Shown here: piece after piece, positions 1-64,000 of the stretch
How the letters are laid out: each line of letters opens with the position of its first letter
Position numbering within the stretch: position 1 is the first letter of the stretch
DNA from: Ceratodon purpureus
Lineage: Eukaryota; Streptophyta; Bryopsida; Pseudoditrichales; Ditrichaceae
DNA length: 64,000 nucleotides
Assembly: GCA_014871385.1 (NCBI GenBank)
Contig: CM026426.1
Coordinates: forward strand, 102,528,355-102,592,354
Direction of reading: 5' to 3'
Notes under the pieces: model-generated
Database searches by the model: none
Told to the model about the DNA's origin: nothing
What the model saw: the letters and a program-made list of their open reading frames with translations, nothing else
Program-made: the position numbers and the translations under genes

Positions 1-3000
1 AATAGTCCTACGCTCTTTAATTTTTTATTTTTTTTTTCCCTCTTCGTTGAACACTACGCTTTTATTTAATTCCTTCTCTCATTTCGTTTGTTCATTTTAT
101 AATTCCACCTCTCCCTATCCTCGCGCCTTATTTTTGTTCAATACTCCTACGCTCTTTAATCCTTTTTTTTTTTTTTCCCCCCTTCGTTGAACACTACGCT
201 TCTATCTAATTCTTCTCATTTCGTTTGTTCATTTTTATAATTCCACCTCTCCCTATCCTCTGGCCTTATTTTTATTCAATACTCCTACGCTCTTTAATTT
301 TTTCATTTTTTTTTTCCCCTTCGTTGAACACTAGCTTTTATTTAATTCCTTCTCTCATTTCGTTTGTTCATTTTTATAATTCCACCTCTCCCTATCCCGC
401 CTTTTTATTCAATAGTCCTACGCTCTTAATTTTTATTTTTTTTCCCCCTTCGTTGAACACTATGCTTTTATTTAATTCCTTCTCTCATTTCGTTGTTCAT
501 TTTTTATAATTCCACCTCTCCTCTATCCTCGCGCCTTATTATTGTTCAATACTCCTACGCTCTTTAATCCTTTTTTTTTTTTTTCCCCCCTTCGTTGAAG
601 ACTACGCTTCTATTTAATTCCTTCTCTCATTTCGTTTGTTCATTTTTATAATTCCACCTCTCCTCTATCCTCCCGCCTTATTTTTATTCAATACTCCTAC
701 GCTCTTTAAGTTATTTATTTTTTTTTTTTCCCCCTTCGTTGAACACTACGCTTTTATTTAATTCCTTCTCTCATTTCGTTTGTTCATTTTTATAATTCCA
801 CCTCTCATTTATCCTCCCGCCTTATTTTTATTCAATACTCCTACGCTCTTTAATTTTTTTTATTTTTTTTTTCCCCCTTCCTTGAACACTACGCTTCTAT
901 TTAATTCCTTCTCTCATTTCGTTTGTTCATTTTTATAATTCCACCTCTCCTCTATCCTCCCGCCTTATTTTTATTCAATACTCCTACGCTCTTTAATTTT
1001 TTTAATTTTTTTTTCCCCCTTCGTTGAACACTACGCTTTTATTTAACTCCGTCTCTCATTTCGTTTGTTCATTTTTATAATTCCACCTCTCCTCTATCCT
1101 CCCGCCTTATTTTTGTTCAATACTCCTACGCTCTTTAATCCTTTTTTTTTTTTTTTCCCCCCCTTCGTTGAACACTACGCTTCTATCTAATTCCTTCTCT
1201 CATTTCGTTTGTTTATTTTTATAATTCCACCTCTACCCTATCCTCCCGCCTTAGTTTTATTCAATACTCCTACGCTCTTTAATCCTTTTTTTTTTTTTTT
1301 CCCCCCCTTCGTTAAACACTACGCTTTTATTTAATTCCTTCTCTCATTTCGTTTGTTCATTTTTATAATTCCACCTCTCCTCTATCCTCCTGCCTTATTT
1401 TTATTCAATACTCCTACGCTCTTTAATTTTTTTTTTTTTTTTTTCCCCCTTCGTTGAACACTACGCTTTTATTTAATTCCGTCTCTCGTTTCGTTTGTTC
1501 ATTTTATAATTCCACCTCTCCCCTATCCTCCCGCCTTATTTTTATTCAATACTCCTACGCTCTTTAATTCTTTTTTTTTTTCTTTTTTTTTTCCCCCTTC
1601 GTTGAACACTACGCTTTTATTTAATTCCTTCTCTCATTTCGTTTGTTCATTTTTATAATTCCACCTCTCCTCTATCCTCGCGCCTTATTTTTGTTCAATA
1701 CTCCTACGCTCTTTAATCCTTTATTTTTTTTTTCCCTCTTCGTTGAACACTACGCTTTATTTAATTCCTTCTCTCATTTCGTTTGTTCATTTTTATAATT
1801 CCACCTCTCCCCTATCCTCCCGCCTTATTTTTATTCAATACTCCTACGCTCTTTAATTTTTTCATTTTTTTTTTCCCCCTTCGTTGAACACTACGCTTTT
1901 ATTTAATTCCTTCTCTCATTTCGTTTGTTCATTTTTATAATTCCACCTCTCCCCTATCCTCCCGCCTTATTTTTATTCAATAGTCCTACGCTCTTTAATT
2001 TTTTATTTTTTTTTTCCCCCTTCGTTGAACACTATGCTTTCATTTTAATTCCTTCTCTCATTTCGTTTGTTCATTTTTATAATTCCACCTCTCCTCTATC
2101 CTCCCGCCTTATTTTTGTTCAATACTCCTACGCTCTATAATCCTTTTTTTTTTTTTTTTTTCCCCCTTCGTTGAAGACTACGCTTCTATCTAATTCCTTC
2201 TCTCATTTTGTTTGTTCATTTTTATAATTCCACCTCTCTTCTATCCTCTCGCCTTATTTTTATTCAATACTCCTACGCTCTTTAATCCTTTTTTTTTTTT
2301 TTTCCCCCTTCGTTGAACACTACGCTTTTATTTAATTCCTTCTTTGTTTCGTTTGTTCATTTTTATAATTCCACCTCTCCCCTATCCTCCCGCCTTATTT
2401 TTATTCAATAGTCCTACGCTCTTTAATTTTTTGTTTTTTTTCCCCCTTCGTTGAACACTACGCTTTTATTTAATTCCTTCTCTCATTTCGTTTGTTCATT
2501 TTTATAATTCCACATGTCCTCTATCCTCCCGCCTTATTTTTGTTCAATACTCCTACGCTCTTTAATCGTTTTTTTTTTTTTTTTCCCCCTTCGTTGAACA
2601 CTACGCTTTTATTTAATTCCTTCCCTCGTTTCGTTTGTTCATTTTTATAATTCCACCTCTCCTCTATCCTCCCGCCTTATTTTTATTCAATACTCCTACG
2701 CTCTTTAATTTTTTCTTTTTTTTTCCCCCTTCGTTGAACACTACGCTTTTATTTAATTCCTTCTCTCATTTCGTTTGTTCATTTTTATAATTCCACATGT
2801 CCTCTATCCTCCCGCCTTATTTTTGTTCAATACTCCTACGCTCTTTAATCGTTTTTTTTTTTTTTTCCCCCTTCGTTGAACACTACGCTTTTATTTAATT
2901 CCTTCCCTCGTTTCGTTTGTTCATTTTTATAATTCCACCTCTCCCCTATCCTCCCGCCTTATTTTTATTCAATACTCCTACGCTCTTTAATCCTTTTTTT

Positions 3001-5460
3001 TTTTTTTTTTCCCTCTTCGTTGAACACTACGCTTTTATTTAATTCCTTCTCTCATTTCGTTTGTTCATTTTTATAATTCCACCTCTCCTCTATCCTCCCG
3101 CCTTATTTTTATTCAATACTCCTACGCTCTTTAATCCTTTTTTTTTTTTTTTCCCCCTTCGTTGAACACTACGCTTCTATCTAATTCCTTCTCTCATTTC
3201 GTTTGTTCATTTTTATAATTCCACCTCTCCCCTATCCTCCCGCCTTATTTTTATTCAATACTCGTACGCTCTTTAATTTTTTTTATTTTTTTTCCCCCTT
3301 CGTTGAACACTACGCTTTTAATTATTTCCTTCTCTCATTTCGTTTGTTCATTTTTATAATTCCACATGTCCTCTATCCTCCCGCCTTAATTTTATTCAAT
3401 ACTCCTACGCTCTTTAATCCTTTTTTTTTTTTTTTTTTTTTCCCCTTCGATGACCACTACGCTTCTATTTAATTCCTTCTCTCATTTCGTTTGTTCATTT
3501 TTATAATTCCACCTCTACCCTATCCTCCCGCCTTATTTTTATTTAATACTCCTACGCTCTTTAATTTTTTTAATTTTTTTTTTCCCCCTTCGTTGAACAC
3601 TACGCTTTTATTTAATTCCTTCTCTCATTTCGTTTGTTCATTTTTATAATTCCACCTCTCCTCTATCCTCCCGCCTTATTTTTATTCAATACTCCTACGC
3701 TCTTTAATCCTTTTTTTTTTTTTTTCCCCCTTCGTTGAACACTACGCTTCTATCTAATTCCTTCTCTAACTTCGTTTGTTCATTTTTATAATTCCACCTC
3801 TCATTTATCCTCCCGCCTTACTTTTATTCAATACTCCTACGCTCTTTAATTTTTTTATTTTTTTTTTCCCCCTTCGTTGAACACTACGCTTTTATTTAAT
3901 TCCTGCTCTCATTTCGTTTGTTCATTTTTATAATTCCACCTCTCTTCTATGCTCCCGCCTTATTTTTGTTCAATACTCCTACGCGCTTTAATCCTTTTTT
4001 TTTTTTTTTTCCCCCTTCGTTGAACACTACGCTTCTATCTAATTCCTTCTCTCATTTCGTTTGTTCATTTTTATAATTCCACCTCTACCCTATCCTCCCG
4101 CCTTATTTTTATTCAATACTCCTACGCTCTTTAAGTTATTTATATTTTTTTTCCCCCTTCGTTGAACACTACGCTTTTATTTAATTCCTTCTCTCATTTC
4201 GTTTGTTCATTTTTATAATTCCACCTCTCCTCTATCCTCCCGCCTTATTTTTATTCAATACTCCTACGCTCTTTAATTTTTTCTTTTTTTTTCCCCCTTC
4301 GTTGAACACTACGCTTTTATTTAATTCCTTCTCTCATTTCGTTTGTTCATTTTTATAATTCCACATGTCCTCTATCCTCCCGCCTTATTTTTATTCAATA
4401 CTCCTACGCTCTTTAATCCTTTTTTTTTTTTTTTTTTTTCCCCTTTGTAACCACTACGCTTCTATTTAATTCCTTCTCTCATTTCGTTTGTTCATTTTTA
4501 TATTTCCACCTCTCCCCTATCCTCCCGCCTTATTTTTATTCAATACTCCTACGCTCTTTAATCCTTTTTTTTTTCTTTTTCCCCCCTCCGTTGAACACTA
4601 CGCTTCTATCTAATTCCTTCTCTCATTTCGTTTGTTCATTTTTATAATTCCACCTCTCCTCTATCCTCCCGCCTTATTTTTGTTCAATACTCCTACGCTC
4701 TTTAATCTTTTTTTTTTTTTTTTCCCCCCTTCGTTGAACACTACGCTTCTATCTAATTCCTTCTCTCATTTCGTTTGTTCATTTTTATAATTCCACCTCT
4801 CCGCTATCCTCGCGCCTTATTTTTATTCAATACTCCTCGCTCTTTAATTTTTTTATTTTTTTTTTCCCCCTTCGTTGAACACTACGCTTTTATTTAATTC
4901 CTTCTCTCATTTCGTTTGTTCATTTTTATAATTCCACCTCTCCCCTATCCTCCCGCCTTATTTTTATTCAATACTCCTACGCTCTTTAATTTTTTTATTT
5001 TTTTTTTCCCTCTTCGTTGAACACTACGCTTTTATTTAATTCCTTCTCTCATTTCGTTTGTTCATTTTTATAATTCCTCATGTCCTCTATCCTCCCGCCT
5101 TATTTTTATTCAATACTCCTACGCTCTTTAATCCTTTTTCTTTTTTTTTTTCCCCCTTCGTTGAACACTACGCTTTTATTTAATTCCTTCTCTCATTTCG
5201 TTTGTTCATTTTTATAATTCCACCTCTCCTCTATCCTCCCGCCTTATTTTTGTTCAATACTCCTAGGCTCTTTAATTCTTTTTTTTTTTTTTTTTTCCCC
5301 TTCATTGAACACTACGCTTGTGTCTAATTCCTTCTCTCATTTTGTTTGTTCATTTTTATAATTCCACCTCTCCCCCATCTTGCCGCCTTTTTTTTATTCA
5401 ATATTCCTATGGTCTTTAATTTGTTTTTTAATTTTTTTCTTCATTTTATAAATTCGAATG
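1..5460. repeat. ~145-bp satellite array, about 38 copies
   Basis: A tandem array fills the left edge and continues beyond it. Each unit has a conserved part (TTCGTTGAACACTACGC, then TTTATTTAATTCC, TTTGTTCATTTTTATAATTC, CGCCTTATTTTTATTCAATA and CTACGCTCTTTAAT), followed by a poly-T tract of about 15-25 bases and a short C-run. Unit length varies between about 140 and 150 bases, almost entirely through the T/C tract. Units differ by scattered substitutions; a CTTCTATCTAATTCC variant alternates with CTTTTATTTAATTCC, which suggests higher-order subfamilies. The last unit (from about 5300) is strongly diverged and fades into poly-T, so this is the array edge. Short open frames inside it are artefacts of the repeat. 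Confidence 0.95.
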
Positions 5461-5468
5461 CCCATTCG

Positions 5469-5499
<31 letters not shown>

Positions 5500-5619
5500 C
5501 TTTTGGTTACTCCAATCTCCCATACTAATGTATGGTATTTCAGTGTAGTCCATTCTCTCCCTTAAGCTTTATTTTTTTTTTTTTTCGAACTTACGACTTT
5601 TAAACTTCATTTCGCGTGC
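5461..5619. other. T-rich satellite edge, no gene
   Basis: Poly-T tracts (about 5472-5499 and 5571-5586) and unrelated AT-rich sequence separate the last degenerate satellite unit from the first GC island. I see no gene or RNA here. Confidence 0.6.
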
Positions 5620-5850
5620 CCTGTTGGATCGCGCGTGTCCGAGGGCGCCTGCAGGCGCCCGGGCGATCGCGTCGGCAGTCGTCCCATTGAACCTGCCCAC
5701 GCGCGCGCGCGCACACGCGCGACCGCGCCCGCAAGTACGCGGGCGCGCCTGCTTGTTCGACGCGCGCGCGCGACCTCCCCGACCTGCGCTCGCCGTGCTC
5801 GCGCCCGTGCTCGCGCCGTGCTCGCTCGTGCTCGCGCGCTCGGGGTTTCA
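5620..5850. repeat. GC island 1 (GCGCCCG-type), orientation unclear
   Basis: A sharply bounded CpG-dense tract built from degenerate units such as GCGCCCG, GCGCGCGC and CTCGCGCC, in AT-rich surroundings. It resembles the islands at 6180, 10490, 12720 and 53850, but has no obvious TATA box at either edge. Overlapping reading frames on both strands are compositional (few AT-rich stops) and are not genes. The following 5851-6179 contains no recognisable gene. Confidence 0.7.
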
Positions 5851-6179
5851 ACTGGATTAACGCAGTAACTAGAAAAATTTATCCCATATTTTAAGTTAAC
5901 ACTGCCCGAGGTTAGCTTAAAACGACTTACCTTCCAGTGGGAGGGCAGAAACATGAAGGGCGAGATGACAGCCTGCTCCAGTTCTTAGACATGTGTGAAT
6001 GGGGTGGGTAGTCCTCTCGCACTCTCATGTTTCTCAATCTTTTCACTTAAATAGGATTCCTTTTTATGTAGATGTGCACGTGTATGTAGTTTACACACTT
6101 TAATTTATTTAAGTTTTATTCATTTTTCCCTCTCGTTGTTACTTCTTCTTATTGAATTGAGGTGGCCAAATCGATCTCG

Positions 6180-6466
6180 GCTGTTCGATCGCACCCGCAC
6201 CCGACCGCACGTGCGCACCCGCGCCTGCATTCGCCCGCCGCTCTCTGCCCGTGCGCGCCCGCGCCGGCATTCGCCCGCCGCTCTCCGCCCGCGCCCGCCC
6301 GCTTTGCGATCCAGCGCTCGCGCCCGCATGCGCCCGCCCCCGCCCGTCTTCCACCGCGCGCGCTATCCGCCACGCGGCCTGCAATCGCGCGCACCCACCT
6401 GCGCCCGCCCGTTCGGTCGCGCCCGTCCGGACAGTACTCGCCCGGTCGAGGGCGGCAGTATATAAA
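6180..6466 (+). promoter_or_regulatory. GC island 2 with TATA box: putative hAT promoter
   Basis: A CpG-dense tract of repeated GCCCGC/GCGCCCG words ends within a few bases of TATATAAA at 6459-6466. An approximately 240-base leader then leads to the hAT start at 6710. The leader contains TTTGGGTGGGGGGAA near 6570-6586; a closely similar GGGTGGGGGG motif lies after the next island near 10909-10919. The arrangement island, TATA, leader, start codon is shared by two unrelated genes, so I infer a promoter with clustered GC-rich factor sites. Confidence 0.6.
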
Positions 6467-6709
6467 CTGCCCCCTTGATTTGACATCCACCTTACCTCCT
6501 TGCGTGCTTCATGTCCTGGGTCTCCTTGAGGGCTCCTTGCTTGAAACTGTTAGCTTGGGGAGACACTTGGTTTGGGTGGGGGGAATGTAAAAATTCTTCT
6601 CTCCATAAATCAATGTGTCAAGCACTTTTCAGACACACTAAGTTATTCAGATAATAATCTTTTGGTACTGCTGGTCCTATTAGTCCCGATACTTCCCTAA
6701 TCATTCACT

Positions 6710-9700
6710 ATGGATCCGGTTGAAGCGGTTGAACCGGTTGAAGTGGTTGCTCCGGCTAGAGCCATTCCAAGACTCGGTACGAGAGAGTGGGCACCATGGT
6801 TTACGATCAAGCTCCAGGAAGGGTCACTGTCACATAAAGTAGCCCAATGTGTGTATTGCAGGACCAAGTTTTCGTACGTGAAGTCTAGGTGCTTTCAGCA
6901 TTATGGTTGGGACCAGTCCAATCTCTCGAGGGTTTGCCAAAAGGCACCTACCGTAGTGAAGAGGAAGTTTCAGTTTTGCGCTGGAAAGATTCCCGGCCCT
7001 TTGACACAGGAGGAGATGGATGGTATCAGGCCAACGTTCCCCGCGTCAGTTCAACGTGGAACATCCAGTGCTTCCACACACGGCACTCTGTACGGTGGAT
7101 CCGAACCCTCGTATAATGATACCGAAGAGGACCGAAATGTCTCCAGTGTTGCACCTAGTAGGGCCGGTTCGAATACCACTAGGAGCTTGCGGCAACAGGA
7201 CATGAGTGAAGCACTCCAGATCGCCAAGCGGAAGGAGCTGGACATGTTGTAGTCATCCTTCTTTTACGAAGCCAACGTCGCATTCAACGTGGCCAAGCAC
7301 CCAGCATTTATTAAGGCGGTGAGCACAACCGCGGCTGCCGGATTTAACTATGGTCCTCCTTCCTATGACGCGATGCGAACAACGCACATGAAGGAAAAAA
7401 AGAAGTTGATCAAGGCAAAGATTGATGAACGTACGAAAACCTCGACCGAGTTATACGGGGCTACCATATGCTCCGATGGTTGGGATAATGTGAATCGCCG
7501 ACCGTTGATGAATGTCATGCTAGTATGTCCGACAGGCAATGTATTTCTTGGGTCTGTTGATACGACTGGCGAGAAGAAGTCAATGGGATATATTGCCGGG
7601 GAGATGAAGAAATATATTCGAGAAATTGGCCCTCAGAATGTTGTCCAGATTTGCACGGACAATGCAGCCAACATGCTTGGCGCCATGGATAATATCCTAG
7701 AGGAGTTTCCTCACATGTACAAGCAGGGCTGTTGTGCCCATATTCTAGATCTTCTTATGGAGGACTGGGGCAAGGAAGTCTTTGTGAAGGATTTGGTCGT
7801 CAAGGCTAAGCACGTGTGTCATTACATTCGGAGACATCATGTTCCCATGGCCCTTTTCCGCAAATTTGAACCGAAGTTGTCCTTGGTGGTTCCCGCTGAA
7901 ACCAGATTCGCTTGTAACTATCTCATGATAGCGCGCCTTATGGAGGTTAAATTTGCTTTGGAGCAAGTGGTCATGGCACCGGAGTGGTTCGATTATGTCG
8001 ACGGTTTATTCAACCAAACCGAGGGGGTGCGTAATCATGCACGCGCAAGCGTAGTGCGTCAAACAATTCGTGATGATGGGTTCTGGCATCAGTGTGACAA
8101 CTTCACGCACCTAGTGAAACCAGCCCTAGTAGCTCTCAGAACCTTCGATGGAAGCCAGCCGGCAATGGGCAAGGCATGGATTACAATGAGCAACCTAAAG
8201 GATCACGTGTACAATCTCCGAGGATCCCCTTGCTTTTTCCCACCTGTCATGGCAACAAGGATGGAGCTGCGGTTCGACCGTAGATGGGACATGATGCATA
8301 CCGATCTTCATTATGCCGCGGCGCTCTTGAACCCTTGGGTTAGAACGCATAAGGGCTTACAAGTCATAGGAGAAGCGAAGGCGGCTCTCAATCGGGTGTT
8401 TTGTCAGGTGGGTGGCCAAATGGGAATTCCATTTGCCGTTCTTATGAAAGAGATGATCGAGTTCGACGAGGGACGTGGCCCTTACAGCCCCGAAGTGACC
8501 ATCGATATCAGAGGTTTGAATCTGGAACCCCATCAATGGTGGCAGAGGATTGGAGGGGGACCATTGGCAGTCATTGCGAAGCGCATTTTATCTCAGGTCT
8601 GCTCCGCCTCATCGTGTGAACGGAATTGGAGCATGTATTCGTTTGTCCACAACAAGGTACGCAACCGCCTGGGGTTGGAGAAGTCTGAGGCCTTGGTGTA
8701 CATTTATACGAATAGCAGACTCCTCCGCGAACGCCCAAAGCCCAACCCCCTCAGATGGTACGAGAACAATGCATGGTCAGAGGAGTCAGATCCGGAGAGA
8801 GATCCAAGCGAAGAGGAAGGAGGTGACGACGATCATTACATACCAGTTGACCACGAAGGCAGTGGGGATGATGATGTCTGGGGACATGATAACGTTGACG
8901 TTAACACGAATGGGCAAAACGACGGTAATGGCAACGGACGCGGTGACGCTAACCGCAACAATCCGCGTGACCGCAACAACCACGATGATAACGGTGATGC
9001 GTACGACTTCAACAATGAACCAGAATATAACCAGAGAAACCCGGACATGAACATCTATGGAGACGAATTACCCACACTCCCGGTATTTGATGAAGCGGCT
9101 AATGCAGAAGGAAGAGACGCACGTGACGAAAGAGATGCTATTCCAGTCCAAATCAATCCCAAGAACAATGACGGGGTTGCAGATGATTCATCCAGCGAGG
9201 ACCATCTTGGCAACGATATCCATGCTGGCGATGATGACGAGGACAGTGACGAAGGGGGTGATGGAAGTCATGGACGGGCTGTAGACGGACCTCATTGGAT
9301 CGGCCTCGTTAGTGGGAAGGGCAACTGGGGAACCGTTCCGGCACAAGGCGACTCAAGCTTGCTTCAAGAGATTCCTCCTGCTCACGAGAGAAGGACCGTG
9401 CACGCAATCCCCGCACAGACTGTGCCTCCATCGCAACCCACTGGTACGGGGGGTATCGAACCAGATACAATCGTGGATGGAGGCCTGGCTCGGAGGCCCA
9501 CAAGTTCAATGGGCGCAAAAATAGCTCGACTCCTTAGATCATCAGCAGCGGTGAGGCCTCCACTCAATCGAGCTGGTGGTAGTCGGCGTGGTGCCTCCAC
9601 CGCCAAGCTAGTCCCCGTGGCGCCAGCTATAGACGACGCCGTACAGAATGTGGCCCAACGTGGTGCGAAGAAGTCCACAGACAAGGTTGTTAGGAAACCA

Positions 9701-10156
9701 CCATCACAAGAACCCCGCGGAGGAACACGAAAGTCAAGCAAAAGAACTGGACCTGATCCCCTTCCATTCTATAAAGGGTACACTGAAGGGGGGCCTTCTT
9801 CTGGAACTGGGGTTGTTCGCACACGCATAATCAGTGAGGATGGCATCACAGCCATCGGTAATTCCGGAAAGGAGAGGCCTATGAAGCGCCTAGTAAGTGC
9901 CAGAGATGGCAATACGGGTGAAGTTTCCATGCAAGTGCGCAATCTTACATCGGAGGTGGAAGGAGAGGTACAAGCTCCAGTGGTCGGAGCTCCTGAGGAT
10001 GAAGGTGACAACGAGCACTCAGAGGAGGAAGACCCGGATTGCGATGAGGCGCCAGATGACGAAGATGTGATAATCCGGCACGAATTGGGGCCCACTGTGG
10101 CTCGGAAAAGACAATCTTCACGCAAGAAGAAGCCCCGCAAAGCAAGGAGAGTCTAG
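6710..10156 (+). CDS. hAT-family transposase, one in-frame TAG, long acidic tail
   Basis: DNA transposase of the hAT superfamily. Frame 2 is open from ATG 6710 to TAG 10154-10156 except for one TAG at 7250-7252; both halves are in the same frame, so this is a single nonsense change (or readthrough), not a frameshift. Domains in order: BED-type zinc finger (CVYC near 6850, later histidine in QHYGW), DUF659 RNase H-like core (SDGWDN near 7472, TDNAAN near 7654, CCAHILDLL near 7733) and the C-terminal hAT dimerisation region (WWQRIGG near 8538, CERNWS near 8616, KVRNRLGLEKSEALVYIY near 8655). A low-complexity acidic, Asp/Asn-rich tail of about 465 residues follows, ending in a basic KKKPRKARR stretch that could be a nuclear signal. 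Such a tail is far longer than usual for this family. Element termini and the 8-bp duplication were not found. Confidence 0.9.
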
Positions 10157-10489
10157 ACTGTGGTCACCTTTTTAGCGCATATAGTAGTAGTAAATCTAAA
10201 CATACAATCTACCGGCTAAAAACAAAAAAAAATACTATGTTATTCTTAATGTTTTTTTTTTTTTTTTTGGTAGCACCTTCTTATTACGTAGACTTATACT
10301 GTTACTTAGAGTCAACCTAGTTCATTATCTTGCACTCGAAGGAATTGTATGGTTGTGCTCTGTATTATTTTTTGTGCGCTAAATGCGGTTAATATATCTC
10401 CATTGAGTAATTTCGCAGTGAATTTTTAGGTATTCTGTTCAATATACGAGTATACCGTAACCGAACCTGTACAGTGTATGTAACGCTGC
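10157..10489. other. 3' flank of the hAT gene, no gene seen
   Basis: AT-rich sequence with a T-run at 10253-10268 between the hAT stop and the next GC island. A probable 3' UTR or transposon end; no terminal inverted repeat could be recognised. Confidence 0.4.
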
Positions 10490-10790
10490 ATATCCGGGCG
10501 CTTGCATGGGGACGGGCGCGTACAGGAAGGCGGGCGAGTGCACGGAGTCGGGCGCGTGCGCGGGGACAGGCGCGCGCAGGGGTACGGGCGCGAGCACGCG
10601 GGCACGGGCGCCTGCGGCGTCGGGCGCGCCCGATGTGGGCTGACGGGCGCGCACGTGGGCACGGGCGTGCACACGCGGGCACGGGCGCGGGCAGTCCCCC
10701 GTGCGAACGCGGTGGACGGGCGCGTGTGGAGGCCCTGTGCGCGCGCGTGTACGCGCTTACGGGCGCGAACAGCCGAGGGGAGCATAAAAG
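10490..10790 (+). promoter_or_regulatory. GC island 3 with TATA-like box: putative kinase-gene promoter
   Basis: A CpG-dense tract, here in the complementary sense (GGGCGCG and GGGCACGGGCG units), ends at CATAAAAG (10783-10790), followed by a leader with GGGTGGGGGG (10909-10918) and the kinase start at 10965. It has the same order of parts as the hAT upstream region although the downstream genes are unrelated. Confidence 0.55.
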
Positions 10791-10964
10791 GCGCCCCTTA
10801 ACCCTTATTTTCTACTTTTCAAAGTCTCCTCTTCCAGGTGGCTCCTTGTCCTAGCCCGTGACTCCACGTGCTCAGCTTGGAACTGCAGGAAGTGGGAGCA
10901 ACCAGATTGGGTGGGGGGGAACTTTTGTTTTTTTTTATTGTGTGTCCAGTTCATTATTCCAACT

Positions 10965-12533
10965 ATGTCGGTCTCTCGTGGATCCGGGAAACGCCCTGCC
11001 TACGTAGATCTTGACGCTCCTGTAGAGGATGTGATGGCAACCTCCACAGCACCGACCGTTACAGGCTCAAACCCGTCATCAAGCTCATCGGGAAAGAAGA
11101 ACCGGAAGTCGGCGAGTGAGAGGGACCCGGACTACCCACCTCCTCGGTACCAGGAATTTGTTAGAGAGCTAGCATTGGAGTGGTACGGATGTCGGAAACG
11201 GGAGATGATTACCCGTACATACGTTGAGAAGGGGGAGACCGGAATTAAGGACTTGAAGACCCATTTGGAAGAGTATTTGTGGAAGAAGCTGGACCTTTCC
11301 GAGAGATATAATGATTGTATTCATTACTTTCATTTCCCTAAGTGGATGGAGCAACAAATAACAACAAACACTACGAACATTGTGCATGTCTTTGAGTGTG
11401 TCAACAAGAAGCCGAAGGAGGGCTACTCGCGGGCGCAGAAGGAGGAGATAGAGAAGCTCAAATATGTCCAGGATTCGTGCGCGAGATTCTCGAATAATAA
11501 GACGAGGGCAAGGCCATGGCTTGAAGCTGGACTGAAAAGCGCAATGGAGAAGTACTTGTGGGGAGCAGTGGTTGGAGTTCCAAGAGGGGTCAAGTTGGTT
11601 CCGCTGTCAGGCACAAAGGAAGGCGGTTATGGTAAAGTCCGAAAATTACGTATTGTTGGCATGCAAACCATACTTGAGACTTGTGTCTTTGCGGGGAAGA
11701 CGTCCAAGGCTCCTGACGAGACCCAGCAGCGGTACGAGACATCAATAGAAGCCATGGTTTGCAGGATTGACCATCCCGGCGTTATTAAGTTTTTTGCGGT
11801 CAATGACTGGACGATGGAAGCCTACACGCTTTGGTGGAATGGGGATTGCCTGCAGAATTTTCTGCACAAGTTCAATTCAAATATCGGTGAGGGTACTCAA
11901 AACCGTAACCTCCACAAGCAAACCGATATGCCCATGGAAACACGTGACCGTGTTAAGGCCTTCCGCACTCATAGGGCCAAGCTAGCTTGGGCACTCATCT
12001 GTATTATGGACCGGGTCCATAAGGGGTATTTGCAGCATAATGACATCTCCCCGGGAAACGTCTTGCTTCACTTCCCAGAGGATAAAGTGAGCGAAGTTTA
12101 CATTGGAGTATGCGACTGGGGCCTTGCAAGTCGGGTGTGTGAGACAACTCCTTCAAGGTACGGTTACCCAAGTGATGAGGCGCGTACGGCAGCCTTCAAG
12201 GAACGTGGTAGTTTTGTGGCTCCGGAGTTGTAGTACACTTATGGTAAGCCAAATTCGGAGACCTCATTGGAAACTCTAAGGAGGAGACATCTATATACGC
12301 AGGCTGCCGATGCGTACTCGGTTGGAGTGGTAGCAAATATGATTTGGAAGGACGAGGACGACTTCGACCTTTTCAAGGATACAGCGGGGAAGGCTAGATT
12401 TGCGGTGGCGTTGAAGGAGCTCACAAATCCCGATCCCAAGAGCCACTCTACCTTGCGTTTGGTCCACGCTACTCTAACAACCCCTCCCTACAATTTCCAA
12501 ATCCCAGAGTGTTGTTATCGCAAACATATTTAG
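10965..12533 (+). CDS. Atypical protein kinase-like gene, one in-frame TAG
   Basis: Frame 3 is open from ATG 10965 to TAG 12531-12533 apart from one TAG at 12231-12233. The N-terminal part (Ser/Lys-rich, then about 170 unrecognised residues) precedes a kinase fold: glycine loop GTKEGGYGKV (11611-11640), catalytic loop HNDISPGNVLL (about 12035-12067, HND replacing HRD), metal-binding DWG for DFG (12114-12122), APE (12219-12227) and, beyond the TAG, DAYSVGVV of helix F. The TAG falls directly after APEL, so the stop removes the C-lobe end under the standard code. Product about 520 residues if read through. The function is unknown; the kinase lies between two GC islands and may be mobile-element cargo. 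The assignment to a kinase-like fold is firm; substrate and family are not. Confidence 0.75.
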
Positions 12534-12719
12534 AAGTAGGCAAGTAGTGACAACAATGTGATATTCTCAGTTCTCCATAAGAGGGGACATTTTTTGTAAG
12601 TGGTTTACTGCCACAATTTTGCAAAACTTTTCAATAAACATTGCACTTCCCAATTGCCCTCTTCTGAAATACATGCCCTCTCTTGTCATTTTGCCCGATG
12701 TCGCTCTTTCCCTACTAAC

Positions 12720-13040
12720 CTGCAGCGCTCGCGCCCGACCGCCGGCGCCCGATGCAGCGCACTCGCCCGAATGCACGCGCCCGATCCACGCTCGCGCCCA
12801 CATGACCGCGCCCGATAAGTGTGCTCGCGACCGTCAACTGAATCGCGCCCGCAGCGATGCTCGCGCACATTCGCACGCGCACGCGCGCGGCCGGAACGAC
12901 GCACGCGCCCTCGCTCTCGCGCACTCCAGCGCGCGCCCGTGACATCGCGTTCGCGCGGACGCTCGCGCCCGTCGTCCTGCTCGCGCCCGTCGTCCTGCTC
13001 GCGCCCGTAATCGCGCTCGCGCCCGCACTAATTCAGCGCT
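12720..13040 (-). repeat. GC island 4, probably reverse orientation
   Basis: CpG-dense CTCGCGCCCG units between the kinase gene and the DUF7869 gene. About 110-130 bases to its right, on the minus strand, lies TTGTCATAATGGACCGAC (about 13140-13160), nearly identical to TTGTCATAATGGACGGAC at 53696-53713, which precedes GC island 5 on the plus strand. This suggests islands 4 and 5 belong to the same kind of element in opposite orientations. No clear TATA box was found at its left edge. Confidence 0.5.
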
Positions 13041-15355
13041 AGGTAAATTTGTTTTACCCTTACCGTGAGTCAACTGGTCAACGCCCTTATGTGACGGACA
13101 CGGGGGTCTGTCTTGTCACCATGACGGACTAACGGACGGTCGGTCCATTATGACAACCATGGTTCAAGTCATGGGTACTATTGCTGCTATTGTAGACTAG
13201 AATGCAGATCAGATGCCCCATCAAATGCGAGGAATCGGAAATGGACGAGTGGACACTCTGAAATATCTTCCAGCAGGCAACAACTGGAAGCGAGTGATGG
13301 CTGACGCCAATGAGGTACGAGTCTTTGCTCCGTGTTTCTTCTAGTGTCATTGCATCGAGAGATCTCCCCATAGAGGTTACTTTTGTATTGACAGTCCATT
13401 CTCTGTCTTATAGTATCGTTGCACTCTACCTACGTCATGCAATATATAATTCTTTTTCCCGTCTTCGGTGATTTGTCTTAATTTGTCGTGTAATACTTCG
13501 AGCTTGTTCGCTTGCGTGCGTCTCTTTCTTTGCCTCACCAGCCATTTGAACGTACCGGTGCTTTGCAGACAAATGTTTCATTAGGTTTGCCTACAGTGAG
13601 CCAGTCTACAATTAGTAGAATTAGAAGTTCACTCTTCAACAATATCGCAATCAAACCGGTTGGAAGTTCTTTTGCGAAATGCTCGACATGTGACCAACTT
13701 CAAGAATTCATTCTGAAGTCAGCTAACGGAAGTCCAGAATATGTTGACTTCGTGAAGCAACGGGAGGAGCATCTTGCTCACCAAGCCTCTTGTCGTCGTC
13801 TGTATGGTGCATGGCGCGAAGAATCAAAGTGCAATCCCAGTGAGATTCTGTGCATTATTCATGACAAGATGGATACTGCAAAAACCGCTCTTCCCCGGAT
13901 GCGGGTTACAACAAAGGCTACTCAAGGTTTGGGCCAACTTCCTATGAACGTCATTGGTATGGTTTCACATGGGCACGGGGATGGCGCCTATGCACATTAC
14001 TGTCCTCAATGTTGGCCAGGAGATTCTAACGCCACAATATCGTCGTTGGCGAGGCTGTTCCGTTGACTGGAAGGCCCCTCATTTCGGGAGTCTGGGAAAC
14101 TATTTGAGTACCCCCCGCAAAACTCACTGTTCGAGACATTGTTAAGGGGGAAGTCTAGGTGCCTCGACATTTTACCGCGTATCGAGGGATCCCCCGATGT
14201 CCAAGGGTCGAAACCTTTACCGAGGAAGTTATCCCTTCAGCTGGATAACTCTGCCAAAGATAACAAGAACCAATATCTCATGGCGTTTCTCTCCCTGCTG
14301 ACTGCACGGGGTGTTTTTAAGGAAATTTAGGCTGGATTTCTACTAGTGGGTCATACGCACAAAGATATTGACGCTTATTTTAGCCATTTGTCGAAGGCAT
14401 TAAAAAGCAAGAATACGTTTGTTCTAGCGGATCTAATGAAGGCCTTCATGCAGTCCCAGGAGTTGTCATTCATGCCGGAGTTCATTCAAGAGGTTGCAGA
14501 CTTCAAGTCTTTCATCAAAGGCTATCAAAGTAGTGGTGCAGCACGCCTTATTGGACTTGGAGAGATGCACCTTTTCAAATTCTATGTGGACGATGATGGT
14601 TGGCCGGTTATGAGGTACAAGAAATCAGCCGTCGACCTACAATGGCTACCCCTCAACAGACCCCCTATTCGATTGTGGAATGAAAACATGGATGGCGGCC
14701 CAAAACTTCCTCACGGCTCACCAAAGCCGGTTCCGTTCAAACCTATGTGGGGAAGTGAGGTTCCTAAATCTACAGGGAATCAGGTGAAGGCGAGAGAGAC
14801 CGCAGCCAAAGCTACAGAGAACAAGAAATTCTTGAAGTGCGGACTCCAGATTAACATTGAGTACTGGAAAAATGGAATGGCAAAATGCGAGGGATTTGCA
14901 GCAGCGTTTGGGCCTTATGTTGACTACTGGACTCGTTTGTTGTCTGAGCTTGATAAGCCTTTGCCAGTGACAAATCCTCAATTGTTAGAGGGTTTCTGGC
15001 CCCGCCATGACTGGAGGGACGTATCCAACGGAGTACCGCGCCCAAGATTTTTACAATTTTTACTTGAGGATGTGACTCCTGAGGATGAGGAACCAGAAGC
15101 GTATTGTGGCCCAGCAAACCAAGCTCCGGAGAGTCCTTTCAATCCGTGGCGTGATATTCGGCCTGGCAGCTGGGTTCTTTTGAGACCTGAAGATCCACTC
15201 ATTTGTCATGTTTGGCAGGGAAGAGCAGCGACTGCTGTATGCAGAGAGGAAGGCCATGTAAACCATGGGAAATTTTTAATTCAATTTTGGGAACCTCGTA
15301 GCGCGGAAAGAGACCTTGCATTGAAATACCATAATTGTTGGTCTGCTAAGTGGGT

Positions 15356-17607
15356 TGTCGTAGCACGGTGGTAACGTATTCAGTTAAATAACCTAAATAA
15401 CGCGTAACACGCTAAAACCGCGCCAAGTTCGTTCCCACGAAGAACCTGCGGTTGTAAACACAACTGAGAGAAGAGTTAATCTAAAAGAAACACATAAAAA
15501 TCCCAAACACAAACCCAAGAAACACCCAAGGCTACAAAATCTAAGGGATTGAGGAATCCCGGATACTACCTATCACGGAAAATTCCACTATCCAAAGGTG
15601 GAAAGTGGAACACTATCTACCCCCAAAGACTACAAGAAACATACCTTATCTTAACACAATCTACAGGCTCAGAATCCCTACCCTAGAGCCCATCACTATG
15701 TACACTGAAACATCCCAGAAGACCCATCGTAGTTAGCTACTCTATGACAGCATCTCCGGGATTACTAGTGGAATCTTCACTGCTGCTCCACCTTTCCGTC
15801 ACCAACTGACTTCCGTACCCGGAATAATTCTAGCGGTTTAAGCTAGAATGCTCAAAGAGACTTTGTAGTTATTTCCGGGGATTTCGCCCGCTGATTTGTC
15901 AGGGTTTTCTCCCTACTTCACGTACTCCTACACTAATACTCCCTCCGCCTGGTGTTTCGATGGGGGCAGCCTTCTCGCGGAAAACTGTCCCACTCAAGTC
16001 TCGTACCACTCCCCCAGAAGGGGTGGAAATGCGGAAGTGGGCCACTACCCTCACAACGGGTACAAATGCTGTGTTCCGCAGGTCACACAGAGTAGGGCCA
16101 CGTTTCCACGTTTCCGATGTTGGGGTGGATTGTGGAAATGGTGAAGCTCAAATCCTTGTACCGAAGTACCCCCTTCGAATCCCCAAGTATCCTCAAGCCG
16201 GAGTACACCCTCCGCACCCAAGTCTGGTATCTGCCACTTCCACTTTCCGCCCTCTCCTCCTTTCCACCCTTAGTGTTCCTCCGTCTAACACCTTCCGCAC
16301 AGGGGGTGATACCGAACCGATTAAGCAAGTACACCAATCCTAAACAGGGGCGGCTGCTAGCTCACCAAGTACCCCCTTGCATGAGAGCAACGGCTTGAAT
16401 TAGGGATGTTTAAAACTTGCTTAATAGAGGCTCACAGCCCGAACTGACCTAACACGGAATACTAGCCTAACTAACCTACACAGCGTTTATGGGGACCGGT
16501 GCAAACTCGGAAACAGCAAGAATGGGAAGGAGGGACCACTCACTTTGCTCATGCACTCAAGAAAACAACTCAAGACAAATGTGGAGTAAAACATAAAGCC
16601 TGAATTGAACAAAAGAACACAAACATCGCAAAATGGTGAGAGAAAACCCCAAGGGTTCTCCCTTTTAAACTACTGAGCCACGGACCGTGTGATCAGAATC
16701 ACGGGCCACGTGGCAGTAGACTGACTTTCCGCTACCCGAAGAGTCAAGGCCCGAAACTAGGAAAAAGACAAAAACAATAAAGTCTAACTAATCCTAACTA
16801 CCTGCCTCAACAACTTGCACCTAAACCTAAATAGAATCCTAAGTACTACCCCTCTTCTTTCGCTCCTTGGCCTCCATCTTCTTCAGCCGCCGCTTCTCCT
16901 TGCGGCCCAGCGCCGTTAGTGGAGCAGGTGGAGTCGCCACCGGCCCGGTCTTGACACCTGTCTCGATTTCCTCGCCTGACCGACCCACGACCTCCGCATT
17001 TTCCGTCGCCAAGGGAGTGGTCAACCGGTGGTCGTGCCCGAGATCCGCGGCAATTGCGGCACGTAGCCGCCCACCTGGCCCGCCATCCGAAGAAAGTGGC
17101 GGCGGTCAACTGACTGCCGTCCGGCTTCCGCGGGACACGTGGCAATTCCTCCGGTCCACTTTCTGAAAAAGGTGGCGGCGGTTCCCGAGAAACAACCTGG
17201 AAGGTTGATGGAGTTAAACCCTAGCCGCCTTTCCAATATCCTGGTTGAAACCCTAAAAAGGAGAGAGTCGGATCCTGCCAGGTCCGGTTATCAACCTCCC
17301 CACTTTCCGCTTTCCTTGTTGATCGTGCTCCACCATGGCAAAGCTCCTCTACTCCTTGACGCGGCCCACTCTCCCAGTTTCCGCCACTTTTGCCTCGAGA
17401 TTTCCACCTTCAGAGGAGTTCTAACACAATACTAATTAAGTGTTTTTAACTAATTTAACACTTTTTATTTTTCCTCTATTTCTATTTCTATCATTCTAAC
17501 CTAATGTCTACAATAACTTCTAACTAACCTATAACATCTATCCTTTTTACTACTTTTAATCCACAAACAAAGTAAAACTAGAATTCACGGAAAGTCGTGA
17601 CACGACA
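15356..17607. mobile_element. TG...CA element, copy 1 (2.25 kb, 5-bp TSD TGGGT)
   Basis: The element begins TGTCGTAGCACGG at 15356 and ends GACACGACA at 17607, with 6-bp inverted ends TGTCGT/ACGACA. TGGGT is present on both sides (15351-15355 and 17608-17612). TG...CA ends with a 5-bp duplication are typical of LTR-retrotransposon insertions, so this may be a solo LTR or a short non-autonomous derivative. Its left ~1.7 kb is about 90 per cent identical by eye to 43048-44800, and its last 150 bases match 47100-47247. No gag-pol coding sequence is present. Confidence 0.75.
16839..17024 (-). pseudogene. 3' remnant of the ORF carried by the larger element copy
   Basis: The encoded peptide ends in LGRKEKRRLKKMEAKER and matches the C-terminus of the 44474-46384 protein (ATENAEV, SGEEI and GPVATP blocks are also shared). 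The upstream four-fifths of the ORF is missing, so this copy is an internal deletion derivative or the longer copy carries an insertion. Confidence 0.7.
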
Positions 17608-17766
17608 TGGGTAGTAGAGACGCGTGCTCCGGAGTGGGTCTCTGTTGGTGCAGCTTTGTTTCAAAGTTGGTCAAAAATCAAAGACCCGTCTACTAGAACC
17701 ATCCCTAAGAAAGCTATGGAGGCTGCTTTAGCAAACTTAGAGAGAGCCAACGTAGTTGATCCATGA

Positions 17767-18598
17767 TCTTCTATGCCACTTAGGAACGACATCGGGACCT
17801 CCCTCGATGATTACGTCAGAGTCACCTGTCTTCCTCATTCTCTATTGAAGAAATAAGAGTCATCATTGCTTGACCGTTTCTCATCCCCCTGTAATATCTG
17901 CCTTCTTCGTGTCAATGATGTTTGTTTCGGAGATTTGTGACACTTTAAGAACCAACACGATCATGAATGCGCAACGTGGAGACTGATTATGGAAGAAAAT
18001 CGAGTAGTGGGAAACTGGAGGAAGCAAGTAGAAGCTTTCAGAACAAGGGGGGAAGGAGAAAAACTGCAGATTCGTACGCCCAGTTCATTTGGTGTCAAAA
18101 AACTTAAACTTCAGTGTTCTGTTCAGCGGCGACTTTGGCAGCGGCATCGCCAGCAACGCAAGTTCCGGAGCAGGTGAGAGCAATGCACACATACATGGGC
18201 CATGGCCAATCGATTTGAGTTTTTAGTTGAAATTCTGATCGTTGCGTTTTTAGTTGTGTTGGTATGTCAATAGCTATTAAACACCGTGTCCGCATGTTTT
18301 TTCAGTTTGAGTCATTCAGAAGTTTTGTATCAGGTGAGACTACTTGATATATTAGAGTTGAGCAGCTATGGTTTGCATGTGATTCAGGACAACATAGAAG
18401 AAGGAGATCAAGCTTTTGGAGCTGATCAGCAGGGCTGGGCTGGTTCTGTCGAGCACCGAGACTGTTGGGTTCTTGAGCAATTAGCAACACGAGTCATTGA
18501 GACGTTGTGTATCAAGTGAGATTAGCTAGTGTATTAGTTTGAGCAGATATGGTTGGCATGTAATTAGGTTTTGGTCCACTGGAGTCGTCGTTTTCCTA
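17767..18598. other. Repeat-bearing flank, no firm gene
   Basis: 17785-17925 is a direct repeat of 21005-21145 (shared CCTCGATGATTACGTC, TGCTTGACCGTTTCTCATCC and GTCAATGATGTTTG blocks). A second short duplication, about 60 bases, lies at 18340-18400 and 18520-18570 (GTGTATTAG...GAGCAG.TATGGTT). Short open frames here have no recognisable features. Confidence 0.5.
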
Positions 18599-19339
18599 GG
18601 GGGGAAGCACAATAAAGTGGACCACAAAAGTGCTTAGCTCATTGTCAATTTCAGCCCGTTGTATAAACACGCGAGAAAGTGGCATCTAAAACTTCTTGAT
18701 GGGAAATTAAGTTTGGGATACGGAAAGTAGACTTGATGTACTACAACTTCCAAAATTTGCGTTCGTAGTTGTTGGATTGAGACACCTCTATGAACACCAC
18801 AAAGTTGAACAAAGTGAATGCAGTCATTTGGAAAAGTGACCGTATTACATTGTAGTTTTGACAGAAATCACTTTGACTTGACAGGGCCCTTCGTTTGTAC
18901 AATACGCTTGTAGAAATGATCCGGGTGGCCGTGTTTGCAATCCTAGATTGGCGAGAAGTACCGCAGGGACGTTTTTAAAACACTGTTTTTTGAGAAACTT
19001 TTTGTGAGGTTTTTTTCACCAAACATTGTTTTTTAAATTGGAAAAAACATCCTCTAAAGATAGTAGAGGGCCCCAAATGAAGAAATTAAGACTTTGGAAT
19101 AGTTCATTTTCATGATTTAGAACTAGTGGTCAAATTAAGTTTCAATTGAAGATGTTTTTTTTTTTATGGAAATGCATGTAAGATACCTCATGACACCTTA
19201 AAAAGTGACTAAAATGCTCAAAAACTACACCAAAATGCTCAAGATCAGTTTTGAGCTTTAAAAAACAGCACACTTCATATTCACTTGCTAGTGATCACAT
19301 ATTGCACTTGGTGGTCCACTTTATTGTGCTTCTCCCCCC
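18599..19339. mobile_element. 741-bp MITE with ~35-bp terminal inverted repeats
   Basis: The left end reads GGGGGGAAGCACAATAAAGT then GGACCAC and ...AAGTGC; the right end (complement from 19339) reads GGGGGGAGAAGCACAATAAA then GTGGACCAC and ...AAGTGC, differing by a 2-base insertion and one or two substitutions. TA dinucleotides flank both ends (18597-18598 and 19340-19341), consistent with a TA target site as in Tc1/mariner elements. No coding capacity. The interior is AT-rich. Confidence 0.75.
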
Positions 19340-19612
19340 TAATACATATGGATATACAATGTCGACAGCCTGATCCCACTGTATGTTGTTGCATTTTTGT
19401 CTAAGTTTTATCACTGTTATCGTGACGAGTTGAGCGGGTTTCATTTGTTGAGGTAAAGACGCAGTTGATTGATGTGTACTCGAGACATTTGTTGGGCTAC
19501 TTCTTAACGAATTGGTTGTTTGTTCGAGGGGTAATACTGATAACACATGTCGATCGAATACTTTTGTTGAGGTGGAAATTTGGCTAAGTGCTACGATGAA
19601 CTTGTAGTTGAA

Positions 19613-19643
19613 GGGTTTAGGGTTTAGGGTTTAGGGTTTAGGG
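19613..19643 (+). repeat. Interstitial telomere-type repeat (TTTAGGG)4
   Basis: Four perfect plant-type telomere units, GGGTTTAGGG repeated. They lie about 200 bases upstream of the ATG at 19844, so they could act as a telo-box-like promoter element or be a repair scar. Confidence 0.85.
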
Positions 19644-19843
19644 CTGTGGAGGTGGATTTACATTCATATACATCATGTGTTTCAGTTGAAGGGTATGAGA
19701 TAACATATCTTGTCATCAGTTTTTTAGTTTCTTTGAAGTGTGTTGTGGTTATTGGTTCTTTCGGATCTGGTTTTATGAACTTCATGTGGGTCTAGAATTT
19801 TCTAATATTTTTTTTTTGAATTTTTTTTCTACAGGTTACAGGT

Positions 19844-20410
19844 ATGGAACAGGATCCGATTATCAAGAAGGGGAAGATGAAGATTGAGGATGGTTCAACC
19901 TCCCAGAAAGAACCCGAGTTGGTCTTCAATGGAGATTGCGAGCAACTAGAGCTTCCAGTCTGGAAAGATTCAGCAGCAAGGAGAGGAAATGAGTTTCAAT
20001 TCATGAAAGATGCACCTGTGAAGCTGCCATGCCTACGACATTGGCTGAAGGATGTGGCCAAGTTTCAGGAGACAACAAAGTATGAAGTACCTGAATTTGA
20101 CAAAGTTTCGGGGATGGTTTCTGAAGGATGGGATGGAACTTGGAACGACATAGCTTTGAGGCAATTTGTGGCTGTTGCAAATGCAACTGGGGTGATGCAC
20201 CCTCCAAGGAACAAGAAGAACCAACTCACTTACATCAAGAATCAGGTCATTTCTATCAAGAACCACCTCATGGAGACAATGGAGACAGGGCCAGCTCCAG
20301 CTCCAACAGTGCCAGCTCCGACAGTGGCAACTCCGAAAGTGACAGGATATTCTTTCACCAAATATCAAGCAGCCATCAACAAAATGGAAGAAAACCGCAA
20401 GGACTTGTAA
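19844..20410 (+). CDS. Hypothetical protein, 188 aa
   Basis: Open frame from ATG 19844 to TAA 20408-20410, without internal stops, preceded by TTTTTTTCTACAG at about 19822-19835, which looks like a splice acceptor, so a 5' exon is possible. The product is mixed-charge: an acidic N-terminal third, a central Trp-rich part (LRHWLKD, SEGWDGTWNDIALRQF) and a Pro/Ala/Thr linker (about residues 148-166) before a basic C-terminus. The central TW-x-DIALRQF part is vaguely like small Myb/SANT or transposase DNA-binding helices, but I cannot assign a family. Composition is less AT-rich than the surroundings, which supports real coding. Confidence 0.5.
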   Translation: MEQDPIIKKGKMKIEDGSTSQKEPELVFNGDCEQLELPVWKDSAARRGNEFQFMKDAPVKLPCLRHWLKDVAKFQETTKYEVPEFDKVSGMVSEGWDGTWNDIALRQFVAVANATGVMHPPRNKKNQLTYIKNQVISIKNHLMETMETGPAPAPTVPAPTVATPKVTGYSFTKYQAAINKMEENRKDL

Positions 20411-20869
20411 GTGTGGTGGATTTTATGAGAAGGATTTTACTTCTGATATAGCGGATATGTTGTAGTCAGAGACTTCAGGTGCCATTGAGGCAGCTTTTGT
20501 AGTTCTATGTTTCAGCGGACATGTAGTAGATTTTCTGTAAAAACATTCCTACTGTTCTCGTTCTCTGGACAATTCTATTTAAGTACTTTCACAGACTTCA
20601 GTTGCCATTGAGGCTGGTTTTGAATTTTGAATAGGAGACATGAAGTTCTCGTAATTGTAAATTTTCAGTCCGTAATGGTGGTTGTATGAGCACGGTTACT
20701 TGAATTTGTTGAATAGGTTTGAATGTGTGAATATCGAAATGCACTGGATCGGCAGGACTTAATAGACCAAGTACAAAATTAAAATAAATTAATTCCTCAA
20801 AAAACACAAACTAACATCGCATAGAAAATAACGTCGCACACCAAAATTGTTTAAAGTTTTTTGATCAGA

Positions 20870-21150
20870 GATCCTATGTGCTGTTTAGGTACGACATCGG
20901 GAGATCCCACAACGAGTCCGTCTGAGTTAATTCTCTTCCTGAGTTAATTCTCTTCCTTCAGATCGGAGATAAGTTTTTTGATCGAAGATCCTATATGCTG
21001 TTTAGGTACGACATCGAAAGATCCCTCGATGATTACGTCTGAGTCACTTGTCTTCCTCATTCTCTATTAAAGAACGCCCTCCTCATCACTGCTTGACCGT
21101 TTCTCATCCCCGTGTAATATCTGCCTTCCTCGTGTCAATGATGTTTGATT
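20870..21150. repeat. Two tandem copies of a dispersed ~125-bp repeat
   Basis: 20872-20950 and 20985-21145 both carry GATCCTATGTGCTGTTTAGG-type sequence followed by TACGACATCG and AGATCCC. Further copies are at 17785 and 22490. They flank several small ORFs in 17.7-23.2 kb. Confidence 0.65.
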
Positions 21151-21281
21151 CTATATTAGTTTCATTTCTGCTTCACAGTATAATATGCCCCCTCATAAGC
21201 ATAAGTTCCTTAGCGCGACGAAATAGTTGTTCCAACTTCAGTTTCCCTTCTGTTTCATCTGCTTCTAGTTCATTTGCCGTG

Positions 21282-21617
21282 ATGAGGAGGGCGGGCGGTG
21301 GTTTTAGGGTGTCAAGTTACCCGCCAGACGAGTGGGAGCCGGTTGTTTGGCCACAAGGAGTGGAGGAGCTTCGTCCATGGTTTATGGCGGCGGAACGCGC
21401 CCGTGGTCGCGGCGTAGCCATTCCCCTGTGGAACCGCATTGCACGCCTAATGCAGCCTGGTGTGGAGTGGGATTGGACTCTTGCACATGGTCTAGAGCAA
21501 GTGGAGATTATGAACGCTTCTGACATCAAGTTTCCCCTCACCTCCGGGGAGGTCGTCTCTATAGCTGATTCAAATGAGGAGGAGAGCGGGGATTTGGGGA
21601 GCCCACCACATCAGTGA
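21282..21617 (+). CDS. Hypothetical protein, 111 aa
   Basis: ATG at 21282, TGA at 21615-21617. The upstream in-frame extension to 21048 lies in dispersed repeat and is unlikely to be coding. The product begins with a Gly/Arg-rich stretch, has a Trp-rich middle (DEWEPVVWPQG, LRPWFMAAERARG) and an acidic Glu/Ser tail. G+C is clearly higher than the flanks. It may be the first exon of a longer gene. No family recognised. Confidence 0.45.
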   Translation: MRRAGGGFRVSSYPPDEWEPVVWPQGVEELRPWFMAAERARGRGVAIPLWNRIARLMQPGVEWDWTLAHGLEQVEIMNASDIKFPLTSGEVVSIADSNEEESGDLGSPPHQ

Positions 21618-22259
21618 CGAGGTGAAATGTTATCTCCTCGTAACCCTTAACCTCGCCCTTTGTTTGATGTTTTCATAGTAATAGATTACGGTTGCTGTAT
21701 GTCTTGCGCAGAATTCCATTGCCTGATGCTGAGTTCGTGGTGAGTGTCTAGAAGATGAGTCCGTGCTTTAGACCTGCACTTGTCGGTTTTAAACCCTAAA
21801 CTTCATACCATCTGATCCTCTTTTTCTCTTTGCTTCTGAACTTGCAGGCATCTTCCATATACTCCACATGTTTAACTTCTTGCTGCTAATCAGCTCAGAT
21901 ATCGGAAGGGGACTTTAGCACGTAGTTAGCAAGACCGTTATATCCTACAATGTTTGGTAACCATAGATGTAAGAACAGATCACTTTCATCTTTTTGTAAC
22001 TCCTGCCAAAGGTGTCCCCCGTGTGCATTGTGAATTATTTTTTGAATGGAATGCCTTCAAAACAGAGTTGCTTTGAATAAAAAACAGAGTTTCATTTGAT
22101 GCTTTCATATTTGTATACTTTGTATTCTAATATTTCCATGGTTTAGAATAAATTTAGTAGTAGCAAGTCTAGAATAGTTTCAAATCTGCTTCACAGTATA
22201 ATATGTCAGTTATGTTTGATATTGGGGTATTGCGTAAAAAATACTTCCGAGCCCGCAGG

Positions 22260-23160
22260 CCTTGTACCTGATTGTATGTTTGCCATATGATATCCCATTC
22301 AACTCTGACATCGTAGGATCCCCCGATGAATGGTACAGTACTTCCGAGCCCACATCTCTTCCTCTCTTCTGTGGGTCACTGTTGATGCAGTGGTGTATGC
22401 AACTTCGTTGTGGATCATGGATCCAACGAGTAGAATCATTCCCAAGATAGCCATGGAATCTGCGTTAGCAAATGTATAGGGAGACAAGTTTTTTGATCAG
22501 AGATCCTATGTGCTGTTTAGGTACGACATCGGGAGATCCCACGACGAGTCTGTCTGAGTTAATTCTCTTCCTGATCTTCTATTAATGACATCGAATTCAT
22601 CCATGCCTGAAGGATCGACATCATCCGTGTAATACCTGCCTTCCTCCTGTCAATGATATTTCATTTCTGTAGATGTGTTTCGAATCTGCTTCCCATTTCT
22701 AATATGTTGGTCATGTTTGATATTGGGGGCATCCTGTGACAAAACAATGCTGAACCGACATGCATTCTATTGTTCTCTACCTCGCTCGCCATGTGCTGAT
22801 ATCTCGTTCAAGTTTGATATCACGGGATCCCCCGATGAATACTTCTGAGCCCCCATCTCTTCTATTCATTTGTATTACGCTAATCCCAATGTACGTATAT
22901 CTCCGTCAAGTTGGCTGCTGGGGATCCCGTGATGAATATTGTAGAGCCGAAATCTCTAATATTTTGCGTTCCTTGCTCACAATGTACGTATAATTATCTG
23001 GGTCAGATTTGCTATCGTGGGATCTCGTGACACATACTCTGGAGCCCAAATGTCCTCCGTTCTTTTATATCTCGCTCGCAATTTACTTATATCTTGGTCA
23101 AGTTTGGTGTCGAGAGATCCCGTGATGAATACTTCTGAGCCCGTCCACGACGGTTCTTCC
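22260..23160. repeat. Diverged repeats with a GATCCC core
   Basis: At least five loosely spaced units (near 22305, 22810, 22925, 23015 and 23105) share a core like ATC-x-GGGATCCC-x-x-GATGAA followed by TACTTC(T/C)GAGCCC. Spacing is uneven, about 90-500 bases. A further dispersed-repeat copy lies at 22490-22680. Small open frames here are repeat-derived. Confidence 0.6.
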
Positions 23161-23599
23161 CAAACATTGTTACGCCAATGCTCTAAATTTATTAGGTCTT
23201 TTATCGGGTGATTACCTAATTTTGGACTCTGGACAGTCTAGAAATAGTTAAATATGGCATCCATCTTCTCAATTCCAATCCTATCTATCTATTCTATTCC
23301 TCCATTATATGTTTTATTGCGTTGATGTTAATTGCCATTTCGTCTTCTTTCTTTGCAATTCATTTGCTTCTTATATATTCTTTGTTCATTTTCAATTTAA
23401 TATTTTTCTCCCCTTTCAATTTTGATTTTTGAATCATGTTTTCCCTTAGTGTACACACAGCCTCACTTAGGCTAGATAGAACGCAATATGATCACAAATT
23501 GGTCGATAGAAAGGAATTCATAACAAAAGATAGTCTGGTTAGAACAATACAGTATCTCCCATGACGTTGTGACGTGGTGTTTTTACTCCTCCACGCTGC

Positions 23600-24850
23600 C
23601 TCTTATGGGCATCGCGAGAGCTCTCCAAGGGTACTGCCGTTAACGGCAGTACCTTGAGGCTACATTTTTATGTCTTGAAGTTGAGGTTTTACTCTTCAAC
23701 GCTGCCTCTCATCAACAGTGTGAGAGCTCTCCAAGGGTACTACCGTTGACGGCAGTACCATGAAGCTCCTATTTTTAATTTTTTTGAAGTTGAGGTTTTA
23801 CTCTTGAGGTTGCTTTTTAAAATTTTTAATTATGTTTTAAATCTCCTTTGCTGCCTTTCTTCGGAAACCCCAGAGCTCTCCAGGGGTACTGCCGTTGACG
23901 GCAGTACCCTAAGGCTACTTTTATTTTTTTGGTTTTTGAATTTAACCCCTTAAAACAGCAGAGGATATTTCTAAAGACGTGCCATTGACAACACAACCTC
24001 CATAGCAAATTTATTTCAACAGATAAAATGACCAAAAGAAGTCTGAAAAAGGAGTGCCGTTAACAGCACTTCTTTTTAGGCCTTTATCAAAAGTTGAGAA
24101 ATTATCAAGTAAACCTTCAATTGGATACTTCAAGTACTTCAAATGGCAGTAAAAAAGTACTGCTGTTAACGACACTACCTTTGAAGGTCGTCAAAAAATA
24201 ATTTTGAGTTCGTAATTGATTTATAAAGGCTATTTTTAGGAGTTTGTAGGTATTTTTTGCATCTCAGAGATGCTTTTGGGATACTGTCATTAACGGCACA
24301 TCCTTTTTGATGCCTTATGGGTATTTTTGAAGCTCAAATTGTCCTATATTTTGATTTAGTCCGAAGTCACTTGAGCACCACCGTTTCCCCTAAGATATGC
24401 TCTTAAAAGTAGTGTTGTTGCTTTGCTCTTGACAAGGCCGTGTAAGGTAAGGAAGTTGAGCACTTTTTAGACATCTTGGGAGGTTATAAAAGTAGTGCCG
24501 TTAACGGCACTCCCTTTTGAACCTCCCTTCTTATATAATTTTCCTCCCAAAACCGCTCCATGTCTAGTTTTTGCATCTTGCAGAATGGTACTTTGCTATT
24601 GGTTTTCTGTTGACAATGCCGTCCAAGGTAAGGAATTTGAGCACTTTTTAGACAAATTGGGAGGTCATAAAAGTAGTGCCGTTGACGACACTCCCTTTTA
24701 ACCCTCCCTTTATATATGATTTTACTTTGAAAACCGTTCCATGTCTGGTTAGTGCATCCTGTAGAATGGTCTGTCTAATGAAACGAAGTTGAGCACTCGC
24801 AAGACATCTTGGGAGATCATAGAAGGAGTGCCATCATTGTGACATTCTTT
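23600..24850. repeat. Array of short palindromes, CTGCCGTTAACGGCAG type (copy C)
   Basis: Perfect or near-perfect palindromes recur: CTGCCGTTAACGGCAG near 23633, GCCGTTGACGGCAGTACC near 23740 and 23890, AGTGCCGTTAACGGCACT near 24494, and degraded forms near 24050, 24160 and 24670. Many are preceded by GAGCTCTCCA(A/G)GGGTAC. The array lies upstream of, and on the same side as, the first recognisable exon of methyltransferase copy C at 25390, the position expected for an intron of that gene. Confidence 0.7.
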
Positions 24851-25389
24851 TCCTCCTCTTGTGATATATGTATTTTCGTGTGTAAGTTGTTCAATGTCTT
24901 GGTGTTGCGTCGTGTGCCAAGCTCGGTTTCGTCTAGTCGATGATGTTGTGGTTGTTGGGTGGAGAGTAGTGAATGAAGACTCTGGCCGAGCGTTCACGGA
25001 GATGATGACTTTTAGGCCTTTACTTATAAGATGTTCATGGTTTGAAATTTGGTTTAAGCTAAATTCTTAGAGGCATCCTTCCCAACTATTGGTAACGAGA
25101 GTGGGTTTGACAAAGAAGAAGGAGCTGGATTTTCCCGAAGGGGTGGGCAAGTGGTTAGGATCGAGAGGGACTTTGCTTGCCCAATTGCTGAATTTTGAGG
25201 GGCTCCTATCTCCCACTACCAAAAATTGCAGCGGATTCAGGGAGAGATAGAGAGGTGTATTTCATAAATAGTAAATTGAATTCATCTGTAATTGAATGGC
25301 TGGTCACTTTCGGAGAGATAAATGAGTTTTTACTTTATAAATGTCATCTAATACTGTGATTCTTCTTCTATATTTGACCCTAATTCATT

Positions 25390-26465
25390 TGGCAGTATAG
25401 GCTAAGGAGCTTTTTCTAAGAGTTCATAGGGACCTCGGAGTGGCAATTAATTTTAGTCTAGAAGACCAAGACCCAACTCCGTCCATCTTCAACTATGTGG
25501 AGGCAATGAGGTGCAATTCATGGAATACTGCATTCTTTAGGGAGTTCTATGAAGCAGATTAGACTTACAAGAATAAGATGCTAGATCAGCAACCCAACTT
25601 TTTCTTAGCTGTCCGTTGGGTGCTTTACAAATTCTTCAAGTGCACTCTCTTGCCCTACAAGGCAATCCCTAAGGTACAAGCATTCTTTCCAAACTATTAG
25701 GATACCACAAACGTTGAATGCATGTATACTCCTGCAATGCTACAAGCAAAGGATCCTTCCTATTATGAAAAGTGCGTGTGAAATATGGATTGTCGACTGA
25801 AGAAACTTTGCCTTTGACATTGCACTTCGGGACAAATATCCAGTGAGCGCTGCCAATGATTGGACATGCTCCATATCCTTCTATACAAGCAGTAGTGTCT
25901 CCCATCATGACCATATTCCTTATATTGAGACGATTTTTGAACTTTGAGACTTTTTGCCTACAATTTTAGCAATTGTTTTGAGACAATTTGAACTTTTTTT
26001 TTTAACTTGCTAATTATAGATTATCCTTGACTTGAGGATAATCTTCCCATATATATTCAAAAAGTTTTTGACAAATATAGAATCAAGCAAGAAATCAATG
26101 AAAATCTACAGTCAAGCATTAAATTGAGACTATGAAAAGTCTCAATTTAACGAATATGGTGTTCATCCTTGCAAAGGGTGAATCTTCCAAGGACCAAGGC
26201 TCTGGAAAGGGGAGTAAGCCTTGTGGATCTGATCCTTTTGAAGAAAGCTTTGTGAATTTACTATTGGATTCTAAAAGAGATTTCTACACAATGACGGGGC
26301 ACTCCTTTTCTATCATGACAACCCTCAGATCATAAAAGAGTTTTTAGCTTCTTCAACAAAAACAACCTAAAGATGAAGGAGGACTGGAACGTCATCAATT
26401 CCCTTCACATCTTTCATCCTTTAAATGCTTCAAAGTTGGTAAGGATTTATGTCCACCTATTTGCC
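25390..26465 (+). pseudogene. ParB-methyltransferase copy C, fragment 1 (central domain to motif-IV region)
   Basis: Translated pieces match the 59047-58100 exon of copy B: NYVEAMRCNSWNTAFFREF versus DYVDAMRCNLWDMAFFREF, then QQPNF, VLYKFFK and ECMYTPAMLQAKDP. The first exon starts after GGCAGTATAG at about 25397, matching the copy B acceptor. Stops: TAG 25558-25560, TAG near 25698 and TGA near 25779 (at a Trp of copy B). The 26132-26460 part matches the next exon, DGALLFYHDNPQIIKEF and WNVINSLHIFHP, but needs a frameshift near 26350, and ends at a donor-like TTGGTAAGG. The gene is then cut by element A at 26489. Confidence 0.8.
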
Positions 26466-26488
26466 ATTTTTTATATTTTGTCTTTATG

Positions 26489-26526
26489 GAGGAAAGGTCG
26501 TATGTGAGCGGAGAGCGGAGAGCAGA
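26489..26526. repeat. Element A left terminal inverted repeat
   Basis: 38 bases with 5 mismatches to the right end. The inner part is itself a short tandem repeat of GAGCGGA/GAGCA words, continuing to about 26540. Confidence 0.88.
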
Positions 26527-27362
26527 AACCGGTGAGCGGTAACTTGGAAATTTTAGGACCAGTCCAGGGTTTAGTGTTGCCTTAGACTGAGCATTTTAAG
26601 CTCATATTTTGAAACATTTTTCAAGAGATGTCACCCTCAGTTTACGGGTGTAGTGAACATATCCGCATAAAAAAGATGTCTCATGTGCACATATCCTTTT
26701 TTCTGGTACAAAAATTAGAGCTGATGTCATCATGACATCATGGTGAATAGATTGTATGGACATCTGATTTGAAATAGGAGCAAAATAACTTGCATGGTGT
26801 CTTGACCTTCCTATGTGGAAGGCAATCGTGGAATTGGGAAGCATGTAGAATCTGGAGGAAGCTCTTTTCTTGAACGAGGAACACCTTCAACTCAGCCAAT
26901 ATAAAAATTGGCAGTCAACACAAGAGCAGAAGTTTGGACATCCCCTTCATCTCCATTGTCATCGTCCGCTTCAGATTCATTGCTGTGATAATTTCGCTGT
27001 TGAGGTAGAAGATGGACATGTATCATAGGTCTCTACTGTGCAATCCGTTCATTTTGGGGCAATCGATACTCTAGTATCCTTCCATATCTTTGAACCAGCT
27101 TGCACATCTTTCATCCACTAAAATCAACACAAAAAGTAACTTCCAATTATGCTTGAAACCTGAAACAAAATGCAATGGACACACCACATACTAAGCCATT
27201 AGCTAAGGAACTTGCGGATCTAAAACAATGAAGCCGCATGCGTTTCATCTTGTTCAATTGTGTTTCTCCATTAATCGATGATAAAACTTGTAAATAATAT
27301 TGGCCGACCGGCGCTGGCACAATTAGGACAAATCTGCTCTTTAATTACTAGCTACACCAAAG
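26527..27362. other. Element A left subterminal region
   Basis: No complete gene. On the minus strand 26990-26905 reads as an acidic peptide (NESEADDDNGDEGD), possibly an exon or a decayed C-terminal tail of the gene at 27363-27632, but I could not connect them. Confidence 0.35.
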
Positions 27363-27632
27363 CTAGGCCAAGCTAATTCTAGAAGAACCCCGTATACGGG
27401 TTAGCTCTGCGGATGGCTGCTCCCAGGTGTACTTGCAGATGTCAACAAGTCGAGAAAACGCAACGCCTGCCTCATAGTTCCAAATTGCAGTGAGGTCCTT
27501 GGAGTACACGATGTTCTCCCTCAGAATCCGAGAGTACTCCTCCACCTCAGCCTCAATCTCTAGAATGACTCCGATGAAACGCATGTCTCCAAAGAAGCTC
27601 TTCATCTCCACCTCCGACTGCGGCCGCTCCAT
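27363..27632 (-). CDS. Hypothetical protein, 89 aa (element A cargo)
   Basis: Minus-strand ATG at 27632 (MERPQSEVEMKSFFG), stop at 27363. Predicted to be mostly helical, with an acidic heptad-like middle (EIEAEVEEYSRILRENI). The reading frame is open further upstream to 27698, but the extra part is hydrophobic leader-like sequence without a good start. A TTTATAAGG box on the same strand near 27760-27768 gives a plausible promoter. It shares a divergent regulatory region with 28549-29103. Function unknown. Confidence 0.45.
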   Translation of the reverse strand: MERPQSEVEMKSFFGDMRFIGVILEIEAEVEEYSRILRENIVYSKDLTAIWNYEAGVAFSRLVDICKYTWEQPSAELTRIRGSSRISLA

Positions 27633-27689
27633 CCTGAAGTTCAAAAAAACAGAAAGAGAAGCAAAGAGGGAGAGGAATGAGAGGAGGGG

Positions 27690-28548
27690 AGAGCACAAAA
27701 AGGAGAGAGTATGAGAAGGGAGGAAGGAGAGATTGTGAGAAAAGGGGGAGGAGGGGCGCCCTTATAAAGGGCGCCCCTCTCATCCAGGGTTAAGTTAGAA
27801 AGGGGGGCGCCGCAAGGGCGCCCTACTTAGAAAGGGCTGGGTGGCCCCCTTCATCGAGGAGGAGGCCCATGACGCACATTGAAGAGGGCTCTCGGTGCCG
27901 AGAGCCCTACTGCCCGGAGGGACCCTCGATACCAAGAGTCCCTATGAAGGGCCTCTCGGTATCGGGTGCCCCTAGCGGCCATAGGGCTCTCGGCACCGAG
28001 AGCCCTATGATCGCAGAGGGCCCTCGGTACCGAGAGCCCCCATGGTGATAGGGCGCTCGGTACCGAGAGCCCTTAGGGCGAGGCCATCGCCTTAGGGTGG
28101 CCACCGCCCCCAATCGGTGGCCGCCGCCTAAGGAAGGCGGCGGCCTCCTCTCCTCCCTTGAGGGTTGGAAGGGTGGCACCCTTCGAACCCTGGGAGGAGG
28201 CTCCCTTCCTCATGATTGGGAAGGAGCGACCTTCCCAACCCTAAGGAGAGAGGGCTTCTCCCAGGGTTGGGAGGGAGCCGCCTCGCAGCCCTAGAAAGAG
28301 GAGGCGGCTGTGAGGGCTCGGTGGGGCCCATATAAGGGGTCCCACTCCCCCTCACAACTCACACTTCTCTCTCTCACACTCTCCCTCACTCTCTCTCTCA
28401 CTCTCTCTCTCACACTCTCTCTCTCACTCTCTCTCTCACTCTCTCTCTTACTCTCTCTCTCACTCTCTCCTCTCCATTTGGACTCCTCTTCTCCTTCTAT
28501 CTTCTCTTCCTCTCTCCTCTCCTCTCCCTCCTTTTTCTCTTTAGAAAG
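27690..28548. promoter_or_regulatory. Divergent promoter region with palindrome array
   Basis: TATA boxes point outward: TTTATAAGG on the minus strand (about 27760-27768) and CATATAAGG on the plus strand (about 28329-28337). Between them, 27885-28075 holds at least five palindromes of type CTCTCGGTGCCGAGAG / CTCTCGGCACCGAGAG / CTCGGTACCGAG, bracketed by AGGG...CCCT. A CT-rich leader (28350-28545, CTCTCTCACT units) precedes the plus-strand ATG. Confidence 0.65.
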
Positions 28549-29103
28549 ATGGTTCGCAAGGTGATGAAGGTGGCTTCCAAGGGGCAGTGCTCGAAGACAA
28601 TTGGCAAGAAGAGGGGAAGGGGAGAAACCAGTTCTGGAGGATCCGTGGTAGAGGTGCCGAAGGTGGAGGTTCCGAAGGTGGAGATGCCCAAAGTGGAGGT
28701 GCCTAAGGTGGAGGTGCCGAAGGTGGAGGTGCCCAAGGAGGAGGTGCCCAAGGAGGAGGTGTCGAAGGTGGAGGTGCGAATGATAGAGATGCCCAAGGTG
28801 GAGGTGCCGAAGGAGGAGGTGCCGAAGGAGGAGGGCAATTTCTTTGGAGGTCAATAGGTGCCTTATGGACGTAGGGGAGGTACCCTCATTCTCACCATTG
28901 TTGAATATGAAGGGGAGACTATGCACATGCAGATGGATGATGCTGAAGACTATGATACCGATTCTCATCTCCATTGGTTGGGCTTCGAAGATCAGGAGGC
29001 GGCATAGGCTTATCGGCAGAAGTTGGAGAAAGATGCAACGGGTTTGGACGAGATAATTGCCCCGAAAAACAAAGCGGATGTAGTTGAGGATGGTGTAGCC
29101 TAG
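28549..29103 (+). CDS. VPKVE pentapeptide-repeat protein (element A cargo), two in-frame TAGs
   Basis: ATG 28549 follows a CT-rich leader and a TATA box at about 28330. Residues about 34-98 are 13 or so pentapeptides of type VPKVE/VPKEE, in DNA a 15-base tandem repeat. TAG 28855-28857 follows GNFFGGQ, but the same frame continues with coding-like sequence (TLILTIVEYEGETMHMQMDD, DSHLHWLGFEDQEAA), a second TAG at 29005-29007, then AYRQKLEKDATGLDEIIAP and TAG at 29101-29103. Read through, it would be about 184 residues: basic N-terminus, repeat rod, acidic domain. I know no homologue. The continuation beyond the first TAG is inferred from its composition. Confidence 0.5.
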
Positions 29104-29419
29104 ACATTTATAGATGGTAGCCTAGAAATGGGCTAGGAATGTGTGCAAGTTTTTGGGGTACCGTGTTGCTCAGTGGAGTGGCGCCTCTTTGGCAGGTTCA
29201 ATGCCCTTGTGTAAAGGTTTTTGTAAACCGTGTACCATCTTGTAAATACTATAAATGCGAGTTATAATGAAAACCTTAAAGTTGTTATATTTTTAATCTT
29301 TAATTTATTGATCATTTTAATCTTTAATTTATTGATTTTGATTTCTCTTTATTATGTTATTTGATTAATGTTTTTACTTATTTAAATTTTTATTTTTTTG
29401 CTTTAGTTCTGTAATTTAA
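29104..29419. other. 3' flank of the pentapeptide gene, no gene
   Basis: AT-rich sequence with a likely 3' UTR to about 29270 (TATAATGAAAACC) and then plain A/T-rich DNA. Nothing recognisable. Confidence 0.4.
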
Positions 29420-29590
29420 ACGAGTCCCGAGTCCTGAGTACCGAGACCCAAGTACCGAGACCCGAGTCCCAAGTCCCGAGTCCCAAGTCCCGAGTCCCAA
29501 GTCCCGAGTCCTAAGTCCCGAGTCCCAAGTCCCGAGTCCCAAGACCCGAGACCCAACTCCCGACTCTCGACTCCCGACATCCTAGCCGCG
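29420..29590. repeat. 14-bp minisatellite AAGTCCCGAGTCCC
   Basis: About 11 units of alternating AAGTCCC and GAGTCCC heptamers, degrading to ACTCCCGACTCTCGA at the right. Not coding. Confidence 0.85.
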
Positions 29591-29859
29591 AGCCCCGACT
29601 CTCGGCGCGACGCGGGACAAATAGTCCCGCCGCAAGCAAGGAAAGGGAGTCCTGCGGCGACGAGGGACAAGGAGTCCCCTTGGAATCCTGGCGGGCTTGC
29701 GAGGAACCCTTCCCCCACATAGTACTCTTTGTGGGATTCGGCAGGCCCCCCCCTCCTGGGTCTAAGAGAGTTCCGAGACACACTTTTTTTGGAAGACCAC
29801 CCACCCTCCCTCCCTACCCCCCCCCCCCCTCCCTGTCCCGACGCAACTCCCAACCCCAC

Positions 29860-31400
29860 TCCCTCTCCCTCGCAGCCACTTCCTCTCCCCCTCCCTCGCG
29901 GCCATTCCTTGCCCTTCTCCCTTTCCCTCTCCCGCGCGGTCACTCCCTGCCCCTCCCCTCTCCCTCTCCCTCTCCCTCTCCCTCTCCCTCTCCCTCTCCC
30001 TCTCCCTCTCCCTCTCCCTCTCCCTCTCCCTCCCCTCCCTCTCCCTCTCCCTCTCCCTCTCCCTCTCCCTCTCCCTCTCCCTCTCCCTCTCCCTCTCCCT
30101 CTCCCTCTCCCTCTCCCTCTCCCTCTCCCTCTCCCTCTCCCTCTCCCTCTCCCTCTCCCTCTCCCTCTCCCTCTCCCTCTCCCTCTCCCTCTCCCTCTCC
30201 CTCTCCCTCGCCCTCCGCCCTCGCCCTCTCCCTCTCCCTCTCCCTCTCCCTCTCCCTCTCCCTCTCCCTCTCCCTCTCCCTCTCCCTCTCCCTCTCCCTC
30301 TCCCTCTCCCTCTCCCTCTCCCTCTCCTTCTCCCTCTCCCTCTCCCTCTCGCTCTCCCTCTCCCTCGCGGCCACTCCCTGACCCTGTCCCTCTCCCTCTC
30401 CCTCTCCCTCGCGGTCACTCCCTCTCCCTCTCCCTGTCCCTCTCCCTCTCCCTCTCCTTCTCCCTCTCCCTCTCCCTCTCGCTCTCCCTCTTCCTCGCGG
30501 CCACTCCCTGTCGCTGTCTCTCTCCCTCTCCCTCTCCCTCTCCCTCTCCCTCTCCCTCTCCCTCGCGGCCACTCCCTGTCGCTGTCTCTCTCCCGCTCCC
30601 TCTCCCTCTCCCTCTCCCTCTCCCTCGCGGCCACTCCCTGACCCTGTCCCTCTCCCTCTCCCTCTCCCTCGCGGTAACTCCCTCTCCCTCTCCCTGTCCC
30701 TCTCCCTCCCCCTTGCGGTCACTCCCTGTCCCTCTCCCTTTCCCTCTCCCTCTCCCTCGCGGTCGCTCCCTCTCGCTCTCCCTCTCCCTCTCCCTCTCCC
30801 TCTCCCATGTCCCTCTCCCTCGCGGCCACTCCCTGTCCGTGTCCCTCTCCCTCTCCCTCTCCCTCTCCCTCTCCCTCTCCCTCTCCCTCTCCTTCTCCCT
30901 CTTCCTCTCCCTCTCCCTCTCCCTCTCCTTCTCCCTCTCCCTCTCCCTCTCCCTCTCCCTCTCGCTCTCCCTCTCCCTCGCGGCCACTCCCTGTCGCTGT
31001 CTCTCTCCTTCTCCCTCTCGCTCTCCCTCTCCCTCTCCCTCTCCATGTCCCTCTTCCTCGCGGTCGCTCCGTGTCCCTCTCCCTCTCTCTCTCCCTCGCG
31101 GTCACTCCCTCTCCCTCTCCCTATCCCTCTCCCTCTCCCTTGTAGTCACTCTCTGTCCCTCTCCCTCTCCATGTCCCTCTTCCTCGCGGTCGCTCCCTGT
31201 CCGTGTCCCTCTCCCTCTCCCTCTCCCTCTCCCTCGCGGTCACTCCCTGTCCCTCTCCCTCTCCCTCTCCCTCTCCCTGGCGGTCACTCCCTCTCCCTCT
31301 CCCTCTCCCTCTCTCTTGCGACCACTCCTTCTCCCTCTCACGCGTGGTCAAACCCTCTCCGTGTCCCTTTCCCTCTCCCTCGCAATCTGTTCTCGTCACT
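29860..31400. repeat. (CCCTCT)n array with interspersed CGCGGTCACTCCCTG units
   Basis: A 1.5-kb hexamer array, pure at 29945-30360 and later interrupted about 20 times by CTCGCGG(C/T)CACTCCCTGTC. The long Pro/Ser/Leu and Arg/Glu-rich open frames on both strands are by-products of the hexamer. The interrupting unit is the complement of the GGGAGTGACCGCGAGGG unit at 54.8-55.3 and 56.2-56.3 kb, beyond the 3' end of methyltransferase gene B. Confidence 0.9.
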
Positions 31401-31554
31401 CTCCTTCTTCCTGTCCATCTCCCTTATGAAGAACAAATTTTAAATGTGCAATATTGGGCTTGATGGGGTGCGACAGCAAGATCGATAATTACAACAATAC
31501 TAAAATTTTAAATTAAGGAAATATTGGTGTCAATAATATAGTTTGGTCTTAATA

Positions 31555-34500
31555 TCAACGGTATGTATCATAATAGTCTGAGTCTTCATCACCTAGATCC
31601 AATGTATTATCAAAAGCAGCCTCCAAATGTAGGTACTCCTTAACTGCCTGGCCATATCTCCGCTTCGTCTTCCGTTTCTTTGGGGAAGGTAATGCAGCCT
31701 GGTGTCTTGCTGCTTGCTCAGCGTAAACAGGCATGCGGATGAACGTAGCTGCCGGCGACAAGGGAACTCGGGACACTCTACATACGAAGGGAGTATCTGA
31801 GAAAAGACGATTCTAAGCCTGACTGTTAGAATCACAAAATGTTCAAAATTTCTGTCTAATACGAGACCTGAGGACTACACTCACTGCCTGCTCTTTGGTC
31901 GGATTTCCGGAGGATGGTAAGCCAGATCTTCTTCTCCAAGCAGGATCGGAGGAACCTCGTCATCGTAGTTGTCGTCGTTGTCATCGTCTTCGTGGTCACT
32001 GTGATGGCCCCCGGCACGTGCACAAGGAACCAAGTCAGATCTCATCGGAGCAAGAAGTTCCTTGAATATGTCCTCGTCCTCCTCAATAGCGACAATGTGA
32101 CGGCCACGATTGCGACAGACTTGTATGGAGTCGCCTACAAAACTTGACAAAGAAGGGAGTTAGTGTTAAGGCGAACTACAATCTGGAAGTACGGGAAGTC
32201 AATATCATAAGATTGTAAGGCCGTACCTGTTCCCGCCGTGACGTCAACGACAATGCCTCCAGGGGATGTGCAAGACAAGACGATGCAGCCCCAGAAATAC
32301 TCATCAAGTTCCTTAGGACCACGCCAAGGCCGATCGCCGTTCATCTTCACAGTCTTGGCGTTAGCCGAGTTCATAAGGACGTTTCCCTTGACAACGTCAA
32401 TATCTCCACTCTGGGTTGGCTTCAGAGTGAAGGCAGAGTTCCGAGTGCCGGCGGAGAGAGATGCTGGCCTGGGATCCGGAGTGCATCTGACATAAAGACC
32501 CACCCTAAAAAGGTTAGTGGTCTCAACCCTAGATGGAACCCAAAGCAGCAGTATCTTGAAGTTGGTCCACTCTTTAAACATCTTGTACCCGAGGCTTGGG
32601 CAGAAGGACCTGATAGTCTTCCTTGTGGAATTATCGTCAGTGTAAACAAAGACAAGGGCGCCATCATCGTGCAAGAAATTATGGGCAAACACGAACGTGT
32701 TCTTGAACCAGTCCTTGTGAAGGACATTCCACTTAGGGACATCCGAGGCCGTTCTTGATATGCCTGGTACCGGGGAGTTGTCCAGAACCTGGGCAACTAC
32801 AAGGTCCACCATTCCGTCCTTCATCTGATTCCTCCCATAAACCCGGCAGGTTCTATCATAATTGCAGTGGCTCGCGAACTTTTACACCGCATCGAACTTC
32901 GATTTATTGATCATACCATTCATGATCAAATCAAAAATATTGTACTCCAGCTCCTTCGGTTCGTCAACTAATCAAAACTCAGGCTGAGGCAGAGTAAAAT
33001 CTGTCCCAGAGGAGTTCGCTGATGGCGAAGGTCCATCCAGTCTACAGCTGGACTTCGGAGATTTAGGGGACCGTTGTCCTCTTCGGTTATTACTTGGTGA
33101 CCCTGCAACTAAACTTGTACCACCGTCTTGTGATGCAGCGGTCCTCTGCGCTACGCGTCTTCCTAGCTGGGCGTGCGATTTCTTTCTCCTCTGACCAACT
33201 TTTGGGTCGTCAAGTGCAGCCTCTTCGACGTCAGGTACTTCCTCCAAAGTGGCGTTAACAACACCTAGTCGTCTCTTCAGATCTTCCTCCTCGGCGGGGC
33301 AGAAAGTCTTTGCACACTCGATGTACCACCCGCATTCCTTCAGATGCGCCGACGGAAATGTGATCTTCTGGTACTCCGTGAAGATGAACGAGTCATGGCC
33401 AGGCTCAGTCTGGGTATCCATCCAATCTGGTTCCTCCGTGATCGCCGCCTTTGGCATCAACTCCCTCTTGTAGTATCTACAAAACAGAGGGAATTGGGTA
33501 AGATTTCTTTATCTGCGCAAAGGCCAAACTAAACAAAAGCCGACAAGGGTTTTGATACTCATCGATAGATAAACCGGCTGACGATGAGATGGCCCTTAGG
33601 CACCTGGTCCCAAGTGTCTTTCCGCTGGAATGCATGTTTTCCACCAAAGACAGTTGGAAAAGCTTTTTGCCAAACCTTCTTCTTCCAGTAGTTCAGGTAC
33701 ACTTGCCAGGACTTCACTTCCTTAGTCCAGTCTGGAATCGGATCTTCAAGGAGGAGAGGCTCAATCTTCTCCGTGATCTCGTCCTCCAGCAGCGCATAGA
33801 AGCATGCTTTGTGCAGCCAAGCATGAAGTTGAGAGTCACTGCACGAAGACCTCGGAAAACTGTTTGCAGCCCTGGTAATATCAGAGCCGTTCCACATCTT
33901 GAGCCAACGCACTTTATACATCCCCTTCACGTTAGTGGTCACAATAAGCTGCAGTTTGTCTAGCCCCATCTTGCACTTTTGATTAGGGCGATTGTTGTAA
34001 TGGTTTCAAATCTGAAAGGACGTAAACCCAAACAACGTAAGAATCAAAGTCATGCCATAACAAACGCTCATCAGGCCATTCCACCGTTGCAGCTACACCA
34101 CATCCTGGAGGCGTTAATTAACGTTAGTGACCAAAACACTTGATCCTTCCAGGTAATCTGCAAATTCAAATGGCTTATCAATGCCGAACATGACAAGCCA
34201 CCTGTCTTTGCAGCTCACCTAGAGGGTCAAAATATTTTGGACAGTAACGTTCTACTGGTCATCATTTGAAATTTAAACACATCCTACCTAAAGTTCTAAC
34301 TCATCAAGCAACAATCAAGTAGAAAGATAACCCCCAAAAATGATTAAGTGGCAACAAACCCGACCGCGCCTCTGAGGCCCGGAAGGGGCTCTCGGCACCG
34401 AGAGCCACTTCCAGGCCTCAGAGGCGCGGTCGAGGATAGAGGCCAAAGGGCCCCGAAAAGCCCCTTCGGGCCGGAAACCCGACCGCGCCTCTGAGGCCCG

Positions 34501-37500
34501 GAAGGGGTTATCGGTACCGAGAGACCCTTCCCAGCCTCAAAGGCGCGGTCGGGATTTGGTAGCAAGGGACATCTTGGGACCCTTCGGGCCGGAAACCCGA
34601 CCGCGCCTCTAAGGCCAGGAAGGGGTTCTCGGCACCGAGAGCCTCTTCCGGGCCTCAGTGGAGCGGTCGAGATTTTGGCCATGTCGGGCACAATCCGACC
34701 CCTTTCATTATAAAAGGAGACGGAATGGCCCATCAGGCATAAAGAACTCCATTATTGGGTCCTTTATAAGCCTGGTGGGCCCTTTAAGGCCCCTTTTGGA
34801 TTACAGGGGCCAATAAGGGCCCCTTCGAGCCGGAAACTCGACCGCGCCTCTGAGGCTCGGAGGTGTCTCTCGGCACCAAGAACCCCTTCCGAGCCTCAGA
34901 GGCGCGGTCGGGTTTCCGGCCCGAAGGGACCTTTACGGGCCCCTCTCAGCCCAAGAGGGGCCGATAAGAGCCCCTTGGGGCCCGTTCCCCGACCGCGCCC
35001 TTGATGCCGGGAGGGGCTTCTCGGCACTAAACCAAACCTAAGGGCGCGGTCATATAGTAGATATAAGGGCCTCAACCGGGCATCAATACGATAAAACAAA
35101 CTTACTTGCAGAAATCTAAGTAAAGAATGTCCAGAAACTACATACCTTTGCGATAAAATCCTTCCTGTTCTTAGGATTCGCAACGGCTTGGAGCTAGCTG
35201 AAAAGCTTGTTAAGGGCTTCTTTTTTCTTCAGAATCTGATTGAATATAACCTTACGTAAACGCTCCCCTGTTTGCTTATTCAGCGGCGTCGTCTGCTTGT
35301 AGTGATTGCATGCTTCCTCGCCTGCACTTGCTATTTCTTCCTGCCACATTTAACCCCGAAATTTAGTTAATTTAATTATTTCGACATACTCTATAAATCA
35401 GACAGGAGTGAAAAAGTATAAAGGATTTACCGAGAAGAGGTGGTTGACCATTGTCTCCGAAGACAATGGATACCAAGTATTGGTCGACTTGTTCTTCTCC
35501 CTCAGGTACTCTTCCTTGCTGAGGATATTCTCAAAATACGTTATGGGTAGCAGCCCATATTTGTGCACCATCTCGATCTGGTGCAAGACATTTGTCTTGA
35601 CATGCGCCTGCTCATTTGACGTGTCACGTCGTATGATATTAGATATCACGAACTTCAACTAATGAAATCCACGACTTAGCATTGAGTAAAAACTTTAAGA
35701 TCTAGTCTCGGAATGGTACTTACTTGTTAACTGAATGCATGGCCCTGAGAATACTTAGATATAGATTCTTATGGATCTGAACGACCAAGCAATTTGGCAT
35801 ACCGTGAAGGCGATGCCAGTCCATGTTGCCCATCTTAGCAGCTAGCTTCATCGATGTAGCGCTTCCAGGCCGTGTAGCGGTGATTGCCATCGTAAATGAA
35901 AAACATCTTTCCGCGAAGTGGCTTCAAATCGGGTTCAGAATTCAATTCTAACTCGAATTCATTATCCAACTGATCCCATGCAGAACTCCATTCCTGTCTG
36001 ATTTCATTTGTAACCAGCTTCTCCCTCCCTTTCGTATCGGTCAGAGCCACATAGAACACTGCTGACCATACTCTGTACCCGGACCGGAACTCGCTCTGCA
36101 ACCGTAAGACCTCAGACTCCAACACTGGCCTGACTTCGGGCATACTAACCATGCGGCATAAAGGAATTCTCAACCTCGAGAACTTCTCAATCGGCACTTT
36201 CCGACTCCGGTTGACTGCAACAAAGGTGTCGTTCTCGAACTCCTTGATCATTCGAGCCTCTATCTCCGCTGGTATCACACCCTCGTCCTTCCCTAGAGGG
36301 TTGTCCAGCAGTTCCTCCCCCTTCTTGACCCACGGCCATTTGAGCTTAGCCGGCGGCGTGTCTGCATCGTCCTCCTCTTCCTTCTCTTCATCCACCAATG
36401 GATCTTTCTCTTCCGCCTCCACCTCGGCTATCTCCGCCCTCTTCCGTGAAGGTGTACTTTCCAATGTATGCGCGGCACCATTGTTCGCGCCCTCGGCCAT
36501 GGCCGTCTCCTTGTTGACATCGCCTGCCACTTCCTCCCGTTCAGACTGCTCCGTCGCCTGCAGGTCCATGCTCTCGTCCTGCCCCTCCCCTCCTTGCCTC
36601 TGCCCAGCAGCCACAACCTGCGTCTCTTCTACAGCCGCCTTCTGCGTCTCCCCCACAGCCGTCTCCTGCGCCTCCTCGTCTTCGTCTTCCTGCAACAATG
36701 TATCGCAACCTAACTAGTCAGCTGAGTCGAATCCTTTCTAAAACCCTAGATACATACTTAAAAACTGGACGCTCTGACGATGCTCTAATAACTTTTCCCG
36801 CCCTAACTTCAGGGATTACTATCTTACCTACTCTCGCTGGACAACGGACTCCGCAATTCTAACCTTCTTAGACTTCTTGTGCTTTTCGGGACGCTCCTCC
36901 CTACTTGGCCTCTTCTTACTTTTTCTTTCACTTTCTAATGACCTCTCATCTCCAGCCCTCTTCTTTCTACCCTTCCTCTCACTACCTGGTGACTTCTCAT
37001 TCCCGGACGACCTCTCCTCTCCATGGCCGTTCTTCGACCTACCCTTCTTTAACTTCCCTCCATACTTAGGGTTAAACATGGCGACAAACTATGTAGACCA
37101 ACCCGCACCCTACAAACCCTAACAATGACACCCTAAACCGAACCCTGACTGCACTACACTGCCACACACAAAAACCGCAAAGCAGTGTAAGCTAGGCACA
37201 GTAAGGCTGCGAGCTAAGAACACCACAAGGGGGCACGGAGAGACTGAGCATGGAGCTTCCCCCCCCTTCTTATACCTGGCCTCAAGAGCAAGGGCGCACA
37301 AACTAATGATGTCTACAATTAACACACGTACCTCTAAGCACTTAGGTATGGTGAGGGGAATTGATTGCGGGAGGGGCGTCACACACTGCGATGGCGATGT
37401 CTCACACAACCCGCCCCCCTTTGCTACTCGAGGTACTGCAATGACGGGAAGTTTTGCGAAGTCCTTACTCAATGCCTTCACGGTCCCGCCAAACCCCTCA

Positions 37501-37655
37501 ACACGTCGCCTCCGTTCCTCAGCCTGTCTCATCCTCAAAGCTGTCAGCTGCTTCGAATTTGAAAACAGCTTGTCTCTCCCCTTCCTCTTTCTCTTTCTCT
37601 CTTTCACAGGAGTGGCGACCACTTCAATTGAATCATTGACATGCATCTGTGACAC
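31555..37655 (-). CDS. ParB-like/DNA methyltransferase fusion, copy A (multi-exon)
   Basis: Minus-strand exons inferred by alignment to copy B: N-terminus 37655 to about 37473 (basic, LFSNSKQLTALRM); about 37089-36828 (Lys/Arg/Ser-rich, ending at TAG then GTAAGA); 36689-35724 acidic linker plus ParB-like domain (DGNHR at 35891-35877, frameshift near 35845); about 35660-35431; 35340-35146 (TAG 35196-35194); about 33969-33563; about 33474-32980 (CGWYIEC); 32824-32227; 32134 to about 31890; about 31785-31555 (TGA). The last three carry the methyltransferase: DLVVAQVLDN, HDDGALVF, WRGPKE, VVDVTAGTG and RHIVAIEEDEDIFKELL. The motif order (IV, X, I, II) is that of beta-class amino-methyltransferases. 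Motif IV lacks DPPY. Probably nuclear. Broken here by two TAGs and a frameshift. Confidence 0.75.
34340..35060. repeat. Long-stem hairpins with CTCTCGGCACCGAGAG cores (intron of gene A)
   Basis: Four to five inverted-repeat units. Each has arms CGACCGCGCCTCTGAGG...CCTCAGAGGCGCGGTCG enclosing GAAGGGG(C/T)TCTCGG(C/T)ACCGAGAG(C/A)C(C/A)CTTCC, so each could fold into an ~80-base near-perfect hairpin. Spacers carry CCCCTTCGGGCCGG words. The array lies in the intron between the exons ending 35146 and starting about 33969. Confidence 0.8.
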
Positions 37656-38163
37656 TATCTTGCTCTCTCGTTACACTAAACATCTCGCAGAATGCCGCTC
37701 CATGCTTTAATATATCTCTCGTCAGGATGAGTACAATTATTTGTGACGCTTCCACCTCTTTTGGCGCCCTTCCAAATAAAGATTTCCTTAACTCAAAATT
37801 CCTAGAATTGGCGGCTGAAATCCCTCCCCTTTTTCCCATGTCAGGGAATTTACTCTGACACGGTGTACCAGCCCTAATTTTATTCAGTGGCAATCAAGAG
37901 ACGGCTGGCCCTTATTATAGAGCCTTGTAGTGGCTGGTGATTTGTCGCATGATCGTCCTTTCAAGTAAACATAGGGGTCCCCTAAACCCAGTCATCATCC
38001 CCTTTTGGACCGTTAGGTATTCATCCTCTCTTCAACATTCGTCTCTGTTATGACAAGTTCAGATTAGCAAATTCAAACGTATAAATGCAGTGGAAAATGC
38101 TGCGACAACCCTCTCAATTCTGCACTTCGTCGATTGTGTCGCTCTTTCTGAACTCCCTACGCC
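37656..38163. promoter_or_regulatory. Divergent promoter between methyltransferase A and MULE A
   Basis: About 508 bases separate the two start regions. TATTATAGAG (about 37913-37922) is the only TATA-like word noticed. The equivalent gap in element B is 495 bases (63013-63507), so a shared bidirectional promoter is likely. Confidence 0.45.
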
Positions 38164-41100
38164 CTGGCGCTACCTGTCTCGGCTCAGTTCCTAGGTTCCG
38201 TTTTTCTTTACGCACATGGCGTCACAATTCCGCTTACGTTTAGGATAGATGATGATGGGTACGCTCTTGTGTCATGTCAGCGTCTTAGTCTTAGGTTCGA
38301 GTATCAAAAGGACACCATTAGCGTCGAGGAGGAGATTGGTGATGACCTCACTAGAGAGATCACACATACACTAGGCCAGGTTTCATTCGTGGACGAGAGG
38401 GATTGTAAGATGTGGAGGCTCATGCCTGGTAGGTTTAGAGTCTACGGTCTCACGAATTCCTTGATGGCTGTGTCCACCGAGATCCTGACCCCCAGACGGT
38501 CCTCTACTTGCACCATCGAGACACCAGGAGCGCTGGACGTGAAGTTGAAGACCGACTCTGCCTCAGACACGCCTCTCCTTGCCAAAGTAAAAGTCAAGCC
38601 GGGCTTAGATACCCCGGTTATCAATCTCTCCTCTGACGATGACGGGAGCCCGCGGACTCGAAAGTCAGCCGAATATATACCCACCAGAGAACTTGTCCAT
38701 CCCGAGGCGGCCGTGGACACTCGCGCTTCGAATCTCATGGTCGTGCCCCCTTCTTTGGACGAGTCCGTCAGTATTGTATCGCTGTTGAAGAAGCTTACTT
38801 CGCGGACGGATAAGAAGAACCTCTTGAAGAAGTTAGACTACGACTCCATCAGACATGAGAGAGTGGAGTATCTGCCGGCGGAGTTCAACGGCGACGTCAT
38901 CTTTGAACTGCCACCTGTCGGATCCTCTGCCTCACGATCAGCCGCCAAGTCCATGCAGGGCATGGATAAGAGGAACGATGGGCACGTGTGGACAAAGACG
39001 ATCACCACCAACATCTCCAACAATATGGGCCTCTCTTTTCGGTCGTCTTCATGTGCGGGCCATTTGCAATGAAAGGAACAAGGACTGCGGGTACCTTGAG
39101 CGCGATCATCGCATCGTCGACGTGAATGAGACCGAATTTGACGGATGCACGTTGCAGGCGTTTGTTGTGGGTGACGAGGCTCCGAAAGAATCCACTTTGG
39201 TCTGCAAGGTATGTAAGGAACCTCCCGTATGCGTTGCCACTTCTAGAGCAAGGATATTTTATGTTTCGTACAAGGGCAATAGGACACGGGCGTGCATCCA
39301 CGTAGGATCCCACGACCACCCTGTCAAGGTGGGAGACTACCGCGACATTAAGGTTGAGATAAGTAGTTTGATAAAAAACCAGATCGAGAACACACCCAAG
39401 GCTACAAAAAGCGCCGTTGTACTAGAGGCCAGCAAGGACCTGATTGGTAGTTTTTTATTACGATCGGAGGATGATCTACCCAAGACGCTCACTCTTCAAG
39501 AGCTTTACCCGATGCTCGATAGGTGCAAAGATATGGCGTCGCCTAACATTAGGAACAAGGTCGTTACTTTTAGGTACCTCAGACGGTATGGGGTGATGGA
39601 GAGCATAACGAAACTGCGGAGACTCAGCACATAAGATTTGGTACAGAACAACATGTTCCCTAGCCAAGGGTCAAAATTTGACAAGGTCTACGTGTTCAAA
39701 ATGTCGGAGCTTGGGCCCGCCAGTGGTGTCGATCTTGTGAAGAGAATGCAGCCGACGGGGGCTCTGGAGCTTTCGTGGATGATGTTTGACTACGTCAGGC
39801 GCGTGCGAAATTGGACAACCATGGCATGCCACGTGTATGACTCCACGTACTGCCGGGTCATGACAATCGCATGCTCCGACATGCAATCTGAAGACGCCGA
39901 AGCCCAGATGGTGTTCTGGAAGTACCTGAATGCAGTCATGAAGGAACACGGCGTGGAGAAGCCCAACTTCAAGGGCTTCATGGCGGACAGCGCCCAGGCT
40001 AATTGGAATGCGGTCCGGGTAGTATACGGCAATGGCAACAAGGAAGATCGAATGGAGGACCGGGAGAGGACCTGTCAATTTCATTGGACCCAGTCCATGG
40101 TGCTTCATACCGAGAAATACGTCGCCAAAGAGTTGTGGGATCAACACAAAAAGATGTGTCAGCAATACAGGATGGCAAGATCAATGGCGGAGGCCGATAA
40201 TCTTTATGACGGGATAAGGGCTTGGTGGGCATCTGCGGGGGCAGTTTCCGAATCTGCCTTATCGAAACTTGACTTATGGCTCTCATTCTGGCATTATCGT
40301 TATCGCGAATGGGGTGGGTTCATGACCGAGGTAACCACGCCACCCACTCTTGTTTTCTCTTTCCCTGTACATGCTCATCGTAGTGACTCATTAATCGTTC
40401 ATCCATTGTTGGATCTCAGAAATTCTCGGAGGCGGAACTTGCAGAGATGCCGTCCTGCAACCTCGCGGAGACGGTTCACAACAAGTGGCTTCAAGCATCC
40501 GGCAATAATGGCAGCGATCTGTACGTCGCCACCGTGGACGACTTTATCCCTGCTTTTCTACATGTTGTGAATTACTACCAGTACCTAAAGGGCGACGTGG
40601 GGGGCACTGGCCCGAGCAAGAAGGAGCTGAGGCTACGATCCGCAGAACGTAGGGCGAAAAAGACGGGCGAACCAAAGGTTCTGGAGGACCCCATGCTGGA
40701 CATGCCCGGCGCCGATGAGTTTTGTACGCGCGTCCCACATCTGCCAGGGGAGGAAGTGTTTGGTTCGCGGAAACGCAAGCCCGACTTGCCTCTTGGCGCT
40801 GAGGAAGAGTCGCATAGGCCAGATAAGGTAAACTTTTTGCATCCTCGAGTCAGTACGAGACCTGTCAGAGCTTGCGTGGCTCCCATGCCGATCATCGTCG
40901 AGGAAGGCGGCTGCGACGTTGAAGCAGCTCATCATCCGTCGCCACAGATGGATTCCGTCATCGCTTCACCCTTCAGTGAAGGAGGCGTGCGTCACGTCTC
41001 GGCTGTGGAGGAGACCAAAGTGAACGTGAAGCAGTGGCACATTGCTCGACTGCCAAAGACTTCCGCGAAGTGCTACTGGGCGCAGAGGGCCATCACCAAT

Positions 41101-41838
41101 AAAAAATGCACAGAGAAGGACTTCTTCTTCTGCCCCGACGACATTGAGAGATGCGTGAAGGGGACAAGGCGCAAATGGGTGAACTGGTACGATTTATCGA
41201 GAAAGGAAGGATTTCAACCCATCCCAACAGTATGGCCTGTGAAACTTGGGACGAACCTGAAAGACTGTGAGATTCTTGCCCTGGAGGAGGCAGGGTTTCA
41301 GCTCCCACAGAAGAAACCAGTCTCGCTTAGGAGGCTCTTCACCTCCGACCCCCCTCCGCGAAACCTAGACTCGGTTCCGGTGCTGGCAGAGGTTGACCGG
41401 TAATCTGGAAAGAGAGACGAGAAGATTGTCAAGCGGACCGCGACTCGACCCAATCCGCAGCAGAGGCTGTCCATGGCCTCCTCCGACTCCCTCAAAGCAC
41501 GACTGCGGTCTATCACCATGATTCCTCATCCCGGCCACAGCTGCATCATCGCACTAGACTCCGGGGCTCCTCCCAATGTGACGAAATACCAGATCACCAT
41601 CAGCTCCCTCCCCGGCTGCACATGCCCAGCATTCAATAAAACAATGACAAAGTTCCGTGGGAGGGTTCAATTTACATATTGCAAACATATGTATTACGTC
41701 CTCTTAAAGGTATGCCTGCGTGACCCGGATGTGGAACTTTTCATCCATGCACCGACCTTTAGCTTCAACGAAGTGAAGTTACTCCTCGAGAATGGAATCT
41801 TGACACACCCCTTGGCGGGGCCCTACAAGACAGTCTAG
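38164..41838 (+). pseudogene. MULE-type transposase with SWIM zinc finger (element A)
   Basis: The product resembles Mutator-like transposases: about 280 N-terminal residues homologous to the 63508 protein, a DDE core (HVYDSTYC about 39830, MADSAQANW about 39981, CQFHW about 40072), an intron 40331-40419 (GAG|GTAACC ... TCTCAG|AAA) leading to CNLAETVHNKW, a charged linker, and a C-terminal SWIM finger (CTCPAF about 41617, YCKHMYY about 41677). Defects: CTG at 38164 where copy B has ATG; a one-base frame change near 39030-39050; TAA 39632-39634; TAA 41401-41403. Both TAAs could derive from CAA. The end is TAG 41836-41838. The 9-10-bp target duplication around element A agrees with this transposase type. 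Confidence 0.8.
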
Positions 41839-42090
41839 AATTTGCCCTTTCTAATTTAAATTTTAGACCGTCACGACGTCGCAGTGATTCTCTACTTTTG
41901 TTTTTAATCGAGTCTGACTATGACTGAGTAATACATGATTTGATTTGCCATTATTGTTAAAAAAAGGTGACACCAGGCCGAGTGACACCTGGCCGAGTAA
42001 TTGTCGTCACACATCTTGTCCACCATTCAATTTCCACAAATAATTACTTTATTACCATGCACTTACTTAAAGAATATTACATCACATGAA

Positions 42091-42525
42091 TCAGATGCGG
42101 TTTGGCCGTTCTTTTGATATTTCTACATAGCTACTTTTAGTTTCCATCGGACGGACGACGCATTCATCCAGACGTGGACCCGAGGAAGGACCTCGACCAG
42201 ACCAAGGAATTTTAATGACCGGACTGGACCTCGCACGTCCATATATTGCGGATCTCGAATAAGTCCTAGGAGGAATTCTGCCAACCCTGGAATAAGCATG
42301 GCTTGAAAGGGACTTGGACTCAACCTCCTTAATGGGCGATTTGTCGAGCGCCTCCGTAACAATAGATGGCACCACATCAAGCCCACCGCTATGTCCACCT
42401 TCTACCGGTTTAGGAGGCGATGGTCGTTGCTCCAGCAACAAGTCGTCACCCTCATCTCTAAGAAAGGGTTCAAATGGCCCACCCTCATCACCTAGGGATA
42501 CAACCCCAAAACCGACTTCCTCCAT
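42091..42525 (-). CDS. Hypothetical protein, 144 aa (element A, right end)
   Basis: Minus-strand ATG at 42525 (MEEVGFGVVSLGDEGG); an in-frame ATG at 42612 would add 29 residues. Stop near 42091. Acidic first half, then a basic Arg/Ser/Tyr-rich half (RIPPRTYSRSAIYGRARSS). It converges with the MULE gene, whose stop is about 250 bases away. The gap 41839-42090 holds a short duplication (GTGACACCAGGCCGAGTGAC). No family recognised; it may be a DNA-binding accessory protein, which is only a guess. Confidence 0.4.
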   Translation of the reverse strand: MEEVGFGVVSLGDEGGPFEPFLRDEGDDLLLEQRPSPPKPVEGGHSGGLDVVPSIVTEALDKSPIKEVESKSLSSHAYSRVGRIPPRTYSRSAIYGRARSSPVIKIPWSGRGPSSGPRLDECVVRPMETKSSYVEISKERPNRI

Positions 42526-42873
42526 GGCGAAAATGGTATGCACCCCACCCCAAACCCTGAACATTCCACCAGCTAACAATTGAGAGAGAGAGAGCAAAGG
42601 CCCCAGGGTCATCCATTTATTCCAGTGAAATCACAGAAGACCCCGTCATTCACGCCCTACCGCACAATTTCGAGACCGGTAGTTGATGCGCAAACCAAAA
42701 AAACCCTTTAACAAAACCAGGAAAGCATCCCACATTCAAGGAATATTCCTTAGAATATTCGAAAAGATTCTCTTTTCATCAACTTACATTCTATTTTTAG
42801 TAAAAATTATTCCATTTTTAGAATCTGCTCTCCATTTTCCGCTCTAAGAGCAAAAAATCTCTGCTCTTTGCTC

Positions 42874-42911
42874 TCTGCTCTCCGCTCACCACTCACATAC
42901 AAGCTTCCCTC
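42874..42911. repeat. Element A right terminal inverted repeat
   Basis: Complementary to 26489-26526 with 5 mismatches in 38. The inner side extends into CTCTGCTCTTTGCTCTCTGC repeats from about 42845. Confidence 0.88.
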
Positions 42912-42972
42912 TGTCTTTATGCCTTTTTACATATGATCTTTCTCAAATGTATCTAACTCTTGGATGCCATAG

Positions 42973-43047
42973 AGACCATGAAGTTTAAGGCCATTTTCCT
43001 TGTTTGCTCCTCTGGAGATTCTAGAATATCCGGGGAGGCTACCAAAG
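42973..43047 (+). pseudogene. ParB-methyltransferase copy C, fragment 2 (exon start)
   Basis: Immediately right of the element A duplicate site, after ATGCCATAG, the frame TMKFKAIFLVCSSGDSRIS matches copy B exon TLMFKATLLVRSLDASLR (57406 onward). The exon is cut at 43047 by the TG...CA element copy 2. Confidence 0.72.
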
Positions 43048-46000
43048 TGTCGTAGCACGGTGGTAACGTATTCAGTTAAATAACCTAAATAACGCGTAAC
43101 ACGCTAAAACCGTGCGATATTCGTTCCCACGAAGAACCTGCGGTTGCAAACACAACCGAGAGAAGAGATAATCTAAAAGAAAAACATAAAAATCCCCAAA
43201 CACAACCCTAAGAAACACCAAAGGCCACAAAATCTAAGGGATAGAGAAATCTCGGATACTTCCTATCACGGAAAATTCCACTATCCGGAAGCGGAAAGTG
43301 GAACACTATCTACCCCAAAGAACTACAAGTAACACATCCTATCTTGATACAAACTACAGGCCCAGAAGTCCAACCCTAGAGCCCATCACTATGTACACAG
43401 AAACATCACAGGAAACCCATCGTAGTTAGCTACTCTATGACAACATCTCCGGGATTACTAGTGGAATCTTCGCTACTGCTCCACCTTTCCGTCACCAACA
43501 GACTTCCGTAACCGGAATAATTCTAGCGGTTTAAGCTAGAATGCTCAAAGAGGCTTTATAGTTATTTCCGGGGATTTCGCCCACTGATTTGTCAGGGTTT
43601 TCTCCCTACTTCACGTACTCCTACACTAATACTCCCTCCGCCTGGTGTTTCGATGGGGGCAGCCTTCTCACGGAAAATTGTCCCACTCAAATCTCGTACT
43701 ACTCCCCCAGAAGGGGTGGAAATGCGGAAATTGACCACTACCCTCACAACGGGTACAATGCTGTGTTCCGCAGGTCACACAGAGTAGGGCCACGTTTCCA
43801 CGCTTCCGATGCTAGGGTGGATTGTGGAAATGGTGATAGCTCAAATCCTTGTACCGAAGTACCCCCTTTGAATCCCCAAGTATCCTTGTGCCGGAGTACT
43901 CCCTCCGCACCCAAGTCTGGTATCTTCCACTCTTACTTTCCGCCCTCTCCTCCTTTCCGCCCTTAGTATTCCTCCGTCTAGCACCTTCCGCACAGGGGGT
44001 GATACCGAACCGATTGAGCGAGTACACCAATCCTAAACAGGGGCGGCTGCTAGCTCACCAAGTATCCCCTTGCATGAGAGCAACGGCTTGAATTAGGGAT
44101 GTTTAAACCTTGCTTAATAGAGGCTCACAGCCCGAATTGACCTAACACGGAATACTAACCTAACTAACCTACACAGCGGTAGGGGACCGGTGCAAACTTG
44201 GAAACATCAAGAATGGGAAGGAGGGACCACTCACTTTGCTCATGCACTCAAGAAAACAACTGAAGACAAATGTGGAGTAAAACATAAAGCCTGAATTGAA
44301 CAAAAGAACACAAACATCGCAAAATGGTGAGAGTAAACCCCAAGGGTTCTCCCTTTTAAACTACTAAGCCACGGACCGCGTGATCAGAATCACGGGCCAC
44401 GTGGCAGCAGACTGACTCTCCGCTACCCGAAGAGCCAAGGCCCAAAACTAGCAAAAAGACAAAACAATAAAGTCTAACTAATCTTAACTACCTGCCTCAA
44501 CAACTTGCACCTGAATTTAACTAGAATCCTAAGCACTACCCCTCTTCTTCGCTCCTTGGCCTCCATCTTCTTCAGCCGCCGCTTTTCCTTGCGGCCCAGC
44601 ACCGTCAGTGGAGCAAGTGGAGTCGCCACCGGCCCGGTCTCGACACGTGTCCCAATTTCTTCGCCGGACCGACCCATGACCTCCGCATTTTCCGTCGCCG
44701 AGGGAGGGGTCAATTGGCGGTCGTGCCCAAGATCCGCTGTAATTGCGACACGTGGGTGCCCACCTGGCCCACCATCCGAAGAAGGTGGCGGCGGCACTCG
44801 AGCTACCACCTGAAAGGACGAGAAAAGATTATGTGGCGTGGCATCTGCCACGTGGCTACTGCCCTGAATAGCCTCCCCTATCGGCTTGAGCGCGGAAGCA
44901 TGGACCAGAGGTGTGGAATCGCGGACCGCGGCTGTGAGGACAGTGATGTCTTCGAATTCCGCCTCCTGCTGCTCCGGCACCTGTCCTTCCTCCCCTATTC
45001 CCCTACCGGCCATCTGATCCTGTGAAGGGAGGTCAGAATGGGTTGAAGAAGTGTCCTCATCCTCCGTTGACTCCCACAAGGTCTTGAAGGATTCGCTGAA
45101 GCCATCCACGAGACTCCTCATCGCCATCAGCGCTGCATCCACCTTCTTACCCTGGTCCAAGACGTAAAGTGCCACCTTGGTCCCGGACAGGTGGCCCGCA
45201 TTCTTGAGGTCCGCCTCAAAGGTCTTCGCCTTCAGCCACACATCCCCCTGAACCAACAACAACCCGCTTACCTCCTGGATCTTGGCAGCCGTCTCTTGAA
45301 CCTGCTTGAGGTGTTCCCGCCGTTCCGCTTCCAGCTTCTTCACTCTCTCCACGGCCTACGAGTTTTCCTCGGTGAGTCGGTCCACGGTCTCCTCCAACTC
45401 CCTGAGCCGTCGCGGAGCCTGCACAGCTTCCTGTACCGCTTGCACCAAGTCCTCCCTTGGAGGGTTGCCCACCATCGCTCCCACCTGCAGCTCATACTCC
45501 GCGACCTTGGCCCTTATCCCGTCCAAGTCCCGAATAACGGCGTCCACTGGATTCTCTCCAACAGTGGACCCTCCTTCCACAGCCCTTGTGGCTGACCTGG
45601 TCCGCGCGGAAGGGCTCCCTTCCATTAGCTTCCGCCTCTTGGTTGCAGGCCGCTCCTCCGTGCTAACCTCCATCATCTCCTCATCCTGTCCCACCTCGGC
45701 CTCTAAATCCGTGGTGTTGAGCTCATACATGAGCTGCTGCTCTTCCCAATGAGCCCTCTCCTCGGTCGCAAGCAAACCCCCATGCTCATACAAATGGAAA
45801 AGAAACGGCCCTACATAGGAGGGTTGGCCGCGCTTGGTGTTGGCCGCAAGCCGGTGCACCAATTCTCCAATTAACATCCCCCAGTCTACCTTCTTCTCAC
45901 CTTGGTACGCGAGGATCAGGGTGGTGGCCAGAGTCAGAGTGACGTTGTAAGGCTTCTCCGGGCTGAGGATGGGAACCAAGAAGGACATCACCCTCCGAGC

Positions 46001-47247
46001 CCTCTGATCCTTACAATCCTTCACGAAGTAACCGTACTTGGAATCAAGCTTCTGAGAGAACTTATCCCTCGTACAGTCATCTTTCTTCGTGGACATTCCC
46101 TCCCCTCCACTCTAAAACCCGTAAACCCCGCTCCACAATTCTGCATTCCATCGGTCCGGGCGGCCTCGGACAGTGGAAGCATAGATGCTGTCCACTTCCC
46201 CCGTAACCAACTCCCGCACCATACCCTCACTGCGGACCCTCCAAGACTTACCCAATAAGCGGAAGCAGCCCATCCGTTTCAGGTCCGCCTCGAGCTCCTT
46301 GCTCGCCTCCTTGTCGGTGGGGATCGCCACGGGAATCTTGCGGAGGGCCACTGGCTTCTCGGCTGTCCACCTCCTGGTCGCCATCGCCCTTGGCCGATTC
46401 TCCTCCTCTGGTCCGGAATCGTCTGGGTCGCGGCCTGCTGTCTGCCCTCACCGCGTTGCCAGCTTCCTCTCCTAGTCGCTCCACTCGGGAAGCCTTCGCA
46501 GTTCGTATCGCACCCCGCAGCTGCTCTTCGTCCTGGTTGCACGCCGCTCCTACTACTCATGCGCCGCGGCCCTACTATTGGTGGAGTCCACTGTCTCCAG
46601 CTGAGGTCGATGACTCCCTTCGCTCCGAGCTTCAAGCTGCCCTTCAAGCCGCGCTCCACAATGTATCCCTTCCGCCGAAAACTGCTACCCTAAGCTGCGC
46701 TCCAAACCCTCTACCGACTGCGTGCCACTACTGCCTGCACTCCGCGGAGGTCGCTACCTAGTCTCCGCCTTCAGGGTCTTGTGAGGAACGCGCTCCCTAC
46801 GGTGTCGCGGATCAATCGCCCACTCCCTACGGTGGCGGCCAGCGACGTATCTCTCTAAGCTATTTCTCTTCCGCCCACCACTAGCCTCACCGCCAAAAGA
46901 AAAGGGAGGAACCCTAACCCTCGCTTGATCCTTATGCGGGTTAGCAAAACCCTAATTGTGGAATCAAGGCGCAGTCCCTCTTCGAGTTGAGGTCCGGGTT
47001 TGAAGACCCGGATTCTCATAGTCCGGATATCTACCCGAGTTTCCACCTTTCCGCCTTGACTTTTCCCTGTTCGTAGCGGATTTTAACCTAACCCTAATTT
47101 CCATTTTTAACTAATTTAACACTTTTTATTTTTTTACTATTTTTATTTCTAATATTCTAACCTAATGTCTACAATAACTTCTAACTAAACTATAACTTTT
47201 ATCCTTTTTACTACTTTTAATCCACAAACAAAGTAAAACTAGAATTC
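43048..47247. mobile_element. TG...CA element, copy 2 (4.2 kb, right end truncated)
   Basis: It starts TGTCGTAGCACGG exactly as copy 1, keeps about 1.7 kb of high similarity to 15356-17100, then carries the ORF at 44474-46384, and rejoins copy 1-like sequence at about 47100 (TTAACTAATTTAACACTTTT). It stops at AAACTAGAATTC (47247), about 20 bases short of the copy 1 end. The rest of the methyltransferase exon that should follow is also missing, so one deletion removed the element's right end and host exon sequence. Confidence 0.78.
44474..46384 (-). CDS. Coiled-coil protein of the TG...CA element, two in-frame TAGs
   Basis: A single minus-strand frame from ATG 46384 to TAG 44476-44474, interrupted by TAG 46114-46112 (VYGF*SGGEG) and TAG 45358-45356 (TEENS*AVERV). 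Read through it would be about 636 residues. Parts: basic N-terminal region (MATRRWTAEKPVALRK), a domain with MSFLVPILSPEKPYNVTL and GPFLFHLYEHGG, an NLS-like KRRK (about 45640), a coiled coil around the second TAG (LRELEETVDRL ... VKKLEAERREHLKQV), a long Ser/Pro/Glu-rich part and a basic tail KEKRRLKKMEAKER. No protease, RT or integrase motif. A gag-like role is possible but unproven. The shorter copy keeps only the 3' end (16839-17024). Confidence 0.6.
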
Positions 47248-47289
47248 CCGAAATATGCTATTGCTAGACTAAATAGTTTTTTAATTTAG

Positions 47290-47790
47290 AAGCATCAATT
47301 GGTGTAACTTGATTTGCCGAGAGACACATTGTTGCCCTGGAGGGAGATTCCTCTATTTTTGAGGAAGTTCTTTAGCCACTCTAGATTGCCGGGCCCATTG
47401 TTCCTACCGTTCACAAGTCCCAAATTTTCCCAGACTTTGATGACAATGACGCTCTTCCTAATGAGGACAAAATTAATCTATTTGAATAAGTTTTTTTGTT
47501 TTGTTGATCTGTCATAGGTTTCCTTTTCTTACGTTTATCTTCAATGAATTCTAACATTTGTTTTCTTTTGCAATCATTTGAAGTTGTTCTCTCTATGGCG
47601 TGTATCTTCCTCACCTTCTAGTTCTTATTTGCAGTTGCCAAACTATGTTGAGGCTATGGCCCGTGCAGTTGCTGAAAAGTCTTCAATAATTAGCTCTAGA
47701 ACATCCTCTAGTCCTCATGAGAGAAATGATCTAGAGTGCTATGTTTCAATAATCAAAGGGCTTCAAAGAGGGAAGATAAGTTTATAGCCT
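47290..47790 (+). pseudogene. ParB-methyltransferase copy C, fragment 3 (last two exons)
   Basis: After TTTAATTTAG the frame reads ASIGVT, then ERHIVALEGDSSIFEEVL, matching copy B ASIRAALNTGRHIVALEGD (57045 onward), with TGA, TAG and TAG stops. The TAG after PL lies at the same place as TAG 56953-56951 of copy B. The second piece, about 47630-47785 (LPNYVEAMARAVAEKSS), matches the copy B last exon LPCYAENIATIMAEESS. Confidence 0.75.
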
Positions 47791-48735
47791 AGCTTTGCCA
47801 TATCTTCATGTTTCCACTTTCTATAGAAGTTGACATGACATTGATATGATCTTCATCTTATACCGAGATTGACTGTCCTTATTGTCACTTATTTACTTCC
47901 AAAAAAACACTTGCTTCCATCCTTGCATCTTTGAAATATTCTTCATTTTATGTATGTTGCCTAAACCTTTAGGGATTCTTGCAGGGCTCCTTAAGAAGAA
48001 CAAAAACCATGTAAACATTTGTTTACTATGACTTGCATCTATACATATTTATAGTGATTGACCATTGTAATACTTTATATTCTAACATTATTGTGAAGTT
48101 ATGCGCTAATGAAATTGTATTTCTACGGTGAATACCATATCCATTCTTCGAGGAACTAACTTCCAATTGTAAATACCTTTTATATCTAAGCATGCGTTGG
48201 AATAGAACAATAACACTATTGTTTTTATAAGGCAATATTTTCATACTAAAAAATTCTATAACCATCCCTACAATTACAAGTTATTTTAAAAACTTTCATA
48301 ATTACAAAGAACTCCACGGCAATCTCCATAGGCATTGTCAATAGTTGCATCCAACCATATTATGATGTTGTAATTGTTTTGCACTAAGACACATGAAAAA
48401 TCCATATTCTTTCATATTGAAACACCAAAAATTATATGAATATGGATCAAATATAATAAACTTATAAATAAACAAATTTTTGTCTAAAAACTTATATCAC
48501 TTAGATCAATTCACGAAGTAGAAAATATTCTCAAATACACATGACATCATGATGATGTAAGCCCTAACAAGGATGTCTTAACCCTAGAACTTACACAATG
48601 AGCGGGATTAGTTACAAAATCCACGGTAGTACACACCTTTACCACAAAAAACCAAAAATAGGTGACTATTTTTAGCTAATTATCACGGTTATAAGAGACA
48701 TTTTTCCCTTCAACAGATGCTAAAAATTCAAATCT
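47791..48735. other. Element C right subterminal region, no gene
   Basis: AT-rich sequence downstream of the last copy C exon; nothing recognisable except the terminal repeat that follows. Confidence 0.45.
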
Positions 48736-48807
48736 CTGCTCTCTGATCTCTCCTCTCCGCTCTCTGCTTGCTGCTCGCCGCTCGCCACTCGCATGTTAAC
48801 TTTCCCC
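48736..48807. repeat. Right terminal inverted repeat of element C
   Basis: The complement from 48807 reads GGGGAAAGTTAACATGCGAG, then TGGCGAGCGGCGAGCAGC. It matches the element A right end at 28 of 38 positions, including the GAGCGG tandem words. It lies 1.0 kb beyond the last copy C exon, in the orientation expected for the right end. TGACTTAATG (48808-48817) would be its target duplication; I found no partner on the left. Confidence 0.7.
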
Positions 48808-49025
48808 TGACTTAATGGGATTACTGAATCACTTGTCACCAATTTCCACGGAAAAATTAGCAACAACCAATTAAGGCACAAAATGTGCATGCTCAATGTT
48901 TGAGGGGCTTCATTCTACGTACACACAGTAGGAGATAGAAAGTAAGTTCCGGGATAAACGGGCTCTAGAAGTAACTTAGAGTTCTAATATAGGCTTCAGC
49001 ATATAAAGTGAACCACAACTTTCAT

Positions 49026-50996
49026 CTAGTTCCTTGCAGCTGGGGGGTACGTTGCTCCAACACGCTTGACAAGGTCCACTGTTTGCTCCATCCAACAATC
49101 CTGCTCAGGAGCCAACTGCTCGCCCCACTGTGCAACCCACGATGCGTCAAGATCTGTGTCGCAAAAGAGGCAACGGTGACACTTGGATTCAATCATCTCT
49201 GCAACACACGTGTTATGGAAAAGGCAACCACATGATCCGAGCACAGCAGCCCCAGACACGCATCTCTTTGAGCACATCGAGCACCAATCCTTCAAGCTCA
49301 CTCCTCCAACCGGTGGTACGGACTGTCGATGCACATACTGGAACAAAGACTTGGGAAGCAACACCAAATTATCCATCCGTGCCTTCTTGAATGCCGCATC
49401 AGCTACAGCTCGTGCCACATAGGATTGCTTGAAAACCGCGGCAGCCATGGAGAGTGGCCCATTCTCCTCAGCAAGACGGTCAATGGTAAATCGAGCGGTC
49501 ATCACGGCCTCCTGCAAATCAACGAGTTTTTTGGACGTGGACCGAACCACTTCCACCTGGGCCTTGTAATCCTCCGAAGTCTTCGATTGGAAGAACCTTT
49601 TCTGCTCCAACAAGGCCACGGCAGCCGCTGCTTTGGCATCTGCTAAATCCTTGATGGAGCACCTTCCCATAACTGCCTCAGCGTCATCCTTCTCCTTTTA
49701 AAGTGCACGAAGCCTCTGCGCTGCGGATATCTCAGCTGTTGCCGCCATTTCTGCTGCATCGACCAAGGTTTCTAGTGTCGGTGGAGATGGAGATGCTCTG
49801 GACAAGCTTCGGATGATGCTGCATAGGCCCTCAACCTGGCGGCGGAGTGTGATGGGGCCAAGCTTGCGAGGGTTCTTCAATGCCATGGCGATGCATCTGC
49901 TCCGACAATGCAGTGCTTCAGCCACCCAGTTGACCTCCAATCCGTGCACAAATGTCGCAAAGGCACCCTTCAAAAACCGCATGGAGTAGTACTTGTTGTT
50001 GGGGCTGTGTCCATAGACTTCGCAGCAATGTTTGCTCAATAACCGAGCCTGCTCCTTGTCGGTGAAGTTGATAATCTCAAAACGGTTTGCTTCATTTCCA
50101 ACCCTCCAGATCTTGGTGATGTCACTGTCCAAAATGTGCGGGTAAACAATTCCAACTTCGTCGACCATGGCACCTTTGTTGCACAAGCCAACCTGCACAT
50201 GAAACAAGTCTCATTGAAACAAGCTGGACCGCAATCTTTGGCATACGAAGTAAAATCAAATTCAAAAAAACTTGGAGAGCAAGCTGAAAAAGACTTCAAA
50301 CAGAATGTCAGGCAAGCTTCAACTATCAATTTCGGTACAACTCAAATTCAAACAAACTCATGCGGCATGTTAAAAAAGACTTCAAATAGACTGATAGGAA
50401 GCTACAGCAAATCGATTAGCAACCTTCTCACTGAAGAATTCCGCATCGTACTCAGCTTCGCGGCCAACAATCGCTGGAGCTACCTTTACCATGGATGCTT
50501 GCAATGGTCCCGGGATTCCCGTGAGATCCAGTGGGACATCCCACTCATAGTTTCCCACGTCAAATGCTTGGGCGATGCTCTCCAAATCTGCTTCGGCATG
50601 TGACATTAGTGTCCCGGATCCTTCCCCTTTGTCACTGTAGTCGGAGTCGATCACCACATTGCGGCTGAATCTCCTGGTTGGTGTGGTAGCGGCCTTAGAT
50701 TTCCGTTTCTTCTCTTGCACCATGTCTACACTCTCAAGCTATGAAGAAAACAACCGCAACATGTTAGCCATAGTGATTTCGCAAGAAGAAGGAGGTTAAT
50801 CAAAAATCAAGAGCTTCTACAGCAAATTGCAAATGGAATCAGAGTCAACCTTTGCAGTGGGCGGGAGCGAGATGCGTGCTGTAGCAGATCCACAGTTTTG
50901 CATGGCGGAGGTGACGATTGTCGGGCGCATGGAAGAATTCTGCCACCGCATTGGCTTCTCATCTTCGAATATCCTGCGTCCTTTGTCTCCCATCAT
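49026..50996 (-). CDS. RING-finger protein, three exons, one in-frame TAA
   Basis: Exon 1 50996-50850 (MMGDKGRRIFEDEKP...PPTAK), exon 2 50738-50424 (LESVDMVQEKKRKSK...FFSEK), exon 3 50192-49026. Both introns are phase 0, with AAG|GTTG donors and AG acceptors (111 and 231 bases), giving about 542 residues. An NLS-like KEKKRKSK opens exon 2. Exon 3 has a Gln/Arg-rich coiled-coil-like region (KTSEDYKAQVEVVRSTSKKL) and a RING-like finger near the C-terminus (CSMCSKRC, CGCLFHNTC, CHRCLFC; about 49290-49160), suggesting an E3 ubiquitin ligase. TAA 49700-49698 breaks exon 3 in frame and could come from CAA. It lies just outside element C, and its own element, if any, is unknown. Confidence 0.6.
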
Positions 50997-50999
50997 TGT

Positions 51000-53660
51000 G
51001 CAAAATTTAATGAGAAAGGGATTCCTTGGACAAGCAGTCATTCTAAAATTGATTGATGGGGAGTACATGCAATTGCTCAAGCATCCCGTTAAATGCTAGG
51101 ATGGAAGACTCTTGGGTCAGCTCCATCAAGATGCTTGTTCCATGTTGTCTAATCTGAGTACGTGTAACCCATAACTTGGAAAAAAGGCTGCTGACCATGA
51201 CGACAGCAGTTATTCGTCCACCTTCAGCCGACGAATGTTTGGAAATACAAAGAGGATAACCGGCGCTGGATGAAAGGGAGTGGGCAGTGTTACGTGGAAA
51301 ATCATCCCTGCAAATCCGTTGTAGCCATTCGTAACAGAAAATCAAACCATGTTTTCTTGGCGGAGTTTCCATATTCAAAATTGATTTCTTATTTGCCAAC
51401 GGTAATTGGTAGGAATTAGACCCTGTGTCCGACCAAACGTTTTTTCCCAAATAATTTTCACAAGTTCTATGCACACTTCTGCAGGAAGATTGAATCCCTT
51501 TGATATTTCTTTTAGATTTTCAGCTTATGGGTATTGTTTTTGACCCATTGTTGCTTTGAATTTTATTTTTTTTAAATTTGGGAATGCTATCTGCTTTACC
51601 CTCTTCTCTATTTCGGTCTAACCTTTTTCCCAGTTATTACTCATCCATTTGTTTATTTTCGCGTGAAACAGTGGACTAAAATAACCCAAATTGCCTTCGT
51701 CCATTTCTTTTAATTGATTTGGCGATTTAAGCCTCCTGATATAATCATATTGTGTCCGTTACAGGAGATTTATCTCTGCTGACACCCTTTTCCCTCTTTT
51801 GATTTTGCTGCAAACTTGACCCTTCTCTCTTTTCTGACTTTCCATTGTTCATCCACCCACAGAAGATTGATTCACTCTCATGTTTCTTTCAAGGTTCAAT
51901 AATTATTGATGTTGTTTTGACCCTTGCCAAGCTTAAGTCCATTTTCTTTATTTGGTTCTAATTGGGGTTTGTTCTATGCACTCTCATTAAGGAAGAATTA
52001 GTCCTTATTGATTAATCACTGAAACTTCATTTTTCATCCATATTGTTCTTCATCCACCTACGGAAGATTGGTTCTCTTTAATATTTCTTTGAGCCTTTGC
52101 CATGATGCATGGTTTTTTTAGGGGATGCTCTCTAGATTCCTTGTTCCTCAATATCTTAAGATATATTGAGTTGCATTTGCATAACTAATTAGCATTTCGA
52201 TATTCAAAAATCGAATCATTCCAAGGAAAACAGTGGGCACCAAATTCAGCACATCAGATTCCAAATAAACCATGCTTTAAGCGAGCTCTTGCAGAAGCAT
52301 CACTAAGGTGCATAAAGGGAATAAAGAAAGGTGGGGGGATTAAAACAAAATTAATTTAAAAAATGAACGACGAAGGTATCGAAGAAAGATAATGGAAATT
52401 CAAAAATAAAAATAAATAAAATAATAAATAAGAATGATGACATGGCTCAAAGAAAGATGAAGGGAATAAAATTAAAAAATAAATAAAGAATGATGAAAAG
52501 GAATAAAGAAATATGAGTGGAATAAATAAATTAAAAATAATATAAGGGATGATAAAGGGGATAAAGAAAGATGAAGGGGGTAGAGAGAGAGGAAGGAAAT
52601 AAAGAAAGATGAAGGGGGGTGGGAGGTAGAAGAAGGGAATAAAAAAATAAAGGGAAAAAAAAGGATATTAAAATACAAATTAAACAAGGAATTAGTCAAT
52701 AATGAACTACATTTTATTTTGAAGGACATTGACTCGGAGGCGCATTCTAAATGTATAATCCTTCTGATTTTTTGTTAAAGAAGATGGCGAGTCCAGTTAA
52801 AAGAGTCATCGGCGATTGAGACTCAAAGTTTGGAGTGATACCTTAAGTTGCCAGTTGGTAATGATTAGGAGATTGATATATTATCCAGGAGGAAGAATCC
52901 AAATGTACGGTTAGAGTTCTTTGTAAAGACATTCAACACTTTTCATATTAGATCTAACATTTTTTGTATTAGAGTTATTTGTAAAGGCATCGAATATTTG
53001 TGATTGGATCTAGAGTAACTTTGAATTGCTTATTTGAGCAATTCCAATTTTTATTGCATAGTATGGCAAAATGTTAAAACTATTCGTCTTGCATGAATGT
53101 CATTGCAATTTTATATTTGAGAACCCACTGTAATATAGGAAACACCTATTTTTTGCTAATAAATCTGTAATCTCTTATCCAATTACCATATTTGAATTTC
53201 CAATGCACTTCGAAAACTTGCATCCATCCACTTTTCATCCATCCACCAAAGGATTAGTTCACTTTCAAGTTTCTTTTAAATTTCAATAATTATGGATTTT
53301 GTTGTGACCCACCCTGGCTTCATTTTGTTTCACTTTCTTAGACCATGCCTCTGCCTCTCCATTGTTCTGGATGACATGGAATTAGCAATATATTAAAAAT
53401 AATTTAAAAGTTGCAAAGAATCAAAATAACACATTGCAACGCCCCATAAGCCATTCATCCATATGGCTCCAAGCACCATCACATTTCGGATGCAATTCCG
53501 CTAATTATTTGCAAGCAAACCTTGCAGCATTAAAATGTATATTTATAATTGATTTCAATATTCAATCTATGATATATATGTATAGGTAGTATAAGAACAT
53601 ATTGGCAAATCTTTATGGTTTTCAAGTTGAGGGTGTTATATACTGCTGGAAATAGATTAT
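51000..53660. other. AT-rich intergenic DNA
   Basis: No convincing gene. 52300-52700 is a degenerate GGAATAAAGAAAGATGAAGG-type purine-rich repeat. The open frame on the minus strand at 51474-51043 has no recognisable features. Confidence 0.45.
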
Positions 53661-53689
53661 AATATTAACCCCATGACGGTTGTCTTGGA

Positions 53690-54165
53690 CCAGAGTTGTC
53701 ATAATGGACGGACGGGCCAAAAAATTGTCGTGTAGTCACGTGACGAACGTGACGGACGGTTATCGGACGGACGCTTATCGGACGAGCTCCCGACCGCGAG
53801 CAAAATTACTGTCCTCACAGTTTACTACTGTTTACCATGGGTGGCGCCCGTCGTCGTGTCCGCGCGCGTCTTTGCGCCTGTTTGCGCCGGTCATATGTGG
53901 TTGTTCGCGCCCGTCGTCAGTCTCGCGCGCGCGCGGTGATCGCGCCCGATTACCCTCGCCCGATCAGGGTCGCCCGCGCCCGTCGCGCGCTCGCTGTGAT
54001 CGCGCCCGTCGTCTGTCTCGCGCGCGCACAGTGATCGCGCCCAATTACCCTCGCCCGATCACGGTCGCGCACGCCCGTATCTTAGGAATAACGTGCTCGC
54101 GCCCGTAGCAGCCTGCGCCCGCCCAACCTGCTCGCGCCCACACTGTCGGCCCCGTGAGTATAAAT
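53690..54165 (+). promoter_or_regulatory. GC island 5 with TATA box
   Basis: TTGTCATAATGGACGGAC (53696-53713) and several GGACGGACG words lead into a CpG-dense GCGCCCG tract (53850-54150) that ends at TATAAAT (54159-54165). The order matches islands 2 and 3, and the left motif matches the complement near island 4. Confidence 0.55.
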
Positions 54166-54384
54166 TGCCACCCTCCTCAACTGATTTCGCACCCCCCCCA
54201 CTTTGTGCATTTTGCCTTCAACAGCCCAAGGGTAGCTGATTGCTTAGTGCTACGGTGGGTTTCTCAGGTAATCAGCGTCACCAGGTAAAGATGCTTGTGC
54301 TTATTGTGGGCTCGGATTTATCTGGAAAGCAGCTGTACTATCTAGTTGCGGTTGTTTCTTGCATCCTCCATGTGCAGCAGAGAT

Positions 54385-54589
54385 TATTTTGTTGCAGAGT
54401 TACCGATGCATGATTTGCAAGGATCTTCTCCTGGCGTCATCTCCACTTCATCTTGCGGAGCCTTGGGTTGCCCAGTTTTGTGGTGAGCTGAACTGCCAAC
54501 AAGAGGCGGAGTGCAGTAGTTTCACGAAAGTTCTGATGGCTGCCAAAAATAATATCAAGGGAATAGCAGTGAATGGATCGAAAAGATGA
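54385..54589 (+). CDS. Short hypothetical ORF downstream of GC island 5
   Basis: An open frame to TGA 54587-54589 with a Cys pair (YRCMICKDLL) and a further Cys pair later (CGELNCQQEAEC), possibly a small zinc-binding fold. No ATG precedes it in frame; CCATGTGCAG before it is a possible acceptor, so it may be a second exon of a gene driven by the TATA box at 54159. Weak evidence. Confidence 0.25.
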
Positions 54590-54799
54590 GAAGACCTTTT
54601 TAGAGCTTCATGGAGTAGTTAGGAGCTCAAGTAATATCGGCAGTATCAATGGTAGTCACATTTTAGCAGTTCGTAAAAAACTGCTCTACTGTAATAACTG
54701 AATATCAGAAATTTTGATATATATTGTAACTACTGCTTTAGATGGTCAAATTAAATTGTTATAAGTGATTTGAAATTTTGAAATTTTAAAAGGATTATC

Positions 54800-55290
54800 A
54801 TAAGTGTCATGAGGATAGGGAGATACCACAAGTAAGTGGGAAGGGATGTGGAGTGACAGCGAGGGGGAGGGACGGGGGAGAGGGATAGGGAGTGACTGTG
54901 GGGGAAGGGTGAGGGGGAGGGATAGGGAGTGACCGCGAGGGGGAGGGGAGGGGGAGAGGGATAGGGAGTGACCGCGAGGGGGAGGGGTGAGGGGTAGGGA
55001 TAGGGAGTGACGTTGAGGGGGAAGGGAGGGGAAGATGGATAGGGAGTGACAGTGAGGGGGAAGAGAGGGGGAGAGGGATAGGGAGTGACCGCGAGAGGGA
55101 GGGGTGAGGGGTAGGGATAGGGAGTGACCGCGAGGGGGAAGGGAGGGGCAGAGGGATAGGGAGTGACCGTGAGGGGGAAGGGAGGGGAAGAGGGATAGTG
55201 AGTGACCGCGAGGGGGAAGGGAGGGGTAAGGGGTGACAGTGACGGATGGGTGAGGGGGAGGGATAGGGAGTGGCCGCGACAGGGAGAGGG
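54800..55290. repeat. GGGAGTGACCGCGAGGGG minisatellite
   Basis: About 11 units of 40-45 bases, each GGGATAGGGAGTGACCGCGA followed by GGGGGAAGGGAGGGG. The unit is the complement of the interruptions in the 29.9-31.4 kb array. Confidence 0.85.
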
Positions 55291-55299
55291 ATAAGGAGG

Positions 55300-55690
55300 G
55301 AGGAAGAAAGAAGAAGTTTGAAAAAAAAATGAAAAGAATGAAAGAAGAACAAGAAGAAAGAAGAGGGGTGGAAAAAAAAATTTAAATAAAAGAGGAACAA
55401 GAACAAGAGGAAAGAAGAAGGTTGTACAAAAAGTTAAAAAAATAAAGAGGAAGAAGAAACAAGAGTAAAAGAGAAGGGTGTAAAAAATAAAAATAAAAAA
55501 TAAAAGAGGAACAAGAACAAGAAGAAAGAAGAAGGTTGTACAAAAAGTTAAAAAAATAAAGAGGAAGAAGAAACAAGAGTAAAAAAGAAGGGTGTAAAAA
55601 ATAAAAAAATAAAAATAAAAGACGAATAAGAACAAGAAGAAAGAAGAACAGTGAAAAGAAATAAAAGAAATAAAAAATAAAAGAGGAATT
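55300..55690. repeat. ~115-bp purine-rich tandem repeat
   Basis: Three copies (near 55391, 55505 and 55620) of AGAGGAACAAGAACAAGA... followed by GGTTGTACAAAAAGTT and AAACAAGAGTAAAA. The Phe-rich minus-strand frames are repeat artefacts. 55691-56109 contains nothing recognisable. Confidence 0.75.
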
Positions 55691-56109
55691 GTGGGTTATG
55701 TGAATCATGATTAGTGAACCAATTAGTTATGTTATGTTGGTTTGTGTCCTATGTTGTACCATTCCTTGTTGCAGAGGTATCAAATTAACCCATCTCCATT
55801 GTATTCCATTCTTTCAATTTCTGAATTCCAATTCTTCCCAAACTTCCTATCTTTCCAATTTCTGGATTCCCCTCCCTCCCTACCACCCAAGTTCTCATAC
55901 ACCGGGAGACGCCAAACAGTGGAGGGAGAAATAATTTAAAAATTAAAATAAAATTAGAAATAGAACCCCCTTCTCAAAGAAGAAAAATTACAATTGGAAA
56001 GAAAAAATAAAATAAAAAAAATAGTGGAAGGTCTTGAATCACAAAGATACCCAAGAGTTAAGATTTAATAGAAAAAAAAATAACAAAACAAAAACATAGA
56101 GCTGGGACA

Positions 56110-56290
56110 CCCACTGGGAGAGAGGGAGAGAAAGAGTGGAGAGGCTGAGGGTGAGAGAGAGGGAGAGGTAGAGGGAGAGGGAGAGGTAGAGGGAGAGGGA
56201 AAAGGATAGGGAGTGACCGCGAGGGGGAAGGGAGTGGCAGAGGGATAGGGAGTGACCGTGGGGGAGGGGTGTAGGATAGGGAGTGACCAC
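56110..56290. repeat. (GAGAGG)n and GGGAGTGACCGCGAGGG units
   Basis: A short array of the same type as 54.8-55.3 kb, about 220 bases beyond the 3' end of methyltransferase gene B. Element A has its related array at the corresponding place. Confidence 0.75.
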
Positions 56291-56511
56291 GAAGGCAGGG
56301 TAAATTTTCAGGGGATAGACAGGGAATGCCGGGTTGTATCTTCAAGAGGTTATTCGGAACAGACTCCGATCCATTGTAGTTGCTGGCAATGCTAATAAGT
56401 GGTGAGAGACATGTCAAACGTAAATGTCATGTGAAGATAAAAAAAGAGTAACATAGAAATGAAATGTGCAGGCTTGTTAAATATAGTTAAAATGCAAAAA
56501 TCCATAGACTC

Positions 56512-59500
56512 TCATGGAACAAATTCATCTTCACTCTCAGAGGCACTAATATCTAAGAATATCTGCACCCTAGGATCAAAATGTTCTCCAGAAGATGAAG
56601 ACTTGCTAGAGCCTCTGGAAGACTCCTCTGCCATTATGGTTGCTATATTTTCTGCATAACATGGAAGTAGAAGGTCGGAAGTAGTAGGTGATTTGTATCC
56701 TGTCCAAGAGCTCATTGGACTGGATAGATTAGAAGTATTCAGGGACCCTTCTCCCGTCCATGAGCTCATCTGACTCAGACTGCAAAACAAGACAACAATT
56801 AGCTCAAACACGAGTCTTGCAGTTTCAGAAATGAAAAAGAAAAATAAAACAATAAAGGACTTACTTACAAAGGTCAATTCGCTCCATGTCTGGTAATGGT
56901 TCGTCTTCGTCCTGCATGTCCACATCTGATGCATTCGGGACCGGGATGATCTAGAGAGGCTTCAAAACCTCTTTGTAGACTTCTGAATCACCTTCGAGAG
57001 CAACAATATGTCTTCCAGTGTTAAGTGCCGCTCGGATAGAAGCTCCTGAGAAAAATTCAGCAGTTAGAAGAGTACTTTAACAAAATGCATTTAGTTGACA
57101 TAAACAAATAGGCAAATGTATCGTACCAGTTCCAGCATTCAGGTCGATGACTATGCCTTCACTCGGGCAAAGGCTCTTAATAAACAGCTCAAGTAAAGGA
57201 ACAGCTTTTTCCTTAGGACCTCTCCACATTGTCCCATCTCTCTTCGTTTTGAGAGCTGTTTCCTCAGTGACAACGTTGTGAATGCAATCATCATTCACAA
57301 GGTTGACTTTACCGAATCGAGGGTCATTCTTAATGACCAGCTGTTTAGGCTGCCTCAGCGATGCATCAAGGGATCGAACGAGCAGAGTTGCTTTGAACAT
57401 TAAAGTCTACAATAACAACAATCAGATCATTAGAAAGCATTAGCATTATACAAGTTAAGGAAGAAATGGAATACAAAAAATTCTCTTAACATCTTACATA
57501 TTTGGAGGGCGTGGTGGGATGAGTAAGATGCATTGAATTAACAATCATCCAGTCATCCCTGAATTTAAGGTCGTTGTTGTTTAGCCAAGCGGCAATCTCT
57601 TTCTTGAGCTGCGGGTTGTCTGGATGGAGCAGGGCCCCGTCGTCATGCATGTACTTCGCACAGAAACCAATGACCATTTTCAGGTAATCCGGTACCAACT
57701 CATTCCAAGCAGGCACTATTGTGGCATCAGAAAAGACTCCTGGGACTGGCAGTCCATCCGGTATTTCTGTGATGACAAGATCCGCAGCCGGCCTGGTGTC
57801 TAGTAATCCTTTGAAAAAGAACTCCTGCTTTGCTCCTACCTGAATGTATGTAGAAGTATTAGTAATGACTTCGAGGGTGAAGTAGGAGAAGCAGGGACAG
57901 GGAGTGACACTGGAGAATAGGTACGAGGTGATATGGGTAGTAAATGCCAGGGAGAAAGACGAAAGTTACAGGGATTCTTCGGAGAGGGAGAGGTCCGCTG
58001 GCACAGCCGGCACCGGCAACCAAGCGGATGGGATACAGATTTTCATTTCAGGTAAGAGAAGAAATTCAGACTGACAGAATGGAAAGAAAAAACCCGTACC
58101 TTTGAGAGGAAGGAGAGCAACTTTTCGAAACCCTCTGGAAATTTCTTGTGCAATGCCTTGTACTTGAGAATCCCTTGAAAGGACTCGTTGATTATGAGAA
58201 CCGCGGAGGGACTATTAGACGATGTTGCCCCTTGGGAGAGCGCCATGCTTTTCACCGAAGGAGGTGTGAAATCTTGGACCTTATCAGCTGTAGCTTTCGC
58301 TACCTTCCCGACAACGCTCCCAATCCGAGTTCCATCCTGTGCCAGTGTCTTAGGTTCTGGAGCCTGAGTCTCGATGATCCTCGTGTCGGGTACATGAACC
58401 TCCTCTTGTTCTCCATGTTCCCTCGTGTCATTGGCCGCGATGTCCTCGTCGTCCCCGTCATCACCGAGATCAACTGCTTTTCGTTTTGCACCGCGAGATT
58501 TCCCTTTCTTCCCAGGGCCTTTACCCTTAGCCACGGGGGACTGTGCGTCGGACTCAGGAGGAGTGCTGGCTTGAAGCTTTGCGAGTGCAGGTTGAAGAGA
58601 GTCTCGAAGAGAGACATCGAATGAAGGAGGCTTCATTGGAGGGCAGTCCAAGTACCAGCCACAACGTTTGTAGTGGCATGGATCCCAGGCCTTCATGATG
58701 GCTTGGGTGTACATGCACTCCGAACCAGTGGTGTCAAGATAATTTGCAAAAAAGGCTGGCACCTTCGAAACAGCCTTTCTGGGAAACACGATGTATTTAA
58801 AATATCGATAAATAACCCTACGCAAGGCCTGGTTGAAATTAGGTTGCTGCTGAGCTGTCTTGTTCTTGTGAACTGCATCAGTTCCTTTGAATTCCCGAAA
58901 GAATGCCATGTCCCAGAGATTGCACCGCATCGCATCTACATAATCAACTATTGTTTCTATAGGATCTTGTCCGTGCGGGTTGTAGTTGATTTCAACTCCC
59001 ATATCCTCCACCACACCATTAAAATGCTCTTCTGCCTCAACAGCCAACTGGAATACAACATGTTTATAGATAGTTTTATATGTTTTAGAGTTATGCATAA
59101 GGTACAACTTGCCTAGGGGTGCACACAAAGAATCAGTGTGCTAACAATGAAATCGAAGATAGAATGAACAAGATTACAAAGAATATTAATTTTTTCTCAA
59201 TAAATGAAAGCTACTGTTAAGAATTTGTACCTGTGCCTACCAGGTAGCACGCTATAGCCATACACCAAATACCACATCAGAGAAATTTTTTTTAGGAAAT
59301 CTATGAGACTCCCTCATTTTCTCAGACATGTTCCACCTTTGTAGCCATTTAATTTTCATTTGGGTCGGCATTGCCGAGGTCGCATACATGTAGAGTTTCT
59401 CCTTGAGCATCTCTGGAGGGTTAAACTTTTCGTAGTGGATTTTAATCTCTTCTAGAAAAGCACGAGTGAGATCAGGATTAGCGATTGGGAGCAATTTTTT

Positions 59501-62500
59501 CAGCTCGGACTCCTGATTGTCCGCAACCTTTTTCACCGCTGTCGAGACCCAGTCATCAACTGACTTTCTGGTCCACTGGCGCTCATCGGGATATTTCTCG
59601 TAGAAACTCCTCTCTGCCGCTGCCGCAGCTTCACCTAGCTCTTGCTGAAAAACAAACAATTATTAGCTTTATAGGACATGGCAATGCAAGTGCTATGGTT
59701 TTGATGTACTAAAAAAATAAAATCTGCTGGAGAAGAATGGCATTACAATTTACCTGATTCAGAACCGCATTAAGTGACTCGAGTGTCAAGGTGTACCAAG
59801 TTCGAGTGCGCCCAGCTTGCTTAGTCTTAGCTGCCTCCAAGGCAGCTGTCGATACAAGTCCCTCAAAGTAGAAGAGTGGCTGTGGGGCTATGCTTTGTAT
59901 CTTGTACAGTTTGTGAACGATGTTGCCTTTAACATGCGACATCTGGTTTCTCCTGCATGGTCAACAATTTACACATATTAATATCATGAATCCTATCGGG
60001 TATGAATAATGCATGAGGGAAATAGATTAAAAGATTAATTGGACAGGCTTACCAATTGACATCGTGCAGTGCGGTGACAAAAGATGGAACATCGCACTTA
60101 GGATCTAGGATTATACTATCCACCAAATAGTGCCAGGAAATGTCTCCCTTGTGAAACTCCTCGATAATCGGCAACCACGCTTGAAGACGGTGATTGCCAT
60201 CCCAGACCATGAACATCAAATTCGAAAAGACACATAAATCCTCGTCTGCTTGCAGTCTCTTTTCAAACTCCGCGTTTACTTGCCGCCACTTAGGACTCCA
60301 GGACTCCATTATCTCATCTGAGACTTCTGTGGATTGCCCATTTTCATTAACACCTACGACATAAAAAAAACCATTGCCCTCCATGTACCCACTCGAAATA
60401 AAATATGAGCCGAGGCTGGAGACGTTACTTTTAAGGTAAGGACAGACAACCGGGAGAGAGATCATCCTGCACAGTGGAATGCTCAATCTGCACTTCGACT
60501 TGGGCTCCCACTTTAGTGCATCCAGTCGAGTTGCGGTGTTCCCCGTTGCTGCACCGACCAGATCGTGGAGCTTAAGATTGACCTCGCTCCGGGTGAGTAT
60601 AATCGGGTCTCCCTCTGCAGTCAAAGACAACATACGATAGAGGTAAGTCACTCATTTAATCCAACTTAAGTGCTCCTCAAGAGAGATCCGGTGCCGGCCA
60701 TGCCCCTTAAGCAGTGCTTCCAACATCTCCATGCGACCACTAACAGTATACGTAGCTAAAGTCGTTGCCGGCACCGCTCAACCTTAGGAGGCTGGACCCG
60801 CAAGAGAGCCGATGCCGGGAGCCTTCGAGGCGATGCCGTTGCGGGCACCCCTCCACTCGTTGCAGGCTGTATCCGAATGCCGGAAGCCTCCAAGTCGTAA
60901 CCGTTGCCAGCACCAATCAACGCGAGCAACTGAACCCGTAGGAATGGCGATGCCGGCAGCGTCCGAGGCGATGCCGTTGCCGGCACCCCTATACCCTATA
61001 TCGTTGCCGACACCCCTACACCCCTATATCGTTGCAGGCTGTATTCAAAAGGGCGCCAAAAGCTGAAGCCTCCAAGTCGAAGCCGTTGCCGGCACAAGTA
61101 TTCCAAAGCAGGCTGAACCCCCAAGAGAGCCCATACCGGCAGCCAGGTAGGTGATGCCGTTGCCGGCACTACTCAAGTCGACTGACGTAGAACCCATTTC
61201 AGAGCCGATGCCGGCAGCGTACTAGGTGATGCCGGTACCGAACCGGGGGGTGCCGGCACCGAACCAGGCCGTGACGGCCCCGACCTAGGCAATGCCGGCA
61301 CCGAACTAGGTTATGCCGGCACCGAACGAGTCCATTTCAGTACCGTCAATGCCATCGCCGGCACCTCACAATGCATTGCCGATACAAAATTTTAATAGTA
61401 GAGTCTGCACAAAATAAAGCGAAGCTCTTCGATGGAGCACTGTCGGCAACGGCAGTGCTCCTTTGAGGAGATTATTATTTGAACCGATTTCCTCCCGAGG
61501 CGATGTCGGTGACGACATGGTCTTAAGGCAAAAGTTGATGCTTAGATTGTTGCTATGCCGTCACCGCCATTGGTAAATCAGGCAAGCATAACATATGTTG
61601 GAGACTTTCATAGGAGCATTGTCGGCAACGGCACTGCTTCTGTGAAGGCCATCAACACTTTTAATGTGTGTCTAATTTACCCATGCCGGTGGCGGCATGA
61701 CCTTAGCCCATCCCCATTTCGCTGAATCTGTTCTGGCATAGCTTTGAGCAATGCCTTCAACGGCATCACCATTGAAAGCATGCAAAATAAAAAATGAAGC
61801 CCTTAAAGACTCGAATGCCGTCACCGGCAATGCTGGCCGCAATGCTGACTGCAAGGGCAATGCTTGCTACTAGGAACATAGTCGTCAATGACAGCGCTTT
61901 GTTGATGGCCGTATATATTTATTCACTGAGCCCCGCTAGGCAATGCCGCTAACAGCAAGGTCTTTAAGAGCGCATCCCGGTACCTCAGAGAACAACCTAC
62001 CCGAGAACAATGCGACAATGACAAACCCCATAAAGCAAATTCAACACAAAAAAGCCAGTCCTAGAGACTTACCGCTTACTTCTTGCTGGGTCGCCTGAGG
62101 GTCCGCGGCATCCTCGTCTTGCTCTAAGGACTCTCGCTCACTTCTCTCCTTGTCAACCTCCATGTCCACCTGCTTGTCAACGTCCTTGTTGTCCTCCCGG
62201 TCTAGGTCGTTCGTGGTCGTTTTATCAACCTCCATTGAAGTCGACCGCGCAGGTTTTCGATGCCCTCGTCGCGGACCCTGCGCAGATAATAACAAGGCGC
62301 TGAGGTCGATGAGCTCTAACTTGAGTAACTCTAAGATATCTAGAGACAACCGTGTGGAATTAAGGTCAGACCATAAGCAAGCGACGTGGCGGCGCAAAAC
62401 TAGAAGCCAAGAAACAATATCGAACGCGAACAACTGAACTCTAAGAAGAGCAGAACTAGATGGTGGCCTACGCAACTCGACAGCTACGGGCTCAAAAGAG

Positions 62501-63012
62501 GACAGCTAGGGTAATTATGATCAAGCCTTGTATGAGACAGGGTCAACTAATTTATCATTTCACCCACTTTACTATCATTCCTTAGGAATCATATACTAAC
62601 ATTTGCTGAAATATGAACTCATGACAACATAGTCCATAGAAGCGGAATCCATATTATCATTCAAGAGTACCTCACAAACAATCAACTAGAAGCAAGAATG
62701 CACATAAATTATTCAGAAATCGATATTGCATGCTTTACTTACCCCTGAGTCGTTAGTTTCACTTTTCCCTGAGAGGATGGTCTGATTGTTTCTCCCACGA
62801 CGCTCGTATTGTTTTGTAGAAGTGTTCTCCCCAAAATGCCTACCTCCCCGAGACTCTTCCTCTTCATACTCTAGCACTTTTGTAATCCCATCCTTCAAAA
62901 AACGCTCACTCTGTTTCCTTGCTCTTGCCATTCTACAACTTGCTAAGGCTTTCGGATTACTATATAATATACCACTATTCCTTCTCTTCCTTCTCTTGGT
63001 AGGTGCCTGCAT
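56512..63012 (-). CDS. ParB-like/DNA methyltransferase fusion, copy B (ten exons)
   Basis: Minus-strand exons with phase-consistent GT-AG junctions: 63012-62743 (basic, KRRKRR); 62277-62073 (acidic, Asp/Glu/Val-rich); 60614-60053 (ParB-like: IPLCRMISLPVV, DGNHR 60201-60187); 59952-59754; 59644 to about 59270; 59047-58100 (central domain CGWYLDC and a charged linker); 57839-57498 (DLVITEIPDG, MHDDGALL); 57406-57127 (WRGPKE, VIDLNAGTG); 57045 to about 56870 (RHIVALEGDSEVYKEVLK); about 56781-56512 (Ser/Glu-rich, TGA). The order of blocks fits a beta-class amino-methyltransferase: SAM motif AGTG and the E/D of strand 2 are present, while motif IV has EIPDG instead of DPPY. One in-frame TAG at 56953-56951. 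DNA-binding specificity would come from the ParB-like and central parts. Enzyme activity is uncertain. Confidence 0.8.
60700..61960. repeat. CGGCAACGG/CCGGCACC palindromes and repeats (intron of gene B)
   Basis: The 62072-60615 intron is filled with GCCGTTGCCGGCACC, ATGCCGGCAGC and ATGCCGGCACCGAAC words (60760-61400) and with stem-loop forms such as CACTGTCGGCAACGGCAGTG (61438-61457) and GCATTGTCGGCAACGGCACT (about 61617). These parallel the arrays at 23.6-24.8 kb (copy C) and 34.3-35.1 kb (gene A). Confidence 0.75.
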
Positions 63013-63507
63013 ATCACAGAGAAACTACTAACACAGGACAGACACATTGAAGCAATCCTTATAGCACTCCTAAACATTCTACATGAACAAGAGAGTCCAT
63101 CCATTAATAAGTAAACTCAATGTAGTTGCTGTAACCCTAATGTAGGTTCAGACTACTTGCCTTTAATTTAAATAGATGACCACTTGCCAGGGGTCCATGT
63201 CAGAAATAATTATGAATTTATTCCTTTATATAACATTCCCCCGCTCCTAAAGTACTGGACGGCTGATACTAATCTTGGTGGACTCAATGGACAAGTAACA
63301 TTCGCAGCATGATGTGGTCATAAAAACGACGGCTAACTGATAAAAATAAACTCTAGGTTAGTTTGCCAACAGAAAATATTTCGTTCATTACAATGTCGTT
63401 AATGCTGCCGACCCTGATGGATCACATAAATTGATGAGCATCGAAGCAACATTCCTCTCATTCTAGAATTTCAAATTCTTCTTCGACTTCTCTCCTTTAT
63501 TCCAGCA
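63013..63507. promoter_or_regulatory. Divergent promoter between methyltransferase B and MULE B
   Basis: TATATAA at 63227-63233 lies 215-275 bases from both starts. The two genes diverge as in element A. Confidence 0.45.
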
Positions 63508-64000
63508 ATGGCGCATATTCCTGCAGATAGAGTGTTAGGCATGGCCGTGCTCAGAGCACATGGTGTTGGAATTTCTCTGACAGTACGTGTAGATGAGGAT
63601 GGGTTGGCACTTGTGACCGCGCAACGCCTTAGCCTCAGATTTCACTTCAGAGAGGAGACTGTTTGTTTAGAGGAAGAGATTTATGATGATGAGACAAATG
63701 AGATTACACATACGCTAGATCAAGTTTCTGAGAAAGATGATGATGATAACAGGTTCTGGAACCTTTATCCCGGTAGATACAGAGTTTATGGTCTTACAGA
63801 GTTCTAGTTGCAGGCGTCTACTGAGATTCTAACTCCTCGTAGATCATCTACTGTTCAGACTCCATTGCCTCGTGATGTGAAGGTTAAGATAGAGCCTGGC
63901 TTGAACACTCGTGATGTAACACCAGTCATCTCTCTCTCCTCAGACAAGAAGACTAGTCCCCTGAAAGCATCACCTGCTTTGCCTAGAGAGACTGCAGTAT
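63508..64000 (+). CDS. MULE-type transposase N-terminus, element B (runs off the edge)
   Basis: ATG 63508 (MAHIPADRVLGMAVLRAHGV). The protein aligns with the 38164 gene: AQRLSLRFHF / CQRLSLRFEY, NEITHTLDQV / REITHTLGQV, PGRYRVYGLT / PGRFRVYGLT, STEILTPRRSS in both, and a Ser/Asp-rich VISLSS / VINLSS segment. TAG at 63805-63807 interrupts the frame after LTEF, but homology continues beyond it to the window edge. The DDE core would lie to the right of the window. Confidence 0.75.

Follow-up and report, generated by a model that had tools for sequence, protein, structure and literature searches.

The fusion of a ParB-like domain to a DNA methyltransferase (MTase) encoded in this 64,000-nucleotide stretch of the Ceratodon purpureus genome (the window) is very probably the conserved accessory, or second, gene of a group of large, high-copy, two-gene DNA transposons in the moss. 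The observed basis for this reading is the termini of the elements, the target duplications, the pairing of the fusion gene with a transposase-like gene and a layout common to four subfamilies; the homology of the MTase, a ParB/Srx-like structure model and low dN/dS in the well-measured clades point the same way. The first-pass annotation had described a plant gene in three independent copies, here called A, B and C. What is found instead is a transposon gene that mostly adjoins a divergently oriented transposase-like gene, and whose dispersed copies are numerous and bear terminal inverted repeats (TIRs), with 10-bp target duplications in 5 of the 11 copies examined.

The reading frames reported by that annotation are present in the window, and the multi-exon fusion of a ParB/Srx-fold domain with a beta-class N6/N4 MTase, which it had proposed for all three copies, is supported by structure prediction and profile searches. 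Exon joins were derived from homology and splice signals. After splicing, the B protein can be aligned with A over six stretches and with C over four, and the introns said to be shared, one after the ParB exon and one within the SAM motif, are indeed common to the copies. The domains of the element A protein follow the order basic N-terminus, acidic linker, ParB/Srx domain, CGWY region and beta-class MTase. When compared by tblastn with the protein of the near-identical C9 copy (L019-L021), window copy A displays a frame change inside the ParB exon, its CGWY/MTase exon carries two in-frame stops, and the acceptor that follows the ParB exon has lost its AG. The features of the window are listed in Table 1.

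Table 1. Positions of the transposon, gene and repeat features in the window
Feature	Position	Strand	Remarks
Full-length decayed transposon of the A subfamily (element A), 16,423 bp	26489..42911	-	5' (transposase-side) end at 42911
Target site duplication, 10 bp, TGTCTTTATG, left	26479..26488		exact repeat
Target site duplication, 10 bp, TGTCTTTATG, right	42912..42921		exact repeat
3' TIR, GAGCGGA-like units	26489..26534	+	inner limit approximate
5' TIR	42866..42911	-	inner limit approximate
GA/CT-rich simple array, part of element A	29515..31443	.	limits approximate
GC-rich, partly palindromic repeats, intron of the A ParB-MTase gene	34350..35030	.	limits approximate
ParB-MTase gene of element A, decayed	31579..37079	-	
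ParB-domain open frame of A	35838..36713	-	breaks off inside the domain
CGWY and MTase exon of A	32138..33508	-	2 in-frame stops
Transposase-like gene of element A, decayed, divergent from ParB-MTase	38068..41835	+	tblastn, 88-92% to C9 copy
ParB-MTase gene of copy B, other subfamily	56515..60651	-	ParB domain ~45% identical
ParB domain of copy B, stretch folded for the structure model	60052-60651	-	
Divergent transposase-like gene of copy B, start only	63445..63960	+	leaves the window; 52% to A transposase, tblastn 8e-44
ParB-MTase fragments of copy C left of the A insertion	25392..26456	+	40-52% to B
Fragment of copy C right of the A insertion	47292..47381	+	60% to B, 30 aa, E=5e-4

Read inwards, the ends of element A are GAGGGAAGCTTGTATGTGAGTGG and GAGGAAAGGTCGTATGTGAGCGG, with TGTCTTTATG immediately outside each; in the whole window the latter decamer occurs twice on the plus strand and not at all on the minus strand. 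From position 26506 to 42911 the window matches the dispersed copy L019-L021 piecewise at the DNA level, with 88-96% identity in the unique parts, 71-83% in the arrays and a few stretches unaligned. An array matching the GA/CT-rich one was called by TRF in L020/L021, and the GC-rich intron repeats have a unit of 151 bp in the C9 copy. Since the copy C exon on the left flank ends at GT, element A apparently sits in an intron of copy C, an insertion that would explain why copy C looks scattered; a search on the right side of the element gave no match to the next copy C exon (B residues 830-925).

The genome searched comprises 362 Mb in 151 contigs, the large ones being C1 to C13; C6 (110.5 Mb) is what we take to be the sex chromosome. 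The A ParB exon gave 134 scored matches from 1,900 first-look candidates, distributed over every contig from C1 to C13, and the B ParB exon gave 150 from 1,828. Comparison of six 30-kb A-type neighbourhoods resolved one repeated unit, 98-99% identical over the genes and 80-97% in the arrays and tail, with a sharp 5' end common to five of the six and a 3' end visible in three, one of which has an inverted tail. The C9 unit is 16.1 kb long and the C1a unit 17.6 kb, and the paired ends of C2a lie ~32 kb apart. At no more than two mismatches the 5' and 3' terminal motifs matched the genome 336 and 768 times, respectively, and the reversed pattern of either gave no match. The A-type copies with an exact 10-bp duplication are window A, C2a, C5, C2b and C8. 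Four of the 11 copies (C3, C4, C9 and C1a) have readable flanks and no 10-bp duplication, which counts against the transposon reading, and two were unreadable, C10 being masked and the end of C2c lying outside the fetched piece. Inverted termini and a target duplication of constant length, the features that define a DNA transposon, are both found, and the same two-gene layout recurs in the subfamilies A, S2, S3 and B.

Pairing of the two genes was assessed with 69 of the 71 A ParB rows at ≥62% identity (two second pieces were dropped), all 55 A transposase rows, 15 ParB rows with a 320-323-aa frame and 18 of the 61 transposase rows from the S2 search; the remaining 43 of these 61, a 70%-identical transposase group, were left out of the ParB pairing. 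A ParB exon lies within 6 kb of 50 of the 55 first-frame transposase rows of the A subfamily, every pair being divergent, and 49 of the 69 ParB rows have a transposase row at the same distance or less; random placement (1,000 runs) yielded a mean of 1.1 and a maximum of 4 of 69. The 20 ParB rows that have no transposase row within 6 kb count against the transposon reading. In S2, 12 of 18 transposase rows and 12 of 15 ParB rows are paired, at a gap of 2086-2089 bp. The S2 transposase is 48% identical to that of A and the divergent layout is present; the S3 transposase is 61% identical to A over 78 residues only, at the edge of L039. First-frame rows free of stops number 12 of 55 in the A subfamily, and the element A gene has a frame change near 39.07 kb.

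The transposase-like protein is ~1,100-1,200 aa long, judged from two open frames; of 8,000 candidates scored, 134 are related to it at E≤0.001. One relative was modelled with AlphaFold2 (pLDDT 72.6, pTM 0.41), giving the order E-E-E-H-E-H at residues 537-620, and across 40 relatives D541, D607, C636, H639 and W640 are either unchanged or conserved in at least 90%. The modelled order and the conserved aspartates 541 and 607 are as in RNase-H-like transposases, a likeness to which we attach modest confidence. In the C9 copy the gene matches SWIM weakly and below cut-off, at E=0.039, and a PDB profile search returned no match at E≤1. Mutator-like elements (MULEs) are described in PMC6446971 as having SWIM motifs, 9-10-bp duplications in several groups and, in some, an antisense second gene. 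The moss elements resemble those described there in their 10-bp duplication, which falls within the 9-10-bp range, and in the weak SWIM match, but differ in that the Pfam MULE transposase domain matches none of the 40 relatives at E≤1. The main text of that article mentions neither ParB nor methyltransferase. With reserve, we regard the transposase-like protein as Mutator-like.

The folds anticipated for the fusion protein by the first-pass annotation were recovered in both halves, as a ParB/Srx-like model and as an MTase profile match to CcrM and DpnA. The model predicts a ParB/Srx fold with a GxHR-type motif. Sequence profiles did not recognize ParB in the fusion protein, either in NCBIfam or in Pfam: no Pfam ParB model matched any of 55 members at E≤1 (one member matched DndB at E=0.16), and a sequence-only search of the PDB with the ParB domain found no real match, the best being a ribosomal protein at E 0.079. 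The MTase profile aligned with the beta-class N6-adenine enzymes CcrM (E=3e-9) and DpnA (E=1.4e-8) over almost all of the domain, CcrM being matched over 16-226, and motif IV stands ahead of motif I, the beta order. PF01555 exceeded its cut-off for the L001 and L002 exons and fell short of it for those of A and S2. Unlike CcrM and DpnA, in which motif IV is DPPY, the moss proteins carry D-x-P-x and similar motifs, are fused to a ParB/Srx domain and are encoded by an intron-split gene.

The canonical catalytic motif (D/N/S)PP(Y/F/W) is absent from the copies read, none of the 11 having the PP pair; this count leaves out L006, L007, L061, L062 and the C1 and C5 MTase matches. Motif IV reads DQPY in L001, DQPF in L002-L005, DTPF in L008, DVPE in S2, DIPE in S3, EIPD in B, QVPD in the A subfamily (C9 copy) and QVLD in window A. 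As the motif is altered in 11/11 copies, catalysis is uncertain. Methylation may persist in the subfamilies with DQPY/F or DTPF; for those with DVPE, DIPE, EIPD or QVPD, binding of SAM or DNA alone is more likely. Both the ParB and the MTase exons are under purifying selection in some clades. For the ParB exon of B-like copies dN/dS is 0.13-0.19 between clades and 0.30 for L043 versus L044; in the A subfamily it spans 0.08-1.07 (pairs with dS above 0.05), values that are not low and show purifying selection only weakly. Most pairs of the C-terminal MTase exon are saturated, and dS is finite in 7 of 28, with dN/dS of 0.06-0.20 in six pairs among L002, L003, L006 and L007 and dN of 0 for L004/L005. 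The motif-IV exon likewise has 7 finite pairs of 28 (0.00-0.20, L006 and L007 being partial only), including 0.20 for L002/L003 and dN 0 for L004/L005.

Relatives of the fusion gene occur outside this genome. A profile of the ParB exon found 92 proteins. They are frames from metagenomes and assemblies without a name or labelled 'hypothetical', apart from one assigned to the fern Adiantum capillus-veneris, which is 36% identical over half of the query (E=1e-20). The ParB frame P0156 and the transposase frame P0033 are probably on one contig, as each comes from a contig of 674,632 bases. None of 7,066 candidates from 5.8 billion proteins matched the fusion at full length, which we attribute to unspliced gene predictions, the ParB exon alone having found the 92 proteins. 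A bacterial source was rejected: 0/46 pattern stretches in GTDB contigs encode a relative. A tblastn search of phages with the L001-type MTase gave 16 records, and among the 15 matches listed only the C-terminal 23-31% was covered.

The first-pass annotation knew of no plant-lineage description of the multi-exon fusion, which holds for land plants, in that we found no account in the open-access literature; any suggestion that it is new to eukaryotes at large needs correcting. According to PMC12477816, the giant DNA transposon Sola1-1_Ec32 of the brown alga Ectocarpus encodes, on the other strand from its transposase, a single protein of 1104 aa that combines a ParB-like domain with an MTase of the N4mC/N6mA type, and similar proteins in transposons of green and red algae are credited there to Iyer et al. 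2011 and to Petroll et al. (Bostrychia). By description, the moss elements are like Sola1-1 in having ParB-like and MTase domains in one protein opposite a transposase; they are unlike that Sola-1 element in their moss host, many copies, several subfamilies and altered motif IV. The size of the target duplication differs too, 10 bp in the moss elements and not the 4 bp made by Sola elements. New here are land-plant members, 10-bp duplications with a seemingly different transposase, high copy number, the range of subfamilies, a fern homologue, the altered motif IV and evidence of constraint.

It could be argued that the fusion is an ancient plant ParB-MTase gene with diverged paralogues, as befits a multi-exon gene with common introns and diverged copies. 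The copies, however, are many and dispersed, A has been inserted between pieces of C, and several copies lie inside TIR-bounded, target-duplicated elements; the pairing with a transposase-like gene, the TIRs and the 10-bp duplications led us to reject this host gene family, which we consider very improbable. Extremely improbable is the proposal that the elements are remains of an endogenised large DNA virus. They are large, and ParB-like and MTase genes are found in large DNA viruses, but a transposase relative was present in 0/239 pattern-matched viral stretches, the fusion gave one short viral match (48 residues of the MTase C-terminus), and TIRs with 10-bp duplications are at odds with such an origin; on the viral contig scans and that single MTase match this reading was rejected, the long frames of the elements having been inspected by eye only. 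Less easily dismissed, if still improbable, is capture of the gene by the transposon, in the manner of Pack-MULEs, as a passenger that plays no role in transposition. The weak dN/dS of the A subfamily would fit a passenger, as would the statement in PMC12477816 that for the majority of accessory genes in the giant Ectocarpus transposons no function is known. Against it, the fusion gene adjoins the transposase in four diverged subfamilies, dN/dS is low in two clades, and the same article places a protein of this kind opposite the Ectocarpus transposase.

The reading of the fusion as an accessory transposon gene leaves room for the same element with an MTase that is catalytically dead in all subfamilies, the protein acting only as a DNA-binding scaffold. 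We give this only slightly less than an even chance: the alteration of motif IV in every copy read favours it, whereas the constraint on the DQPF-type MTase exons, both C-terminal and motif-IV, speaks against it, and D-x-P-aromatic motifs are active in KsgA/Erm-type N6-adenine enzymes.

For the accessory gene of a transposon, some self-directed role in mobility or anti-silencing is conceivable, at a little under even chances, and the mechanism that we favour is not ours alone. The element has short inverted termini containing 7-bp repeats and makes 10-bp target duplications, and its transposase-like and fusion genes are read divergently from a common interior region. The ParB/Srx domain may bind the repeated termini or arrays of the element, perhaps as a nucleotide-dependent clamp, and the MTase module could then mark or hold the element's own DNA, helping it to evade silencing or to build a transposition complex. 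In published abstracts, the VANDAL Mutator-like elements with VANC anti-silencing proteins offer a plant element whose second protein acts on the sequence of its own family; neither a ParB nor an MTase identity is given there for VANC. A bolder version, which we think unlikely, is that self-marking drives the spread of a land-plant transposon superfamily whose transposase lineage may be new: the ParB-like domain would load on the 7-bp terminal repeats, the fused enzyme, with its non-canonical D-x-P-aromatic motif, would write N6-methyladenine or N4-methylcytosine, and this epigenetic label, encoded by the element, would counter host silencing in mosses and ferns, some subfamilies having become a dead METTL14-like scaffold.

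Transposon-borne proteins that modify their own DNA would be a direct handle on how mobile DNA escapes silencing. Ceratodon is a moss used in genetics, and with many copies, young near-identical ones among them, and a clear terminal motif, binding, methylation and transposition are thus testable in moss. The elements extend an algal kind to land plants and join it to a transposase that seems to be a different one. They would also account for coding sequence of bacterial appearance, which automated annotation might take for plant genes.

Several minor observations concern the individual copies. In the C11 A-type copy (L022-L024) the 3' part runs opposite to that of the other copies, and GC-rich repeats of 151 bp lie close to the switch point; a flip by recombination is possible. 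The C8 A-type copy (L055-L056, C8:1801310-1817530) is probably nested in an S3-type element, as its flanks resemble, by eye, the intron of an S3 fusion gene. The S3 element in L039 has, just upstream of its ParB exon (5400-5807), a YxPTSPx-repeat frame that by eye is like the C-terminal tail of RNA polymerase II, and, between its first exons and the ParB exon (2250-5147), a long tandem array in which several frames are open, up to 966 aa. A 572-bp segment of the window (53695-54266) is 95% identical to a repeat at L038 3567-4126, which begins ~30 bases inside the exon that follows the SAM intron in the S2 copy; the fusion gene of that copy is thus interrupted. Window positions 1-5439 hold a 142-bp satellite array (38 units at 91%) with a strong strand bias, the GC skew being ~-0.66 over the first 4 kb, and the same unit recurs at L038 9368-9998, past the S2 fusion gene. 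At 7253-12233 the window contains a hAT-like frame of 967 aa (DUF659 4.5e-35, hAT dimerisation 3.3e-5); the frame after it resembles protein kinases weakly, at a score below cut-off.
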